A DNA stretch of 64,000 nucleotides from Paludibacter sp. 47-17. Lineage in GTDB: Bacteria > Bacteroidota > Bacteroidia > Bacteroidales > Paludibacteraceae. The DNA is taken from positions 1-64,000 of the forward strand of contig MKVT01000021.1 in NCBI GenBank assembly GCA_001898935.1. Direction: 5' to 3'. Below, one piece after another: positions 1 to 64,000 of this stretch (the stretch's first letter is position 1; every line of letters begins with the position of its first letter). Under the pieces are notes generated by a model, which was not told where the DNA came from, did not search any database, and worked only from the letters and a program-made list of their open reading frames with translations. The position numbers and the translations under genes are program-made.

Positions 1-1
1 C

Positions 2-490
2 ATGAAAACAAGTGTATTATATCTTCTTTTGGCGATCATAGCCGTCAGTTTTTCTGTTTCTTGCAGAGATACTCTTTATTCGGTAAGCAATGTATATATA
101 GAAAATCCAACCAATACCGAGTATCTGGTTTGTCTGGATTATAAAAGCTATCATGAAGAAGAGACCAACCTGTTTTGCGTAGTTTTACCCAATACACCCC
201 GCCAAATTATCGATTCCCAACTAACTATAAACGATATTGATAATATCTGGAGAGGACTAGGGGATTATCGAATATGGATTTACAACAAAAAAGACTCTAC
301 TTATGTTAAGATTGAAGATGAAGAAGTGTATATTGGTCCTTGTCCCTATGGCAGATCTGAGGAAGATTATTCCGAACGAAAAAATAATATCGCAATTAAT
401 AATACTTACTATACCATCAATGATTCTCTTTTAATAAAAATGACAAAAGATACCCATTTGACCGATAGTATTTTTGGGTTCAGAAAATAA
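2..490 (+). CDS. Small AT-rich putative lipoprotein, unknown function
   Basis: A 162-residue protein that I do not recognise. The N-terminus is a lipoprotein signal: a hydrophobic stretch at residues 5-19 followed by a lipobox ending in Cys21 (VSC), so it is probably anchored in the outer membrane or periplasm. The rest is polar, rich in Asn, Asp, Glu and Tyr, with no further membrane segment. The base composition is visibly more AT-rich than the following genes (about 35 percent GC in the first 60 bases counted by hand, against roughly half downstream), which suggests separate ancestry. The ATG lies at the window edge, so upstream context and possible operon partners are unseen. It runs convergently into the RluA-family gene with about 41 bp between stop codons. 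Confidence 0.6.
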   Translation: MKTSVLYLLLAIIAVSFSVSCRDTLYSVSNVYIENPTNTEYLVCLDYKSYHEEETNLFCVVLPNTPRQIIDSQLTINDIDNIWRGLGDYRIWIYNKKDSTYVKIEDEEVYIGPCPYGRSEEDYSERKNNIAINNTYYTINDSLLIKMTKDTHLTDSIFGFRK

Positions 491-531
491 AAACAAGAAC
501 GATGCACCGTTGGCAGTACAGGATGGGTTTT

Positions 532-1209
532 TTAGTCAAAAACGCCAAAGGCCTTCCACAGCGGTTCATCGTCGGGGACAGGAGCTTCTACCGCGACAGG
601 TTGGTTGGAAACCGGATGGATGAACTCCACCCGGCGGGCATGGAGACTGATGCCGCCGTTGGGATTGGAGCGGGCAAAGCCGTATTTAAGGTCGCCTTTA
701 ATAGGACAACCGATTTTTGCAAGCTGGCAGCGAATCTGGTGATGACGACCCGTCTCCAATTCAACTTCGAGCAGATTGTAGCGGTCGGAATGCGCTATCA
801 GGCGGTACGAAAGCATAGCTTCTTTTGAACCGCGCACCGGTTTATCGTAGGCATAGGATTTATTTTGCTTTTCGTTTCGTACCAGGTGATGGATGATTCG
901 TGCTTCGGTCGGCTCGGGTGTTGCTTTTACGATGGCCCAATAAATCTTCTTCACCCGGTGCGTACGAAAGAGTTCATTCATTCGCGCCAACGCCTTGGAA
1001 GTACGCGCAAAAACCACGACACCACTCACCGGGCGATCGAGTCTGTGGGTAACCCCCAGAAACACTTCGCCCGGCTTGTTGTACTTCGCTTTGATATAAC
1101 GCTTTACCACCTCGGGTAAGGGCTCGTCGCCGGTTTTGTCGCCCTGTACAATCTCCGACGACGACTTATTCACCACAATCAGGTGATTATCTTCGTACAA
1201 AACAGTCAT
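532..1209 (-). CDS. RluA-family RNA pseudouridine synthase
   Basis: A 225-residue enzyme that isomerises uridine to pseudouridine in rRNA or tRNA. The RluA signature is present at residues 55-62 (HRLDRPVS), with Asp58 as the expected catalytic aspartate. The downstream hallmark ELETGRHHQIRCQLA matches the family's C-terminal motif. No S4 RNA-binding domain precedes the catalytic domain, so this is the short form; which RNA position it modifies cannot be told from sequence. The start is 3 bp after the stop of the uracil/xanthine permease and it is third in an rlmB-permease-rluA run, so it is probably co-transcribed from the promoter near 3302. Confidence 0.92.
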   Translation of the reverse strand: MTVLYEDNHLIVVNKSSSEIVQGDKTGDEPLPEVVKRYIKAKYNKPGEVFLGVTHRLDRPVSGVVVFARTSKALARMNELFRTHRVKKIYWAIVKATPEPTEARIIHHLVRNEKQNKSYAYDKPVRGSKEAMLSYRLIAHSDRYNLLEVELETGRHHQIRCQLAKIGCPIKGDLKYGFARSNPNGGISLHARRVEFIHPVSNQPVAVEAPVPDDEPLWKAFGVFD

Positions 1210-1212
1210 CGA

Positions 1213-2490
1213 TCAGTTGTTAGAAATCTTTTTAGTGAGCCAGAAGAACAGCGATAAAACAACACCTACTACAGCAGCCAGCGCCATACCTTTCAACTCC
1301 ACCGAACCCAGGTGAACCGTAGCGCCTCCCACTCCGACAACAAAAGTAACTGCCCCCAGCACCATGTTCCGGTTATCGCTGAAATCCACTTTTTGCTCTA
1401 CAAACATGCGGAACCCTTGCACGGCAATTACTCCGTAGAGCAACATGGTAATCCCGCCCATTACGGCAGTAGGGATAGTAGAAATGGCGGCCGATACTTT
1501 ACCGATAAACGAAAAAGCAATAGCCAGCACCGCAGCGCCCCGGATTACCCATACCGAATACACACGGGTGAGCGCCATCACTCCGATATTTTCGCCGTAG
1601 GTAGTGTTGGGAGGCGAACCGGCAAAACCCGAAACCACATTGCTAATCCCATCGCCCAGCAAGGAACGGTGTAAACCGGGTTTTTTCATCAGGTCCTCGC
1701 CGGTGATCTTACCGGTAACGATCAGGTGACTGATGTGTTCGGCCAGCACCACGATACAGGCAGGAGCAATGATAAGAATCGCATTCGGATCGTATACAGG
1801 CGCACTAAAAGAAGGTAATGCCAGCCAGCCTGCTTCCATAATACGGGCAGTATCCACCATCCCCATGAAAAGGGCGAGTATATAACCTGCCACTACAGCA
1901 AACAAGATGGGAATAATCTGCATAAAACCACGGAACATTACCGAACCTACAATCCCAACCAGCAGCGTGAACATTGCAACTATGACTGTTTTCGTATCGG
2001 GTGTGAATGCAGCGACCACCGACCCCGGCTGAGCCGGCCAGGGAGCGAGTCCCGATTGCTGCACTGCTACAGGAGCGAGCTCCAGCCCGATAATGGCCAC
2101 CACGGCGCCCATTACGGCAGGCGGCATCACCACATCAATCCAGCCGATACCCCATTTCTTTACCACAAACGAGATGGCGATAAAAAACAAACCGAAAAAG
2201 ATAAATCCCGATTGAGCGTGGCTAAAGCCTCCGTGCTGTGTCGCTATGAGAATAATGGGCGAAATAAATGCAAAGCTGGAACCCAGGTAGGCGGGAATTC
2301 CACCCCTGGTGATCCAGGTATAAATAAGTGTTCCGATGCCGTTCATGAGCAAAGCGATGGCCGGATCGACGCCTACAAGAATCGGGACCAGAATAGTGGC
2401 CCCGAACATGGCGGTGAGGTGTTGAATACTTAAAGGCAAACTCTGCATCAAAGGCAGTTTCTCGTGAATCCCAATGGTTCTTTTTTCCAT
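1213..2490 (-). CDS. uraA: NCS2-family uracil/xanthine permease
   Basis: A 425-residue polytopic inner-membrane protein of the nucleobase:cation symporter-2 family, importing uracil or a related base with protons. Hydrophobic segments fill nearly the whole length, consistent with the 14-helix fold. The NCS2 signature is visible around residues 290-310 (PPNTTYGENIGVMALTRV). The N-terminal sequence up to residue 30 (LPLSIQHLTAMFGATILVP) is close to the UraA/PyrP pattern, so uracil is the favoured substrate; xanthine is the alternative. It sits 6 bp after the rlmB stop and 3 bp before the pseudouridine synthase, in an operon mixing nucleobase uptake with RNA modification. Confidence 0.88.
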   Translation of the reverse strand: MEKRTIGIHEKLPLMQSLPLSIQHLTAMFGATILVPILVGVDPAIALLMNGIGTLIYTWITRGGIPAYLGSSFAFISPIILIATQHGGFSHAQSGFIFFGLFFIAISFVVKKWGIGWIDVVMPPAVMGAVVAIIGLELAPVAVQQSGLAPWPAQPGSVVAAFTPDTKTVIVAMFTLLVGIVGSVMFRGFMQIIPILFAVVAGYILALFMGMVDTARIMEAGWLALPSFSAPVYDPNAILIIAPACIVVLAEHISHLIVTGKITGEDLMKKPGLHRSLLGDGISNVVSGFAGSPPNTTYGENIGVMALTRVYSVWVIRGAAVLAIAFSFIGKVSAAISTIPTAVMGGITMLLYGVIAVQGFRMFVEQKVDFSDNRNMVLGAVTFVVGVGGATVHLGSVELKGMALAAVVGVVLSLFFWLTKKISNN

Positions 2491-2496
2491 ACAATA

Positions 2497-3261
2497 TTAA
2501 TTTGAACGTTGACGTACCACCTCATAGAGCAACACTCCGGTTGCTACGGAAACATTAAGGGAACCGATGGTTCCCAGCATGGGAATTTTCACCAGCTCGT
2601 GGCATTGCCGCAGGTGTTCGGGGGCAATACCTTCATCTTCGGAGCCCATCACGATGGCCACGGGCTCGGTCATCGATACCGAAGTATACGTATCGGCTCC
2701 TTTTTCGGTAGCCGCTATCAGTTTGATTCCCGAGGCTGCCAGGAATTTCAGGGCATTGGAAATATTTTCCTCACGGCATACCGGGATTTTCATCAGCGCC
2801 CCGGCCGAGGTCTTCACAGCATCGGCATTCAGTGCGGCCCCTCCCTTCACCGGAACCACGATAGCATCCACACCGGCGCATTCGCAGCTGCGGGCAATAG
2901 CACCGAAGTTACGTACATCGGTAATGGCATCGAGCACCACGATAAAAGGCGTACGTCCCTCTTCGTAAATTCCGGGAATAATATCTTCGATACGCTGGTA
3001 GCTCACCGGAGCGATAAACGCAATAACGCCCTGGTGGTTTTTCATCGTAATTTTATTCAGCTTTTCAACCGGTACTTTTTGTACCGGCACGTTCAACCCT
3101 TCGAGGCGTTTATACAGTTCGCGGGAGAGTTCGTTGGTCATATCCCTGCGCAACATAATCTTGTCAATTTCCTTACCGGCATCGATCGCTTCAATCAGCG
3201 CCCGGATGCCAAAAATCATGTCCTTCTCAGGACGGGGCTTGTTTTTGTAATGTGGTACCAT
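2497..3261 (-). CDS. rlmB: SpoU/TrmH-family 23S rRNA (guanosine-2'-O-)-methyltransferase
   Basis: A 254-residue SPOUT methyltransferase that uses S-adenosylmethionine to methylate a ribose 2'-OH, in E. coli at G2251 of 23S rRNA. The N-terminal small RNA-binding domain (residues about 15-85, IFGIRALIEAIDAG) is followed by the catalytic knot. The three SpoU motifs are present: NFGAIARSCE near residue 118, the IVMGSEDEGI stretch near 208, and SLNVSVATGVLLYE near the C-terminus. It is the first gene of a three-gene minus-strand operon with a -7 element at 3302-3309, giving a leader of about 35 nt. The TrmH-family assignment is firm; RlmB specificity rests on length and the N-terminal domain. Confidence 0.88.
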   Translation of the reverse strand: MVPHYKNKPRPEKDMIFGIRALIEAIDAGKEIDKIMLRRDMTNELSRELYKRLEGLNVPVQKVPVEKLNKITMKNHQGVIAFIAPVSYQRIEDIIPGIYEEGRTPFIVVLDAITDVRNFGAIARSCECAGVDAIVVPVKGGAALNADAVKTSAGALMKIPVCREENISNALKFLAASGIKLIAATEKGADTYTSVSMTEPVAIVMGSEDEGIAPEHLRQCHELVKIPMLGTIGSLNVSVATGVLLYEVVRQRSN

Positions 3262-3301
3262 ACTGGAGTATAAAATTTTTAACCTTATTGAAAAAGGCGC
3301 A

Positions 3302-3309
3302 CAAAGATA
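3302..3309 (-). promoter_or_regulatory. -7 promoter element for rlmB operon
   Basis: On the minus strand this reads TATCTTTG, matching the Bacteroidota -7 consensus TAnnTTTG. It lies about 40 bp upstream of the rlmB start codon. No convincing -33 TTTG is visible at the usual distance. Confidence 0.6.
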
Positions 3310-3365
3310 CGAGAAATTTCAGAAAAGACAGGCATGATGTATGGGAATAATTATCTAAAAAATAG

Positions 3366-3373
3366 TACCTTTG
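3366..3373 (+). promoter_or_regulatory. -7 promoter element for the DMT exporter; decides its start
   Basis: TACCTTTG matches the Bacteroidota -7 consensus. It lies inside a longer possible reading frame that begins at 3334, so the true start must be downstream; the ATG at 3415 fits with a leader of about 35 nt. Confidence 0.6.
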
Positions 3374-3414
3374 CACGCCCTTCTCCGGGTTCAACCTTCT
3401 TTAAACAATTCTAT

Positions 3415-4290
3415 ATGAATTATATTGGCGAAATCGCAGCCATCGGGGTAGCAGTTTGCTGGACCATGAGCGCCTTGTTTTTCGAGAAAGCCGGCCGGCA
3501 AATCGGGTCGCTTTCGGTGAACATTATCCGTCTGGTGTGGGCGTTTGTATTGCTGGGGTTAACACTGCTGGTAACCAAACAGGTATTCATCCCCACCGAT
3601 GCTACGGCCTACCAATGGTTCTGGCTCGGGCTCTCGGGCATTGTAGGCTTGTTTTTGGGCGATTTATTCCTGTTTAAGTCCTATCTGATGATCGGGTCCC
3701 GCACTTCGACCCTCATCATGAGCTCGGTGCCCATGCTCACGGCTACCATCGGCTGGTTTTTTCTCGACGAAAAGCTGGCACCCATGAGCATCCTGGCTAT
3801 CGTGGTGAGCATCAGCGGAATAGTGATAGCCATTGCCGACAAACGCCTGAAAATCAATGCTCCTAAAAAAGGATTACTGTATGCTTTCGGTGGAGCCATG
3901 GGCCAGGCGATCGGACTTATCCTGAGCAAAAAAGGGCTGGGCGATTACGATGCCATTGCCGCCACACAAATCCGGATTTTCTTCGGGCTCATCAGCTTTA
4001 TTATTCTGATTACGGCACTGCGCAGGTGGCCCTCGATCGTGAATGCCCTTAAAAATAGAAAAGGAGTGGAGTCGGTCTCTATCGGCGCATTTTTCGGTCC
4101 TTTCGTCGGGATCACGCTCTCGCTGTTTGCGATCCAACATACCCAAACGGGAATCGCTTCTACTTTTATGGCCCTGGTGCCGGTGCTTATTATCGTGCCT
4201 TCGGCCATTATGTTCAAAGAAAAAATCACCGCCCATCACGTTATCGGAGCTATCATCAGCATTATCGGTGTGAGTTTGTTTTTTTTCTGA
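3415..4290 (+). CDS. DMT-superfamily (EamA) transporter
   Basis: A 291-residue inner-membrane protein made of two EamA repeats of five helices each, the drug/metabolite transporter architecture. It probably exports or exchanges small metabolites; the substrate cannot be read from sequence. The repeats start near residue 5 (IGEIAAIGVAVCWTMSALFF) and near residue 155 (KKGLLYAFGGAMGQAIGLIL), each with the typical glycine-rich helices and a PxLT/VPVL-type helix end. I chose the ATG at 3415 over the in-frame ATG at 3334 because a -7 box lies between them and because the shorter form begins directly with the first helix. It points away from rlmB and is 56 bp upstream of the TonB-dependent receptor. 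Confidence 0.85.
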   Translation: MNYIGEIAAIGVAVCWTMSALFFEKAGRQIGSLSVNIIRLVWAFVLLGLTLLVTKQVFIPTDATAYQWFWLGLSGIVGLFLGDLFLFKSYLMIGSRTSTLIMSSVPMLTATIGWFFLDEKLAPMSILAIVVSISGIVIAIADKRLKINAPKKGLLYAFGGAMGQAIGLILSKKGLGDYDAIAATQIRIFFGLISFIILITALRRWPSIVNALKNRKGVESVSIGAFFGPFVGITLSLFAIQHTQTGIASTFMALVPVLIIVPSAIMFKEKITAHHVIGAIISIIGVSLFFF

Positions 4291-4346
4291 AAAATAATAA
4301 AGAAGATGGTTTTGCGTTTAGCTGACAGTGCTTATTTTATTTCCTC

Positions 4347-6842
4347 ATGCCAATGACCCGTTGCCTATTTAGTATACTCTCGCTTTGCATTTCCTGGATC
4401 GTATTTGCCGCGCCCCAACCCGTCGAGGGCAAATTCAGGGTGTATGGCTATGTAATCGATCCTGCGAACCGGGGCATCGAGATGGCCAATGTGTACTTCG
4501 AAGGAGTGCAGATTGGCACCACTACCAATCCCAATGGTTACTACGAGTTGAGTGCTCCTGTTCAGGATTCGATTACGATCGTGTATTCGATGGTAGGTTA
4601 TAAGACGATTCGTCATATGCTGTACCCCAAACAGGCAGTTATCCAGATTTCGGTGGAACTGCAGCCTGCGAGCCAGGAAATACAGGATCTGGAAGTGGTG
4701 GCGCAGCGCCGGCAGACCTCCACCATGTCGTATATCGATCCGGCGAAATACCGGCTGATGCCCAATACGTCGGGCAATTTCGAATCGCTGCTTATTACCT
4801 TTGCCGGTGTTACTTCGAACAACGAGTTGAGTTCGCAGTACAATGTGCGGGGCGGTAGTTTCGACGAAAACCTGGTGTACGTCAATGGAATTGAAGTATA
4901 CCGTCCGCTGCTGGTACGATCGGGGCAACAGGAAGGTTTGAGTTTCATCAACCAGGATATGGTGGAAAAGGTGGGATTTTCGTCGGGTGCTTTCAATGCC
5001 GAATTCGGTGACAAGATGTCGTCGGTACTCGATATTAGCTATAAAAAGCCACAGAAGACCGAGACCTCGGCTTCGGTCAGTTTGCTGGGCGCCACGGCCT
5101 ACCTCGGCACTACCGGCAAGCGCTTCACGCAGCTCCACGGGGTTCGCTACAAGACCTCGTCCTACCTGCTGGGGACTCTCGACACCAAAGGCGAATACGA
5201 CCCTTCGTTTATCGATTACCAGGGTTATTTCACGTACGAATTGAGCGACAAATCGGAGTTCACATTTCTGACGAATATATCACAAAACAGGTTCAATTTT
5301 CGTCCGCAAACCCGATCGACGAATTTCGGAACCTATAATATGGGCCGGAACCTCACCGTGTATTTCGAAGGACAGGAACAGGATGTGTTCCGCACCGGAT
5401 TCGGCGCTCTGAGCTACCATTACCGTCCGCAGCAAAATGTGCGGTTGAGCTTGATGGCTTCGGCTTTTCAAACCAATGAAAGTGAAAATTACGACATTTT
5501 GGGCGAATACATTCTGAGCGAGGTAAAGATGGATCTGAAAGAGGCCAACCGTGAGGGGGCCACGCTGGGCATCGGTAAATACCAGGAACATGCGCGCAAC
5601 CAGCTCAATGCGACAGTGGCCGACCTTACCCATTCGGGCGAATTCAACTCCCTGAATCACAAGTTAAAATGGGGAGCATCGCTGAAACGCGAGATTATCC
5701 GCGACCGTATCAACGAATGGGAATGGCGCGATTCGGCGGGATATTCGTTGCCTTACAACAATAAGGAAGTGAATCTTTACTACACCATGAAGTCGAACAA
5801 CCGGCTCGAAAGCTGGCGCACTACCGCCTATGTGCAGGACACCTGGAAATGGCGCGACAGCAAAGGAAGCTACACCCTCACCGGCGGGATCCGTTCGCAT
5901 TACTGGAGCTTCAACAACGAACTGATTGTCAGTCCGCGGGCATCGATTGCCTATGTGCCTTACTGGAAAAAAGATTTCAGTTTCCGGTTTGCAACCGGAG
6001 TATATTACCAGGCTCCGTTTTATAAAGAAATACGCGACACCCTGAGCGATGCGGCAGGCAATATTCAGATTAAACTGAACAACAACATTCAATCGCAACG
6101 TTCGCTGCAGTTTGTACTGGGGGGCGATCATTATTTCCGGGCCTTCGGCAGGCCGTTTAAGTTTACCACCGAGGCCTACCTGAAACTTGCCGACCGGGTC
6201 ATTGTGTACGACATCGAGAACGTCCAAATCACCTATTCGGGCGATAACAATGCCAAAGCCTACACTGCCGGAATCGATTTTAAACTGTTCGGCGAACTGG
6301 TGCCGGGCACCGATTCGTGGATCAATTTTTCGCTGATGAATTCGAAAGAAGATATTATCGGCGACCGTTACATTAAATATACCTACGACGACAAACGTAA
6401 CATTACCGGCACCGAGGAAGTGAGTCCCGGCTGGGTATCGCGTCCCAACGAGCAACGCTACGCTTTCTCGATGATGTTCCAGGATTACCTGCCCAACAAC
6501 CCCGACTACAAGGTTCAGCTCAAATTCGTGTATTCCGACGGATTACCTTTTGGGCCGCCCCGCAACAACTTATTCCGCGGAACCTTCCGGGCGCCGGCCT
6601 ACAAGCGTGTCGATCTGGGCGGATCCCGTATACTGGTACGCGGCAACAACAAGATGCTTAACAAAGCATGGCTGAGCGGAGTGGAAAGCATCTGGCTCAA
6701 CCTGGAAGTACTCAACCTGATGGATTTTAAAAATGTAAACTCCTATTACTGGGTCACCGACATCTACGGGCAGCAGCTTGCGGTTCCGAATTATCTCACA
6801 TCGCGGCAATTTAATATCAGATTGATAGTAGATTTTAAATAA
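4347..6842 (+). CDS. TonB-dependent outer membrane receptor with N-terminal carboxypeptidase-like domain
   Basis: An 831-residue outer-membrane receptor. A signal peptide (residues 1-22) is followed by a carboxypeptidase-regulatory-like beta domain at about 30-110 (VYGYVIDPANRGIEMANVYF), then a plug domain from about 120 (NVRGGSFDENLVYVNGIEVY) and a 22-strand-type barrel to the C-terminus. It is shorter than SusC proteins and lacks a partner SusD, so I call it a generic TonB-dependent receptor for an unknown ligand rather than part of a glycan locus. The start at 4347 has an alternative in-frame ATG two codons later. The aminotransferase starts 34 bp after its stop but has its own -7 box. No clear promoter was found in the 56 bp upstream. 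Confidence 0.85.
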   Translation: MPMTRCLFSILSLCISWIVFAAPQPVEGKFRVYGYVIDPANRGIEMANVYFEGVQIGTTTNPNGYYELSAPVQDSITIVYSMVGYKTIRHMLYPKQAVIQISVELQPASQEIQDLEVVAQRRQTSTMSYIDPAKYRLMPNTSGNFESLLITFAGVTSNNELSSQYNVRGGSFDENLVYVNGIEVYRPLLVRSGQQEGLSFINQDMVEKVGFSSGAFNAEFGDKMSSVLDISYKKPQKTETSASVSLLGATAYLGTTGKRFTQLHGVRYKTSSYLLGTLDTKGEYDPSFIDYQGYFTYELSDKSEFTFLTNISQNRFNFRPQTRSTNFGTYNMGRNLTVYFEGQEQDVFRTGFGALSYHYRPQQNVRLSLMASAFQTNESENYDILGEYILSEVKMDLKEANREGATLGIGKYQEHARNQLNATVADLTHSGEFNSLNHKLKWGASLKREIIRDRINEWEWRDSAGYSLPYNNKEVNLYYTMKSNNRLESWRTTAYVQDTWKWRDSKGSYTLTGGIRSHYWSFNNELIVSPRASIAYVPYWKKDFSFRFATGVYYQAPFYKEIRDTLSDAAGNIQIKLNNNIQSQRSLQFVLGGDHYFRAFGRPFKFTTEAYLKLADRVIVYDIENVQITYSGDNNAKAYTAGIDFKLFGELVPGTDSWINFSLMNSKEDIIGDRYIKYTYDDKRNITGTEEVSPGWVSRPNEQRYAFSMMFQDYLPNNPDYKVQLKFVYSDGLPFGPPRNNLFRGTFRAPAYKRVDLGGSRILVRGNNKMLNKAWLSGVESIWLNLEVLNLMDFKNVNSYYWVTDIYGQQLAVPNYLTSRQFNIRLIVDFK

Positions 6843-6848
6843 AATCAC

Positions 6849-6856
6849 TAATTTTG
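6849..6856 (+). promoter_or_regulatory. -7 promoter element for the aminotransferase gene
   Basis: TAATTTTG, a match to TAnnTTTG, ends 20 bp before the ATG at 6877. It implies independent transcription of the aminotransferase with a very short leader. Confidence 0.5.
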
Positions 6857-6876
6857 CACGCAAATTTATATGAATC

Positions 6877-8076
6877 ATGCCTCATACCTCACAACGCGGG
6901 GATGCTATGCCCCTCTCTCCCATCCGAAAATTAGTACCGCTGGCCGATAAAGCCAAAGCACGCGGCATCAAAGTATATCATCTCAACATCGGTCAGCCCG
7001 ATCTGAAAACACCTCAGATAGCCCTCGACGCAATTCGTAACATCGATCGCAAGATATTGGAATACAGCCCGAGCGACGGCATCAAAAGCCTGCGCACCAA
7101 GCTGGCCGGCTATTATCATCGTTTCAACATCGATGTAACCGAGGAGGACATCATTATCACCACCGGGGGCTCCGAAGCTGTGAATTTTGCTTTTATGAGC
7201 TGTCTCGACCCGGGCGACGAAATTATTGTCCCCGAGCCGGCCTACGCCAATTATACCGCCTTTGCCATTGCTGCAGGAGCGGTTATCAAACCGGTTTTCT
7301 CGAGCATAGAGGAAGGCTTTGCTCTTCCTCCCATTCAGAAATTTGAAGAGTTGATCACTCCGCGCACCAAAGGGATTCTGATTTGCAATCCCAACAATCC
7401 TACCGGCTACCTCTATACCCGCTCGGAAATGAACCAGATCCGCGACCTGGTGCGCAAGCACGATCTGTATTTGTTTTCGGACGAGGTGTACCGTGAATTT
7501 TGTTATACCGGTGCGCCCTATATCTCGGCCTTCCACCTCGACGGCATCGAAGAAAACGTGGTACTGGTCGACTCGGTATCGAAGCGGTACAGCGAATGCG
7601 GCATCCGCATCGGCGCCCTCGTAACCAAAAACAAGGCCGTGCGACAGAACGTGATGAAATTCTGTCAGGCCAGGCTCAGTCCCCCCTTATTGGGGCAAAT
7701 CGCCGCCGAAGCATCCATCGACACCCCCCAGGAATACATGCTCGAAATGTACAACGAATACGTGGAACGGCGCAAGTACCTGATCGACGGTCTCAACCGT
7801 ATTCCCGGAGTATACTCTCCGATTCCCATGGGCGCCTTTTACACGGTTGCCCGGTTGCCGGTCGACGATTCCGACCGGTTCTGCTCCTGGCTGCTGTCCG
7901 ATTTCGAATACAACGGCGAAACAATCATGATGGCCCCGGCATCCGGCTTTTATACGACTCCCGATATTGGACGCGACGAAGTGCGCATAGCTTACGTGCT
8001 CGACAAAGAAGACCTGAAAAAAGCATTGGTCGTACTCCAGAAAGCACTGGAAGTATATCCCGGACGAAAACAATAA
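6877..8076 (+). CDS. Class I/II pyridoxal-phosphate aminotransferase
   Basis: A 399-residue cytosolic aminotransferase of fold type I. Visible hallmarks are the NPNNPTGYLY motif near residue 170, the SDEVYREF stretch with the PLP-contacting Asp and Tyr near 205, and the PLP lysine in SVSKRYSECGIRIGAL near residue 235. The C-terminal substrate-binding region includes the conserved DEVRIAYV arginine that holds the substrate carboxylate. The closest family by overall pattern is the aspartate/aromatic aminotransferase group, but the amino donor and keto acid cannot be fixed. Its stop is 3 bp before the next gene, suggesting co-transcription with the permease. Confidence 0.88.
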   Translation: MPHTSQRGDAMPLSPIRKLVPLADKAKARGIKVYHLNIGQPDLKTPQIALDAIRNIDRKILEYSPSDGIKSLRTKLAGYYHRFNIDVTEEDIIITTGGSEAVNFAFMSCLDPGDEIIVPEPAYANYTAFAIAAGAVIKPVFSSIEEGFALPPIQKFEELITPRTKGILICNPNNPTGYLYTRSEMNQIRDLVRKHDLYLFSDEVYREFCYTGAPYISAFHLDGIEENVVLVDSVSKRYSECGIRIGALVTKNKAVRQNVMKFCQARLSPPLLGQIAAEASIDTPQEYMLEMYNEYVERRKYLIDGLNRIPGVYSPIPMGAFYTVARLPVDDSDRFCSWLLSDFEYNGETIMMAPASGFYTTPDIGRDEVRIAYVLDKEDLKKALVVLQKALEVYPGRKQ

Positions 8077-8079
8077 ACG

Positions 8080-9318
8080 ATGAATGTAGAATACTTCATT
8101 GCCAAACGAATCCATTTCAGGCAGGACAGGAAAAACGTTTCCCGTCCTGCTGTGCGTATTGCGATTATCGGCATTGCAATCGGCCTGGCAGTGATGTTAC
8201 TCACCATCAGCATCGTATTAGGGTTCAAACAGGAAATACGCAACAAAACCATTGGTTTCGGAGGACATATACAACTCACCAACTTCGACACCAACAACTC
8301 CTACGAGATGTTGCCGGTACAGTTGTCCGACAGTTTACTCGATTCGTTGAGAAGCATACCGGGCGTAGGTACCGTTTCGGCTTTTGCCACCAAACCCGGT
8401 ATCATCAAAACTTCATCGGCCTTTCAGGGGATAGTACTGAAAGGTGTAGGACCCGATTTCGACGCCCGTTTTTTCAAGAACAATATTACCGAAGGCGAGT
8501 TTATCGAGCCCGGCGACAGCCTGCGCAACGAAGCGGTGATATCGCAACACATGGCCCGGCTGTTTCAGTTGAAGACGGGCGATAGTTTTTACACTTACTT
8601 CATTCAGGATCAGGTGCGGGCAAGGCGTTTTACGGTAAAAGGTATTTATTCGACAAATTTTATCGAATACGACAAATTATTTATACTCACCGATCTCAGG
8701 CAGATACAGCAACTAAGCGGCTGGAACGAACATCAGGCAGGTGGGTATGAATTGCGTATTACCGACTTCGACCAACTCGACAAGATCAACGACAAGGTGT
8801 ACTCGATCGTTTCGCCGGTCGTGCTCGACGATGGCAGCTCCTATTACACGCGCACCATCCGCGAAATAAATCCCCAGATATTTGCCTGGCTCGACTTACT
8901 CGACATCAATGTATGGGTTATTTTAGCCCTTATGCTTGCTGTTGCAGGATTCAACATGATATCGGGACTGCTTATTTTGATTTTGGAACGTACTTCGATG
9001 ATTGGCATTCTAAAATCGATCGGGTCTACCAACTGGTCGGTACGGCGCATTTTCCTGTATCACTCCCTCTTTTTAATCGGAAAAGGGATGATGTGGGGAA
9101 ATATAGCAGGGCTAGCACTCATCACCCTTCAATACTTCACCGGTATCATCCCTTTGGATCCCGAAGCCTATTATGTGAACACCGTTCCCGTGCTGTACCA
9201 TTGGCCGCTGTTCATTGTCCTGAATATCGGCACGCTGCTGGTATCGGTTGCAATGATGATCGGCCCGTCGTACCTTATTACAAAGATACTACCGGCCAAA
9301 ATCATCCGTTACGAGTGA
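8080..9318 (+). CDS. LolC/LolE-type FtsX-family ABC transporter permease
   Basis: A 412-residue inner-membrane permease of the lipoprotein-release/MacB type, which would help transfer lipoproteins from the inner membrane to the outer-membrane pathway. One N-terminal membrane helix (residues about 27-50, AVRIAIIGIAIGLAVMLLTI) precedes a periplasmic domain of about 200 residues, followed by three C-terminal helices (about 280-400), the classical LolC/E layout. The cytoplasmic loop after the second helix (ILERTSMIGILKSIGSTNWS) matches the FtsX-family ATPase contact region. No ABC ATPase gene lies next to it. The stop codon TGA at 9316-9318 abuts the opposing nagB stop with no intervening base. 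Confidence 0.88.
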   Translation: MNVEYFIAKRIHFRQDRKNVSRPAVRIAIIGIAIGLAVMLLTISIVLGFKQEIRNKTIGFGGHIQLTNFDTNNSYEMLPVQLSDSLLDSLRSIPGVGTVSAFATKPGIIKTSSAFQGIVLKGVGPDFDARFFKNNITEGEFIEPGDSLRNEAVISQHMARLFQLKTGDSFYTYFIQDQVRARRFTVKGIYSTNFIEYDKLFILTDLRQIQQLSGWNEHQAGGYELRITDFDQLDKINDKVYSIVSPVVLDDGSSYYTRTIREINPQIFAWLDLLDINVWVILALMLAVAGFNMISGLLILILERTSMIGILKSIGSTNWSVRRIFLYHSLFLIGKGMMWGNIAGLALITLQYFTGIIPLDPEAYYVNTVPVLYHWPLFIVLNIGTLLVSVAMMIGPSYLITKILPAKIIRYE

Positions 9319-10125
9319 TTAGTGATTCACACTGGCAATAGCCTCTTTTTCGATATCTTTAAAATACTTGTAGGTACTTACCTTCAGTTCGTCGCAGGCG
9401 GGTTCGTCGCATACAATAATTGCTTTGGGATGCAATTGCAATGCGCTGATGGTCCACATGTGGTTCACTCCCTCTTCGATTCCATGACGAAGCGCGCGGG
9501 CTTTATTATGACCATTCACAATAATCAGCACTTCTTTGGCAGCCATCACGGTGCCCACACCAACGGTAAGCGCCATTTTGGGCACTTGGTTCACATCGTG
9601 ATCAAAGAACCGCGAATTGACGATGATCGTATCCTGGGTAAGCGATTTCAGGCGGGTTTTCGAATTGAGCGATGAAGCCGGTTCGTTGAAAGCAATATGC
9701 CCATCGGCGCCAATACCTCCCATAAACAGGTCGATACCTCCGTACGATTCGATTTTAGCTTCATAGGCGGCACATTCGGCATCCAGATCGGCCGCATTCC
9801 CGTTCAGAATATTGGCATTCTCGGGAAGAATATCGATATGACTGAAGAAATTGGTCCACATAAAAGTATAATAACTCTGTTCGTGGTCGCGCGGAATACC
9901 TACGTACTCGTCCATATTGAAGGTTACCACGTTTTTAAACGATACTTTACCTGCCTGATACAATTCAATAAGGGCGCGGTAAGTTCCCAGCGGAGTAGAG
10001 CCGGTAGGCAGGCCGAGTACAAAAGGTTTTTCAGCAGTGGGCCGAGCTTCGTTGATTTTCTCAGCAATGTGGTTAGCTGTCCATTTGGAAATTAATGCAT
10101 AATCATTGTGGATAATTACTCTCAT
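9319..10125 (-). CDS. nagB: Glucosamine-6-phosphate deaminase
   Basis: A 268-residue cytosolic enzyme converting glucosamine-6-phosphate to fructose-6-phosphate and ammonia, the entry step of amino sugars into glycolysis. Family features are clear: [10 protein letters not shown] phosphate loop near residue 40, the [10 protein letters not shown] motif near residue 70 with the general-base aspartate intact, and [16 protein letters not shown] near residue 140. The length is that of the bacterial NagB family. It lies directly downstream of the three PL8 lyases and GH88, which would release HexNAc, so it plausibly handles the amino-sugar product. It has its own -7 box at 10152-10159, so it can also be expressed independently of the locus. 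Confidence 0.95.
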
Positions 10126-10151
10126 GTCGTGATGTTTTTAGTTTAACGGCG

Positions 10152-10159
10152 CAAATTTA
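10152..10159 (-). promoter_or_regulatory. -7 promoter element for nagB
   Basis: On the minus strand this reads TAAATTTG, fitting TAnnTTTG, 26 bp upstream of the nagB ATG. The region further upstream is the 3' end of the PL8 gene. The tandem YGNAC element of the glycan-locus promoters is absent here. Confidence 0.55.
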
Positions 10160-10166
10160 CAATTTA

Positions 10167-13100
10167 TCAACGACTTAAACGAATTTCTCGCGATAAACCA
10201 TGCTGTGTTTTTACAATTACGGTTGTAGTTTCGTCATTTTGTTCTTCTATGCTGAAGTAATCTGAATCCGAAAATTTCCACCGGCCTTTTAAAACGAGGG
10301 TCAGGCAGCTCTCACCGGATGGCGAATTGATCCACGAACGCGAATAAACACTCCGTTCAATTCTTTTTCCCGATGCATCGTATTCCTCGTCGGCCGGCCC
10401 TTGGTAGAACCGCAGATCGGGGTCGGCAACGCTCAATACCAGTTCGTTGCTCCCGGCATCGCGAACCATTACAATACAAGGATGCGAAACTTCCCGTACG
10501 ATTCCGGAGGCCTTACCCGCCTCGAAAAACACGAAGGCCGAAGTGTTGCTCGCATAATCGTGAACGGCATGGAGCAGCGAATCGTGCGCCAGGATCCGAT
10601 ACAGTCCGGAGCGATTAAAATCGCGGTGAAGCGTTTGCACATCCTTCGATGCCGGTTGAACAGCGATGAAGTACTCGTACGAATCGTCGAGCGAAGCCTG
10701 CCGGCCATGGTTGATATAGGCCAGTGTGAAAGGATGTTGCGTAGGCCTATCGGTTTCTTCGTGCAGCGAATGTTGCACCGACCTCCGGAAGCCGATTTCG
10801 GCATCGCGAATAAAAAAGTAATTGCCCAGCCCATCGGACAGTGCGGCCGACCTTTTCTTGATTGTTTTCTGAAACGGGAGTGGATGGATGGGTTTGTTTT
10901 CTATTTCGGGGACAACATTCGCGAGTGTCGCATCGACCTGAAAAAGGGTGGTATGTACTTCCCGTTCCGCCAACGACGAACGGATGTCCGACCCGAGTGC
11001 AATAATACGGTTATCGAAAAAGAAGAAGGATTTACGTGCCCGGAGCGAACCGTTGTATTTATCGTGTTCGTGTAGCTTCATTGCGTACACACCGTTGGTG
11101 CCTTCCAGCGAGGCGCCGCCGGCAAACGACTCGTCCGACAGTAACATTTCTTCAAACCCCGAATTCTCGTCCACATTGCGGATATCGGCTTTTAATTGAT
11201 GCATCGGGAGTTCGGCAGCAGTGGTTCCCGGGAAATGGTTCCAGTCCCACCCCTCCTGCCGGAAACCCGAACCGGCATTCGACACTGGTTTACCGGAAGT
11301 AAGCAGTTGCAGATGCCCGTGATTCAGGTAGCGTCCGTAATGGTTGGCCCCGAGGTACGATTCGGTGGCCCAAAGGTAGCGGCTATGTCCCATTGCCGTA
11401 GCCATCCATCCATCGCGGCGGTGTACCACGAGCGACGAATACGGAAATACCCGGTTGCCCTGCGGAGGATACTCGGGCCGGAAGCCGGCCGCGATCAGGG
11501 TATGCGCTTCGGGAACCGATTTTTCGTCGGTAAAGGGATTAGACTCGTTTTTTCCGACACCCCCGGCCAGGCGGAGATAAGCAGCAGCCAGGTCGTGATC
11601 GATGGAATCGCGGCCATCGGGCGAACCGGCCAGGGCCAATCGCGCAAAATGCGCCGGCACGATACGTCCCTTTCCGTCGGGGTGCCGGCCCGACAACGAC
11701 AACGGCCAGGTAAGTAAATTACTGTAAAAACGCATCGACAACAGCGCCTGCTTCAGGATTTCATGTCCTTCGGGAGCCAGCGCAAACGTAGTTCGGCTAA
11801 GTACCCAGGCAGCATTCACAGCCCCGGTGAGTCCGCCTACGGCATAGGCCGGGTAATTGTGACGGTGGTGAAACATGCTGCCATCCACTTTAAATGTTCC
11901 CTGCGTACCGTCGGAATATTGTAATCCGTTATCGACCCACCGCACCAGGGCTTTCAGGTAACGCACCTTGTCCGGCGAGTCGGGCATCATCAGCACCGAA
12001 GCCAAACGTCCCGACAACGAAGTATTGAAAGCATCCACATCCATCCCTTTTACCTCAGGAGCCCGCTTCACTTCCCCGGTTCCGGCAAACCACTCCATCG
12101 CCTGCTGCACCTGGTGTTGCAATCCGGCTCCGGCGAGCACCTCTTTCATCAGCAACATCGACGGGTAATACTGGCGCATCGCATACCCCAGGTGGTGCAG
12201 CGTTCCCATGGCGCTCCCGGCCCTGAACCCCTGATCGAGCAGGTGGCGGGTGAGCAATACGTACATTCCGGCCAGTTCCTGCTTAACACCGGCTGCCGTA
12301 TTGTTGTGCCAGGCAATGGCCAGGTCGTATAACAGATCGTTCGCCGACGAAAGTCCCGAAGGACCTGCAAACAGTTCGTTGTACCTTGGAGCGCCCAGTT
12401 TCTGGTAGGTCTCGCCATACCGTTCAAAAAACAGGGGTAAACCGGTGATGCGGCCGGTGCTGTCGCGCCGGATCCGGTAAGCTTTGAACCGTTTTTTAAG
12501 CTCTGCTGCAGACTTTGCCTTTGAACCGTTTTTCACCAGCTTCAAAAAGCGGTCTTCAATAGTAGCCAACTCCTGGTAGGTGTCGGCATTTACCCGGTCC
12601 GGAAGCGGAAAATCGAATTCCTTTTGCCACGAATCCAGCAAAATCAACCAATGGCTATTGGTTTCCTTATTGATAAAGGGAGCCTGAACATCGGCCGTAT
12701 GATGCCTTATATCCTGGAGCGACGACAACAGCACATGATCAAAATACATCACTCCATTACCGGCTCCCTCTATTTTAACTTTCACCTGGTCCATCCCTTT
12801 TTCGGGCTTTCCCTGCATATCGCGGTCGAATGCCACCCAGGCTCCGCTCCATCCTTTGAAATCGAGGCCATAGTGAAACCACGAACACACTCTGCCCGCT
12901 TTCAGGAATTCGAACCGAAGCTGCGCATCGCCCAGCGACTCGGGCAGGTACACCCAGAAAACGAAAGTCGATACCGCATTATCGTCATTGTTTTCGTAGG
13001 GGAAAAGATAATTTACCGGCTGGTGAATACCGAACTCTGCACCTTCCTGATTCCACTGCCAGGCCAGACTTTTCGTTCCATGCTTGAAATGAAGTCCGGA

Positions 13101-13238
13101 ACTGTACAGGCGCGAATGGGCGCCGGCTTTTGCAGGGCCGACGGAATCTTCAAACGATAAAACGGAAGGATGCGCGAACTCCTGTGCAGGGAGCCACAGA
13201 GAGAACGTCAACAGCACACCGGTAAACCAACTTCTCAT
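10167..13238 (-). CDS. PL8 chondroitin/hyaluronan lyase, copy 1 (no T9SS domain)
   Basis: A 1023-residue secreted polysaccharide lyase that cleaves uronic-acid glycosaminoglycans by beta-elimination, leaving 4,5-unsaturated products. A signal peptide ends near residue 19 (WLPAQ). The order matches chondroitinase ABC: N-terminal jelly-roll domain (about 25-180), alpha/alpha toroid (about 200-560) and C-terminal beta-sandwiches. The four residues aligning with the Proteus enzyme's His501, Tyr508, Arg560 and Glu653 are visible: FHHRHNYPAY near 450, LSGRHP near 517 and TESYLG near 624. Unlike the two upstream paralogues it has no T9SS sorting domain, ending soon after its last sandwich, so it is probably periplasmic or otherwise anchored. 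It is last in the PL8-PL8-GH88-PL8 series, 5 bp after GH88. Confidence 0.92.
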   Translation of the reverse strand: MRSWFTGVLLTFSLWLPAQEFAHPSVLSFEDSVGPAKAGAHSRLYSSGLHFKHGTKSLAWQWNQEGAEFGIHQPVNYLFPYENNDDNAVSTFVFWVYLPESLGDAQLRFEFLKAGRVCSWFHYGLDFKGWSGAWVAFDRDMQGKPEKGMDQVKVKIEGAGNGVMYFDHVLLSSLQDIRHHTADVQAPFINKETNSHWLILLDSWQKEFDFPLPDRVNADTYQELATIEDRFLKLVKNGSKAKSAAELKKRFKAYRIRRDSTGRITGLPLFFERYGETYQKLGAPRYNELFAGPSGLSSANDLLYDLAIAWHNNTAAGVKQELAGMYVLLTRHLLDQGFRAGSAMGTLHHLGYAMRQYYPSMLLMKEVLAGAGLQHQVQQAMEWFAGTGEVKRAPEVKGMDVDAFNTSLSGRLASVLMMPDSPDKVRYLKALVRWVDNGLQYSDGTQGTFKVDGSMFHHRHNYPAYAVGGLTGAVNAAWVLSRTTFALAPEGHEILKQALLSMRFYSNLLTWPLSLSGRHPDGKGRIVPAHFARLALAGSPDGRDSIDHDLAAAYLRLAGGVGKNESNPFTDEKSVPEAHTLIAAGFRPEYPPQGNRVFPYSSLVVHRRDGWMATAMGHSRYLWATESYLGANHYGRYLNHGHLQLLTSGKPVSNAGSGFRQEGWDWNHFPGTTAAELPMHQLKADIRNVDENSGFEEMLLSDESFAGGASLEGTNGVYAMKLHEHDKYNGSLRARKSFFFFDNRIIALGSDIRSSLAEREVHTTLFQVDATLANVVPEIENKPIHPLPFQKTIKKRSAALSDGLGNYFFIRDAEIGFRRSVQHSLHEETDRPTQHPFTLAYINHGRQASLDDSYEYFIAVQPASKDVQTLHRDFNRSGLYRILAHDSLLHAVHDYASNTSAFVFFEAGKASGIVREVSHPCIVMVRDAGSNELVLSVADPDLRFYQGPADEEYDASGKRIERSVYSRSWINSPSGESCLTLVLKGRWKFSDSDYFSIEEQNDETTTVIVKTQHGLSREIRLSR

Positions 13239-13243
13239 AGTAT

Positions 13244-14443
13244 TTACTTCTTCTCGATATTTTGTTTACGAACCAAGGCTTCCAAAAAATAATAGTCGGC
13301 ATAGTTCAGGGGCACATCAATTTCATGGCCATGAGGAATACTTCCTACCGAGTGCATCAACAAGAAGTTATGATTTGTTCCCACGATTGCCAGGTAAGCC
13401 GGCGACGCGAGCGAAGCCACTATTTTATCGGCCGTTTCTTTAAAGCCATTTTGTTTGTACGTACTCAATTCATACAATGCCGAAGCAATAATGGCAGCAG
13501 CCGATGCATCGCGCGGTTCGTTGGGTATAGCAGGCGCATCGAAATCCCAGTAAGGCACCAGATCGGCAGGCATATTCGGGTGGTTGAACAGGTAATTGTA
13601 AATATTTTCGGCCATTTTGAGGTAGCGTTCGTCGCGGGTTTCGCGGTAACATACCGTGTAGCCATAAAGAGCCCAGGCCTGTCCGCGCGCCCAGGCCGAT
13701 TCGTGGGCGTAGCCCTGTGCCGTTTCCCGGCTACGTACTCCGCCTTTTATTTTATCGTAATCAACCACGTGGTAGCTGCTGTAGTCGTCGCGGAAATGGT
13801 GAGCCATTGTTACATCGGCATGACTTACAGCCATTTTGTAAAAGGAGGAATCGCCACTGATTCGTGTTGCCTCAAAAAACAATTCCAGATTCATCATGTT
13901 GTCGATAATCACCGGACACATCCAGCCTCTTTTGCCTTGCCAGCCCCTATCCTCGTCCCACGACTGAATTACACCCGGTACCGGACGATAGCGGGTTGCC
14001 AACGAACGCGCAGCTTCCATCATAACCGACTTATAGGCAGTATCGCCGGTTACCCTCAAAGCATTTCCATAACTACAATTAATCATGAAGCCCACATCGT
14101 GATGCCAGGTAAGGTACTTGGCCGAATCGAGATGTTCGGTATACTTCACGCCAAGTGTTTTCCACTTCTCATCGCCTGTGAGGTCGTACATATACCACAT
14201 GGTTCCGGCAAAAAAACCACTCGTCCAGTCGTCGATGGGCACGTAATGAATTTTGTCGTTTTTGATCGTACGGGGAATCATTATTTTTCCACTTTGTTCG
14301 ATTAATTCGGTTTGAAAACCAATTTGCTGCACGGCAAGGGCTACTGTTTCCTGAATCGGATTAATAACAGGCTTCTGATCGGCCGAAGCACAGGAAGCAA
14401 GTAATCCTGCTGCTGCCAGATAGATTAACGTTTTGAGTTTCAT
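13244..14443 (-). CDS. GH88 unsaturated glucuronyl hydrolase (lipoprotein)
   Basis: A 399-residue lipoprotein (lipobox ending at Cys18, LLASC) of glycoside hydrolase family 88. It hydrates and splits the unsaturated uronic acid from disaccharides left by PL8 lyases, giving 5-keto-4-deoxyuronate and free HexNAc. The alpha6/alpha6-barrel family motifs are present: HHDVGFMINCSYGNA with the first catalytic Asp, IIDNMMNLELFFEA with the second, and HESAWARGQAWALYG. The enzyme sits between two PL8 genes (11 bp from the upstream one, 5 bp from the downstream one), the classic lyase-hydrolase pairing. Lipidation suggests inner-leaflet outer-membrane attachment facing the periplasm. Whether it prefers sulfated or unsulfated disaccharides cannot be told. 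Confidence 0.94.
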   Translation of the reverse strand: MKLKTLIYLAAAGLLASCASADQKPVINPIQETVALAVQQIGFQTELIEQSGKIMIPRTIKNDKIHYVPIDDWTSGFFAGTMWYMYDLTGDEKWKTLGVKYTEHLDSAKYLTWHHDVGFMINCSYGNALRVTGDTAYKSVMMEAARSLATRYRPVPGVIQSWDEDRGWQGKRGWMCPVIIDNMMNLELFFEATRISGDSSFYKMAVSHADVTMAHHFRDDYSSYHVVDYDKIKGGVRSRETAQGYAHESAWARGQAWALYGYTVCYRETRDERYLKMAENIYNYLFNHPNMPADLVPYWDFDAPAIPNEPRDASAAAIIASALYELSTYKQNGFKETADKIVASLASPAYLAIVGTNHNFLLMHSVGSIPHGHEIDVPLNYADYYFLEALVRKQNIEKK

Positions 14444-14454
14444 TGGGAACTTCT

Positions 14455-17400
14455 TTATTGTTTTAGTTTGATAGTTTTTGTTTTACCATTGGATGCAATC
14501 AACCGTACGACGTAGAATCCCGGGGATAATCCGGGCAGCACGATCTGCTGGTGTTGCGAAGCGAAGGTGGTGTGAACCAGCTGTTTTCCGTCGGGTGAAT
14601 ACAGGGTCAGTCGGACGCCTTGTACCGAAGGATCCTGCAATTCGACCGATAGTATGTTCTGATGATTTCGCACGACGACCCATTCACTCTCCTCCGGCCG
14701 ACTCACACTGGTATATCCTTCGGGTTTCAGGGTGAAGTACAATGGTTCGCCCTCGTTAAAAGTAAGGGTAAGCTGGGTCTGGCCCGCTTCGGGAGGATAG
14801 ATTTTCACTCCGGCAGCGTCGTCGAGCAAGTACCAATTGCCATCGAGGGTCAGCGTGGTTTGAGAAGTTGTGGCCTTCCAGCCATAGAGCGCATCGTTCA
14901 CCGGCTTCAGATTCGGATTGGAAGCGGCAAAATACTGCAGTCCGGAGGCATGGTCGGAGCGGTGCATCAGCAGATGCTCGGCAGTCGACGATTTGACAAT
15001 GCCGAAAGCGATATTGAAGTGGGCTGCAAAAAAGCTGTAGGCGGTCGTTTTTGTCGGGAAATAATGTACCGCATGCAAGGTGGAAGTTTGCGATTGTACC
15101 TGGTATATTTCCGCCGGATTAGCGGCGAGTTGCTGCATGATAAGCGGAGTTGCAGCCGGCACCACAACAAAATGATGGCTTTTTCCCGACGGTTTCACCC
15201 CGTGATCCAAAAAGGCTTTTGAAGCCGTAGCCGAAGTCACCGGCGAAGCGGCATCGGTACCTGTTTCATACGGAGTTTTTTGCGTTCCATACATCACCGA
15301 AAGCGCATCATTACCTTGAGGAATAAAGTAACCCGTTCCCTGCGGCGAAATCAGCCAGTTATGCCGATCGCCCGGCAGTTCAGCCTGATAAGCCGCATTG
15401 ATCTCAGTCCCGTTGACGTTGAGCGCTTTGCTTTGCGACGAAATCAGATTCTGAAACAAATTCGTAGCGGTAGTCATCGAATTCGAATAAGTTCCACCCG
15501 AACTAATATTGCTTCCCAGGCTGATAATCAGATCGCCGAAAGCCATCATGCTTTTCTTAAACACCAGATTGGTGGGTACAAATTTCTGACTTCCCCAGTT
15601 ATCGATCTGATCGAAATCGGTGGCAAAAATCCCGCAATCGCCCCATGCCAGCGCACCCGAAAAGTTTTTAGTTTTGGTATACTGATCAAAACGATCGGTA
15701 GTCGTTTTATTGGGCATCATATCGGTCCAACTGGTATAATGCACAGTGGTGGTGCCCGGAATCACGTTCCAGTCCCATCCTCCTCCGTTCGAACTTCCCG
15801 GATATCCGCTTGTAGCCTGCGTCCCGCGGTAAGTAATATCGAGGGTTCCATGGCTCTGATAACGTCCAAAACGATTTTCGCCGCTATAGATTTCGGCTCC
15901 CCAGAACTTAGTGGTGGGTGCCCGCATCGTGGCTACCCAATTGCCTTTTCGGAAAATAGCCGCCGGGCTGTAATTAAACTGGTAGAAACCGTCGTAGTTT
16001 TTTTCGGGCACATCGTACTTCGGCGTATCAAAAAAATAATTATAAGCGGCGGCCAGTTCCGTATCGATAGGCGTACCCAGGATAGCTCCGCCTGCTACGA
16101 TCAGCTGTTCCATCAGGTTACGGTTGAAAAACACCTGAATGCCCGATGCAAAAGGGTTACGCCCCGCCAGCGCGTTGGCATAATGACGCGTATTACCCAG
16201 GTCTTTTGTAGCCATCGTATACTTAGCTATCACAGCTTTACGAAATCGCCGGTAGGCTTCCTGATCCATCGAGAACGAAGTAGCGGATAAAGCAATTAGG
16301 GTTTCGGCCCAGGTTTGGTACGAATACATATAATTATTGTAATGCGTTCCATGATGAAATCCGGTACCGTCGGGTTTCAAAATATCATTACCTCCGGGAG
16401 TGTACATGGTATTACGATCGATAAAACGCTTGACAGCCTTCATTTCACGTACAGCCACTGCATCCTCGTCGTGGAACAGCGCGATGGTAACCATATACGG
16501 CAGGTACAGATACACCACATCGGAATTGAGCGTAGCCAGACAGGTAGCCTCCGGTTCGTAAACCATACCGTAATAACTAATCCAGCGGGCCAGCTTCAAC
16601 ACTTCTTTTTTCTGTTCGGGGCTACAGGCCGGAAGCAGATTCAGCAAACGGGCAGGTATCGTACGTGAAGCCGTATAATCGTTGGATTTGATGATAAAAT
16701 TGGCCCCTTCGCCCAACCCCTGTTCCAGTAAATGATCGAGGAAATTCCGGAATAAGGTGAGCGTTGCCTCGTCTTTCAATCCTTCTGCAGCCAACACTTC
16801 CAGCTTCGTGAGGTAATCGGTTACGGCAGCGGTAGTGAGCGCACTTGCCGATGTCGGAATCACGGTCCCCGACACGGTTCCATCGTCGTTACGTACAATC
16901 GACAAGCTATTCACGTAATTCTTTGCACTCACCAGATTGGCAAATGTACCTGCAGCCGGAGCCGGTTGATACTTCAAACGAAGCGATTGCAAACCGGTTA
17001 TTTCCTCCGGCCGGGGTTCTGCAAGCGGAATATCGGTCGGATTGGCAAACAGGTTCAATTGCTCGTTGTTCGATTTGAAATACTGCCTGTCGAGCAACCA
17101 CTGGCTACCGATGATACGGGAGGCAGCCGTCGGCTGGTTCAATCTCACATCGTCGAAACAAATCGACCGTTCACCGGCCGATGCCGGTTTCAGGGTGAAC
17201 CGAACCGAAGTCACCGTGAAGGACACATTCGACACATACTCGGTGTAGGCCCGGTTAAACTCTCTCCATCCCTTGTAATTAAGCAGGTAATTGGCCGTAC
17301 GGCGCACCACCGACTGCGCCATGAATTCCACTACCAGTGTATCGTTGGCCGGCACCGGAGTGTACACCTGCAGAAACGCCGAATTCCCGGTCGAAGCCGT

Positions 17401-17646
17401 GAAAGCCGGCACCGTAACCGTAAGCACGGACGTACCGGAGGTGGTCCACCGGAGACTTCTTGTACCTTCTTTCCAATGCTTACCGGTGACGGACAGCGTA
17501 CCTTGTCCCGCCGCCCATTCGGCAGGAACGGTCTCCTGCTCGAATAAAAAAGTTTGAGCACTACCTGCCGTCGTATTAGCAAAGAAAAGGAGTAACGCGA
17601 AAAGAACTTTCACATTCAATCCGGCATATTTACGTTCTTGTTTCAT
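14455..17646 (-). CDS. PL8 chondroitin/hyaluronan lyase, copy 2, with T9SS sorting domain
   Basis: A 1063-residue lyase of the same architecture as its neighbours: signal peptide ending near residue 30, jelly-roll, toroid and beta-sandwiches. Catalytic positions are kept: FHHGTHYNNY near residue 430 (His and Tyr in chondroitinase ABC spacing), LAGRNP near 494 (Arg) and WGAEIYSGENRFGRYQ near 584 (Glu). The last 75 residues form a type A T9SS C-terminal domain (SPGFYVVRLI near the end, then a basic tail), so it should pass through the type IX machinery and be released or anchored at the surface. Its ATG overlaps the stop of the upstream PL8 by 4 bp (ATGA), implying translational coupling. Confidence 0.92.
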   Translation of the reverse strand: MKQERKYAGLNVKVLFALLLFFANTTAGSAQTFLFEQETVPAEWAAGQGTLSVTGKHWKEGTRSLRWTTSGTSVLTVTVPAFTASTGNSAFLQVYTPVPANDTLVVEFMAQSVVRRTANYLLNYKGWREFNRAYTEYVSNVSFTVTSVRFTLKPASAGERSICFDDVRLNQPTAASRIIGSQWLLDRQYFKSNNEQLNLFANPTDIPLAEPRPEEITGLQSLRLKYQPAPAAGTFANLVSAKNYVNSLSIVRNDDGTVSGTVIPTSASALTTAAVTDYLTKLEVLAAEGLKDEATLTLFRNFLDHLLEQGLGEGANFIIKSNDYTASRTIPARLLNLLPACSPEQKKEVLKLARWISYYGMVYEPEATCLATLNSDVVYLYLPYMVTIALFHDEDAVAVREMKAVKRFIDRNTMYTPGGNDILKPDGTGFHHGTHYNNYMYSYQTWAETLIALSATSFSMDQEAYRRFRKAVIAKYTMATKDLGNTRHYANALAGRNPFASGIQVFFNRNLMEQLIVAGGAILGTPIDTELAAAYNYFFDTPKYDVPEKNYDGFYQFNYSPAAIFRKGNWVATMRAPTTKFWGAEIYSGENRFGRYQSHGTLDITYRGTQATSGYPGSSNGGGWDWNVIPGTTTVHYTSWTDMMPNKTTTDRFDQYTKTKNFSGALAWGDCGIFATDFDQIDNWGSQKFVPTNLVFKKSMMAFGDLIISLGSNISSGGTYSNSMTTATNLFQNLISSQSKALNVNGTEINAAYQAELPGDRHNWLISPQGTGYFIPQGNDALSVMYGTQKTPYETGTDAASPVTSATASKAFLDHGVKPSGKSHHFVVVPAATPLIMQQLAANPAEIYQVQSQTSTLHAVHYFPTKTTAYSFFAAHFNIAFGIVKSSTAEHLLMHRSDHASGLQYFAASNPNLKPVNDALYGWKATTSQTTLTLDGNWYLLDDAAGVKIYPPEAGQTQLTLTFNEGEPLYFTLKPEGYTSVSRPEESEWVVVRNHQNILSVELQDPSVQGVRLTLYSPDGKQLVHTTFASQHQQIVLPGLSPGFYVVRLIASNGKTKTIKLKQ

Positions 17647-20600
17647 CCTACCACTAATTTAAAAGTTTGGCGACCCGCATCGCGAACCGATGCCACGACA
17701 ACATACACCTGCGGGGCGAGTCGGAAATATTTTTCGTCGGAATAAAAGCTTTGCCTGCAAGCCAATTGACCGTTGGTATAATACACCGATATCTCGGTCG
17801 TCGGTCCGGCGACGCGAAAACCATTAGAAAGCGGAAAGAGCCGAACGACCGGCGACACCGAGGGTACCGAAGTGGTAACCGGCTGAAGCGTAAATTCAAC
17901 GGGGTCGCCCAATCGGCATTTTACAGTCAGGCGCGTTGCAGCACTAAGGTGTTCGACCGCAACGCGATCGTCGGCCACCGGCAATTCCCAGTTCCCGCGC
18001 AATTCGATGGTTTTAAACACGGCAGTACCCGGCACGTAAGTCGGTTCGCTGTTTTTGGTTTTTTCGGGCAAATGCAGCGCCGGGTCGGTAACACTCATTA
18101 CGATCCGGTCGGCCACCGGCCGGTACATCAGCAGGGTTTCGGCATCTGCTTTCCGAAGCAACCCATCGGCAACCGTCACTTCGTCGAAACAGACCCAGGC
18201 CGTTACATCCGAAACGGAATCAAACACCGCATGTGCAATATTATCGGCCCGCACTACCCGGTAAGCAGGTGCCGTGGTCCAACGGCGCGATTCGACCGGA
18301 GTGGGTTTCAGCATCACCATGTATTCGTAGCTTCCTTGAGCCGGGGCGATACCGTGATGAATCCGCGCGGAGAGGAAATTACCCGAGTTTTCGGCCTTCG
18401 TTTTATTGTGGCGCGAATGTTGCAACTTCCCTTCCACTACAAGCCGGTTGCCACCGGCCACCCGGTACTGATTTCCGGTCATATCGCTCACTACCACCAC
18501 CCCGGAAGCCACAGCATCGTGCAAAAACCCTTCGGCCGAGGTAAAACTTCCGTTCAGTGAAACACGATCGGACGGCGATAAAATGACTTGCTGAAAAAGT
18601 GTCGTCTCAACCGGATAGTGTGCACGGGCGGTCTGTATGCCCGTACCCAGGCAGATGAGGCGCTTACCGGTGGCAAACACCGATTTACGGGCTTTAAAGT
18701 CGGAAGTATAATTGGTGTTGTTAATATCATTTTGTTCGTGCAGTTTCATGCCGAACACTCCAAACTGCCCCAGCAACGACGAGGCTCCGGCAAAACGTTC
18801 GGGCGAGCGGGCCATCAGCGTCGAAGTCTGCGGACTTTCGAGCAGGGAAAGAGGAAGCTGCACCGCAGTGGTGCCGGGAAGTTTGTTCCAGTCCCACCCG
18901 TTTTCGGCAAACCGGCTGGCCGCGCGACTCACCGGATCGCCGGCATTCAGAATCTCGACAGCTCCATGACTTTGGTAACGACCATACCGGTTATCGGCCG
19001 TATAAATTTCCGAACCCCACACATCCGAATTATACCCTTTAAGGGTGACCAAAGCGCTACCGGTACGATAAACGCCCAGGGCAGCGTGATTCATCACAAA
19101 AAATCCCTGCGGATTGGTATCGGTAATAAGTCCCAATAGCTGCGCCCGCTCCAGCACTTCAGCGGTCATTGCTCCCGCATGCGGATGCCGGCCCGAAAGT
19201 CCGATGGTCCAGTCGTACGTATGGGTATATTGTTTCATCGCTGTCAGGGCCTTTGCCAGAGAAGCTTTGGCCGGCTCCTCGATAGAGAGTCCCGAATTAC
19301 GCACAGCCATTAAAAAAGAAGTCAACCCTTCGAACCCCCCGATAGCATAGGCCGGATAATGCCCGGCATGATGAAATACAGCACCATCGGGTTTCAAACC
19401 GCCCATATTACCGGGTGTGGGCAGGAGCGACGACGAAGTCCAGTCGATAAGCGCACGTACCGCCCGGTAACTTTCGGTTTCCGCCGGGATCATCAACGCG
19501 GCCATCAATCGCCCGAGCAGCAAGGTATTCCAACTATCGACCACTCCGTCGCGACCTGTTGCCAGGGAAGAACGCGACTCGGGCAATCCGCTCCAGAATC
19601 CGAGCGCATCAGCCACCTGCTGCAACACACCTGCCCGGGCAAGCACGTCGCGCATCAGGTACGAAGCTGCAAAAATCGACCTGGTCTCGTAGCCGTAATG
19701 ATGATTGTTGCCCATTGCGCTCCCCCGGGCAAAGCCCTGGTCGAGCGCATACCTCCAGAGCAACAGAAACTTTTCTTCTGCCGCCGGATTTTTTGTATAC
19801 AAGGCATCCTGAGCAAATCCCATCATCATGGTACCCAATTCGGCCAGCGAATGGTCGTCGGCCGTTTTGTCGGGTTTCACTACCAGCGGTTTACCGGTAA
19901 GAAAGCCATCGACCACCGCAAAGGAAGAATTGGCAAACAAGCTCGTTGCCGAGTTAATCAACGAACTGTTGGCCGATGCCGGCAACAAACCGCTCAGATT
20001 GGCCGCAATGGTAGCAAGCTGGTTGCGCTGCACTGTGGTAAGCGAAGCCGGAACGGAAGTAGCGTACGTGAGTTCGCTCTCCCATTTCCAAAGCGAATTC
20101 CAGTGAGTGATGTATTGTTCCTCGGTATTATCGGGCTGCTGCGCATCGGGAGCATTCTGGTAATTTACATCGGCTACAAACGAAAAACGATCGATAAACA
20201 AACGGCCCGACGGGACGGTGGCCGGACTTAGCAGATGCATTTTCAATCCGGTACGCACCTTTTTGGGACCCTTCATATACTTGCTTCCGATACGGCAGAT
20301 GCGCCACCCTGTATAATTTAATCCGAATTCAAATTGATACTGCACCTGACCGGCCGCATCGCGGTACTCGATCCGTAAAGGAGAACCGGCCGGCCGTTCG
20401 TTGTACACCCAAAAGATCACTCCGTCTCTGAAATTGGAATGCGCGACGGTGTAGTCGCACACCAAGGCCGACGGCGCAATCCAGCTCCATCGGAGGGAAG
20501 CACTTCCTTCTTTATAGGGCGCCGTCACAACAGCCAGCGAACTTCCGGCATCGCCCGCCCTGAACGGATGCGACGCGCCGGGTTCGAAACCATACTGTTG

Positions 20601-20663
20601 TGCCGGCAGCACCGGCACCCACAGCAACATCATACAAAAAAGAATGATTCCCCTCATAGCCAA
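17643..20663 (-). CDS. PL8 chondroitin/hyaluronan lyase, copy 3, with T9SS sorting domain
   Basis: A 1006-residue secreted lyase, first of the tandem PL8 genes in transcription order. The signal peptide ends near residue 21 (VLPAQ). The catalytic set is complete: FHHAGHYPAYAIGG near residue 430, GLSGRHPHAG near 491 and WGSEIYTADNRYGRYQSHG near 550, corresponding to His501/Tyr508, Arg560 and Glu653 of Proteus chondroitinase ABC. The C-terminal 70 residues look like a degenerate type A T9SS domain (LAPQVYVVVAS, then RQTFKLVVG). It begins at the stop codon of the upstream DUF5017-like lipoprotein and overlaps the next PL8 by 4 bp, so the group is one operon. Substrate preference among chondroitin, dermatan and hyaluronan is undetermined. 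Confidence 0.92.
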   Translation of the reverse strand: MAMRGIILFCMMLLWVPVLPAQQYGFEPGASHPFRAGDAGSSLAVVTAPYKEGSASLRWSWIAPSALVCDYTVAHSNFRDGVIFWVYNERPAGSPLRIEYRDAAGQVQYQFEFGLNYTGWRICRIGSKYMKGPKKVRTGLKMHLLSPATVPSGRLFIDRFSFVADVNYQNAPDAQQPDNTEEQYITHWNSLWKWESELTYATSVPASLTTVQRNQLATIAANLSGLLPASANSSLINSATSLFANSSFAVVDGFLTGKPLVVKPDKTADDHSLAELGTMMMGFAQDALYTKNPAAEEKFLLLWRYALDQGFARGSAMGNNHHYGYETRSIFAASYLMRDVLARAGVLQQVADALGFWSGLPESRSSLATGRDGVVDSWNTLLLGRLMAALMIPAETESYRAVRALIDWTSSSLLPTPGNMGGLKPDGAVFHHAGHYPAYAIGGFEGLTSFLMAVRNSGLSIEEPAKASLAKALTAMKQYTHTYDWTIGLSGRHPHAGAMTAEVLERAQLLGLITDTNPQGFFVMNHAALGVYRTGSALVTLKGYNSDVWGSEIYTADNRYGRYQSHGAVEILNAGDPVSRAASRFAENGWDWNKLPGTTAVQLPLSLLESPQTSTLMARSPERFAGASSLLGQFGVFGMKLHEQNDINNTNYTSDFKARKSVFATGKRLICLGTGIQTARAHYPVETTLFQQVILSPSDRVSLNGSFTSAEGFLHDAVASGVVVVSDMTGNQYRVAGGNRLVVEGKLQHSRHNKTKAENSGNFLSARIHHGIAPAQGSYEYMVMLKPTPVESRRWTTAPAYRVVRADNIAHAVFDSVSDVTAWVCFDEVTVADGLLRKADAETLLMYRPVADRIVMSVTDPALHLPEKTKNSEPTYVPGTAVFKTIELRGNWELPVADDRVAVEHLSAATRLTVKCRLGDPVEFTLQPVTTSVPSVSPVVRLFPLSNGFRVAGPTTEISVYYTNGQLACRQSFYSDEKYFRLAPQVYVVVASVRDAGRQTFKLVVG

Positions 20664-21602
20664 TTAGTTCGTTACGGTTAAACGAATGGTTTTCACCACC
20701 GAATCATTGTGCAGGTAATTCCGGTTGATCGCTTTAAACTTCAACACATAATCGCCCGGCTGATTGAAGGTATGAACATAACTTTCGACGCTTACCGCCA
20801 TATGCTTCACACCGGTAACGGCCGAAGTTTCGGTCATTCCCATCGGAATACGTACCGCACGCGATATCAACCAGTCGTGATTCAGCGCGTTGTTGGACGA
20901 AGTACGATTGATGGTGAGTTCAGTCGGTTTTCTGGTCGACCATACCCCTGCTAACAGCGTATCGCGATAGGCAGCCGCACGGTTGTTCATATCGAAAGGA
21001 GTAAAACCAAAGGTAGCCGCCAGGTAGGTCGACTCTACCGAATTATCGGAAACCAGCCGGTTGGTAAGCTGCAAATCGGAAATCACCCAGGTAGGCTGCC
21101 AGTCGGTAGCCACGGTAGGCTTATACCGAAAGGCAACGACCAGGTCCTTTCCCCGGTACCGGCCGAGCGCTATGGATGCTGCCTGCACTTTATTGGTGGC
21201 CGAAGGCAAATTCGCATCAGCTGTTATATCTTTCCACGCATGGGTAGCGATATTGACCGAATCTTTCGAAAAATCGTTCAACAGCAATCCGTTAAATTCG
21301 TCGGAAACAAATACGTTCAGCGAATTGGCCACACTGGTACCCCAGGCAGCACGGGTCGAAAAACTCAGCTCGGGCAGTGTGGGTACAAAACGTGTATACG
21401 AAAAGGAAATAAAATCGGGATCTCCCTTGAACCGGAAATTAATTTTGCTTCCTTTGGGAGCGGTTATCAGCGTATCGTCAATCACCAGGCTCGACGAAGG
21501 TTCGATGTCGACCGAAAAATCGACCGGCTGTTGAAGGTCGTCGTCACATGCCGCGAATAAAGCAAGCAGCGCTGCGACCATTGATAGTTTATGTAGTTTC
21601 AT
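20664..21602 (-). CDS. DUF5017-like surface glycan-binding lipoprotein candidate
   Basis: A protein of about 312 residues in the position usually held by SusE/SGBP proteins, directly after SusD. The start at 21602 gives a standard lipoprotein signal with lipobox Cys19 (ALFAAC); an in-frame ATG four codons upstream is the alternative. After the cysteine comes an Asp-rich linker and then a beta-sandwich beginning with a GDPDFISF stretch, a pattern I associate with DUF5017 proteins. The C-terminal region resembles a cadherin/PKD-like strand pattern (NQPGDYVLKFKAINRNY). Role by context: surface binding of glycosaminoglycan chains to feed SusC/SusD. The domain assignment is from memory of the family, so moderate. 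Confidence 0.7.
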   Translation of the reverse strand: MKLHKLSMVAALLALFAACDDDLQQPVDFSVDIEPSSSLVIDDTLITAPKGSKINFRFKGDPDFISFSYTRFVPTLPELSFSTRAAWGTSVANSLNVFVSDEFNGLLLNDFSKDSVNIATHAWKDITADANLPSATNKVQAASIALGRYRGKDLVVAFRYKPTVATDWQPTWVISDLQLTNRLVSDNSVESTYLAATFGFTPFDMNNRAAAYRDTLLAGVWSTRKPTELTINRTSSNNALNHDWLISRAVRIPMGMTETSAVTGVKHMAVSVESYVHTFNQPGDYVLKFKAINRNYLHNDSVVKTIRLTVTN

Positions 21603-21622
21603 ACGGTAGCTCATTAGTTAAT

Positions 21623-23356
21623 TTACCAACCAGGATTGTTTGCAGTGATGAGTTTATTAATCGACATTTCCGAGTCGGGAATCGGGAAATAGGTATACGT
21701 ATCGGGAACATTGTAATAGGCCGATGCATATTTGAAGTTTCCGCCCCAACCTTCCTGATTTACAAATCCCTGCATACTGCGCATCGTCGCACCGAATTCT
21801 CCCCAGCGAATGAGGTCCCACCGGCGGCCGGCTTCGAAACAGAGTTCCATAGCACGTTCTTTTTTGATGGCATCGCGGAACTGGGCTTTGGTAAGCGTTT
21901 GTGCGGCGAGTGGCATTATTCCGGCGCGGTTGCGAACGGCATCGATACACTCGTAGGCAAGCGCCGACGGCTCGGGGGTGAGTTCGTTATCGGCCTCGGC
22001 AATCATGAGCAGCACATCGCTATAGCGAAGTATCGGAAAATTAATAGGAGTATAATTTTTGTTTTTCGGGCCCACTACTTCGTGTTCGCGACGGTACTTG
22101 GCAGCACAGCGGGTTTTATTCCGGTTGCTGGCAGCCTCGGTTTCTTCGGTAAAGCTGAATCCGTCGGGCTCGATGTATTCGGGGCGCTTCTTTCCGAAAT
22201 AATATTTCCGGCCGAGGACCTTGCGCGAACCGCTCGATTCGAATACATACTCATAGTTGGCGATATTCCAGTCGCCACGGGCAGTGTCGCCTTCCGATTC
22301 GTACATTTCGTATAATTTAAGCGATGCATAAGCAAATTTATAGCTGTACCCGGGATTGGCCAGTCCCATCAACTCCTTCAATCCTTCGGTCGACGAAAAA
22401 TCGTTGGAACTTCCGAATCCAAGGGTATTCCCCAACCTTCCGGCTGCTTGTTCGACGGTGGAACGGTTACCTGCCTCTTCGGCTTCCCATATGCTTTCGC
22501 GCACCCCGGTGCTATTATACTTATCTTCCGACAAATCGAGAAATACGCGTTGATATGGAGTTACCAGACCGTGTAAACCACTTTCTTTTACTTCCAGCGC
22601 CCAACGTTTCGCTTCGGCAAAATACAGCTGACGATTGGCATCGGGTGCTGTATTGTCGCGGAAATGTTCTCCCGCCCTGAACAGGTAAATCCGGGCAAGA
22701 ATACCCTTGGCCGCCGATTGGGTGACCCTGCCGGTATACGGCAGATCGGTCGATTTGTACAAATGGGGCAGTGAGCTCACGATATCGGCTATGAGGGTAT
22801 CGTATATAAGCTGCTTATCGGCCCGGGGTGCATCGAGCCCGTATACGCTTTTGGTCGATTGCAGGCGTAAGGGAACATCGCCCCAGCCCTGTATCAGGTT
22901 GAAATAATAAAACGAGCGCAAAAACAGGGCTTCGGCACGTATCCGGTCGCGATACCCCTGCGGGATGGACGCGTTTTTGTCGATATTTTCAAGCAGTATG
23001 TTGGCCCTGTTGATACCTTCGTACAAAATCCTCCAGTAGGTGGTGATATAGGAATTACTGCTGTTGGCATTCGCACATAATATACTACTGGCCGGCGACG
23101 AACGCTGATAAAACGTCAAATCGTCGCCACCCGCATTGTACAAGGGATAATTGTTGCCGTAAAAATGCTCCTGCATAATGGGGCTGTACACGCCGGTGAG
23201 GAAAGTTTCCAACTCAGTTTCGTTGTTGAAATAGGTTTCCAGTGTCAGCGTATAAGGTTCTTTTTCCAGCAGGCGCTCGCACGAAGCAAACAACAGGAGT
23301 GTTCCCAGTATATATGCCGGTTGGATAAATAAGGATAAGAATTGGTTGGTTTTCAT
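21623..23356 (-). CDS. susD: SusD/RagB-family glycan-binding lipoprotein (GAG locus)
   Basis: A 577-residue outer-membrane lipoprotein (lipobox LLFASC, Cys26) of the SusD family, which lids the SusC channel and captures oligosaccharides. Family marks are the early LEKEPYTLT stretch, the TPR-like helical region (EALFLRSFYYFNLIQGWGDVPL near residue 140) and the C-terminal signature AMELCFEAGRRWDLIRWGE near residue 510. The length is normal. It begins 11 bp after SusC, and the DUF5017-like gene follows, so its ligand is inferred to be a PL8 product or substrate (chondroitin, dermatan or hyaluronan). Confidence 0.94.
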   Translation of the reverse strand: MKTNQFLSLFIQPAYILGTLLLFASCERLLEKEPYTLTLETYFNNETELETFLTGVYSPIMQEHFYGNNYPLYNAGGDDLTFYQRSSPASSILCANANSSNSYITTYWRILYEGINRANILLENIDKNASIPQGYRDRIRAEALFLRSFYYFNLIQGWGDVPLRLQSTKSVYGLDAPRADKQLIYDTLIADIVSSLPHLYKSTDLPYTGRVTQSAAKGILARIYLFRAGEHFRDNTAPDANRQLYFAEAKRWALEVKESGLHGLVTPYQRVFLDLSEDKYNSTGVRESIWEAEEAGNRSTVEQAAGRLGNTLGFGSSNDFSSTEGLKELMGLANPGYSYKFAYASLKLYEMYESEGDTARGDWNIANYEYVFESSGSRKVLGRKYYFGKKRPEYIEPDGFSFTEETEAASNRNKTRCAAKYRREHEVVGPKNKNYTPINFPILRYSDVLLMIAEADNELTPEPSALAYECIDAVRNRAGIMPLAAQTLTKAQFRDAIKKERAMELCFEAGRRWDLIRWGEFGATMRSMQGFVNQEGWGGNFKYASAYYNVPDTYTYFPIPDSEMSINKLITANNPGW

Positions 23357-23367
23357 TGTTTTGCCGA

Positions 23368-26300
23368 TTAAAAATTAACATTAACACCTAGATTCACTGA
23401 TTTGGCACGCGGATACGACGAAAAATCGAGACCAGGCGTAAGGGCCGAATTGCGGATCGAAACCTCCGGATCGTAACCGCTGTAGGAGGTCCAGGTGAAC
23501 AGATTTTGTCCCGAAACGTATATTCTGGCTTTTTTGAGCTTGAGTTTATCGAGCACATTTTTCGGCAGGCTGTATCCCAGCGAAAGCGTTTTTAAGCGCA
23601 AGTACGAACCATCTTCAATCAGGCGGGTCGAAAATAAATTATTCGAAGGCGATGCGCTCACCCGTGGAATATCACTGTCGGTATTTGTCGGAGTCCAGCG
23701 ACCGGCAAAGCTTGCAAACTGGTTCAGGTCGCGGCGGCGGTTATAACCGGTTTCAAACATCAGCTTATTCGCATTCAGCACATTGGCGCCGTACGACCAC
23801 TGGAAGAAAATACTCAGATCGAAGCCTGCATACTCGAAGTTATTGGTAAAACCGCCGACATGCTTCGGTTCGCCCCGGCCGATGAAAGTCTGGTCGTTGG
23901 AATCAATAATTCCATCTTCGTTCAAGTCAGCATATTTCGGGTATCCCGGCTGCGTATTGTTTTCGGCAGTATAACGGGCTACCCCCGGTTTCAGCGAATA
24001 ATTGGCGCCATCCGAATTAAAATCGTCCTCTTTATACGTTCCCGTGAAAATATAACCATACATCATCCCGATAGGATAACCTACTTTAGCGATATAATTG
24101 GGCGACGTGAAATTCTGGTCAAAATAGGCATTGGTACGCATCGACAACTGATTTTCGGCCAAACCGAGCACCACGTTTTTGTTGATACCGATATTGAAAT
24201 TCGAGGTCCAGCGGAATTTCCGTGTCTGGATATTGGTGGTGTTCACGGTAAATTCAAAACCCCGGTTCAGAACTTTACCAATATTTTTCATGGCTGCACC
24301 ATGCCCCGACGAGGGCACCAGCGCTGCATTCAGCAACAGATCGGAAGTGATTTTATTGTACCAGTCGAATGTCAGACTTATCTTTTCTTTCAGCAACGAA
24401 ACATCCATACCGATATTGGTTTGTGTAGTTGTTTCCCATTTCAGATCTTTATTGGGTAAACTGCCGGGTATCGCACCTACCGAACTGACGTTGTTGTTGA
24501 AGGGATAAATTCCATGCGTTATATCGTTGATACCCGAGAAATTACCCTGTGCGCCCTGCAGCATCAGCAACTGGGCGTAGGTATCGTACTCGCCCACCCT
24601 GTTATTTCCGGTTTCACCCCAGCTCAACCGTAATTTTCCGGAACTCAGCCAGTAACTGTATTCTTTCAGGAAGTTTTCTTCGGTAAAATTCCAGGCAAGC
24701 GATGCCGAAGGAAAATATCCGTAACGATTTCGCTTGGCAAACTTGGAAGAACCGTCGATACGGTACGAAGCCGTGAAATAGTATTTCGACAGATAGTTGT
24801 AGTTAAACCTGCCCAGGTACGACATCATCCCCCAACTCGACAGGATGGAATTGATGTCGTTGGGCGTCCCCTGACTCATCCCCGCCATTCCCAGCGATTC
24901 GTTGGGGATGTTGATGGTTTTCATGCTGTAGAAGTCGTACATCGATTCCTGCATGGTGATCCCGGCCAGCGCATTAATGAAGTGTTTTCTATCAACATTC
25001 GCCTGATAAGTAAGAATATTCTCGTTGAGCCAGGTTTTACGTTCCGAAGTCGACAAAGTTGCATTTACCTTATCGTTGGATACCGGCGATCCGTAGCGTG
25101 TTTTCGAGTTGTTGAAGGTTTCGCCCCGGCGGCCATCGATCGTGTATCCGCCCGAAACTTTCAGCTTCAGCCCTTTCGAAAGTTCGTATTCCAGAAATCC
25201 GTTGTATTGAGTATACGAAGTGATCGTTTTACGGTATTCGTTGTTGAGCGACAGGATCGGATTGAACCGGTAATCGTTGGTAGGATCCACTCCTTCGTCG
25301 GTAGTATTGTTCAACAACGATGTAAGCGGAATTCCCGGTTGTGTCACCGGGCGATAGCCCCATACACTGTAAAATAAGTTATTCATGCCGCTGTACGACG
25401 ATTGCGAAGGCGAACTTCCCGTTTGCGAAGCCCGCGAATAATTCGTCGTGAGGTTGACGGTGAGCTTGTTCTTTTTAATCGTGGTACCCAACCGTCCCTG
25501 GATCCTGTTGTAATTGGAGGCAAGCACCACCCCGTCCTGATCGTAATACGAAAAGGAAGCATTGTAGCGGTTACCGGCCGTTCCGCCCGTGAGCGATACG
25601 CTGTGGCTCTGCTGGAAAGCGTCCTGAAAGATCAGATCCTGCCAGTCGTATTGCGGCACATTGCGATAATCGTCCAGCGAATAGGTTTTTCCTTCATAGG
25701 TTTTGAAATAGCCGTTCTCGCCCGAAATAATATCAGGCGCGATTTCACTTTGCAAACGAACAAATTCGTAGGCATCCATCATCGGGATTTTCCGGGTGAT
25801 CCGCTGAATACCGGCCGAGCCGTCGTAACTAATCTGCGGTTCGCCGATGCTCCCTTTCTTGGTGGTAATAATAATGACACCATTGGCGCCACGCGCACCA
25901 TAAATAGCGGTAGCCGAAGCATCTTTCAATACATCGATCGACTCGATATCGTTGGGATTCACCGAACTGCCTACTGCAGGATCCTCCACCGGGAAACCAT
26001 CGATAATGAACAAAGGAGTATTATCCTGTGTAAGCGAATTGTTTCCGCGGATGATAATCTTCATCACTCCACCCGGGGTGCCTTCGCCCGAACTCACGTT
26101 TACCCCGGCAATACGTCCCGCCAGTGCCTGATCAAAACTGGCAACCGGCGCCTTCAGCATATCGTCGATATTGGCTTTAGCTACCGAACCGGTAAGGTCG
26201 CGTTTCCGAACATCCTGATATCCGATAACCATCACTTCGTTCAGCGCTTTGGTTTCTTCTTTCATTACCACCGACATCGGCTTCGAACGATCAACTTTCA

Positions 26301-26547
26301 TTTCGACCGTCTGGTAGCCCAGGTACGAAAACACCAATACCGAATTCACATTGGGAACCGGCAAACTGAACTTTCCGTCGAAATCGGTAATCGTTCCTTT
26401 GTCCTGACCTTTAAGAATGATGTTCACGCCCGGCAACGATTCTCCGGCCTCGTCGAAAACAGTTCCCGTAACGGTGATCTGGGCAGCCAGTCCCGAACTA
26501 ATCAGGACCAGCGCCAGCATCGCTAAAAATTTTACTAATCTGCTCAT
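23368..26547 (-). CDS. susC: SusC/RagA-family TonB-linked outer membrane transporter (GAG locus)
   Basis: A 1059-residue TonB-dependent oligosaccharide importer. Signal peptide (1-22), carboxypeptidase-like domain at about 24-105 (TGTVFDEAGESLPGVNIILK), then the plug with the family signature LKDASATAIYGARGANGVII near residue 210, and a barrel to the terminal aromatic residue (VNLGVNVNF). It pairs with the SusD 11 bp downstream. It lies only 17 bp after the beta-helix gene, so transcription most likely starts at the promoter at 28552-28559. Unlike some regulated SusC proteins, no N-terminal anti-sigma-interacting extension is visible, which fits control by a hybrid two-component system rather than an ECF sigma factor. 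Confidence 0.94.
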   Translation of the reverse strand: MSRLVKFLAMLALVLISSGLAAQITVTGTVFDEAGESLPGVNIILKGQDKGTITDFDGKFSLPVPNVNSVLVFSYLGYQTVEMKVDRSKPMSVVMKEETKALNEVMVIGYQDVRKRDLTGSVAKANIDDMLKAPVASFDQALAGRIAGVNVSSGEGTPGGVMKIIIRGNNSLTQDNTPLFIIDGFPVEDPAVGSSVNPNDIESIDVLKDASATAIYGARGANGVIIITTKKGSIGEPQISYDGSAGIQRITRKIPMMDAYEFVRLQSEIAPDIISGENGYFKTYEGKTYSLDDYRNVPQYDWQDLIFQDAFQQSHSVSLTGGTAGNRYNASFSYYDQDGVVLASNYNRIQGRLGTTIKKNKLTVNLTTNYSRASQTGSSPSQSSYSGMNNLFYSVWGYRPVTQPGIPLTSLLNNTTDEGVDPTNDYRFNPILSLNNEYRKTITSYTQYNGFLEYELSKGLKLKVSGGYTIDGRRGETFNNSKTRYGSPVSNDKVNATLSTSERKTWLNENILTYQANVDRKHFINALAGITMQESMYDFYSMKTINIPNESLGMAGMSQGTPNDINSILSSWGMMSYLGRFNYNYLSKYYFTASYRIDGSSKFAKRNRYGYFPSASLAWNFTEENFLKEYSYWLSSGKLRLSWGETGNNRVGEYDTYAQLLMLQGAQGNFSGINDITHGIYPFNNNVSSVGAIPGSLPNKDLKWETTTQTNIGMDVSLLKEKISLTFDWYNKITSDLLLNAALVPSSGHGAAMKNIGKVLNRGFEFTVNTTNIQTRKFRWTSNFNIGINKNVVLGLAENQLSMRTNAYFDQNFTSPNYIAKVGYPIGMMYGYIFTGTYKEDDFNSDGANYSLKPGVARYTAENNTQPGYPKYADLNEDGIIDSNDQTFIGRGEPKHVGGFTNNFEYAGFDLSIFFQWSYGANVLNANKLMFETGYNRRRDLNQFASFAGRWTPTNTDSDIPRVSASPSNNLFSTRLIEDGSYLRLKTLSLGYSLPKNVLDKLKLKKARIYVSGQNLFTWTSYSGYDPEVSIRNSALTPGLDFSSYPRAKSVNLGVNVNF

Positions 26548-26564
26548 TGCTGTGTGTTATCGGA

Positions 26565-28487
26565 TTATCGAACAATCACTTTGTTTACACCGGCCGACGT
26601 ACGAACCAGGTACATTCCGGCTGCAGCATCCAGCTGAAGTTCGGTCGATGTGGATTTAACACTCTTAACCAGCACTCCCGCCAAGGAATACACATCCACC
26701 CGCTCACCCGTTTCGAGTCCTGCGATACGTATGGCACCCGCTTCTCCGTACAAGCGTACCTCCGGCCGGTCGAATTCGTCGGTTGAAGTTCCGGCTACCC
26801 ACACCACGCTCACCTTGAACGATGCATTCACATGCGTTCTCCAGAAACCATCGTTATCAATTTCACCGGTAAACTCAACTTCGTCGCCGGTAAAGGTTAA
26901 TCCTCCATCGGTCGAAAGGGTATAGTAGGCACGCGCAATCTCGTTGCTGGTAAGCGGTTCGAAGAAAAGCTCGAGCAACGAACCCCTGGCATAACCATAG
27001 CTGAAGTTTTCGGGAAGAAGTTCGCCCAGTGAGCTGTATATTTTACCCTGCGCACCGTCTTTCTCTCCCGCAACTACCGTGTAATACGGCAATTCGTAGG
27101 CTCCTATATCGTAGTTGGCTTCGGCAGCCGGGAATCCCTGCGGACGATTCAAGCCTGTAAAATCAACCACCACCGTTTCAATCGGCTTGCCCCTATTTAC
27201 AAGCGGCGAAGTACTGCTGATATCCCAATTGGCGCTATCCAGGTTGGCTTTTTGTACATCATCGAGCGCCACACCATAGAAACTGGTCACTTTGACAAAC
27301 TTAGGCCCGCTTCCTACCGTACCTGGTGCAGGTTCCGGGATATTCCCGTTCGACACATTCGACGAAAGTTGAATATTGTTTTCGATGGTCCAGCTCTTAT
27401 CGGTCGGAATGGGGTTATAAGTCGCATTATTGGATACATTCCACGACGAGTTGGCAACCCCCGTAATACTGGTGGGAGTGGTACCCGTAACATCGGTCGC
27501 ACAGCCCCAAACAACGGTATTGGCAATATTGATCGCGTTTCCGGCCAGATAAATACCTCCGATATTCTTCACCACAGTGTTGTTGTAGAAATTTCCTCCG
27601 TTGTAATATACGGCCGTTCCGCCCGTATTGTTGTAAATCAAATTATTGAGAATGCGGTTGCTGGCACTGTTGGAGTAAATACCTCCGCCCGGCTTCATGG
27701 ACGTACCGTCGGCCGCTGTATTATTGTAGATGCGGTTGTGCGAAACATAGGTCATTTCGGCTCCCTGTACACCAATACCGGCACCACGCACCGTACTCGA
27801 ATTGTTCCGGATCACATTATGTTCGATATACGAAGGATAACCGGCCGGCGGATTGGAAAAGATGCCGCCGCCACCGTTACCTCCCGTAGTATGTACGTTC
27901 GATTCGATCAAACAGTAACGTACCGTCCCACCCGTCATGATAAAAGCACCTCCGGCGCCCGTAGCAGTATTTTCTCTTACAATGAGGTTCTGATACACCA
28001 CATTACCACGTGCCACAGCAGCGCCGCCCGAGCCACTCAAAGCCGAACCCGTACCATTTCCTCCCGTGAGTACAAATCCGTCGAAAATGGTTTCCATATC
28101 CATATGACCTCCGGCCTGAACCAACCGGGCGCCATTTCCTTTCAGCACGGTAGGACTGGCAAACTCCCAGGGATTTCCATTTTCAATCCGGGCACGCTGC
28201 GCAACAGCCGTTTCGGTTCCGGCAAAACTGCCGTAAACATTCACACTATCGTTGAGTGCAATGGCCGTAGTAATCGTAAATTCGCCACCGGCCACCCACA
28301 CATCCTTACGGGCCTGGGAATTCTCGGTGCGCGCCAGTGTGATAGCAGCCTGAATATCGCCCAATGCATCATCCCACGAAGCTCCGGTTCCGGTTGCTCC
28401 TGGTTTTACATACACCACTCCGTTTTTCGATTCGGCAAACGTGTACATCGATATGCCCAGAACAAGAAGTAAAACTAATTTTTTCAT
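26565..28487 (-). CDS. Secreted parallel beta-helix protein with T9SS domain, first gene of the SusC/PL8 operon
   Basis: A 640-residue protein with a signal peptide (1-18), then WDDALGDIQAAITLA near residue 40 and many Asn-rich repeats with NNT/NNS turns (residues about 130-330), typical of right-handed parallel beta-helices. The helix ends in the motif RPQGFPAAEANYDIGAYEL near 465, the choice-of-anchor-Q pattern. The last 75 residues are a type A T9SS domain (AAGMYLVRTSAGVNK). No catalytic motif of a known PL6 or PL29 lyase is evident to me, so it may be an unrecognised lyase, a binding protein or an adhesin. Being first in the operon that encodes SusC/D and the PL8 lyases implies a role on the same substrate. 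Confidence 0.82.
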   Translation of the reverse strand: MKKLVLLLVLGISMYTFAESKNGVVYVKPGATGTGASWDDALGDIQAAITLARTENSQARKDVWVAGGEFTITTAIALNDSVNVYGSFAGTETAVAQRARIENGNPWEFASPTVLKGNGARLVQAGGHMDMETIFDGFVLTGGNGTGSALSGSGGAAVARGNVVYQNLIVRENTATGAGGAFIMTGGTVRYCLIESNVHTTGGNGGGGIFSNPPAGYPSYIEHNVIRNNSSTVRGAGIGVQGAEMTYVSHNRIYNNTAADGTSMKPGGGIYSNSASNRILNNLIYNNTGGTAVYYNGGNFYNNTVVKNIGGIYLAGNAINIANTVVWGCATDVTGTTPTSITGVANSSWNVSNNATYNPIPTDKSWTIENNIQLSSNVSNGNIPEPAPGTVGSGPKFVKVTSFYGVALDDVQKANLDSANWDISSTSPLVNRGKPIETVVVDFTGLNRPQGFPAAEANYDIGAYELPYYTVVAGEKDGAQGKIYSSLGELLPENFSYGYARGSLLELFFEPLTSNEIARAYYTLSTDGGLTFTGDEVEFTGEIDNDGFWRTHVNASFKVSVVWVAGTSTDEFDRPEVRLYGEAGAIRIAGLETGERVDVYSLAGVLVKSVKSTSTELQLDAAAGMYLVRTSAGVNKVIVR

Positions 28488-28551
28488 GCTATTTTCTTTT
28501 ATAGTTGATTGATAATTTCCGAACAGAAGTTGTTGTTGCAGTTCAACGACA

Positions 28552-28617
28552 CAAAAATAGAGAGTCCGCCAGAAACCGACGGGACAAAATAATTCAGATT
28601 AGTGCTTTTTTTGTCCG
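28552..28617 (-). promoter_or_regulatory. Promoter of the beta-helix/SusC/SusD/PL8 operon with tandem YGNAC element
   Basis: The -7 box TATTTTTG is at 28552-28559. Half-sites on the minus strand are CGGAC (28613-28617) and TGTCC (28582-28586), starting 31 bp apart; the second ends 22 bp before the -7 box. The same layout, within 1 bp, is seen at 30336-30400, 35983-36047, 36093-36157 and 62311-62375. The second half-site takes the place of a -33 box, suggesting activator-dependent transcription. The two sites here also form an inverted repeat (GGACAAAA/TTTTGTCC). Confidence 0.6.
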
Positions 28618-28634
28618 TTTCCGATTCAAAACTC

Positions 28635-28685
28635 AAAAAAAAGGGCTGAAATGCATTCATTTTCAATGAACTACAATTCCAGCCC
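28635..28685 (-). terminator. Intrinsic terminator after the upstream beta-helix gene
   Basis: On the minus strand GGGCTG (28680-28685) pairs with CAGCCC (28643-28648) around an inner hairpin (TTCATT/AATGAA), followed by eight T (28635-28642). It lies about 30 bp after the stop of the 28717-30291 gene and just upstream of the next promoter, separating two transcription units. Confidence 0.75.
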
Positions 28686-28716
28686 GGAATAAACCCAACC
28701 TTAAAAAAACTAGTAG

Positions 28717-30291
28717 TTAACGAACAACAATTTTTTGCGTTTGTGAGGGGGTTTTTACAATGTAAATACCTTTTTCAAGTTTCACGACAACCGGCTCCGA
28801 AGCGGCTTTCACCGAGCCCATCATCGTACCTGCGATGGAATAAACTGCTACCTCCTCGCCGGCAGTCAGACCCGAAATATAAACCCGATCTCCCCCTACG
28901 GCAACCGACACCCTGTTTTCCGGCGAAGCATCCGGAGCAGTTGTGCCTTCGGGAAGTTCATATGCACCCAAATCGATGCGGGCACCTGCAATCCGGTCCA
29001 AACCAGCCAGATCGAACGTGATCGCAGCAGGGAAATAACTATTTTCGCCTGCATTCACCGCCAATGAAGCCGAACCGACTTTCCAGTTTGCCTGGGCGAT
29101 TTCGGTCAGTTTAACTGCATCGGTGGTAGCACCGGCAAACGAAGTGGGAGCAATAAAAGCAATATCCTGCCAGGCAGTGGCCGCATCGGTAAGCAGAATT
29201 GAATCGGAACCGTCGGCCCAGCTATACGACGCAACACTGGGCCATGTAGCATTGAATTTTACTTTACCGGCAGGATAACCGGCAACCACGCTGATAGCAA
29301 CCGGAGTTGTAGTAGCTTTGGCAACATTGCCCACGACAATATTATTGTACAATTCGCCGGTATTGGTAGCCGAAGCCAGGTAGATAAGACCTTCGTTGTT
29401 GGCAACGGTATTGTTTACCATGGTGCCTTTGTTCAGATATACGGTATTGTTTCCGGTATTGTTCGTGATCAGGCAATTGGTAATCGTACAACTCCCCGGA
29501 TTGTTGGTATAAATCCCCGCTCCTGCACCCGTTGAAGTATTGTTGCGGATAATCAGGCTGTTCAACGTGCTGTTGCCGGCAGCCTGCACCCGCACCCCAC
29601 CCTGTGCATTTTGTTCGATAAGTGAGTGCTCGATGAGCGATGCAAAACCCGAAGCCGGAGCGGCGTATATTCCACCGGCGGCAGGAATTGTGCCCGAGGT
29701 AGTAGTATTGTTGTATATCCGGCAATTGGAAACAATCCCCCCTACGGCATTAATCCCGCCACCGTTTCCGGTAGTCGTATTTCCGGTGACAATCGAGTTT
29801 TGTAATTTCAGGTTGGCCCGCAGCAGCACACCACCGCCGCTGTTGTTCAATTGTGTTCCCTGACCGTTACCGTTGGTAATGGTAAATCCATCGATTACAT
29901 ATACGGCCGGAAAATTGGCGGCAACTTCGATACAACGTTTGGCTGCTCCCCCATCGAGAATCGTAACATGGGTAAAATCCCACGGATCGGTTCCTCTGGC
30001 CCGTTGCGACAACTCGGTTTCGGTTCCGGCAAAACCACCGTAAAGATTCACTCCCTCTTTCATCAGAACAGGAGCGGCAGCCGTCGAGTACGTCCCGGCT
30101 TTCACCCATACATCCTGTGCTTCCGACGAGGTCGAAAAGAGTACTTGAGCAGCATTAACGGCCGATTGTATATCGCCCAGTGCATTCGACCACGACGAAC
30201 CGTCGCCGGTTCCTCCCGGAACAACATAAACTGTGGCCTCAACGCCCCCAACCAACATGATGCCTAGCACCAGGGTAATCATTTTTTTCAT
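28717..30291 (-). CDS. Secreted parallel beta-helix protein with T9SS domain, monocistronic paralogue
   Basis: A 524-residue paralogue of the adjacent 640-residue beta-helix protein. It has a signal peptide (1-19), GDGSSWSNALGDIQSAVNAA near residue 30, Asn-rich beta-helix coils (about 120-330), the closing LDRIAGARIDLGAYELPE motif near 435 and a type A T9SS domain (KGIYIVKTPSQTQK) at the end. It differs from its neighbour by a shorter helix and region-specific turns. It has its own promoter (30336-30400) and terminator (28635-28685), so it is a single-gene unit under the same putative operator. Function is unknown: adhesin, glycan-binding protein or lyase are all possible. Confidence 0.82.
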   Translation of the reverse strand: MKKMITLVLGIMLVGGVEATVYVVPGGTGDGSSWSNALGDIQSAVNAAQVLFSTSSEAQDVWVKAGTYSTAAAPVLMKEGVNLYGGFAGTETELSQRARGTDPWDFTHVTILDGGAAKRCIEVAANFPAVYVIDGFTITNGNGQGTQLNNSGGGVLLRANLKLQNSIVTGNTTTGNGGGINAVGGIVSNCRIYNNTTTSGTIPAAGGIYAAPASGFASLIEHSLIEQNAQGGVRVQAAGNSTLNSLIIRNNTSTGAGAGIYTNNPGSCTITNCLITNNTGNNTVYLNKGTMVNNTVANNEGLIYLASATNTGELYNNIVVGNVAKATTTPVAISVVAGYPAGKVKFNATWPSVASYSWADGSDSILLTDAATAWQDIAFIAPTSFAGATTDAVKLTEIAQANWKVGSASLAVNAGENSYFPAAITFDLAGLDRIAGARIDLGAYELPEGTTAPDASPENRVSVAVGGDRVYISGLTAGEEVAVYSIAGTMMGSVKAASEPVVVKLEKGIYIVKTPSQTQKIVVR

Positions 30292-30335
30292 AAAGCATTA
30301 CATTTAAAAGATTATTACTTGTGTTAATAATGCTG

Positions 30336-30400
30336 CAAATGTACATGGTATGTTTACCCCCTGAGTACAAAATCATTCGCTTTTGGCCCGATATTGTACG
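30336..30400 (-). promoter_or_regulatory. Promoter of beta-helix paralogue with tandem YGNAC element
   Basis: The -7 box TACATTTG is at 30336-30343 (minus strand). Half-sites are CGTAC (30396-30400) and TGTAC (30365-30369), starting 31 bp apart, with 21 bp between the second and the -7 box. The 13-mer CGTACAATATCGG starting at the first half-site recurs exactly, at the same distance from the -7 box, at 36093 on the plus strand. Confidence 0.68.
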
Positions 30401-30440
30401 CGAATCGTCCAATCCTCCATTAATTAACAGTTGAGTAGCG

Positions 30441-31970
30441 CTAATTCTCCGGTGCAAGATACAATCCGGCTTCGATGAGCTCTGGAGCCGCCCTGAACGC
30501 TGTAATCTTCACCCTTACTTTTTTGGACGACACTTTTTCAAAGCGAAGCAAGCGTTTGTAACCCACAGTCAGGCCTTCGGCCACTTTCATCCACCGGCCG
30601 TTCTGATAGATTTCCAGCTGAAAAGCTTCGATGCGCTGACCATTGCGTATATTTTCCTGAAGCATCAACCGGTCGAAAGTGACCGGCTTTTTAAAATGGA
30701 ATTCAATAGCGTGTTCGCTGGCGGCGGTAGTGGCTTTCCAATAACTGTGCTTATCGCCGTCGGTCAGTTTGGTTGCTTCAAAACCTCTGGCTGGTCTGAC
30801 ACTGCTCAGTTTCGCCTGCCGGGCCAGGTTCACGGCAAAGGTAGCCTCGATACGCCGGCGGAGCGCCATCAGGTGATCGATATCGTTCTCGTGAATCAAG
30901 CCCCTGCGATCGGGAGGAATGTTGAGCAACAAGGTCGAATTCATCCCGATCGAACTATAGTAAATATCTTCGAGCTGACGGGGCGATTTTACCTTATCGT
31001 CCTGCGAGGAATGATAAAACCAGCCCGGACGGATGGACGTATCGACTTCGGACGGATACCAGATGATTCCCGAGGTGCCCTTCAGTTTTTCACGACTACC
31101 CAAGTCGTTTCCGCGCGCATCTTTGGGTACAAACATATCTTGCTTTACATCCTGCTGCGAATCGGCAGCAATTTTACGCCGCGAAGCTACTTCCACCGGC
31201 AACACGCTCCATTCCGGATCGCGCCCCTTGCCCGCCTCATTTCCTACCCAGCGCACGTCGGGCCCCATAATCGCAATTACGGCACCGGGCTGAAGTTGGC
31301 GAATAAGGGCGTAATACGATTCGAAATCGTATTGCTGAACCTTACCATTCGGACCTTCTCCATTGGCACCGTCGAACCAGACTTCAAACACCTCGCCGTA
31401 GTTGGTGAGCAGTTCGGTAAGCTGGCGGCGAAACACTTCGTTGTAGGCAGGCGAATCGCCATAGGCAGGATGGTTGCGGTCCCAGGGCGATAAATACACT
31501 CCGAATTTCAGACCGGCCGCCCTGCATGCATCGGCAACTTCTTTCACCAGATCGCCTTTGCCCGAACGCCAGGGCGATTGTACCACCGAATATTCCGTCG
31601 TAGCCGTGGGCCACAAACAAAATCCATCGTGATGCTTGGCTGTGAGTATCAATCCTTTCATTCCGGCCTCCTTGAATACAGCAACCCATTGATTGGCATC
31701 AAGTCCGGTCGGATTGAACACGGCCGGATCGGTGGTGCCGTCGCCCCATTCCTTGCCTGTAAATGTATTCGGACCAAAATGAATAAATCCGTAATATTCC
31801 AGTTCCTGCCATGCCATTTGTCGTTCGGAAGGCCGCACAGCAAGTGCAGCTTCGAGCACAGCGGCATCGTCGGCTCCGTCGGGTACGGCCACATAATTTT
31901 GTGCATCCGCAACAGGAGCCATCCATCCCGTAAGCACTAAAAAAGCCAATAAAATACGTTTTGTGTTCAT
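30441..31970 (-). CDS. GH29 alpha-L-fucosidase
   Basis: A 509-residue secreted retaining fucosidase (signal peptide 1-23, ending VADAQ). The barrel carries the GH29 hallmarks YGFIHFGPNTFTGKEWGDG near residue 60, LTAKHHDGFCLWPT near 113 and the nucleophile-bearing EVWFDGANGEG near residue 200. The pattern and the C-terminal F5/8-type beta-sandwich (about 385-509) recall the GH29-B group, which acts on alpha-1,3/1,4-linked fucose; this sub-assignment is tentative. It starts 11 bp after GH20 and is third in a sulfatase-GH20-GH29 operon, pointing to stepwise trimming of a sulfated, fucosylated HexNAc glycan. Confidence 0.92.
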   Translation of the reverse strand: MNTKRILLAFLVLTGWMAPVADAQNYVAVPDGADDAAVLEAALAVRPSERQMAWQELEYYGFIHFGPNTFTGKEWGDGTTDPAVFNPTGLDANQWVAVFKEAGMKGLILTAKHHDGFCLWPTATTEYSVVQSPWRSGKGDLVKEVADACRAAGLKFGVYLSPWDRNHPAYGDSPAYNEVFRRQLTELLTNYGEVFEVWFDGANGEGPNGKVQQYDFESYYALIRQLQPGAVIAIMGPDVRWVGNEAGKGRDPEWSVLPVEVASRRKIAADSQQDVKQDMFVPKDARGNDLGSREKLKGTSGIIWYPSEVDTSIRPGWFYHSSQDDKVKSPRQLEDIYYSSIGMNSTLLLNIPPDRRGLIHENDIDHLMALRRRIEATFAVNLARQAKLSSVRPARGFEATKLTDGDKHSYWKATTAASEHAIEFHFKKPVTFDRLMLQENIRNGQRIEAFQLEIYQNGRWMKVAEGLTVGYKRLLRFEKVSSKKVRVKITAFRAAPELIEAGLYLAPEN

Positions 31971-31981
31971 GGTTCGTGTAG

Positions 31982-34324
31982 TTATTCGATAATTAATTCG
32001 TCGAGAGCTGCCCGTGTTGCAATTCCTTTGCGAAGATGAAATTCCGGCGTAATTCCCGGATTTTGAACGAGAATGCGCATAGCTTTTACCTTCCGGGCGC
32101 CCAATTCGATATAACGGGTGGTTCGGAAATGCCCTTGCTGAAAGCGTTCGGTATCCGAAAACGAATGCAGCCGTAAAGGTATAAAATTTTGCCCGTCGGT
32201 AGAAATCATGACCTGGATGGAAGCAGGGAAATGAACCCCCATTCCTGCATTGTTCAACATCCCTACTCCCAACCGGGAGATGCTGATCGTATCGGGCCAG
32301 TGAATTTCGAAGCGGGCATCGCGGTCGTATAAATCAACCCATTCTCCATCGGTCAGTTTTTCGCTGCCTCTTACTCCGTTGAGCAATACCCCGGCCATTG
32401 CTTCCGACGATACTATTTTGCTCCCTGCCGCTTTGTGGTTCAATGTATTGAGCGACAGTATCTCGCCCCTACGCTGCCCGCCGGCAAAGGTGGCGGCCCG
32501 CACCATTGTACCCGGATTTAACCATAAGGTATCGCTGTAGAGCTGCGAGCCGGGCCCGGGTTCGCTGCCATCGAGGGTATATCGAAGGTCGACGGCAGGA
32601 AGGATATTGGTGAGGGTTACTTTCAACCGGCCATTGGAAGGCACCACCCGGTGCTGAATATTGTACATCGAACGGGCATACGGAATACCCAGCCATTGAT
32701 AACGCCGAAGCATAGGATCCATGCGACGGGTAAAATCGTTCCAGTTTTTCCGGTCGGGCTGCGACCAGGCCGATTCGGCAAATGCAGCCAACCGGGGAAA
32801 AACAAGGTAATAAGCCTCTTCGGGACGGCTGACAAACTCGGTCCATAAGCAAGCCTGCACCCCCAACATCTGTTTTCCTACCGAAGACGGCAACCTTGCC
32901 GGAAGCGGCTCGTAGTTGTACACATCGTACAAGGTAGTGTTTCCAAAATACGTAAACGGCTCAAACCATTGCGGCCCCTGGTAACGTATAAAATAATAAT
33001 ACCATGCCGGACTCTTTATATAGTTAAATCCCTGCTCTCCAGCTGTTTCTGCCCCCGACCCATCGGCTCTCCAGCCCACAATCACGGCTTTTTCGGGTAT
33101 CCTGCTGTCGACCAGTTCGTCCCAGCCTATCAACCTGCGATCGTTCTGTAGCAAGAAACGGTTAATACGCCCGATGAAATAGCTCTGCAATTCTTCCTCA
33201 TCAGGAATAGCATGCTCTTTCATTCTGGCCTGACATAACGCACATTGCTTCCAATGCGTTTTTATAGCTTCATCGCCTCCGATATGGATGTATTTCGAAG
33301 GAAATATGTCCATCACTTCGCCGAGAACATCTTCCAGAAAAGTAAACACCGAATCGTTGCCCGCACAATAAATCACGGCGGCCTGCGTTCCGCCGCCTCC
33401 CGGCAGCACCCCGGGTATCTGCTCCACTACCGGGCAAGCCAGGTGGGGATAGGCTGCCAGCGACGAATTGGTATGTGCCGGCATTTCGATCTCGGGAATC
33501 ACTTCAATCTGATGACGGGCTGCAAAAGCTACGATTTCGCGCATATCTTCCTGCGTATAATATCCCCCTTTTACAGCCGACTCGCCCGCTTCGGGGTTGG
33601 CGCGCAAAGGGAAGGAATTGATCCGGTCGACCCGCCAGGCACCGGTATCGGTAAGACGCGGATATTTTTTAATTTCAATCCGCCATCCATTATCGTCGAC
33701 CAGATGTAAATGCAACACATTTATTTTGTGCATGGCCAGGTAACCGATGAGTTTCAACACCTCCTGTTTAGGCATAAAATACCGGGCTACATCGAGCATA
33801 AAGCCACGATATCCAAACCGGGGAGCATCGTCGATGCTCACTCCGGGAACTTTTATTTTCAGGGGTTTAACCGCCCTGTACAAACCTTGGGTCGCCGACT
33901 CATCGAAGGCATACACCGTATCGGGCATCAATTGAAACAGGGTTTGGAGTGCATAATAAAATCCGCGTCGGGTAGAGGCTTCGATGCGGATCGATTGCGT
34001 TGAAACAGCGAGCCGGTAACCCTCTTCGCACAAGCCCGGATCGTAGGTCATTTGTACCGAATTTCGGGCGGGTTTACCCTTCAGCCGTATGCGCAGGGGT
34101 AATCCGCTTGCCCGTTGAAGCTGGTCGATAAAAGGCTGAGCTACACGGAGCACCGTTGAATCGGCGATATTCCAGTGGGTCGAACGGTTGAATTCGAATG
34201 CTTCGGAAGTGTACCGGAGCTGTGCCGGTTGCGGAATAAGCTGTGCCCTTACCGTATCGGCACCAAACAGCATGAGCAGGGCCGCCAGCAAGCTGTACAG
34301 CAAACGCTTTGATTTACAAATCAT
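31982..34324 (-). CDS. GH20 beta-N-acetylhexosaminidase
   Basis: A 780-residue secreted exo-enzyme removing terminal beta-GlcNAc or beta-GalNAc by substrate-assisted catalysis. The signal peptide ends near residue 27 (VRAQ). The GH20b domain (about 30-150) precedes the barrel; KYIHIGGDEAIKTHWKQC near residue 350 holds the catalytic Asp-Glu pair. After the barrel come a chitobiase C-terminal-like strand pattern (YTLDGSEPGPGSQLY near 590) and an F5/8-type sandwich (about 640-780). It is encoded 22 bp after the sulfatase stop, so desulfation probably precedes its action. Linkage and choice of sugar cannot be set from sequence. Confidence 0.94.
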   Translation of the reverse strand: MICKSKRLLYSLLAALLMLFGADTVRAQLIPQPAQLRYTSEAFEFNRSTHWNIADSTVLRVAQPFIDQLQRASGLPLRIRLKGKPARNSVQMTYDPGLCEEGYRLAVSTQSIRIEASTRRGFYYALQTLFQLMPDTVYAFDESATQGLYRAVKPLKIKVPGVSIDDAPRFGYRGFMLDVARYFMPKQEVLKLIGYLAMHKINVLHLHLVDDNGWRIEIKKYPRLTDTGAWRVDRINSFPLRANPEAGESAVKGGYYTQEDMREIVAFAARHQIEVIPEIEMPAHTNSSLAAYPHLACPVVEQIPGVLPGGGGTQAAVIYCAGNDSVFTFLEDVLGEVMDIFPSKYIHIGGDEAIKTHWKQCALCQARMKEHAIPDEEELQSYFIGRINRFLLQNDRRLIGWDELVDSRIPEKAVIVGWRADGSGAETAGEQGFNYIKSPAWYYYFIRYQGPQWFEPFTYFGNTTLYDVYNYEPLPARLPSSVGKQMLGVQACLWTEFVSRPEEAYYLVFPRLAAFAESAWSQPDRKNWNDFTRRMDPMLRRYQWLGIPYARSMYNIQHRVVPSNGRLKVTLTNILPAVDLRYTLDGSEPGPGSQLYSDTLWLNPGTMVRAATFAGGQRRGEILSLNTLNHKAAGSKIVSSEAMAGVLLNGVRGSEKLTDGEWVDLYDRDARFEIHWPDTISISRLGVGMLNNAGMGVHFPASIQVMISTDGQNFIPLRLHSFSDTERFQQGHFRTTRYIELGARKVKAMRILVQNPGITPEFHLRKGIATRAALDELIIE

Positions 34325-34346
34325 TATAAATTGTAGTATGTGATTA

Positions 34347-35933
34347 TTATTTTGTATGCAGGCCGGCTACCGGCGGAAACCGAAAACGGATCGGATCGTC
34401 GTACTTTACCTGAAGTTCGTGCAACTGCACTTTTAATTTTGCAAGGAGTTTACGATACCGCGGATTGGCAGCCAGATTGGTCATTTCCGACGGATCTTTT
34501 TTCAGGTCATACAACTCCCAATGGTCGATATCGTTATAAAAATGAATTAGTTTATAGCGTTCGGTACGAATTCCATAATGCCTTTTCACCATATGTTCGG
34601 CCGGATATTCCTGATAATGATAATAAATCGCTTTCCGGTTGCCCGCCGATTTTTTGCCCCGGATCAAATCGGCGTACGATTCCCCCTGAATATCGCCGGG
34701 AACCGGCACACCTGCCAGATCGAGAAAAGTAGCAGCATGATCGATGTTCTGTACCAGTTGCGATACTACCCTGCCCCGCCGGCCGGCCATAGCATCGGGT
34801 ATTCGTATCACCAGCGGCGTGCGGAGCGATTCTTCGTACATAAATCGTTTATCGAACCAGCCATGTTCGCCCATATAAAAGCCCTGATCGGACGTATATA
34901 CGATCAAGGTATTATCGAGCAAGCCTTCTTTCTCCAGGTAATCGAGCAAGCGGGCAATATTATCGTCCATCGATTTGGCCGTTTTCAGGTAATCTTTAAT
35001 ATAACGCTGGTATTTCCAGAGCACCAGATCGCGCCCGCTTAAGTTACGTTCTTTCAAATCGTTACTTATCGAATCGTAAAACTGGTCCCAGACCCGGCGA
35101 TCGTCGGGACGCATACGTCCGAAGGTACCGTCGGGGCCGTTGACAAAACCATCGTAAGGATGTTTCTCGCCCCGGGGATGCTGCACTTTCAGATCGTACA
35201 GAAAAGTCATGTGCCGGTCGATTTCCATTTCCTGTCCCGCAGCAGCAGGACGGTTAGCGTACGAATCAAAAAAATTGGCCGGTACCGGAAAGGTTTTATC
35301 CTCGTAAGCATACAAATCGTCGAGTTTTGCCATCCAGTTGCGATGCGCCGTTTTATGATGCACAAACATCAGAAAAGGCTTCTGTTTGTCGCGCTGCTCG
35401 AGCCAATCGATACTTTTATCGGTAATCAGGTCGGTAACATACCCGCGTTCGCGGTGCATACCTTTGCTGGTTATAAAATCGGGTTCGTAATAATTGCCCT
35501 GGCCCGGAAGAATTTCCCAATAATCGAAACCGGTGGGGAGGCTTTCGAGATGCCATTTCCCTATCATTGCTGTTTGATAACCTGCCGCCTGCATCAGCTT
35601 GGGCATTGTTTGCTGCGAACCGTCGAAATGATCCTGGTTGTCGACTTTACCGTTTTTATGACTATGCTTGCCGGTGAGCATGCAGGCCCGGCTGGGTCCT
35701 GAAATGGAATTGGCGACAAAGCTCCGTGTAAACCGGAGACCTTCGCCGGCAATGCGATCGATAGCAGGCGTATGGCCGAAACGAAGATCGTAAGCACTGA
35801 TCATTTGCTCGGTATGATCGTCGGACATGATGTAGATAATATTCAAGGGTTTCTTGGGTACTGCCAGTGCAGCACTCCCGACCAGCAAGGCCGACATACC
35901 GGTGAACGCCGCTAATTTTTGTTTTTTGTTCAT
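34347..35933 (-). CDS. Ser-type S1-family sulfatase
   Basis: A 528-residue sulfatase with signal peptide (1-24, ending ALA). The formylglycine signature SISGPSRACMLTG fits the family pattern fully, with Ser78 as the residue to be converted. Metal ligands are visible in MSDDHTEQ (Asp37, Asp38) and in YTSDQGFYMGEHG near residue 330. The Ser form needs an anaerobic radical-SAM maturase (anSME), not present in this window. The GPSRACMLTGKHSHKNGK stretch resembles subfamily S1_11 (N-acetylglucosamine-6-sulfatase) as I recall it; that is a hint only. It is first in the operon with GH20 and GH29 and carries the tandem-element promoter. Confidence 0.9.
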   Translation of the reverse strand: MNKKQKLAAFTGMSALLVGSAALAVPKKPLNIIYIMSDDHTEQMISAYDLRFGHTPAIDRIAGEGLRFTRSFVANSISGPSRACMLTGKHSHKNGKVDNQDHFDGSQQTMPKLMQAAGYQTAMIGKWHLESLPTGFDYWEILPGQGNYYEPDFITSKGMHRERGYVTDLITDKSIDWLEQRDKQKPFLMFVHHKTAHRNWMAKLDDLYAYEDKTFPVPANFFDSYANRPAAAGQEMEIDRHMTFLYDLKVQHPRGEKHPYDGFVNGPDGTFGRMRPDDRRVWDQFYDSISNDLKERNLSGRDLVLWKYQRYIKDYLKTAKSMDDNIARLLDYLEKEGLLDNTLIVYTSDQGFYMGEHGWFDKRFMYEESLRTPLVIRIPDAMAGRRGRVVSQLVQNIDHAATFLDLAGVPVPGDIQGESYADLIRGKKSAGNRKAIYYHYQEYPAEHMVKRHYGIRTERYKLIHFYNDIDHWELYDLKKDPSEMTNLAANPRYRKLLAKLKVQLHELQVKYDDPIRFRFPPVAGLHTK

Positions 35934-35982
35934 TTCATGAATGATAATGGGTTAACCTGCACAATTTACTTCTGTTGAATTG

Positions 35983-36047
35983 CAAATTTAAGCTTATTAT
36001 TCGAAATTCATGTTTGAAATTGTATTTTCTGTGTACAATTTTATCCA
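35983..36047 (-). promoter_or_regulatory. Promoter of the sulfatase-GH20-GH29 operon with tandem element
   Basis: The -7 box TAAATTTG is at 35983-35990 (minus strand), about 50 bp before the sulfatase ATG. Half-sites in the expected places are TGGAT (36043-36047) and CAAAC (36012-36016), 31 bp apart and 21 bp before the -7 box. They are the most degenerate of the set. This 259-bp intergenic region also holds the divergent promoter of the 36193 gene. Confidence 0.55.
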
Positions 36048-36092
36048 AATGCGACACATAACTAAATAATTTTAATTTCATTCCCGTCAATT

Positions 36093-36157
36093 CGTACAAT
36101 ATCGGACAAAGCAAGAACGAAATCGAACATCAATTCGGCAGGATCTGCTTACATTTG
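36093..36157 (+). promoter_or_regulatory. Promoter of the T9SS protein/GH18/SusCD locus with tandem YGNAC element
   Basis: The -7 box TACATTTG is at 36150-36157. Half-sites are CGTAC (36093-36097) and CGAAC (36124-36128), with direct-repeat context AATTCGTACAAT and AAATCGAACATC. Spacing is identical to that at 30336-30400. The leader to the ATG at 36193 would be about 29 nt. Confidence 0.68.
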
Positions 36158-36192
36158 TGGCATCAAATTTTCAACTTTAATTCAGTGTACTT

Positions 36193-37299
36193 ATGAAATC
36201 AAAAACATTACTGCTTTTAGCTGCTTTTGCAGGTATGCAATTCACGGCTGTTGCCGAAGAAGACATCACTCCTTCACGTTATTTGTTTTCGGAACAGGCG
36301 GTAGGCCGTTTTACCGTGAACGCGACGAATGCCGGCGCCAATCCTCCGGCAGGATGGACCGTCCCTGTCGAGAATTTCAACAATGGTTTTTTGGTATTGG
36401 CGGGCGGACCGGCCGTATTTACAGGTCTCGAAGCGGCACAGCCGGCAGCCATCCAGGAAGGCCTTAATATTGTCGATTTGGGCGGAACAATAGGAAAAGT
36501 ACTGGTACTGCGCGGCAAGAGCTCGGCATACAGTGCAGGCACGGCGATGGGAGCCGGTTACAACGGAGCCTGGTTCAATATGAATTTTTACGCCGACAAA
36601 ACCAAAACTCCCACCATTAAGCAATTTGTGGACGAAGGCATGACTACGGCCGAGGCTACTAAAAAAGCAACCGTAAGGGTACGGTTGGTATTTTCAATTG
36701 CCGAAAACACCATCAGCAATACCGGCTCGTTTCTCGGTAAATTCTATACCTCCAATGCCCAGAACAACACCTCGCCAAGCGACTTCAACGCGCACTCTCC
36801 GTTTCCGAGCGATGCGTTTCAGGCCACCGACGAATATGGCGATCCGCTCCCAAACGACGAAGGAGAAGCCTATTACGACCCCACGAAATGGATGTTGTAC
36901 GAATTCGACACCACCGTGCCCGAACCAGCCGGATTACCCAATCGGTTGAAAATAGAACTGACCGCCACAACTGGCAACGGAACCTTACTGATCAAGGAAC
37001 TTCGCTTTATAAAAGAACCTACGGGCGACCCTGTGACCCGTAAAATGGAAACGTATACTCCCGGCACTACCGGCTTAAACTTTCTGAAATCGCTTTCGGA
37101 AGAACTGCAGCTGGCTGTCGATGGCCATGCGGTGCAACTGCTGAATGTGGCTGCCGGAAGTCCTGTGAATGTATACGACGCTACCGGTCGCGCGGTTAAA
37201 AATTTTATCGCCGAAAGCGATAACGATCGTTTTGAGTTAGCTACAGGACTGTATATAATTCGTTCGGGACGAATGAGTGCAAAAATTTCCGTACGATAG
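36193..37299 (+). CDS. Unknown secreted protein with T9SS sorting domain
   Basis: A 368-residue protein that I do not recognise. It has a signal peptide (1-21, ending AVA), a central region of about 250 residues rich in Gly, Asn and Thr with alternating hydrophobic strands (likely beta-sandwich), and a type A T9SS C-terminal domain from about residue 295 (ATGLYIIRSGRMSAK). There are no cysteines and no catalytic motif that I can name. The strand pattern with a closing KELRFIKEP stretch near 275 resembles the jelly-roll carbohydrate-binding modules that follow glycoside hydrolases, so a secreted glycan-binding role is possible. It is first after the tandem-element promoter and precedes the GH18 gene by 130 bp. 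Confidence 0.75.
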   Translation: MKSKTLLLLAAFAGMQFTAVAEEDITPSRYLFSEQAVGRFTVNATNAGANPPAGWTVPVENFNNGFLVLAGGPAVFTGLEAAQPAAIQEGLNIVDLGGTIGKVLVLRGKSSAYSAGTAMGAGYNGAWFNMNFYADKTKTPTIKQFVDEGMTTAEATKKATVRVRLVFSIAENTISNTGSFLGKFYTSNAQNNTSPSDFNAHSPFPSDAFQATDEYGDPLPNDEGEAYYDPTKWMLYEFDTTVPEPAGLPNRLKIELTATTGNGTLLIKELRFIKEPTGDPVTRKMETYTPGTTGLNFLKSLSEELQLAVDGHAVQLLNVAAGSPVNVYDATGRAVKNFIAESDNDRFELATGLYIIRSGRMSAKISVR

Positions 37300-37311
37300 G
37301 TAAAGGTCCAA

Positions 37312-37347
37312 CCACCGGAGACAGCGCCACACACCTGTTTCCGGTGG
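37312..37347 (+). terminator. Hairpin downstream of the T9SS protein gene, possible weak terminator
   Basis: CCACCGG (37312-37318) and CCGGTGG (37341-37347) form a perfect 7-bp stem with a 22-nt loop, 13 bp after the stop at 37299. No T-run follows, so it could instead be a processing or stabilising structure between the 36193 gene and the GH18 gene. Confidence 0.35.
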
Positions 37348-37429
37348 TATTTACAACCTTCGTGGCGCCCCCTTCCATCACTGCCGGCTCCTCGCGATTG
37401 CCGGATTGTTCACTACAAATTTTTACCAA

Positions 37430-39982
37430 ATGAAACACTTCCTTGTTCTATTGTTATTGCTCGGTTCGATCTCACTCTATTCGCAAGTCGACAATTATTC
37501 GCTTTCGCTTACCGGCAACGGCTATGTCAACGCCGGACAAATCAATGAAATTAATCAGGCTGATACTTACACATTCCAGGTCTGGATACATCCTGCAACC
37601 TGGTCTCCGGGAGCCGCTGTTTTCAGCCGCGGCAGGGGCGGCGAAGAACTCAGCCTGCGCCTGGGCGCCAGTTCCGGCAAACTCATATTTACGGCCGGAA
37701 CCCAATCGGTTCAACTCACGGCAGCTGCAGCCGCCCTCAACCAATGGGCACACATCAGCATCATTCACGAACAGGGGAATTTATCGGTACGTGTCAATTC
37801 GGTGGGCATACACACTTCCACGACCTCGATGACCATTCCGGCCTCCAACGATCCATTCCTTATCGGCGAACAGTTCAACGGCCGTATCGACGAACTGCGC
37901 GTCTGGACCAGCGCCCTTCCTACCGATTTTTTATTGTGGCGCAACACCCTCAACAAATACCATCCCCACTGGAACCAATTGGTGCTGTATTATAAATTCG
38001 ACCAAAACCTCTGCGAAAATGTAGTGGATTACACCTTCAATCACCATGGAGTATTTTCATCGTCGGGAGCGCAACGGACACAAGTAACCGACAATAAAGC
38101 TTTTAAATACCGCAAACAAATGGCTTACACCGATTTTTCGCGCTTTGCCGACCGGGGTGTCGACCGTGAAAAATACCTGCTGGCCAACGACATCATCATG
38201 CTGGGCGTCGAATCCGACGCTACCGGTAAAATCACCCTGCCGTTTCCCGTAAACCAGGGTGAACTGACCAACACGTCTTACCTCCCCGACTTCCAGGGAC
38301 GGCAGGGTGTAGTTGCGTTTAACGGCGCCGGGGCGGCAATGTCGGTGGGCCCCAATGCACTTATTCCCGACACCAAATACTCCTTCCACACCTGGATCTA
38401 CCTCGACGAATGGACCGAAGGAGCCTTTATCTTCAAAAAAGAAAGTTCGGCAACTCAGGGTTTTTCGATCCGCCTGGGCAACCCGGAAACCAAAGAACTC
38501 ATCGTGCGCCTCAACGGACTGGAATTCAAACGTCCCATTACTCCCGCTATGCTTGCTAATCCGGTAGGCAACTGGTGGCACCTGGGCATCGTAGCCTTTT
38601 CGCTCGAACTGGGAATCTCCAAAACCTTTATGTTTGCAGTAAACGGCAAGGGTTATTTCCCCAACAGTACCGGCACGCCTGCAACACAACCCACCACCCT
38701 ACTGCCTCAGGGAGTGGCCGGCACGACTGCCGTGGTAGGGCAAAACCTGAAAGCAAAGCTCGACGAAACGGTCATCTGGCATATCGATCTTACCGAAGAT
38801 CAGCTAAAAAATTACATGAACGAACTCCCCATGCCGGGATTTGGAAAAATTATTACGGCTCAATCGGTATTGTACAAAATGAACTCGTATTGGAACTACG
38901 ACAGCATCAGCAATCCCGGTTACGACTCGTATTCGTACAAGCATTTTATGAACATCGTGCGGAGCGCTTATAAAGGGTACCGCGGCTATACGCTGCGCAT
39001 GAGCGTGAAGGGCCACGACAACTGGCAGGGTACCATAGCCGATGCGGCCAAGCGCAAGCTGATGGCACAGGGTATCGTAGCTGCTGCAAGCGATTTCGAC
39101 GGAATCGACCTCGATTTCGAATGGTGCTACGACGGCACCTGCTTCAACAATTACGGGCTGCTGATTGAAGAAGTCGGGAAACTGATGCCCGGTGAGAAAA
39201 TATTCACCGTATCGCCGCATTACGTTTCGTATGCCATTCCGGCAAAATATTTTCAATACGTCGATTATTTCAATTTCCAGATTTACGGCCCCCAACCCTA
39301 TATCTTCAAATGGAATACATTTACCAACGGCTATTCGATGTTTGTGAACCATGGCTATCCGAAAGATAAAATCCTTCTTTCGTACGCTACCACCACTTCG
39401 CGCGCTACCACCGACCAGGCCGGCTCCAACGTGGTAAGCTCGTCGCAGCCCATCGGGGTTCGCAACGGATTGCTCGAGCCACCCTACACCCCCGATATGG
39501 ATGTAGTACTCGATGCCAACGGTCAATACCGGCACATTACCGGGGTGAATCAAACCTACAACCGCAGCGAATTCATTCACACCAACGACCTGGCCGGTAT
39601 TTTCTACTGGGACATGGGTAACGACGTATCCACCGCGCATCCGTACAGTTTGCCCAAATGGTCGAATTTTGCGGTAGCCAGCAATGTCGATTCCATCATT
39701 ACTCAGGTAACTGTACATCCCACCAGCCTGCAACGCCCGGCTTATTTTGCCACCCGAATCAATGTCTACCCCAATCCGGCTTCCGAATTCATTCAGTATT
39801 CGCTGCCGGGCGATGCCGCGGTGAGCAGCATCAGCCTCTACAATGCTGCCGGACAATTGATCGATTCGGTAGCCAATCCTACCACATCGATACCAGTGGC
39901 ACGGCATGCGAGCGGACTTTATACGCTGCGGATATACGCCAGCGATGGTACGATTTATTCCGGAAAATTCATAAAAAATTAA
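37430..39982 (+). CDS. LamG-LamG-GH18 secreted glycosidase with T9SS domain
   Basis: An 850-residue secreted multidomain enzyme. The ATG at 37430 gives a clean signal peptide (MKHFLVLLLLLG); an in-frame ATG eight codons upstream is less likely. Two LamG/concanavalin-type sandwiches follow (about 20-200 and 285-450, each with FxxWIY/DELRVW-like strands), then a GH18 barrel (about 475-750) with DFDGIDLDFEW near residue 565, matching DxxDxDxE with the catalytic Glu. A T9SS domain closes the protein (ASGLYTLRIYASDGT). GH18 includes chitinases and endo-beta-N-acetylglucosaminidases; next to SusC/D, an endo-acting GlcNAc-releasing enzyme on glycoproteins or chitin-like chains is plausible. Confidence 0.88.
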   Translation: MKHFLVLLLLLGSISLYSQVDNYSLSLTGNGYVNAGQINEINQADTYTFQVWIHPATWSPGAAVFSRGRGGEELSLRLGASSGKLIFTAGTQSVQLTAAAAALNQWAHISIIHEQGNLSVRVNSVGIHTSTTSMTIPASNDPFLIGEQFNGRIDELRVWTSALPTDFLLWRNTLNKYHPHWNQLVLYYKFDQNLCENVVDYTFNHHGVFSSSGAQRTQVTDNKAFKYRKQMAYTDFSRFADRGVDREKYLLANDIIMLGVESDATGKITLPFPVNQGELTNTSYLPDFQGRQGVVAFNGAGAAMSVGPNALIPDTKYSFHTWIYLDEWTEGAFIFKKESSATQGFSIRLGNPETKELIVRLNGLEFKRPITPAMLANPVGNWWHLGIVAFSLELGISKTFMFAVNGKGYFPNSTGTPATQPTTLLPQGVAGTTAVVGQNLKAKLDETVIWHIDLTEDQLKNYMNELPMPGFGKIITAQSVLYKMNSYWNYDSISNPGYDSYSYKHFMNIVRSAYKGYRGYTLRMSVKGHDNWQGTIADAAKRKLMAQGIVAAASDFDGIDLDFEWCYDGTCFNNYGLLIEEVGKLMPGEKIFTVSPHYVSYAIPAKYFQYVDYFNFQIYGPQPYIFKWNTFTNGYSMFVNHGYPKDKILLSYATTTSRATTDQAGSNVVSSSQPIGVRNGLLEPPYTPDMDVVLDANGQYRHITGVNQTYNRSEFIHTNDLAGIFYWDMGNDVSTAHPYSLPKWSNFAVASNVDSIITQVTVHPTSLQRPAYFATRINVYPNPASEFIQYSLPGDAAVSSISLYNAAGQLIDSVANPTTSIPVARHASGLYTLRIYASDGTIYSGKFIKN

Positions 39983-40043
39983 ATACAAACAGCTCCCCGG
40001 CAGGGATTGAAGACGAGTCACTACCGGGGAAAAACAACAGGAT

Positions 40044-40529
40044 ATGAGAAGAATTCTAATTTCAGGATTGCTGGCAGCGCTTATTGTATTCAGCAGCTGC
40101 GAACAGGAACCCGTCAATCCGGGCGATTTCACCTTGCAACCCACACTGGAGGTGGTCCAGATAACAGACACCTCGGGCACGAATTATCCGTTCGCCATTC
40201 AACGTAGTATCGACACTACCTATCGATCGGGGAAAAAAGGGAAATACATCGAACTCGACACGATTTTACTAAACGCCGCCCGCGGCGAAATTCAGATCCG
40301 CGTGGCCACCAATGCCCGCTGGCTGGCCCCCATCCCCGATTTCCAGGGCAAAATCGCCTGGTTGCAGACGCAGATCAGCTCGGGAGCCGGCGACGGTATT
40401 ATCAAGGCGCGACTGAGCCCCGGTCTGGCAAAAGCACGCCGGCCTATCCTGGCCAACCAGTACATTTACACCCGCGACAGCCTGGTAATGTACCGTGTCA
40501 TTTTCAATCAAAAAGCACAAAACGAATAA
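40044..40529 (+). CDS. Small lipoprotein, BACON-like fold suspected
   Basis: A 161-residue lipoprotein (lipobox FSSC, Cys19) between the GH18 gene (61 bp before) and SusC (12 bp after). After a short linker it shows a strand pattern ending in ATNARWLAP and then SSGAGDGIIKARLS, which resembles the Trp and Ser/Gly-rich turns of BACON domains, a module common in Bacteroidota glycan-binding proteins. It is much smaller than usual SusE/SGBP proteins and precedes rather than follows SusC/SusD, so it is an unusual accessory surface protein. I infer glycan or SusC interaction from position only. Confidence 0.65.
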   Translation: MRRILISGLLAALIVFSSCEQEPVNPGDFTLQPTLEVVQITDTSGTNYPFAIQRSIDTTYRSGKKGKYIELDTILLNAARGEIQIRVATNARWLAPIPDFQGKIAWLQTQISSGAGDGIIKARLSPGLAKARRPILANQYIYTRDSLVMYRVIFNQKAQNE

Positions 40530-40541
40530 TTTGAATCTATC

Positions 40542-43500
40542 ATGCAACGAATACTTATTTTGATGCTGCTTATTGCATTACAGCTGTCGATGATGGCACA
40601 GGGCGTACGCGTGAGCGGCAAAGTGACCGACACCACCGGTGAGGCCATCATCGGGGCCACCATCCTGGTAAAAGGCAGCACTACGGGCACCACCACCGAT
40701 TTCGACGGAAACTTTTCGATTCAGCTCGGCTCCGGCAACGATCTATTAGTGGTATCCTACGTGGGGATGCAAACGCAGGAAGTGAAACCCGGAGCACGAA
40801 CATCCGGACTGATGATAACGCTGAACAGCGATACCAAATTGCTCGACGAAGTAGTGGTGGTGGGATTTGGAACACAGAAAAAAATCAACGCCACCGGTTC
40901 GGTGAAAACCATCGACAACACCATACTACAATCGCGCCCTATCTCCAATGTCACACAAGGGCTGCAGGGAGCCATCGCCGGTCTGAACATCCTGAACGAT
41001 AACGGAGGAGCTCCGGGGCAATCGATGACCATCAACATCCGGGGCATCGGAACCATTGGCGAGGGCTCCGGCTCATCGCCTCTGGTACTCATCGATGGGA
41101 TCGAAGGCGACCTGTCGAGCCTCAACCCCAACGATGTGGAAAACGTATCCGTACTGAAGGATGCTGCCGCAGCGGCCATTTACGGTTCACGGGCACCTTT
41201 CGGCGTCATTCTTATTACCACAAAAAACGGAGGACGCGAACAGCCAACCAGGGTAAGCTACACCGGCAACGTACGGTTCTCGCAACCGGTGGCCGTGCCT
41301 CATGCCGTTGATTCGTACACCTATGCATTGATGGTGAACGATGCTTACATAAATGCGGGAGGAAACCCGCCGTTCGGCACCGGCCAGCTCACGAAAATTT
41401 TGCGGTATCAACGCGGCGAACTCCCCTTCGGCATCGAAAAGGCCGAAGGAGTGAACGACTGGGCCTGGAACCAGCGCAGCTTTGGAAACACCAACTGGTA
41501 CGAAACCCACCTGAAAACGCACACAAGCTCGCAGGAACATAACCTGAGTGTGAGCGGCGGAGGGAAATCGATCGGCTATTTTTTATCGGCCAACTACCTC
41601 AATCAGGACGGATTGTTTACCTATGCCAACGAAAACTACCAGCGATTAACCATCAACGGGAAAATCAATATCCACTTTACCGAAAAACTGAGTCTAAACT
41701 GGAATACCCGGTTGGTGGACACTTCGAACGACAAACCTTCGGCCATGAACGCCTTGTTTTATCACAACCTGGGCCGGCGATCGCCGCTGATGCCCGTGCT
41801 GATGCCCAACGGGGAGTACAACCGCGAATCGCTGATTCCGGCATTGCTCGAAGGAGGCCGGTATATCCAGAACAACCAATTGTTCTACAACCAGGCACAA
41901 TTCACCTGGGAGCCGCTCAGGAAATGGAAAATCTATTTCGACCTGGGTAGCCGTATCGAAAAACCCTCGGAAAGCAGGCAGTTCAACAAATTGTCGTATA
42001 CCCTGCCCGATGGAAGCCAGAATTATTTTTCGGTGCTCGAAGGCGTAGCCGATAAAAGCGTGGTGAATGCCGACGGTAGCTTCCTTCGTCAACCCGCCGC
42101 CGGAGTCAATTATTTCGAGCGGGCCTTCGGGCATGTCAACTACGTGAACAGCAATCTCCGCAGCGATTACGAATGGGTAGCGGGCAATCATACCCTGAAG
42201 GTACTGGCCGGCATGCAAACCGAGTATTACTTTACCGAACGCATTCGTCTGGCTTCGGACAATATCACGCTCGACAGCAGACCGTTTCTGCCCTCGGGAG
42301 CAGGCACTAATCCGATGATGTCGGAGAAAAAAGGCGACTGGTCGAACCTGGGGATTTTCGGTCGCGTAAACTACAACTTTGCCGACCGCTACATGCTGGA
42401 AGTGAACCTGCGCGGCGACGGAGCTTCACGTTTCCCGGCACACCAGCGCTGGGGCACCTTCCCTTCGGTGTCGGCCGGATGGAATATAGCACAGGAGCCC
42501 TTTTTCAAACCGCTCTACGAACGGGGTTACGAAATGATAAAAATCCGCGGATCGTGGGGTGTATTGGGAAATCAGAATACCTCGAGTTTCTATCCTTATT
42601 TTCAGTACATGACTTCGGCCATGGGCGGCGTGGTACTGGGAGGCAGTCAGGCAACCATACTACCTGGTCCGCAACCTTTTGCACAATCCATCACCTGGGA
42701 AAAAATCGAAAATACGGGTATTGGGATCGATCTCGGATTCTGGTCGAACCGCCTGAGTGCCAGTTTCGACTTATACCGGCGTACCACCCGCGATATGGTG
42801 GGTCCGGCCAAGCCGCTCCCGGCAGTTTTTGGCGCCACACCTCCGCGCACCAACAATGCCGAACTGCAAACCAGAGGCTGGGAACTGGAAGCCAGCTGGC
42901 GCGATCGCGTCGGAAAGGATTTCAGCTACACGATCACCGCTACCCTGAGCGATTACGAGAGCGTGGTTACTAAATACGATTCGCCCGACGGAGCACTGGC
43001 CGGCTATTTTCCCGGTAAAAAGCTGGGCGAGATCTGGGGCTATCAGGTAGAAGGTATTGCCAAAAACGACCTGGAGATGAACGAATGGCTGAGCCGGCAT
43101 TCGCAATCGGCCCTGGGGAAAAACTGGGGTGGCGGCGATTTGATGTACAAGGACTTAGACAACAACGGAAGTGTAAACAACGGCGGCAACACCATCACCG
43201 ACAAGGGCGACCTTACCGTGATCGGGAACGGGACACCGCGCTATGCCTTCGGATTGAACCTGGGCGCCAGCTGGAAATTCGTCAACATCTCCCTTTTCTT
43301 CCAGGGAATCGGCAAACGGGACGTGTTTTTCAACAACAGCGCCACCTTCTTCGGATTCGCCGGCGAATGGCAACGCTCGCTCTTTATGGAACATCTCGAT
43401 TATTTCCGCTATGCCGGCGATGCATTGGGTGCTAATCTGGATTCGTATTATGGACGTTTGCGTATCGATCAAAACAATATTCAGATTTCCGACCGGTTTG

Positions 43501-43745
43501 TTCAGGATGCTTCCTACCTGCGGCTCAAAAATCTTCAAATCGGATTCACCCTGCCCAAAACGGCTGCGCTTTCGAAACATATTCAAAAGGCACGCCTGTA
43601 TTTCTCGGGCGAAAACCTGTTTACCTTCACCAATTTGATGATTTACGACCCCGAAGCGATAGGAAGTTCCATCAGCGAATACGGCCCCGGAAAAACCTAC
43701 CCGATGTACCGGGTATTCTCGGCAGGTCTCGAACTCACTTTTTAA
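40542..43745 (+). CDS. susC: SusC/RagA-family TonB-linked outer membrane transporter (GH18 locus)
   Basis: A 1067-residue SusC-type importer. Signal peptide (1-20, ending MMAQ), carboxypeptidase-like domain at about 24-105 (GKVTDTTGEAIIGATILVKG), plug with VLKDAAAAAIYGSRAPFGVI near residue 208 and a barrel ending in the aromatic motif FSAGLELTF. It pairs with the SusD starting 19 bp downstream. It is clearly divergent from the SusC at 23368-26547 (different plug and loop sequences), so the two pairs probably take up different glycans. It is expected to be transcribed from the promoter at 36150. Confidence 0.94.
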   Translation: MQRILILMLLIALQLSMMAQGVRVSGKVTDTTGEAIIGATILVKGSTTGTTTDFDGNFSIQLGSGNDLLVVSYVGMQTQEVKPGARTSGLMITLNSDTKLLDEVVVVGFGTQKKINATGSVKTIDNTILQSRPISNVTQGLQGAIAGLNILNDNGGAPGQSMTINIRGIGTIGEGSGSSPLVLIDGIEGDLSSLNPNDVENVSVLKDAAAAAIYGSRAPFGVILITTKNGGREQPTRVSYTGNVRFSQPVAVPHAVDSYTYALMVNDAYINAGGNPPFGTGQLTKILRYQRGELPFGIEKAEGVNDWAWNQRSFGNTNWYETHLKTHTSSQEHNLSVSGGGKSIGYFLSANYLNQDGLFTYANENYQRLTINGKINIHFTEKLSLNWNTRLVDTSNDKPSAMNALFYHNLGRRSPLMPVLMPNGEYNRESLIPALLEGGRYIQNNQLFYNQAQFTWEPLRKWKIYFDLGSRIEKPSESRQFNKLSYTLPDGSQNYFSVLEGVADKSVVNADGSFLRQPAAGVNYFERAFGHVNYVNSNLRSDYEWVAGNHTLKVLAGMQTEYYFTERIRLASDNITLDSRPFLPSGAGTNPMMSEKKGDWSNLGIFGRVNYNFADRYMLEVNLRGDGASRFPAHQRWGTFPSVSAGWNIAQEPFFKPLYERGYEMIKIRGSWGVLGNQNTSSFYPYFQYMTSAMGGVVLGGSQATILPGPQPFAQSITWEKIENTGIGIDLGFWSNRLSASFDLYRRTTRDMVGPAKPLPAVFGATPPRTNNAELQTRGWELEASWRDRVGKDFSYTITATLSDYESVVTKYDSPDGALAGYFPGKKLGEIWGYQVEGIAKNDLEMNEWLSRHSQSALGKNWGGGDLMYKDLDNNGSVNNGGNTITDKGDLTVIGNGTPRYAFGLNLGASWKFVNISLFFQGIGKRDVFFNNSATFFGFAGEWQRSLFMEHLDYFRYAGDALGANLDSYYGRLRIDQNNIQISDRFVQDASYLRLKNLQIGFTLPKTAALSKHIQKARLYFSGENLFTFTNLMIYDPEAIGSSISEYGPGKTYPMYRVFSAGLELTF

Positions 43746-43764
43746 TTAATCAATGCATTTACCC

Positions 43765-45663
43765 ATGAAGAAAATCTTCTATAGCATAGTTACCCTGCTG
43801 GTAACCGGACTGAGTGCCTGCGACGATTTCATGCAGCGCGAACCCCTGGATTTTACCGACGACAAGGCCTATTTTCATACGGCCAACGATTTGATGATTT
43901 ACGTGAACACCTTTTACACCCTGCTGCCGGGCATGAACTCCGGAGGTTGGGGTGGCGTATATGCCGACGACAACAACAGCGACAACCAGGCTGGTCCTTC
44001 GGCTAATCCGTTGTTCTACAAGGGCGATAAATACACGCCCCTGGTACGCGATTCGCACTGGAAATTCGACAATATCCGGAATCTGAACTATTTTATTCTG
44101 AAGATTAAGGACAAGCAGGCCGCAGGATCCATTGCCGGAACAAGCGAATACATACAGCATTACCTGGGAGAAGCGTATTTCTTTAAGGCCTGGGAATATT
44201 TCAGGTTATTGAGCAACCTGGGCGACGCCCCTATCCTGGAGGCCGTGCCTTCGGAAAATTACGACGAACTGGTGGCCCTCAGCCGGCGGGCTCCCCGCAA
44301 CGAAGTGGCGCGATACATACTCCAATTGCTCGATACATCGGCCGGCCTGCTCATGCCCGCCATTCCGCAGAGCGGACGCATCACCCGCGATGCAGCTTTG
44401 TTGCTCAAAGCAAGGGTGGCCCTGTTCGAAGCTACCTGGCTGAAATACCATCAGGGTACGGCCTTTACTCCGGGAAATGCTAAATGGCCGGGTGCAAGCA
44501 CTTATCCCGACTTTAAATTCGCAGGCGGCTCCATCGCTTCCGAATACAACTACTTTTTCGAACAAGCCATCGCCGCCGCCGATTCGGTGGCCTCGCGCCG
44601 GCCTCTCTACCCCGATTACCCTTCGCTCTTCAACGATACAAAAGGTACCGCGGCAGGAGCTCCTGAAGTGATATTAGCCCGTTATTATCTGCAGGGAATC
44701 AATGGTCATTCGGCATCGCATTACCTCTACCGTACCGGAGCCGGAACCGGCTACACCCGCTCCATGGTAGAAAGTTTCCTTACCACCAACGGCTTGCCCG
44801 TGTATGCCGATGCAACTTACAAAGGCGATACAGCCATGTACGACATGCTTCAAAACCGCGACTACCGACTTACTTCGTCGGTAAAAACAGGCGGCTTACG
44901 CGTGGAAGGCGCCGATACCGTATTGAATTACAAACCGCAAATCTGGTCGGCCGGAAATCAGGGAACGCCCACCGGCTACGAAGTACGGAAATGGATCAGC
45001 ACCGAAACGGGCCAGGAAGCCAATCCCACGGCCGGAACCAGCGCCACCCCGGTATTACGGTCGGCCGAAGCTTACCTGATTTACCTCGAAGCCTGGTACG
45101 AACGCTACGGCGCCCTGAACAGCAAATGCGACGAGTACTGGAGAGCCTTGCGCCGCAGGGCAAAAATCAACGAAGAGTATACGGCTACGATAGCAGCAAC
45201 CGTGTTAAGCTCCGAAAACGATTTGGCAACCCATTCCCGATCGGCATGGGTCGACGCTACCCTGTACAACATACGCCGCGAACGCCGCAACGAATTCATT
45301 GCCGAAGGTATGCGACTGATGGATTTACGCCGCTGGCGCGCCCTCGACCACATGATCAATTACCAGACCGAAGGATTCAATCTCTGGGCATCGGTGTTCA
45401 AACTGTACAGCTCCGATCAGATCAGTGTCGGCCAAACCGTTTCGTCGCCCACGCTCAGCACCTACCTGCGTCCCTATCAGAAGCAGGCCAGCTCCATCGT
45501 ATACGACGGATACAGTTTCCCCAAACAACATTACCTCGAACCCCTACCGGTAAGCGAATTGGTAATGACGGCCATCGACGGAAAACCCTCGACGATTTAC
45601 CAGAATCCGGGCTGGCCAGCAAAAATTGCAGGACCGGCAGATTATACGTTTGATTGCGACTGA
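43765..45663 (+). CDS. susD: SusD/RagB-family glycan-binding lipoprotein (GH18 locus)
   Basis: A protein of about 632 residues with lipobox Cys19 (GLSAC) when started at 43765; an ATG four codons earlier (43753) is also possible. SusD features are REPLDFTDDKAYF after the anchor, the YLGEAYFFKAWEYFRLL helix pair near residue 140 and the C-terminal RRNEFIAEGMRLMDLRRW signature near 510. Its C-terminal codons overlap the opposing hybrid regulator gene by 22 bp. It is the substrate-capture partner of the SusC 19 bp upstream; the ligand is presumably a product of the GH18 enzyme. Confidence 0.94.
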   Translation: MKKIFYSIVTLLVTGLSACDDFMQREPLDFTDDKAYFHTANDLMIYVNTFYTLLPGMNSGGWGGVYADDNNSDNQAGPSANPLFYKGDKYTPLVRDSHWKFDNIRNLNYFILKIKDKQAAGSIAGTSEYIQHYLGEAYFFKAWEYFRLLSNLGDAPILEAVPSENYDELVALSRRAPRNEVARYILQLLDTSAGLLMPAIPQSGRITRDAALLLKARVALFEATWLKYHQGTAFTPGNAKWPGASTYPDFKFAGGSIASEYNYFFEQAIAAADSVASRRPLYPDYPSLFNDTKGTAAGAPEVILARYYLQGINGHSASHYLYRTGAGTGYTRSMVESFLTTNGLPVYADATYKGDTAMYDMLQNRDYRLTSSVKTGGLRVEGADTVLNYKPQIWSAGNQGTPTGYEVRKWISTETGQEANPTAGTSATPVLRSAEAYLIYLEAWYERYGALNSKCDEYWRALRRRAKINEEYTATIAATVLSSENDLATHSRSAWVDATLYNIRRERRNEFIAEGMRLMDLRRWRALDHMINYQTEGFNLWASVFKLYSSDQISVGQTVSSPTLSTYLRPYQKQASSIVYDGYSFPKQHYLEPLPVSELVMTAIDGKPSTIYQNPGWPAKIAGPADYTFDCD

Positions 45664-48600
45664 CCCAGATCGTCGCGCCATTTTGTGGGCGATTTACCTG
45701 CAACCGATTTAAATACCGTACTGAAATAGCGTTGATTCTGGAATCCCAGTTTCAACGCTATTTCCTGTACGGACATACTGGTATCGCTCAGCAATACCAT
45801 AGCCTTCTTCATCTTATAATCAATCACAAAATTATTGGCACTCATGCCGGTAATGGTTTTCACCTTCGAATAAAAACTGGTTCGGCTCATAGCCATTTCC
45901 GCCGCCAGACCATCCATGCGTATCTCCGACTCTTCCATCGAAGCATCGATCAACTGCGTGAGCTTGGCCAGGAACTTTTCGTCGGCATTGCTAAACGCAA
46001 TATCCCTGGTGCTGATGGCCGAGGCTCCCGCGTACTGCCGGCGGAGCAACTCCCGCGTACGAAGCACATTGGCCATGATGGCAAGTAATAAATCGACTCC
46101 GAAAGGCTTCGACAAATACACATCGGCTCCCATCTTGTAGCCCGTGAGCGAACTGTCGCTGTCGCCCAGTGCCGTGAGCAATACCACAGGGATATGACTC
46201 ACCTTCACATCGGTCTTGATCCGCCGGCACAATTCAAAACCATCCATCACCGGCATCATCACGTCGCTCACAACCAAATCGGGCGTAAAATCATATACTT
46301 TCTGCAACGCTTCGTCGCCCTGGGCAGCAGTGATCACCTTGTAAAACGAACCGGCCAGACTTTCTTTCATATAACGAAGCAAATCGGGCTCATCTTCGAC
46401 CAGCAACACGGTCATACGGTTAAATTCGTCGACCGGCAACTGAACGGCCCCCTCGCCTGCTTCACGCACCGTGCGGCTGGCCTTGAGCTCGTCAAAACTT
46501 TCGGGACTGATGGACTGAACCGGCTCGACCGGCAACTCGAACCAGAAAACCGAACCCTGCGGTACGGCCGGCGTATATCCGATGGTTCCCCCGTGTAATT
46601 CGACCTGCGCCCGGGCATACGAAAGACCGATGCCCGTACCTCCTTTCTGATGCGATGCCTGATAAAAACGGGTAAACAAACGAGATGTTTCCCCGGGGGC
46701 AACTCCGGGACCCTGATCTTCAACCGACACCCGGATACGGTCGCCCAACCATTTCGTTGCCACAGTAATCACCATCCCCTCTTCCGAAAACTTCAGCGCA
46801 TTCATCATCAGATTCATCACCACCTTTTCGCACCGGTCGCGATCGAGATTGAGAGACTCCACCTGCGTATCGGGAGCAAACACGATACGCATTCCCCTTG
46901 CAGTAGCTTCGGGTACAAAATCGTCGGTGAGCTGTTGCAGGCATTCGTTCATATTCACCGGTCTCCGGTTCAGCGCCACATCCTGCGTCATCTCCATCTT
47001 CCTTACATCCAGCACCATATCAATCATATTCTTCATATTTTTCACATGCTTGTACATCAATGCAAGCAATGGCCTGAGCCACTCCGGTGTCTGCTCATCG
47101 TGCACCAGGCGGCGCAAAGGAGCGTAAACCAGGGTAAGCGGAGTACGTAATTCGTGCGAAATATTAATCAGAAAACGGATTTTCTGTTCCGAAAGCGCAT
47201 TCTCGCGGTGCTGCATCTCCAACTCCATCTGTTGCCGGGCCCGTTTAATCGCCTGGTGTCGATACCGCCACAACACGGCAGCCATTGCCACCGTAAGCAA
47301 CATATAAAACCACCAGGTTTTCCACCAGGGAGCCAGCACCCTGATCGACACCAGCTCTACCGCCTCGCTCCATTGCTCGTGCTGCAGTTCATACTGTAGC
47401 AACAGCTTATAAGTACCCGAAGGAAGGGTCTGAAGATTAATGACCTGGTTGTCGAGCAACTGCCAGTTTTCGCTCAGCGATTCGAGCCGGTAGCGTACTA
47501 CCGGCGAACTGGCCAGCGTCGGTGTGTTTACAAATAAATTCAGTTGCACCGAAGTATGATTCCAGGGAAGAGTAACGAGCGGGCGGTTGTTTTTCAACTT
47601 CCTTCGCTCGGGCGAAAGCAAACTGCCATCCAATTGAATATCGAGCAATTCGAATTCGGGCACCACTGCATTGGGAAACGGGATGGCCCGGTCGATATGC
47701 ACAAAGCCCGAAACTCCGCCAAGGTAAATATCGCCCGATCGGCCTACCAATCTCGACTTTGGCAAGTACTCGTCGGGACGAATACCATCGGCACGGCCAT
47801 ATTCGTACGCTTGCTTTTTCAGTAAATGATACCGGTACAAACGGGTGCCGGAACTGAACCATACCGACGATTGACGGTCGGCCACTATCGAGCTTACTGT
47901 TTTGATCTCACCCGACATAAGCTGTTCCGCTTTTCCGCTCCGCGTATCCATACGGAACAAACCCTTACTCATCCCCAACCACAAAGACCCGCTTTTATCG
48001 AACGTAGCAGCATTGATACTGCCTGCCCCTAAATCGGCGGCATCGACAAAACAACGCACAGATCCGGTGTCAGTGTAATAACCATATACACACCGGCCGG
48101 TAACTATATAAAGCAAATGGGGTGTAACCGACGAAAACTCTACTTTTACACCTCCTTCGCCGGGCTTAACCACAGGCAATTTAACTATGTTCCCGGTCGA
48201 TGGGGTATACTCGTATACTGCTTCATCGGCGATATACACTTTGTCGCCGCTACGAGCCATGCTGATACCAATCCAGTCGCTCATAAACAAAGGCGTGCCG
48301 TCATCGGCATGCAACGGGAAAGCTTTCAGGCTTCCGGTTTGTTTGTCGAACAGGTGAAGCCCGTCTTTGTATAAACTAACCAGTAATTCGCGTTCGCTCC
48401 ACTTGGTGATGGCCGTAACCTTCGTACCAAACGTCGACGGGAAATGCCGGAACTGTTGCGTCACCGGATCGAAACGATTAATTCCCTGACCGTCGGTACC
48501 AATCCAGAGTTCACGGTTCGATGCTTCATAAAAACTCAACACCGTAGGTTCGCTCAATCCCAGACTGCTGTTGAGGGGCGCTCGCCCATAGGTATTCACG

Positions 48601-57009: not shown

Positions 57010-58221
57010 TTAACACATTTCACCCAACACTTTGCCGAAGCGAGCCAATCCTCCAAGGGCAGTTTCCTTATACAAACTGGGTAAATCATGCCCCGTTGTA
57101 CGCATGGTTTCCACCACTTTATCGAAACTGATAATGTGTTTGCCATCGGTCATCATGGCTGCCATATTAGCATCCAGCGCCCTCAACGCTCCGAACGAGT
57201 TGCGTTCGATGCACGGAATCTGAACCAGTCCGCACACCGGATCGCAGGTTAACCCCAGGTGATGCTCCAACCCCATCTCGGCGGCATATTCAATTTGCTG
57301 AGGCGAACCGCCGAACATCTGGTTGGCTGCTGCCGCCGCCATGGCACAGGCGGTACCTACTTCACCCTGACAGCCCACCTCGGCCCCCGAAATAGAAGCG
57401 TTTTTCCGGGTGATATTTCCAAACAACCCGGCAGTGGCCAGCGCCTGTAGTATATTTTTATCGGAAAATTCGTGGTACGTCTTCATATGGTACAAGATAG
57501 CCGGCAAAACTCCCGCGGCGCCACAGGTAGGCGCGGTAACCACCTCGCCCCCGCTCGCATTCTGTTCCGAAACAGCCAGTGCATACGACATAATCAGACA
57601 ACGGTTTTGCAAACTCACCTTGTAACTTTTCGCCTTTATCCAGTACGAGGCCGCCTTCCGGCGAAGGTTTAAACCGCCCGGTAACACTCCGTCGTTTTCC
57701 AGGCCCTCTTTCACCGATTTTTGCATCGCGCGCCATACCTCATTCATATAATCCCATAAATCCGGTTCTTCCCGCTCCTGTATGTATTCCCAGTAGGTTT
57801 TCCCCCGCCGCTCGATCCAATGTAAAATATCGGTAATCGACTCGTGTTCGTACACTTGTTTTTCGTTCAGATCGGTAGTATCGTCAATTATTTTTCCTCC
57901 ACCCACACTGTACACCACCCATTCGGCCATCACCTGCCCGGCACGGTTCAGCGCTTCCAGCTTTAAGGCGTTCGGATGCATCGGCAAGTAAATCTCGGGC
58001 ATCCATAAAAACTCAACCGCTTTCGGACGAAAAGCATCGGTAATAGCGGTATCGGTGAAGTGGCCTTTGCCTGTTGCGGCCAGACTTCCGTACAAATGCA
58101 CACGAAACGAGACTGCTTCGGGATGGCGCTCGTTGAAAAGCTGTGCTGCTTTTTTGGGGCCCATCGTATGACTGCTCGACGGACCGTTACCTATCCGGTA
58201 AATTGATTTTATACTCTCCAT
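57010..58221 (-). CDS. sdaA: L-serine dehydratase (iron-sulfur type)
   Basis: A 403-residue single-chain L-serine ammonia-lyase, converting serine to pyruvate and ammonia with a [4Fe-4S] cluster. The beta domain at the N-terminus has RIGNGPSSSHTMGP near residue 10. The alpha domain contains the cluster-binding cysteines, visible in TAPTCGAAG near 230, AEVGCQGEVGTAC near 280 and LTCDPVCGLVQIPC near 335. The length fits the fused one-gene form. It lies 18 bp after the second hybrid regulator, so it may share that transcript, although its reaction has no obvious link to glycan breakdown. Confidence 0.94.
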   Translation of the reverse strand: MESIKSIYRIGNGPSSSHTMGPKKAAQLFNERHPEAVSFRVHLYGSLAATGKGHFTDTAITDAFRPKAVEFLWMPEIYLPMHPNALKLEALNRAGQVMAEWVVYSVGGGKIIDDTTDLNEKQVYEHESITDILHWIERRGKTYWEYIQEREEPDLWDYMNEVWRAMQKSVKEGLENDGVLPGGLNLRRKAASYWIKAKSYKVSLQNRCLIMSYALAVSEQNASGGEVVTAPTCGAAGVLPAILYHMKTYHEFSDKNILQALATAGLFGNITRKNASISGAEVGCQGEVGTACAMAAAAANQMFGGSPQQIEYAAEMGLEHHLGLTCDPVCGLVQIPCIERNSFGALRALDANMAAMMTDGKHIISFDKVVETMRTTGHDLPSLYKETALGGLARFGKVLGEMC

Positions 58222-58239
58222 GTCGCGTTTTTTCTGATT

Positions 58240-61200
58240 TCAATTTGTATCTTCTTCCTCCTCCAAAGATACTACATTTTCGTCGGATTTACGAAATTCG
58301 GAAGGCGACATTCCAAAATGTTCTTTAAAACACTTGGCAAAATATTTGGGCGAACTGAATCCCATCATATACGTAATCTCCGATATATTGTATTCCGGAT
58401 GATCGGTAAGGTAACTTGCCGCCTTTTTCAACCGTACGTTCAGGATAAAATCGTTGGGGGTCTGTCCCGTTATTCCTTTTATCTTCGAGAACAACTTGGT
58501 ACGGCCCAGTGCCATCTCCCTCGAAAATGCCTGAACATCGAATTCGCTGTCGTCGATATGCGATTCGATGACTTGCTGAGCCTTTTCAAGAAACTCCCTG
58601 TCGAGCTGGTTGGTAGCCAGCAACCGGGGCGAAAAATCGGTTTGCCTGCTAAACTTCTCCTGCAGCATCTTCCGGTTGTTGATCAGATTGTTACAACGGG
58701 TAATCAGTGTTTTAACATTGAAGGGCTTGGTAATATAATCATCGGCTCCCAGCCGTAATCCTTCGATCGTGTATTCCACCGCGGTTTGTGCTGTAAGCAA
58801 TACCACCGGAATATGGCTGACCTGGAAATTATTCTTGATTTTCGAACACAACTCGCTGCCCGACATCCGGGGCATCATCAAATCGCTGAGTACCAGGTCG
58901 GGCTGATGTTCCAGTACTTTTTCCAGACCTTCCTCGCCGTCGCCGGCTACAAACACATCGTATACCGGTTCGAAAAGCTGCTGCAACATCAACCGTAATT
59001 CTTCATTATCTTCCACAACCAGTATCCGTGGCCGGTCGTGACGGTGCGCCAACTGCGTTTCCTTCATTTCGGCAATAAAGTCTTTATCGAGCGGCTCGAA
59101 CACATTCATACACAATTCGTCGGCGGTTGCCGGAAGAGCTGCCTTTTGATCGTCAGTGAAATGCGCCGATCCTTTACGGAGTATTACCCGGAACACCGAC
59201 CCTTCGTTCACCGTGCTGCTTACTTCGATACGGGCATGGTGCGCATCGAGTATATTACGCGACAATGCCAGCCCTATACCGGTGCCCGGAGTCATACCAT
59301 TGGTGTTCAATCCGTTTTCGGCCTGGTAAAAACGATCGAAAATTTTATCGATCGCCGATGCCTCTATGCCCGATCCGGTATCGATCACGTCCACCGTCAC
59401 CGTTGCGGCATCTTCGTAACACCGGATGGTGATGGCTCCGTCGCGCTGAGTATACTTGAATGCATTGGAAATCAGGTTGAAAAACACTTTCTGCAGTTGG
59501 TTGGCGTCATACCAGAGCTTCACCTCGTCCTGAATGCCTTCAAAACCGAACCGGATGGAACGATAGCTTGCATATTCGGCAAAGGATAAATACATTTCGT
59601 ATAAAAAAGCCATAAAATCCCGTTCCGATACTTTCATCTGCAAATGTCCCTGTTCGCTTTTCCGGAACTCCAACAGCTCTGTAATCAGATTCTGCATATT
59701 GTTGGTATTTCGCTTGATATTCAATATCCGGTTATACACTGTGGGCTGTATGCCCTGCATTTGCAGCAGCATATCGACCTGTCCGTTGATAAGCGTCAGC
59801 GGTGTACGGAATTCGTGGGATATATTGGTGAAAAACTTCAGTTTCGACTGATTCACTTCCTCAATATGATGCTTTTCACGCTGTTCGAGCTCCAAGGAAG
59901 CCTTCAGCAAAAGCTTTGACCGAACAAACAGAATATACCTCCAGATCAGAAACGCCAGCGTCAAAATGTAAAAAAGATAGGCATACCATGCTTTGTAAAA
60001 CGGAGGATCGACTTTCAGGTGTAAACTGGTGCGGGCCACCACCGAACGGTCCTGTGCCGACAGGGCTTCCAACGTCAGATCGTAACTTCCGGCTGCCAGT
60101 CCCATGAAGTTTAAGCTGGTAGTACCTCGCGGCAGCTCGGTCCATTGATCCGTCAAACCCCGGAGTTTATACCGGTAGATGGGCTGGTTCACGGCAATGT
60201 AATTGTTCGACGCGAATTCCAGGGTAACCATCGTATGCCGGTGGGTCAATGTGATGGAATTCGTAAACGGCAAGGCCTGATGCAACACACCTGTTTCATC
60301 GCCCGGATGAACCAACTGGTTATTAACCCATAGCTGAACCAGGTTGATATTAAAAGGCCGGTCGGGTATCGTGAGGTTTTGTTCCTGAAACGAAACCATG
60401 CCGTTCATGCCGGCTACAAATATTTCGCCGGTCGACAGCGAGTGCATCCCTCCGTTGAACAACGAATTCAACGGAAATCCGTTCTGACGATCATAGTTGG
60501 TGGTGGTACGGGTCTCGGCATCGAGAATCGACAGCCCCTGCGTGGTCGCAATAAAAATATATCCGTACGGCGACTCCATCATATTACTTATATAATCGTT
60601 GCGCAGACCGGTATTCAGCGAGTTAAAGCGCCGAAAACGCCCGGTAGCTTTATCGAACAGATTCAACCCTCCTCCGTTGGTAGCTACCCAGAGCCGCCCT
60701 TTACTGTCCTTCAACAACTTGGTAATACTGTTGTTGCTCAAACTAAGTGTATCGCCGGGCTCATGCATATACGACTTCAATTGCTCGTTTTTCAGGTTGT
60801 AACTCCAGAGTCCCGTCCCGCCTATCCACAACACATCGCCATCGAGTTTCAGATCGACCGAATAGCTGACGTACCTGTGCAGCTTTTCCGAAAGCAGCCT
60901 TACCGCTCCGGTCGACGGATTGAAAACAAAAATACCATTGTAGGTACCCACCAGCAAATCGTTGCCGTAAGGCACTATCGACCGTACGATATTCGACTGT
61001 TCGAGGGTGGCATCTAACACCGGAAAACGGCGCAGCCTCCCCGACGACGGATAAAACAGGCTGATACCGCCCAGGTGCGTACCTAAATACAAAATATCCT
61101 TCGTTTTATCATAATAGGCTGTCTTTATATTGTCGGACGTGAGCCCGTGAGGCTGAATACGATAATTGGTGTAGAGCCGCGTCGACGGCCGGTACCAGAT

Positions 61201-62283
61201 CAGTCCTTCACCTTCGGTGCATAAAAACAAACCGCCCCGGTTGTCTTCATGTATATCGCTGATGACCGGGAACGCTTTGTTTAAAAACGATCCCTTCCGC
61301 AAATCATGAAAAGTATAAAAATCGATTTCCGGATTGAAAAAATTCACCCCTCCAAAATAAGTCCCTATCCAGATAGTACCCTGGATATCTTTGTAAAGCG
61401 ACCATACCGACTCGTTGGACAACTGCTGCATCCGCTGGCTACCGGCTTCATAATGCTCGAAAACCTCCTGGTCGATCAACATCTTATCGAGTCCCTTTCG
61501 GGTCCCTATCCACAACACGTCGTTGTTGTCCTGCGTAATCGCCCGCACAAACGACGACGAAATACTGTTCGACGAATGCGAGGTATCGGGCATATAATTG
61601 CGGATGCGGCCACCCCGTTCGATACGGAAAAGCCCGTTGTACCAGGTACCTATCCAGATGTTTTTACGCGAATCCTCCAGGATCGACGAAACCTGGCTAC
61701 CCACATCGATCACTTTTCGCATTTTCTTGTTGGGATCGACAATGTATACCCCGCTGTTGAGCGTCCCGATGACCAGCTGCTTCTGACTCGTTTCCCGTAA
61801 AATCCGAATTTGCGACGAGCTTTCGGGTAACTCGGCATATATTTTTTTTACTCCGTCCCGGTACTCGAAAACCGTGTTACGCTCGGCAATCCATAAACAA
61901 GAGGTGCCATATGCAACGGCGTCGGCATTTTCGCGTTGTATATTCACCAGTCGTCCGGTACGTAAATCGTATCGATTGATTCCCCCCTGGCTGTGTATAA
62001 ATACGGATCCCGACTTGTCGCCGCAAATATTGCGAATCAAACTGCCGTGCAACGAATTGGTATCGTTGGGTACCGGCCGTATCACCTCCATCGAATTACC
62101 ATTGTACCGGCTCACTCCTTCGCGCGTCCCAAACCACATGGCACCCAGCTCATCCTGGTAAATCGTCATGACCGACAATTGCGACAAACCTTCTTCGATC
62201 CCGATTTTTGAGAAATAGACATCGTCGGCAGCGGCCGTCACCATCGAAAAGATAAAAAGTACAAAGAACCAGATTCGCTTCAT
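58240..62283 (-). CDS. Hybrid two-component system regulator, copy 2
   Basis: A protein of 1347 residues with the same plan as copy 1: signal/membrane segment (1-18), periplasmic propeller repeats from GLSQLSVMTIYQD and MWFGTREGVSRYNG, a Y_Y_Y domain (about 680-750), membrane helix near 775, histidine kinase with NISHEFRTPL (His near 823), ATPase domain with TGIGLALSRNILDA, receiver with SDLMMPRMSG (Asp near 1134) and a C-terminal AraC-type HTH (ISEITYMMGFSSPKYFAKCF). The start at 62283 is preferred because its promoter -7 box overlaps the in-frame ATG at 62313. Its promoter carries the tandem YGNAC element, suggesting self-regulation or cross-regulation. Confidence 0.94.
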   Translation of the reverse strand: MKRIWFFVLFIFSMVTAAADDVYFSKIGIEEGLSQLSVMTIYQDELGAMWFGTREGVSRYNGNSMEVIRPVPNDTNSLHGSLIRNICGDKSGSVFIHSQGGINRYDLRTGRLVNIQRENADAVAYGTSCLWIAERNTVFEYRDGVKKIYAELPESSSQIRILRETSQKQLVIGTLNSGVYIVDPNKKMRKVIDVGSQVSSILEDSRKNIWIGTWYNGLFRIERGGRIRNYMPDTSHSSNSISSSFVRAITQDNNDVLWIGTRKGLDKMLIDQEVFEHYEAGSQRMQQLSNESVWSLYKDIQGTIWIGTYFGGVNFFNPEIDFYTFHDLRKGSFLNKAFPVISDIHEDNRGGLFLCTEGEGLIWYRPSTRLYTNYRIQPHGLTSDNIKTAYYDKTKDILYLGTHLGGISLFYPSSGRLRRFPVLDATLEQSNIVRSIVPYGNDLLVGTYNGIFVFNPSTGAVRLLSEKLHRYVSYSVDLKLDGDVLWIGGTGLWSYNLKNEQLKSYMHEPGDTLSLSNNSITKLLKDSKGRLWVATNGGGLNLFDKATGRFRRFNSLNTGLRNDYISNMMESPYGYIFIATTQGLSILDAETRTTTNYDRQNGFPLNSLFNGGMHSLSTGEIFVAGMNGMVSFQEQNLTIPDRPFNINLVQLWVNNQLVHPGDETGVLHQALPFTNSITLTHRHTMVTLEFASNNYIAVNQPIYRYKLRGLTDQWTELPRGTTSLNFMGLAAGSYDLTLEALSAQDRSVVARTSLHLKVDPPFYKAWYAYLFYILTLAFLIWRYILFVRSKLLLKASLELEQREKHHIEEVNQSKLKFFTNISHEFRTPLTLINGQVDMLLQMQGIQPTVYNRILNIKRNTNNMQNLITELLEFRKSEQGHLQMKVSERDFMAFLYEMYLSFAEYASYRSIRFGFEGIQDEVKLWYDANQLQKVFFNLISNAFKYTQRDGAITIRCYEDAATVTVDVIDTGSGIEASAIDKIFDRFYQAENGLNTNGMTPGTGIGLALSRNILDAHHARIEVSSTVNEGSVFRVILRKGSAHFTDDQKAALPATADELCMNVFEPLDKDFIAEMKETQLAHRHDRPRILVVEDNEELRLMLQQLFEPVYDVFVAGDGEEGLEKVLEHQPDLVLSDLMMPRMSGSELCSKIKNNFQVSHIPVVLLTAQTAVEYTIEGLRLGADDYITKPFNVKTLITRCNNLINNRKMLQEKFSRQTDFSPRLLATNQLDREFLEKAQQVIESHIDDSEFDVQAFSREMALGRTKLFSKIKGITGQTPNDFILNVRLKKAASYLTDHPEYNISEITYMMGFSSPKYFAKCFKEHFGMSPSEFRKSDENVVSLEEEEDTN

Positions 62284-62310
62284 CGGTGTTATATGTATTA
62301 AATTATTTTT

Positions 62311-62375
62311 CAAAAATACACAATTCCGGTTGAGTTCGATTCCGTTATCGTCCGAAAAATGAATAATTTTGTACG
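62311..62375 (-). promoter_or_regulatory. Promoter of hybrid regulator 2 with tandem YGNAC element
   Basis: The -7 box TATTTTTG is at 62311-62318 (minus strand). Half-sites are CGTAC (62371-62375, in TTTTCGCGTACAAAAT) and CGGAA (62340-62344), 31 bp apart, the second 21 bp before the -7 box. The 11-mer TTCGCGTACAA is shared with the 30336-30400 promoter at the same distance. Confidence 0.6.
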
Positions 62376-62423
62376 CGAAAAGACTTTTTTGACCTGACTG
62401 CGAAAATAAATTAAAATATTTAG

Positions 62424-62431
62424 TAACTTTG
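62424..62431 (+). promoter_or_regulatory. -7 promoter element for the sugar kinase gene
   Basis: TAACTTTG, followed by C, is a full match to the -7 consensus and lies 44 bp before the ATG at 62476. A second, weaker match (TAATTTTG) is at 62364-62371. The tandem YGNAC element is not found at the expected place on the plus strand. Confidence 0.6.
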
Positions 62432-62475
62432 CCGTACTAAACAGATATTTTTAAAATAAGACAATTTTATCCACC

Positions 62476-63558
62476 ATGAAAGAAATTTATTCACAGTTTC
62501 AGCTTAGCTGCGAAATAGCAGAAGTCAAACCGCTAAAAATCGGTCATATCAACGATTCGTACACGCTCTGGGGGGCCGGCGAATCCGACGAATCCTACTT
62601 TCTGCAACGCATCAATCACAATATTTTTAAAGATGTGGAAGGACTCCAGCGGAACATCAAAATCGTAACCGACCATATCCGGGCCAAGCTTATCCGCGAA
62701 GGAGTCGAGAATGTGGCACAACGGGTGATGCAGCTGGTACCGACCCACGATGGCAAACTCTATTACCACGACAAGGATGGAAATTACTGGAGGGTGTATG
62801 TCAATATAAAAAACACGCATAGCTACGACCAGATCACTCCCGAACTCGCCTACGAGGCCGGAGTGGCGTTCGGGAATTTCCAGATGCAACTGGTGGATGT
62901 TCCCAAAGAGAATATGATCGAACCGATACCCGATTTTCACAACGTGGCCTTCCGCGTACAGCAACTTAAGGATGCCGTCGGGGAAAACAAAGCGGGCCGG
63001 CTTGAAAAAACACAGTGGATGGTGGACGAATTGTTGCGACGGGCCGACGAGATGTGCCTTCCCCAGCAACTGTACCGCGAAGGTAAAATGCCGGGACGCA
63101 TCAACCACCACGACACTAAAATCAATAACATGCTCTTCAACGATAAAGATGAGCCTTGTTGCGTGGTCGATCTCGATACCGTGATGGAAGGAATCGTTCT
63201 TTCCGATTTTGGCGATTTTATGCGCACGGCCGCCAATACGGGCGCCGAAGATGATGCCAATCTCGATAATATCGATGTGAACATGGATATTTTCGAAGCC
63301 TACACCCGGGGCTACCTGAAGGCAGCCACTTTCCTTACTCCCATTGAACTGGAATACCTGGCATTCGGAGCGAAAATGCTTTCGTATATGCAAACGGTAC
63401 GGTTCTTTGCCGACTACCTCAACGGCGATACCTACTACAAGATCCAGCATCCCGAACACAACTGGCAGCGGTCGCTGGCCCAGTTCCGCCTGCTGCAGAA
63501 ACAGGAAGAAAAATTCGGACAGATGCAGGCTATTGTCAACCAATGCACCAACCAATAA
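62476..63558 (+). CDS. N-acetylhexosamine 1-kinase-like phosphotransferase
   Basis: A 360-residue cytosolic kinase of the aminoglycoside phosphotransferase/choline kinase fold. The ATP-binding N-lobe begins with LKIGHINDSYTLW. The catalytic loop GRINHHDTKINNMLF near residue 212 carries the catalytic Asp, and the metal-binding aspartate follows in CVVDLDTVMEGIVLSDFGD near residue 235. This pattern matches Bifidobacterium NahK, which phosphorylates GlcNAc or GalNAc at C1; I infer the same type of reaction. It precedes the NagB-like gene by 9 bp and would trap HexNAc released by the GH20, GH18 and GH88 enzymes of the window. Confidence 0.82.
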   Translation: MKEIYSQFQLSCEIAEVKPLKIGHINDSYTLWGAGESDESYFLQRINHNIFKDVEGLQRNIKIVTDHIRAKLIREGVENVAQRVMQLVPTHDGKLYYHDKDGNYWRVYVNIKNTHSYDQITPELAYEAGVAFGNFQMQLVDVPKENMIEPIPDFHNVAFRVQQLKDAVGENKAGRLEKTQWMVDELLRRADEMCLPQQLYREGKMPGRINHHDTKINNMLFNDKDEPCCVVDLDTVMEGIVLSDFGDFMRTAANTGAEDDANLDNIDVNMDIFEAYTRGYLKAATFLTPIELEYLAFGAKMLSYMQTVRFFADYLNGDTYYKIQHPEHNWQRSLAQFRLLQKQEEKFGQMQAIVNQCTNQ

Positions 63559-63567
63559 ACAATTCAT

Positions 63568-64000
63568 ATGCATTTCGATTTAAGTTCAAAAATCACACTC
63601 GAACGTATACCGGAACGGTACTACAAACCTACCGATCTGATTGAAAAAATCCGTCAGACGCAATACGAAAAAATTGAAACCGAAATTTTTGATGAACCTC
63701 TGCTGGCATCGGGACAAATTGCAGCCGAAATCGCATCGCTGATCAAGAAGAAAAAAGCGGCTAAAGCCAATTGTGTGCTGGGGCTTTCGGGAGGATCGAC
63801 CCCGCTCTTCGTATACGACGAACTGGTACGCCTGCACCGCGAGGAAGGATTGAGTTTCGAAAATGTGATCGTGTTCAATATCACGGAGTTTTACCCCGTT
63901 CCCGATCCTCAATCGCATTCGAATACCCGTTTGCTGAAAGAGTATCTGATTGACAAAGTAAATATCAAGAAAGAAAACTTTCATACTTTTTCGCCCGCAG
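63568..64000 (+). CDS. NagB-like protein, 5' part (runs off the window)
   Basis: The first 144 codons of a gene truncated by the window end. The ATG at 63568 is 9 bp after the kinase stop. VLGLSGGSTPLFVYDEL near residue 72 is the phosphate-binding loop of the glucosamine-6-phosphate deaminase family. The N-terminal extension of about 40 residues before the NagB core fits the long Bacteroidota form that carries a C-terminal PIG-L-like domain, which would lie beyond the window. The motif that reads NMDEY in classical NagB is NITEF here, so the general-base aspartate is replaced by Thr. Catalysis may therefore differ from the nagB at 9319-10125. Confidence 0.8.
   Translation, partial: MHFDLSSKITLERIPERYYKPTDLIEKIRQTQYEKIETEIFDEPLLASGQIAAEIASLIKKKKAAKANCVLGLSGGSTPLFVYDELVRLHREEGLSFENVIVFNITEFYPVPDPQSHSNTRLLKEYLIDKVNIKKENFHTFSPA

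Follow-up and report, generated by a model that had tools for sequence, protein, structure and literature searches.

A paired 16-bp promoter element in a glycan locus of Paludibacter sp. 47-17, a probable operator of the hybrid two-component regulator HTCS2

Five promoters in the window, i.e. the whole 64,000-nt stretch of DNA that was analysed, each carry two 16-bp boxes (about YGNACAATWTYRNNC), arranged head-to-tail with a period of 21 bp when read along transcription. The second box starts 36-37 bp and ends 20-21 bp before the -7 box TAnnTTTG in 5/5 sites, so that the downstream box overlaps the -33/-35 region of the predicted promoters, in agreement with the -33 position given to the second half-site by a first-pass annotation of this DNA. 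On the basis of sequence comparison, the element is very likely the operator of HTCS2, a hybrid regulator encoded in the same locus, which would activate the glycan operons in AraC-like fashion over -33. A sixth promoter probably shares the element, and these promoters are taken to serve the breakdown of sulfated glycans.

The gene content of the window, according to gene and domain annotation, corresponds to a glycan locus of the Bacteroidota type. Its enzymes comprise three PL8 lyases, a GH88-family protein, two GH20 proteins, GH29 and GH18; additionally, a heparinase II/III-like protein, two sulfatases, two SusC/SusD pairs and two hybrid two-component regulators (HTCS1 and HTCS2) are encoded. 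The sites lie upstream of susCD and other glycan operons and near an HTCS gene, as expected of HTCS operators. The regulators and the sites, with the genes that they are predicted to drive, are given below.

58240..62283, minus strand: HTCS2, hybrid two-component regulator with AraC domain, the proposed binder (probable start at the ATG at 62283)
45642..49679, minus strand: HTCS1, the other hybrid regulator, disfavoured as binder
36093-36108 and 36114..36129, plus strand: box 1 (CGTACAATATCGGACA) and box 2 (AGAACGAAATCGAACA) of the 36093 site
36150-36157, plus strand: -7 box TACATTTG of the 36093 site, driving hyp368-GH18-SusC2-SusD2
36011..36047, minus strand: 35983 site, with box 1 at 36032-36047, box 2 at 36011-36026 and -7 box at 35983-35990, driving sulfatase-GH20-GH29
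30364..30400, minus strand: 30336 site, with box 1 at 30385-30400, box 2 at 30364-30379 and -7 box at 30336-30343, driving a beta-helix protein gene
28581..28617, minus strand: 28552 site, with box 1 at 28602-28617, box 2 at 28581-28596 and -7 box at 28552-28559, driving the hyp640-SusC1-SusD1-PL8-GH88 operon
62339..62375, minus strand: 62311 site, with box 1 at 62360-62375, box 2 at 62339-62354 and -7 box at 62311-62318, driving HTCS2 itself
56949..56986, minus strand: sixth site, with box 1 at 56971-56986 and box 2 at 56949-56964 (spacing 22), upstream of a heparinase-family gene and a sulfatase gene
56921-56928, minus strand: -7-like TACTTTTA of the sixth site, in place of TAnnTTTG

The first-pass annotation had described the five promoters as carrying YGNAC-like half-sites that start 31 bp apart, the second ending 21-22 bp before TAnnTTTG. 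The sites and both distances were reproduced, but the repeat unit was not: in the pooled self-similarity of box 1 against later positions, 37/80 was obtained at 21 bp, compared with 29 at 10, 27 at 11, 26 at 19 and 24 at 31, and because the peak falls at 21 bp, the unit is taken as a 16-bp box repeated at that period. The 31-bp tandem reading was rejected on these values; the 31-bp distance (10+21) arises when the first element of box 1 is paired with the second one of box 2. Departures from YGNAC were found as annotated at 35983 (both half-sites) and 62311 (the second), of one base each, and also at 28552 (TGTCC, one base off), where none had been listed. The HTCS2 gene had been placed under the same element, and the 62311 site does lie at its promoter. 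Spacing between the boxes is 21 bp in 5/5 of these sites and 22 in the sixth, and in relatives 14/23 sites have 21 and 9/23 have 22. The sixth case, annotated as weaker at 56921-56986, held by sequence with a score of 18.1 under the window matrix although outside its training set, but its -7 box did not, since the heparinase-family promoter has the non-canonical TACTTTTA. The HTCS2 promoter has a third, weaker box (62381-62396), which precedes box 1 by 21 bp and gives a pair score of 13.6.

That the similarity arose by chance, or from the base composition of A+T-rich promoters, is scarcely credible. When each of the five sites was left out of the matrix in turn and ranked among the 127,970 window positions, ranks of 2, 4, 4, 5 and 23 were obtained, and the weak 28552, which ranks 23rd when taken alone, would speak for chance. 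The matrix scan outlined in the first-pass annotation was run on 813,727 bases (the window and 42 stretches), i.e. 19% of 4,182,621, with the -7 box demanded 56-59 bp from box 1 and the leave-one-out score of 28552 (7.5) as floor. From the 674 exact TAnnTTTG boxes in this scanned DNA, only the five sites passed, all in this locus, which argues against chance, as does the recurrence of the element in the same register in other species. In the scanned 19%, the window matrix reached at best 21.2 beyond the window, out of register, and the one match above 12 in a permitted register (L075, 14.7) lies inside a predicted gene. None of the 30 best window matches is located at the core-gene promoters that had been described as lacking the element. 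The exact 13-mer CGTACAATATCGG, previously noted as common to two promoters, has four exact copies in the whole genome. The promoter copies, one on each strand, each lie 57 bp from -7; the remaining two are inside long open frames of contig C8. A chance explanation may also point to a mild 21-bp excess at the 664 other -7 boxes of this genome, where 16-bp self-similarity in register gave the largest row sum at spacing 21 (172, others 43 to 135); perhaps these are traces of other hybrid-regulator sites. At the same boxes only a small rise is seen at 36-38 bp (9 each vs 3 to 8 elsewhere), and for that reason no general rule for other regulators is claimed.

The box pair is likely, not proved, to be a direct repeat, because the single box is itself near-palindromic. 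Position-weighted scoring of box 2 with the box-1 matrix favoured the forward over the reversed orientation in 22/23 of the relatives' sites and 6/6 window sites, and the raw identity of the relatives' boxes also favours the direct orientation (0.530 vs 0.386 inverted). An inverted-repeat reading was tried, and it is backed by the raw identity of box 1 and box 2 at the five window sites (inverted 0.575, direct 0.463) but opposed by the position-weighted scoring; in the window, boxes of the same site are no more alike than boxes of different sites (control 8.45/16 vs 7.40). The near-palindromic box and the inverted identity would suit another, stand-alone regulator, activator or repressor, that reads the boxes possibly as an inverted repeat. 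Such a regulator is most improbable, considering the preference for direct repeats at nearly all of the relatives' sites and the fit of period and target genes to hybrid-regulator operators as published in the available text of PMC3878776.

Other genomes of the genus, the family and the order contain HTCS2 orthologs (56-64% identity). In the comparison with related genomes, which had also been outlined beforehand, the element recurred in eleven genomes with HTCS2 orthologs, at promoters of related loci and at the same distance from -7. The relatives' loci, all from genomes with an HTCS2 ortholog, amounted to 448,152 bases, and among the 142 non-overlapping matches scoring >10, TAnnTTTG was located 35-38 or 45-49 bp from the box 2 start in 27, compared with 1.7% of random intergenic positions, 1/64 matches in own DNA outside the window (367,735 bases) and 4/71 matches in control loci chosen for paralogs or for the sulfatase. 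Two of these four control matches, in G201 and G424 (48% HTCS2 relative), are at genes 29-31% identical to window proteins, and the others are one at a 39% HTCS gene and a weak one (10.2). The recorded -7 distances (n=32) were 36 or 37 in 19 cases and 46-48 in 7. Upstream regions of labelled orthologs exceeded score 10 in 11/28 cases vs 14/113 of the others (P = 0.002), a moderate enrichment only, and several of the unlabelled matches fall within the same loci. The hyp368 orthologs of G014 and G029 have kept the 36093 site (scores 34.4 and 23.8), and in both the distance between box 1 and -7 is exactly 57 bp. The sulfatase site was not found at the sulfatase gene of G014 that matches best, and in G029 no in-register site was found upstream of the sulfatase gene cluster.

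From the 27 in-register matches, 23 sites of eleven genomes were combined into a relatives' matrix, and four matches were left out, namely L057:14725 (overlapping a gene end), the reverse-strand L097, and two under score 12. This matrix ranked the six window sites 1, 2, 3, 4, 7 and 8 of 863,470 positions (weakest 19.1), a result that is only partly independent and partly circular, as its sites were found with the window matrix, with 56921 in neither training set. Beyond the window, its best score in the scanned 19% was 20.5, out of register, and the one in-register match (L149, 15.6) scored below the weakest window site. The element is conserved alongside the orthologous HTCS in relatives, with gaps at HTCS2 promoters: 7/15 of the HTCS2-like relatives (>=47% identity, i.e. 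at least that value, with readable upstream DNA) had no in-register site at their own promoter, two further orthologs having been set aside from this count for too little upstream DNA. One regulon under an AraC-domain hybrid regulator, as originally suggested, is supported by the confinement to the locus in the scanned 19%, the fixed -7 register and the recurrence in relatives.

Since HTCS1 is encoded in the same locus, it may be asked whether HTCS1, alone or with HTCS2, binds the element, as closely related hybrid regulators can share sites; shared motifs were proposed for the pairs BT4111/BT4124 and BT4178/BT4182 in the available text of PMC3878776. HTCS1 has matches at E <= 1e-200 in 5/60 genomes, i.e. 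its own, G014 (48%), G029 (54%), and G003 and G006 (34-35%), and it is in G014 and G029, where the identity of HTCS1 is 48-54%, that the 36093 site has its two best copies among the relatives. Against HTCS1 stand the in-register sites in seven genomes that have HTCS2 and no HTCS1 match at that threshold (G002, G004, G010, G019, G021, G023 and G037), although the absence is weak evidence for G010 (75% complete) and for G004 and G019 (87%). Moreover, HTCS2 orthologs have a well-conserved first helix-turn-helix, from which those of HTCS1 and its G014 ortholog differ. The exclusion of HTCS1 is weakened by its presence in both G014 and G029 and by the incomplete genomes, and a role of HTCS1 is considered unlikely. 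HTCS2 is the likely activator, because the element recurs with HTCS2 orthologs, including those in the seven genomes without a close HTCS1.

HTCS2 comprises in a single chain a propeller sensor with Y_Y_Y (22.2 bits, under the Pfam cut-off of 26.6), HisKA, HATPase_c, a receiver and an AraC helix-turn-helix, which fits the HTCS architecture. Its best solved-structure matches were 4a2l (residues 14-775, E 7.1e-94) and 12aw (1093-1344, E 2.1e-61), of which 4a2l, the solved structure nearest to the sensor, is presumably the heparin sensor BT4663. We infer that HTCS2 binds the element and thereby activates transcription, with a glycosaminoglycan fragment as its ligand. In the proposed mechanism, a glycan fragment would be sensed in the periplasm and HTCS2 would phosphorylate its own receiver domain, after which its AraC-type domains would occupy the 16-bp boxes side by side, the offset of 21-22 bp, or two helical turns, placing both domains on the same face of the DNA. 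Covering the -33 region, the box nearer to -7 could aid or replace the sigma contact there, and the degradation operons would be activated as AraC does from araI1-I2, with HTCS2 acting on its own gene as well in this genome. At araBAD I1-I2, AraC occupies two direct half-sites that repeat every 21 bp, and the downstream half-site overlaps the -35 region; AraC is, however, a soluble arabinose sensor at a sigma-70 promoter, as opposed to the membrane hybrid kinase and the Bacteroidota-type -7 box of the present locus.

Two distances from -7 were distinguished among the relatives' sites scoring >=12, i.e. at least 12. At HTCS promoters, the site was far (46-48) in 6/7, and at other genes near (36-37) in 19/20 (P = 1.6e-4), with gene assignment being loose for a few sites, where the next gene lies far away or outside the stretch. 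The near exception at an HTCS gene is a 39% paralog (G065), and the far exception at another gene is the dropped L057:14725 match. A far site was present at the own promoter of HTCS2 in six relatives and, weaker, in a seventh, G037 (9.0), G002 having a weak near site (10.0), whereas the HTCS2 promoter of the window has its site in the near (enzyme) register, at 36. The shift is about one helical turn, and the protein would therefore face the same side of the DNA. It is possible, though we hold this tentatively, that HTCS2 operators come in two fixed registers that differ by one helical turn, 36-37 at degradation operons and 46-48 at its own promoter. If so, one protein would have two modes, a strong activation of enzyme genes and a weaker or different mode on itself, and the pattern poses the concrete question of how one hybrid regulator treats its targets as compared with itself. 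The two-register pattern was not found in print in a limited literature search.

For 16 hybrid regulators of Bacteroides thetaiotaomicron, motifs built as direct repeats, on average 21 bp apart, were predicted in 2013 (Ravcheev et al. 2013, PMC3878776). Because such repeats of about 21 bp are published for Bacteroides hybrid regulators, the element would belong to a known operator type, as a further example with a promoter register sharper than described in the available text of that paper, in which a fixed operator distance to -7 was not found. Common to both are the two-box direct repeat and the prediction that a single regulator serves several operons of its locus; the spacing here can be 21 or 22 bp, unlike in the accessible description of the Bacteroides operators. 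The HTCS_Man group of the same paper has 16-bp boxes with a 5-bp spacer, a layout that the present element resembles. In the available part of PMC3878776, BT3334 is named HTCS_Hya (chondroitin sulfate and hyaluronan) and BT4663 HTCS_Hep. Fragments of BT0366, BT4124 and BT4663 bind promoter DNA according to the accessible portions of PMC5061871 and PMC11253607, the BT0366 fragment shifting the promoter of its operon and the region adjoining its own gene (PMC5061871), and ChIP-seq was done with BT0366 (PMC3404733, available text). BT0366 is an arabinan HTCS, thus with another substrate, and in those portions of PMC5061871 and PMC3404733 the evidence is experimental, whereas it is prediction here. 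The -7/-33 consensus is quoted in PMC7366714, and beside it, in the available text, a regulator register was not found.

The element provides an exact candidate promoter grammar for one hybrid regulator across several related genera, consisting of a 16-bp box, a 21-22 bp period, 36-37 bp, and TAnnTTTG. The sequence could then tell which operons belong, and a single promoter could serve to test the spacing rules in a large regulator class.

The first gene of the GH18-SusCD operon, hyp368 (36193-37299), had only a sub-threshold match, to a secretion tail. Its counterparts in G029 and G014 are 56-61% identical, and at E <= 1e-30 it was matched in 1/393 genomes of the order, its own. The listed start of HTCS2 (TTG at 62313) overlaps the -7 box (62281-62318 region), and the true start is probably the ATG at 62283. 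An L-serine ammonia-lyase gene (57010-58221; TIGR00720, 405 bits vs cut-off 345) directly follows HTCS2 on the same strand, and may therefore be under the HTCS2 promoter too. Divergent from HTCS2 is an APH-family (PF01636) phosphotransferase gene (62476-63558), which stays near HTCS2 in relatives, adjacent to it in G037 (68% identity) and one gene away in G029 (73%).
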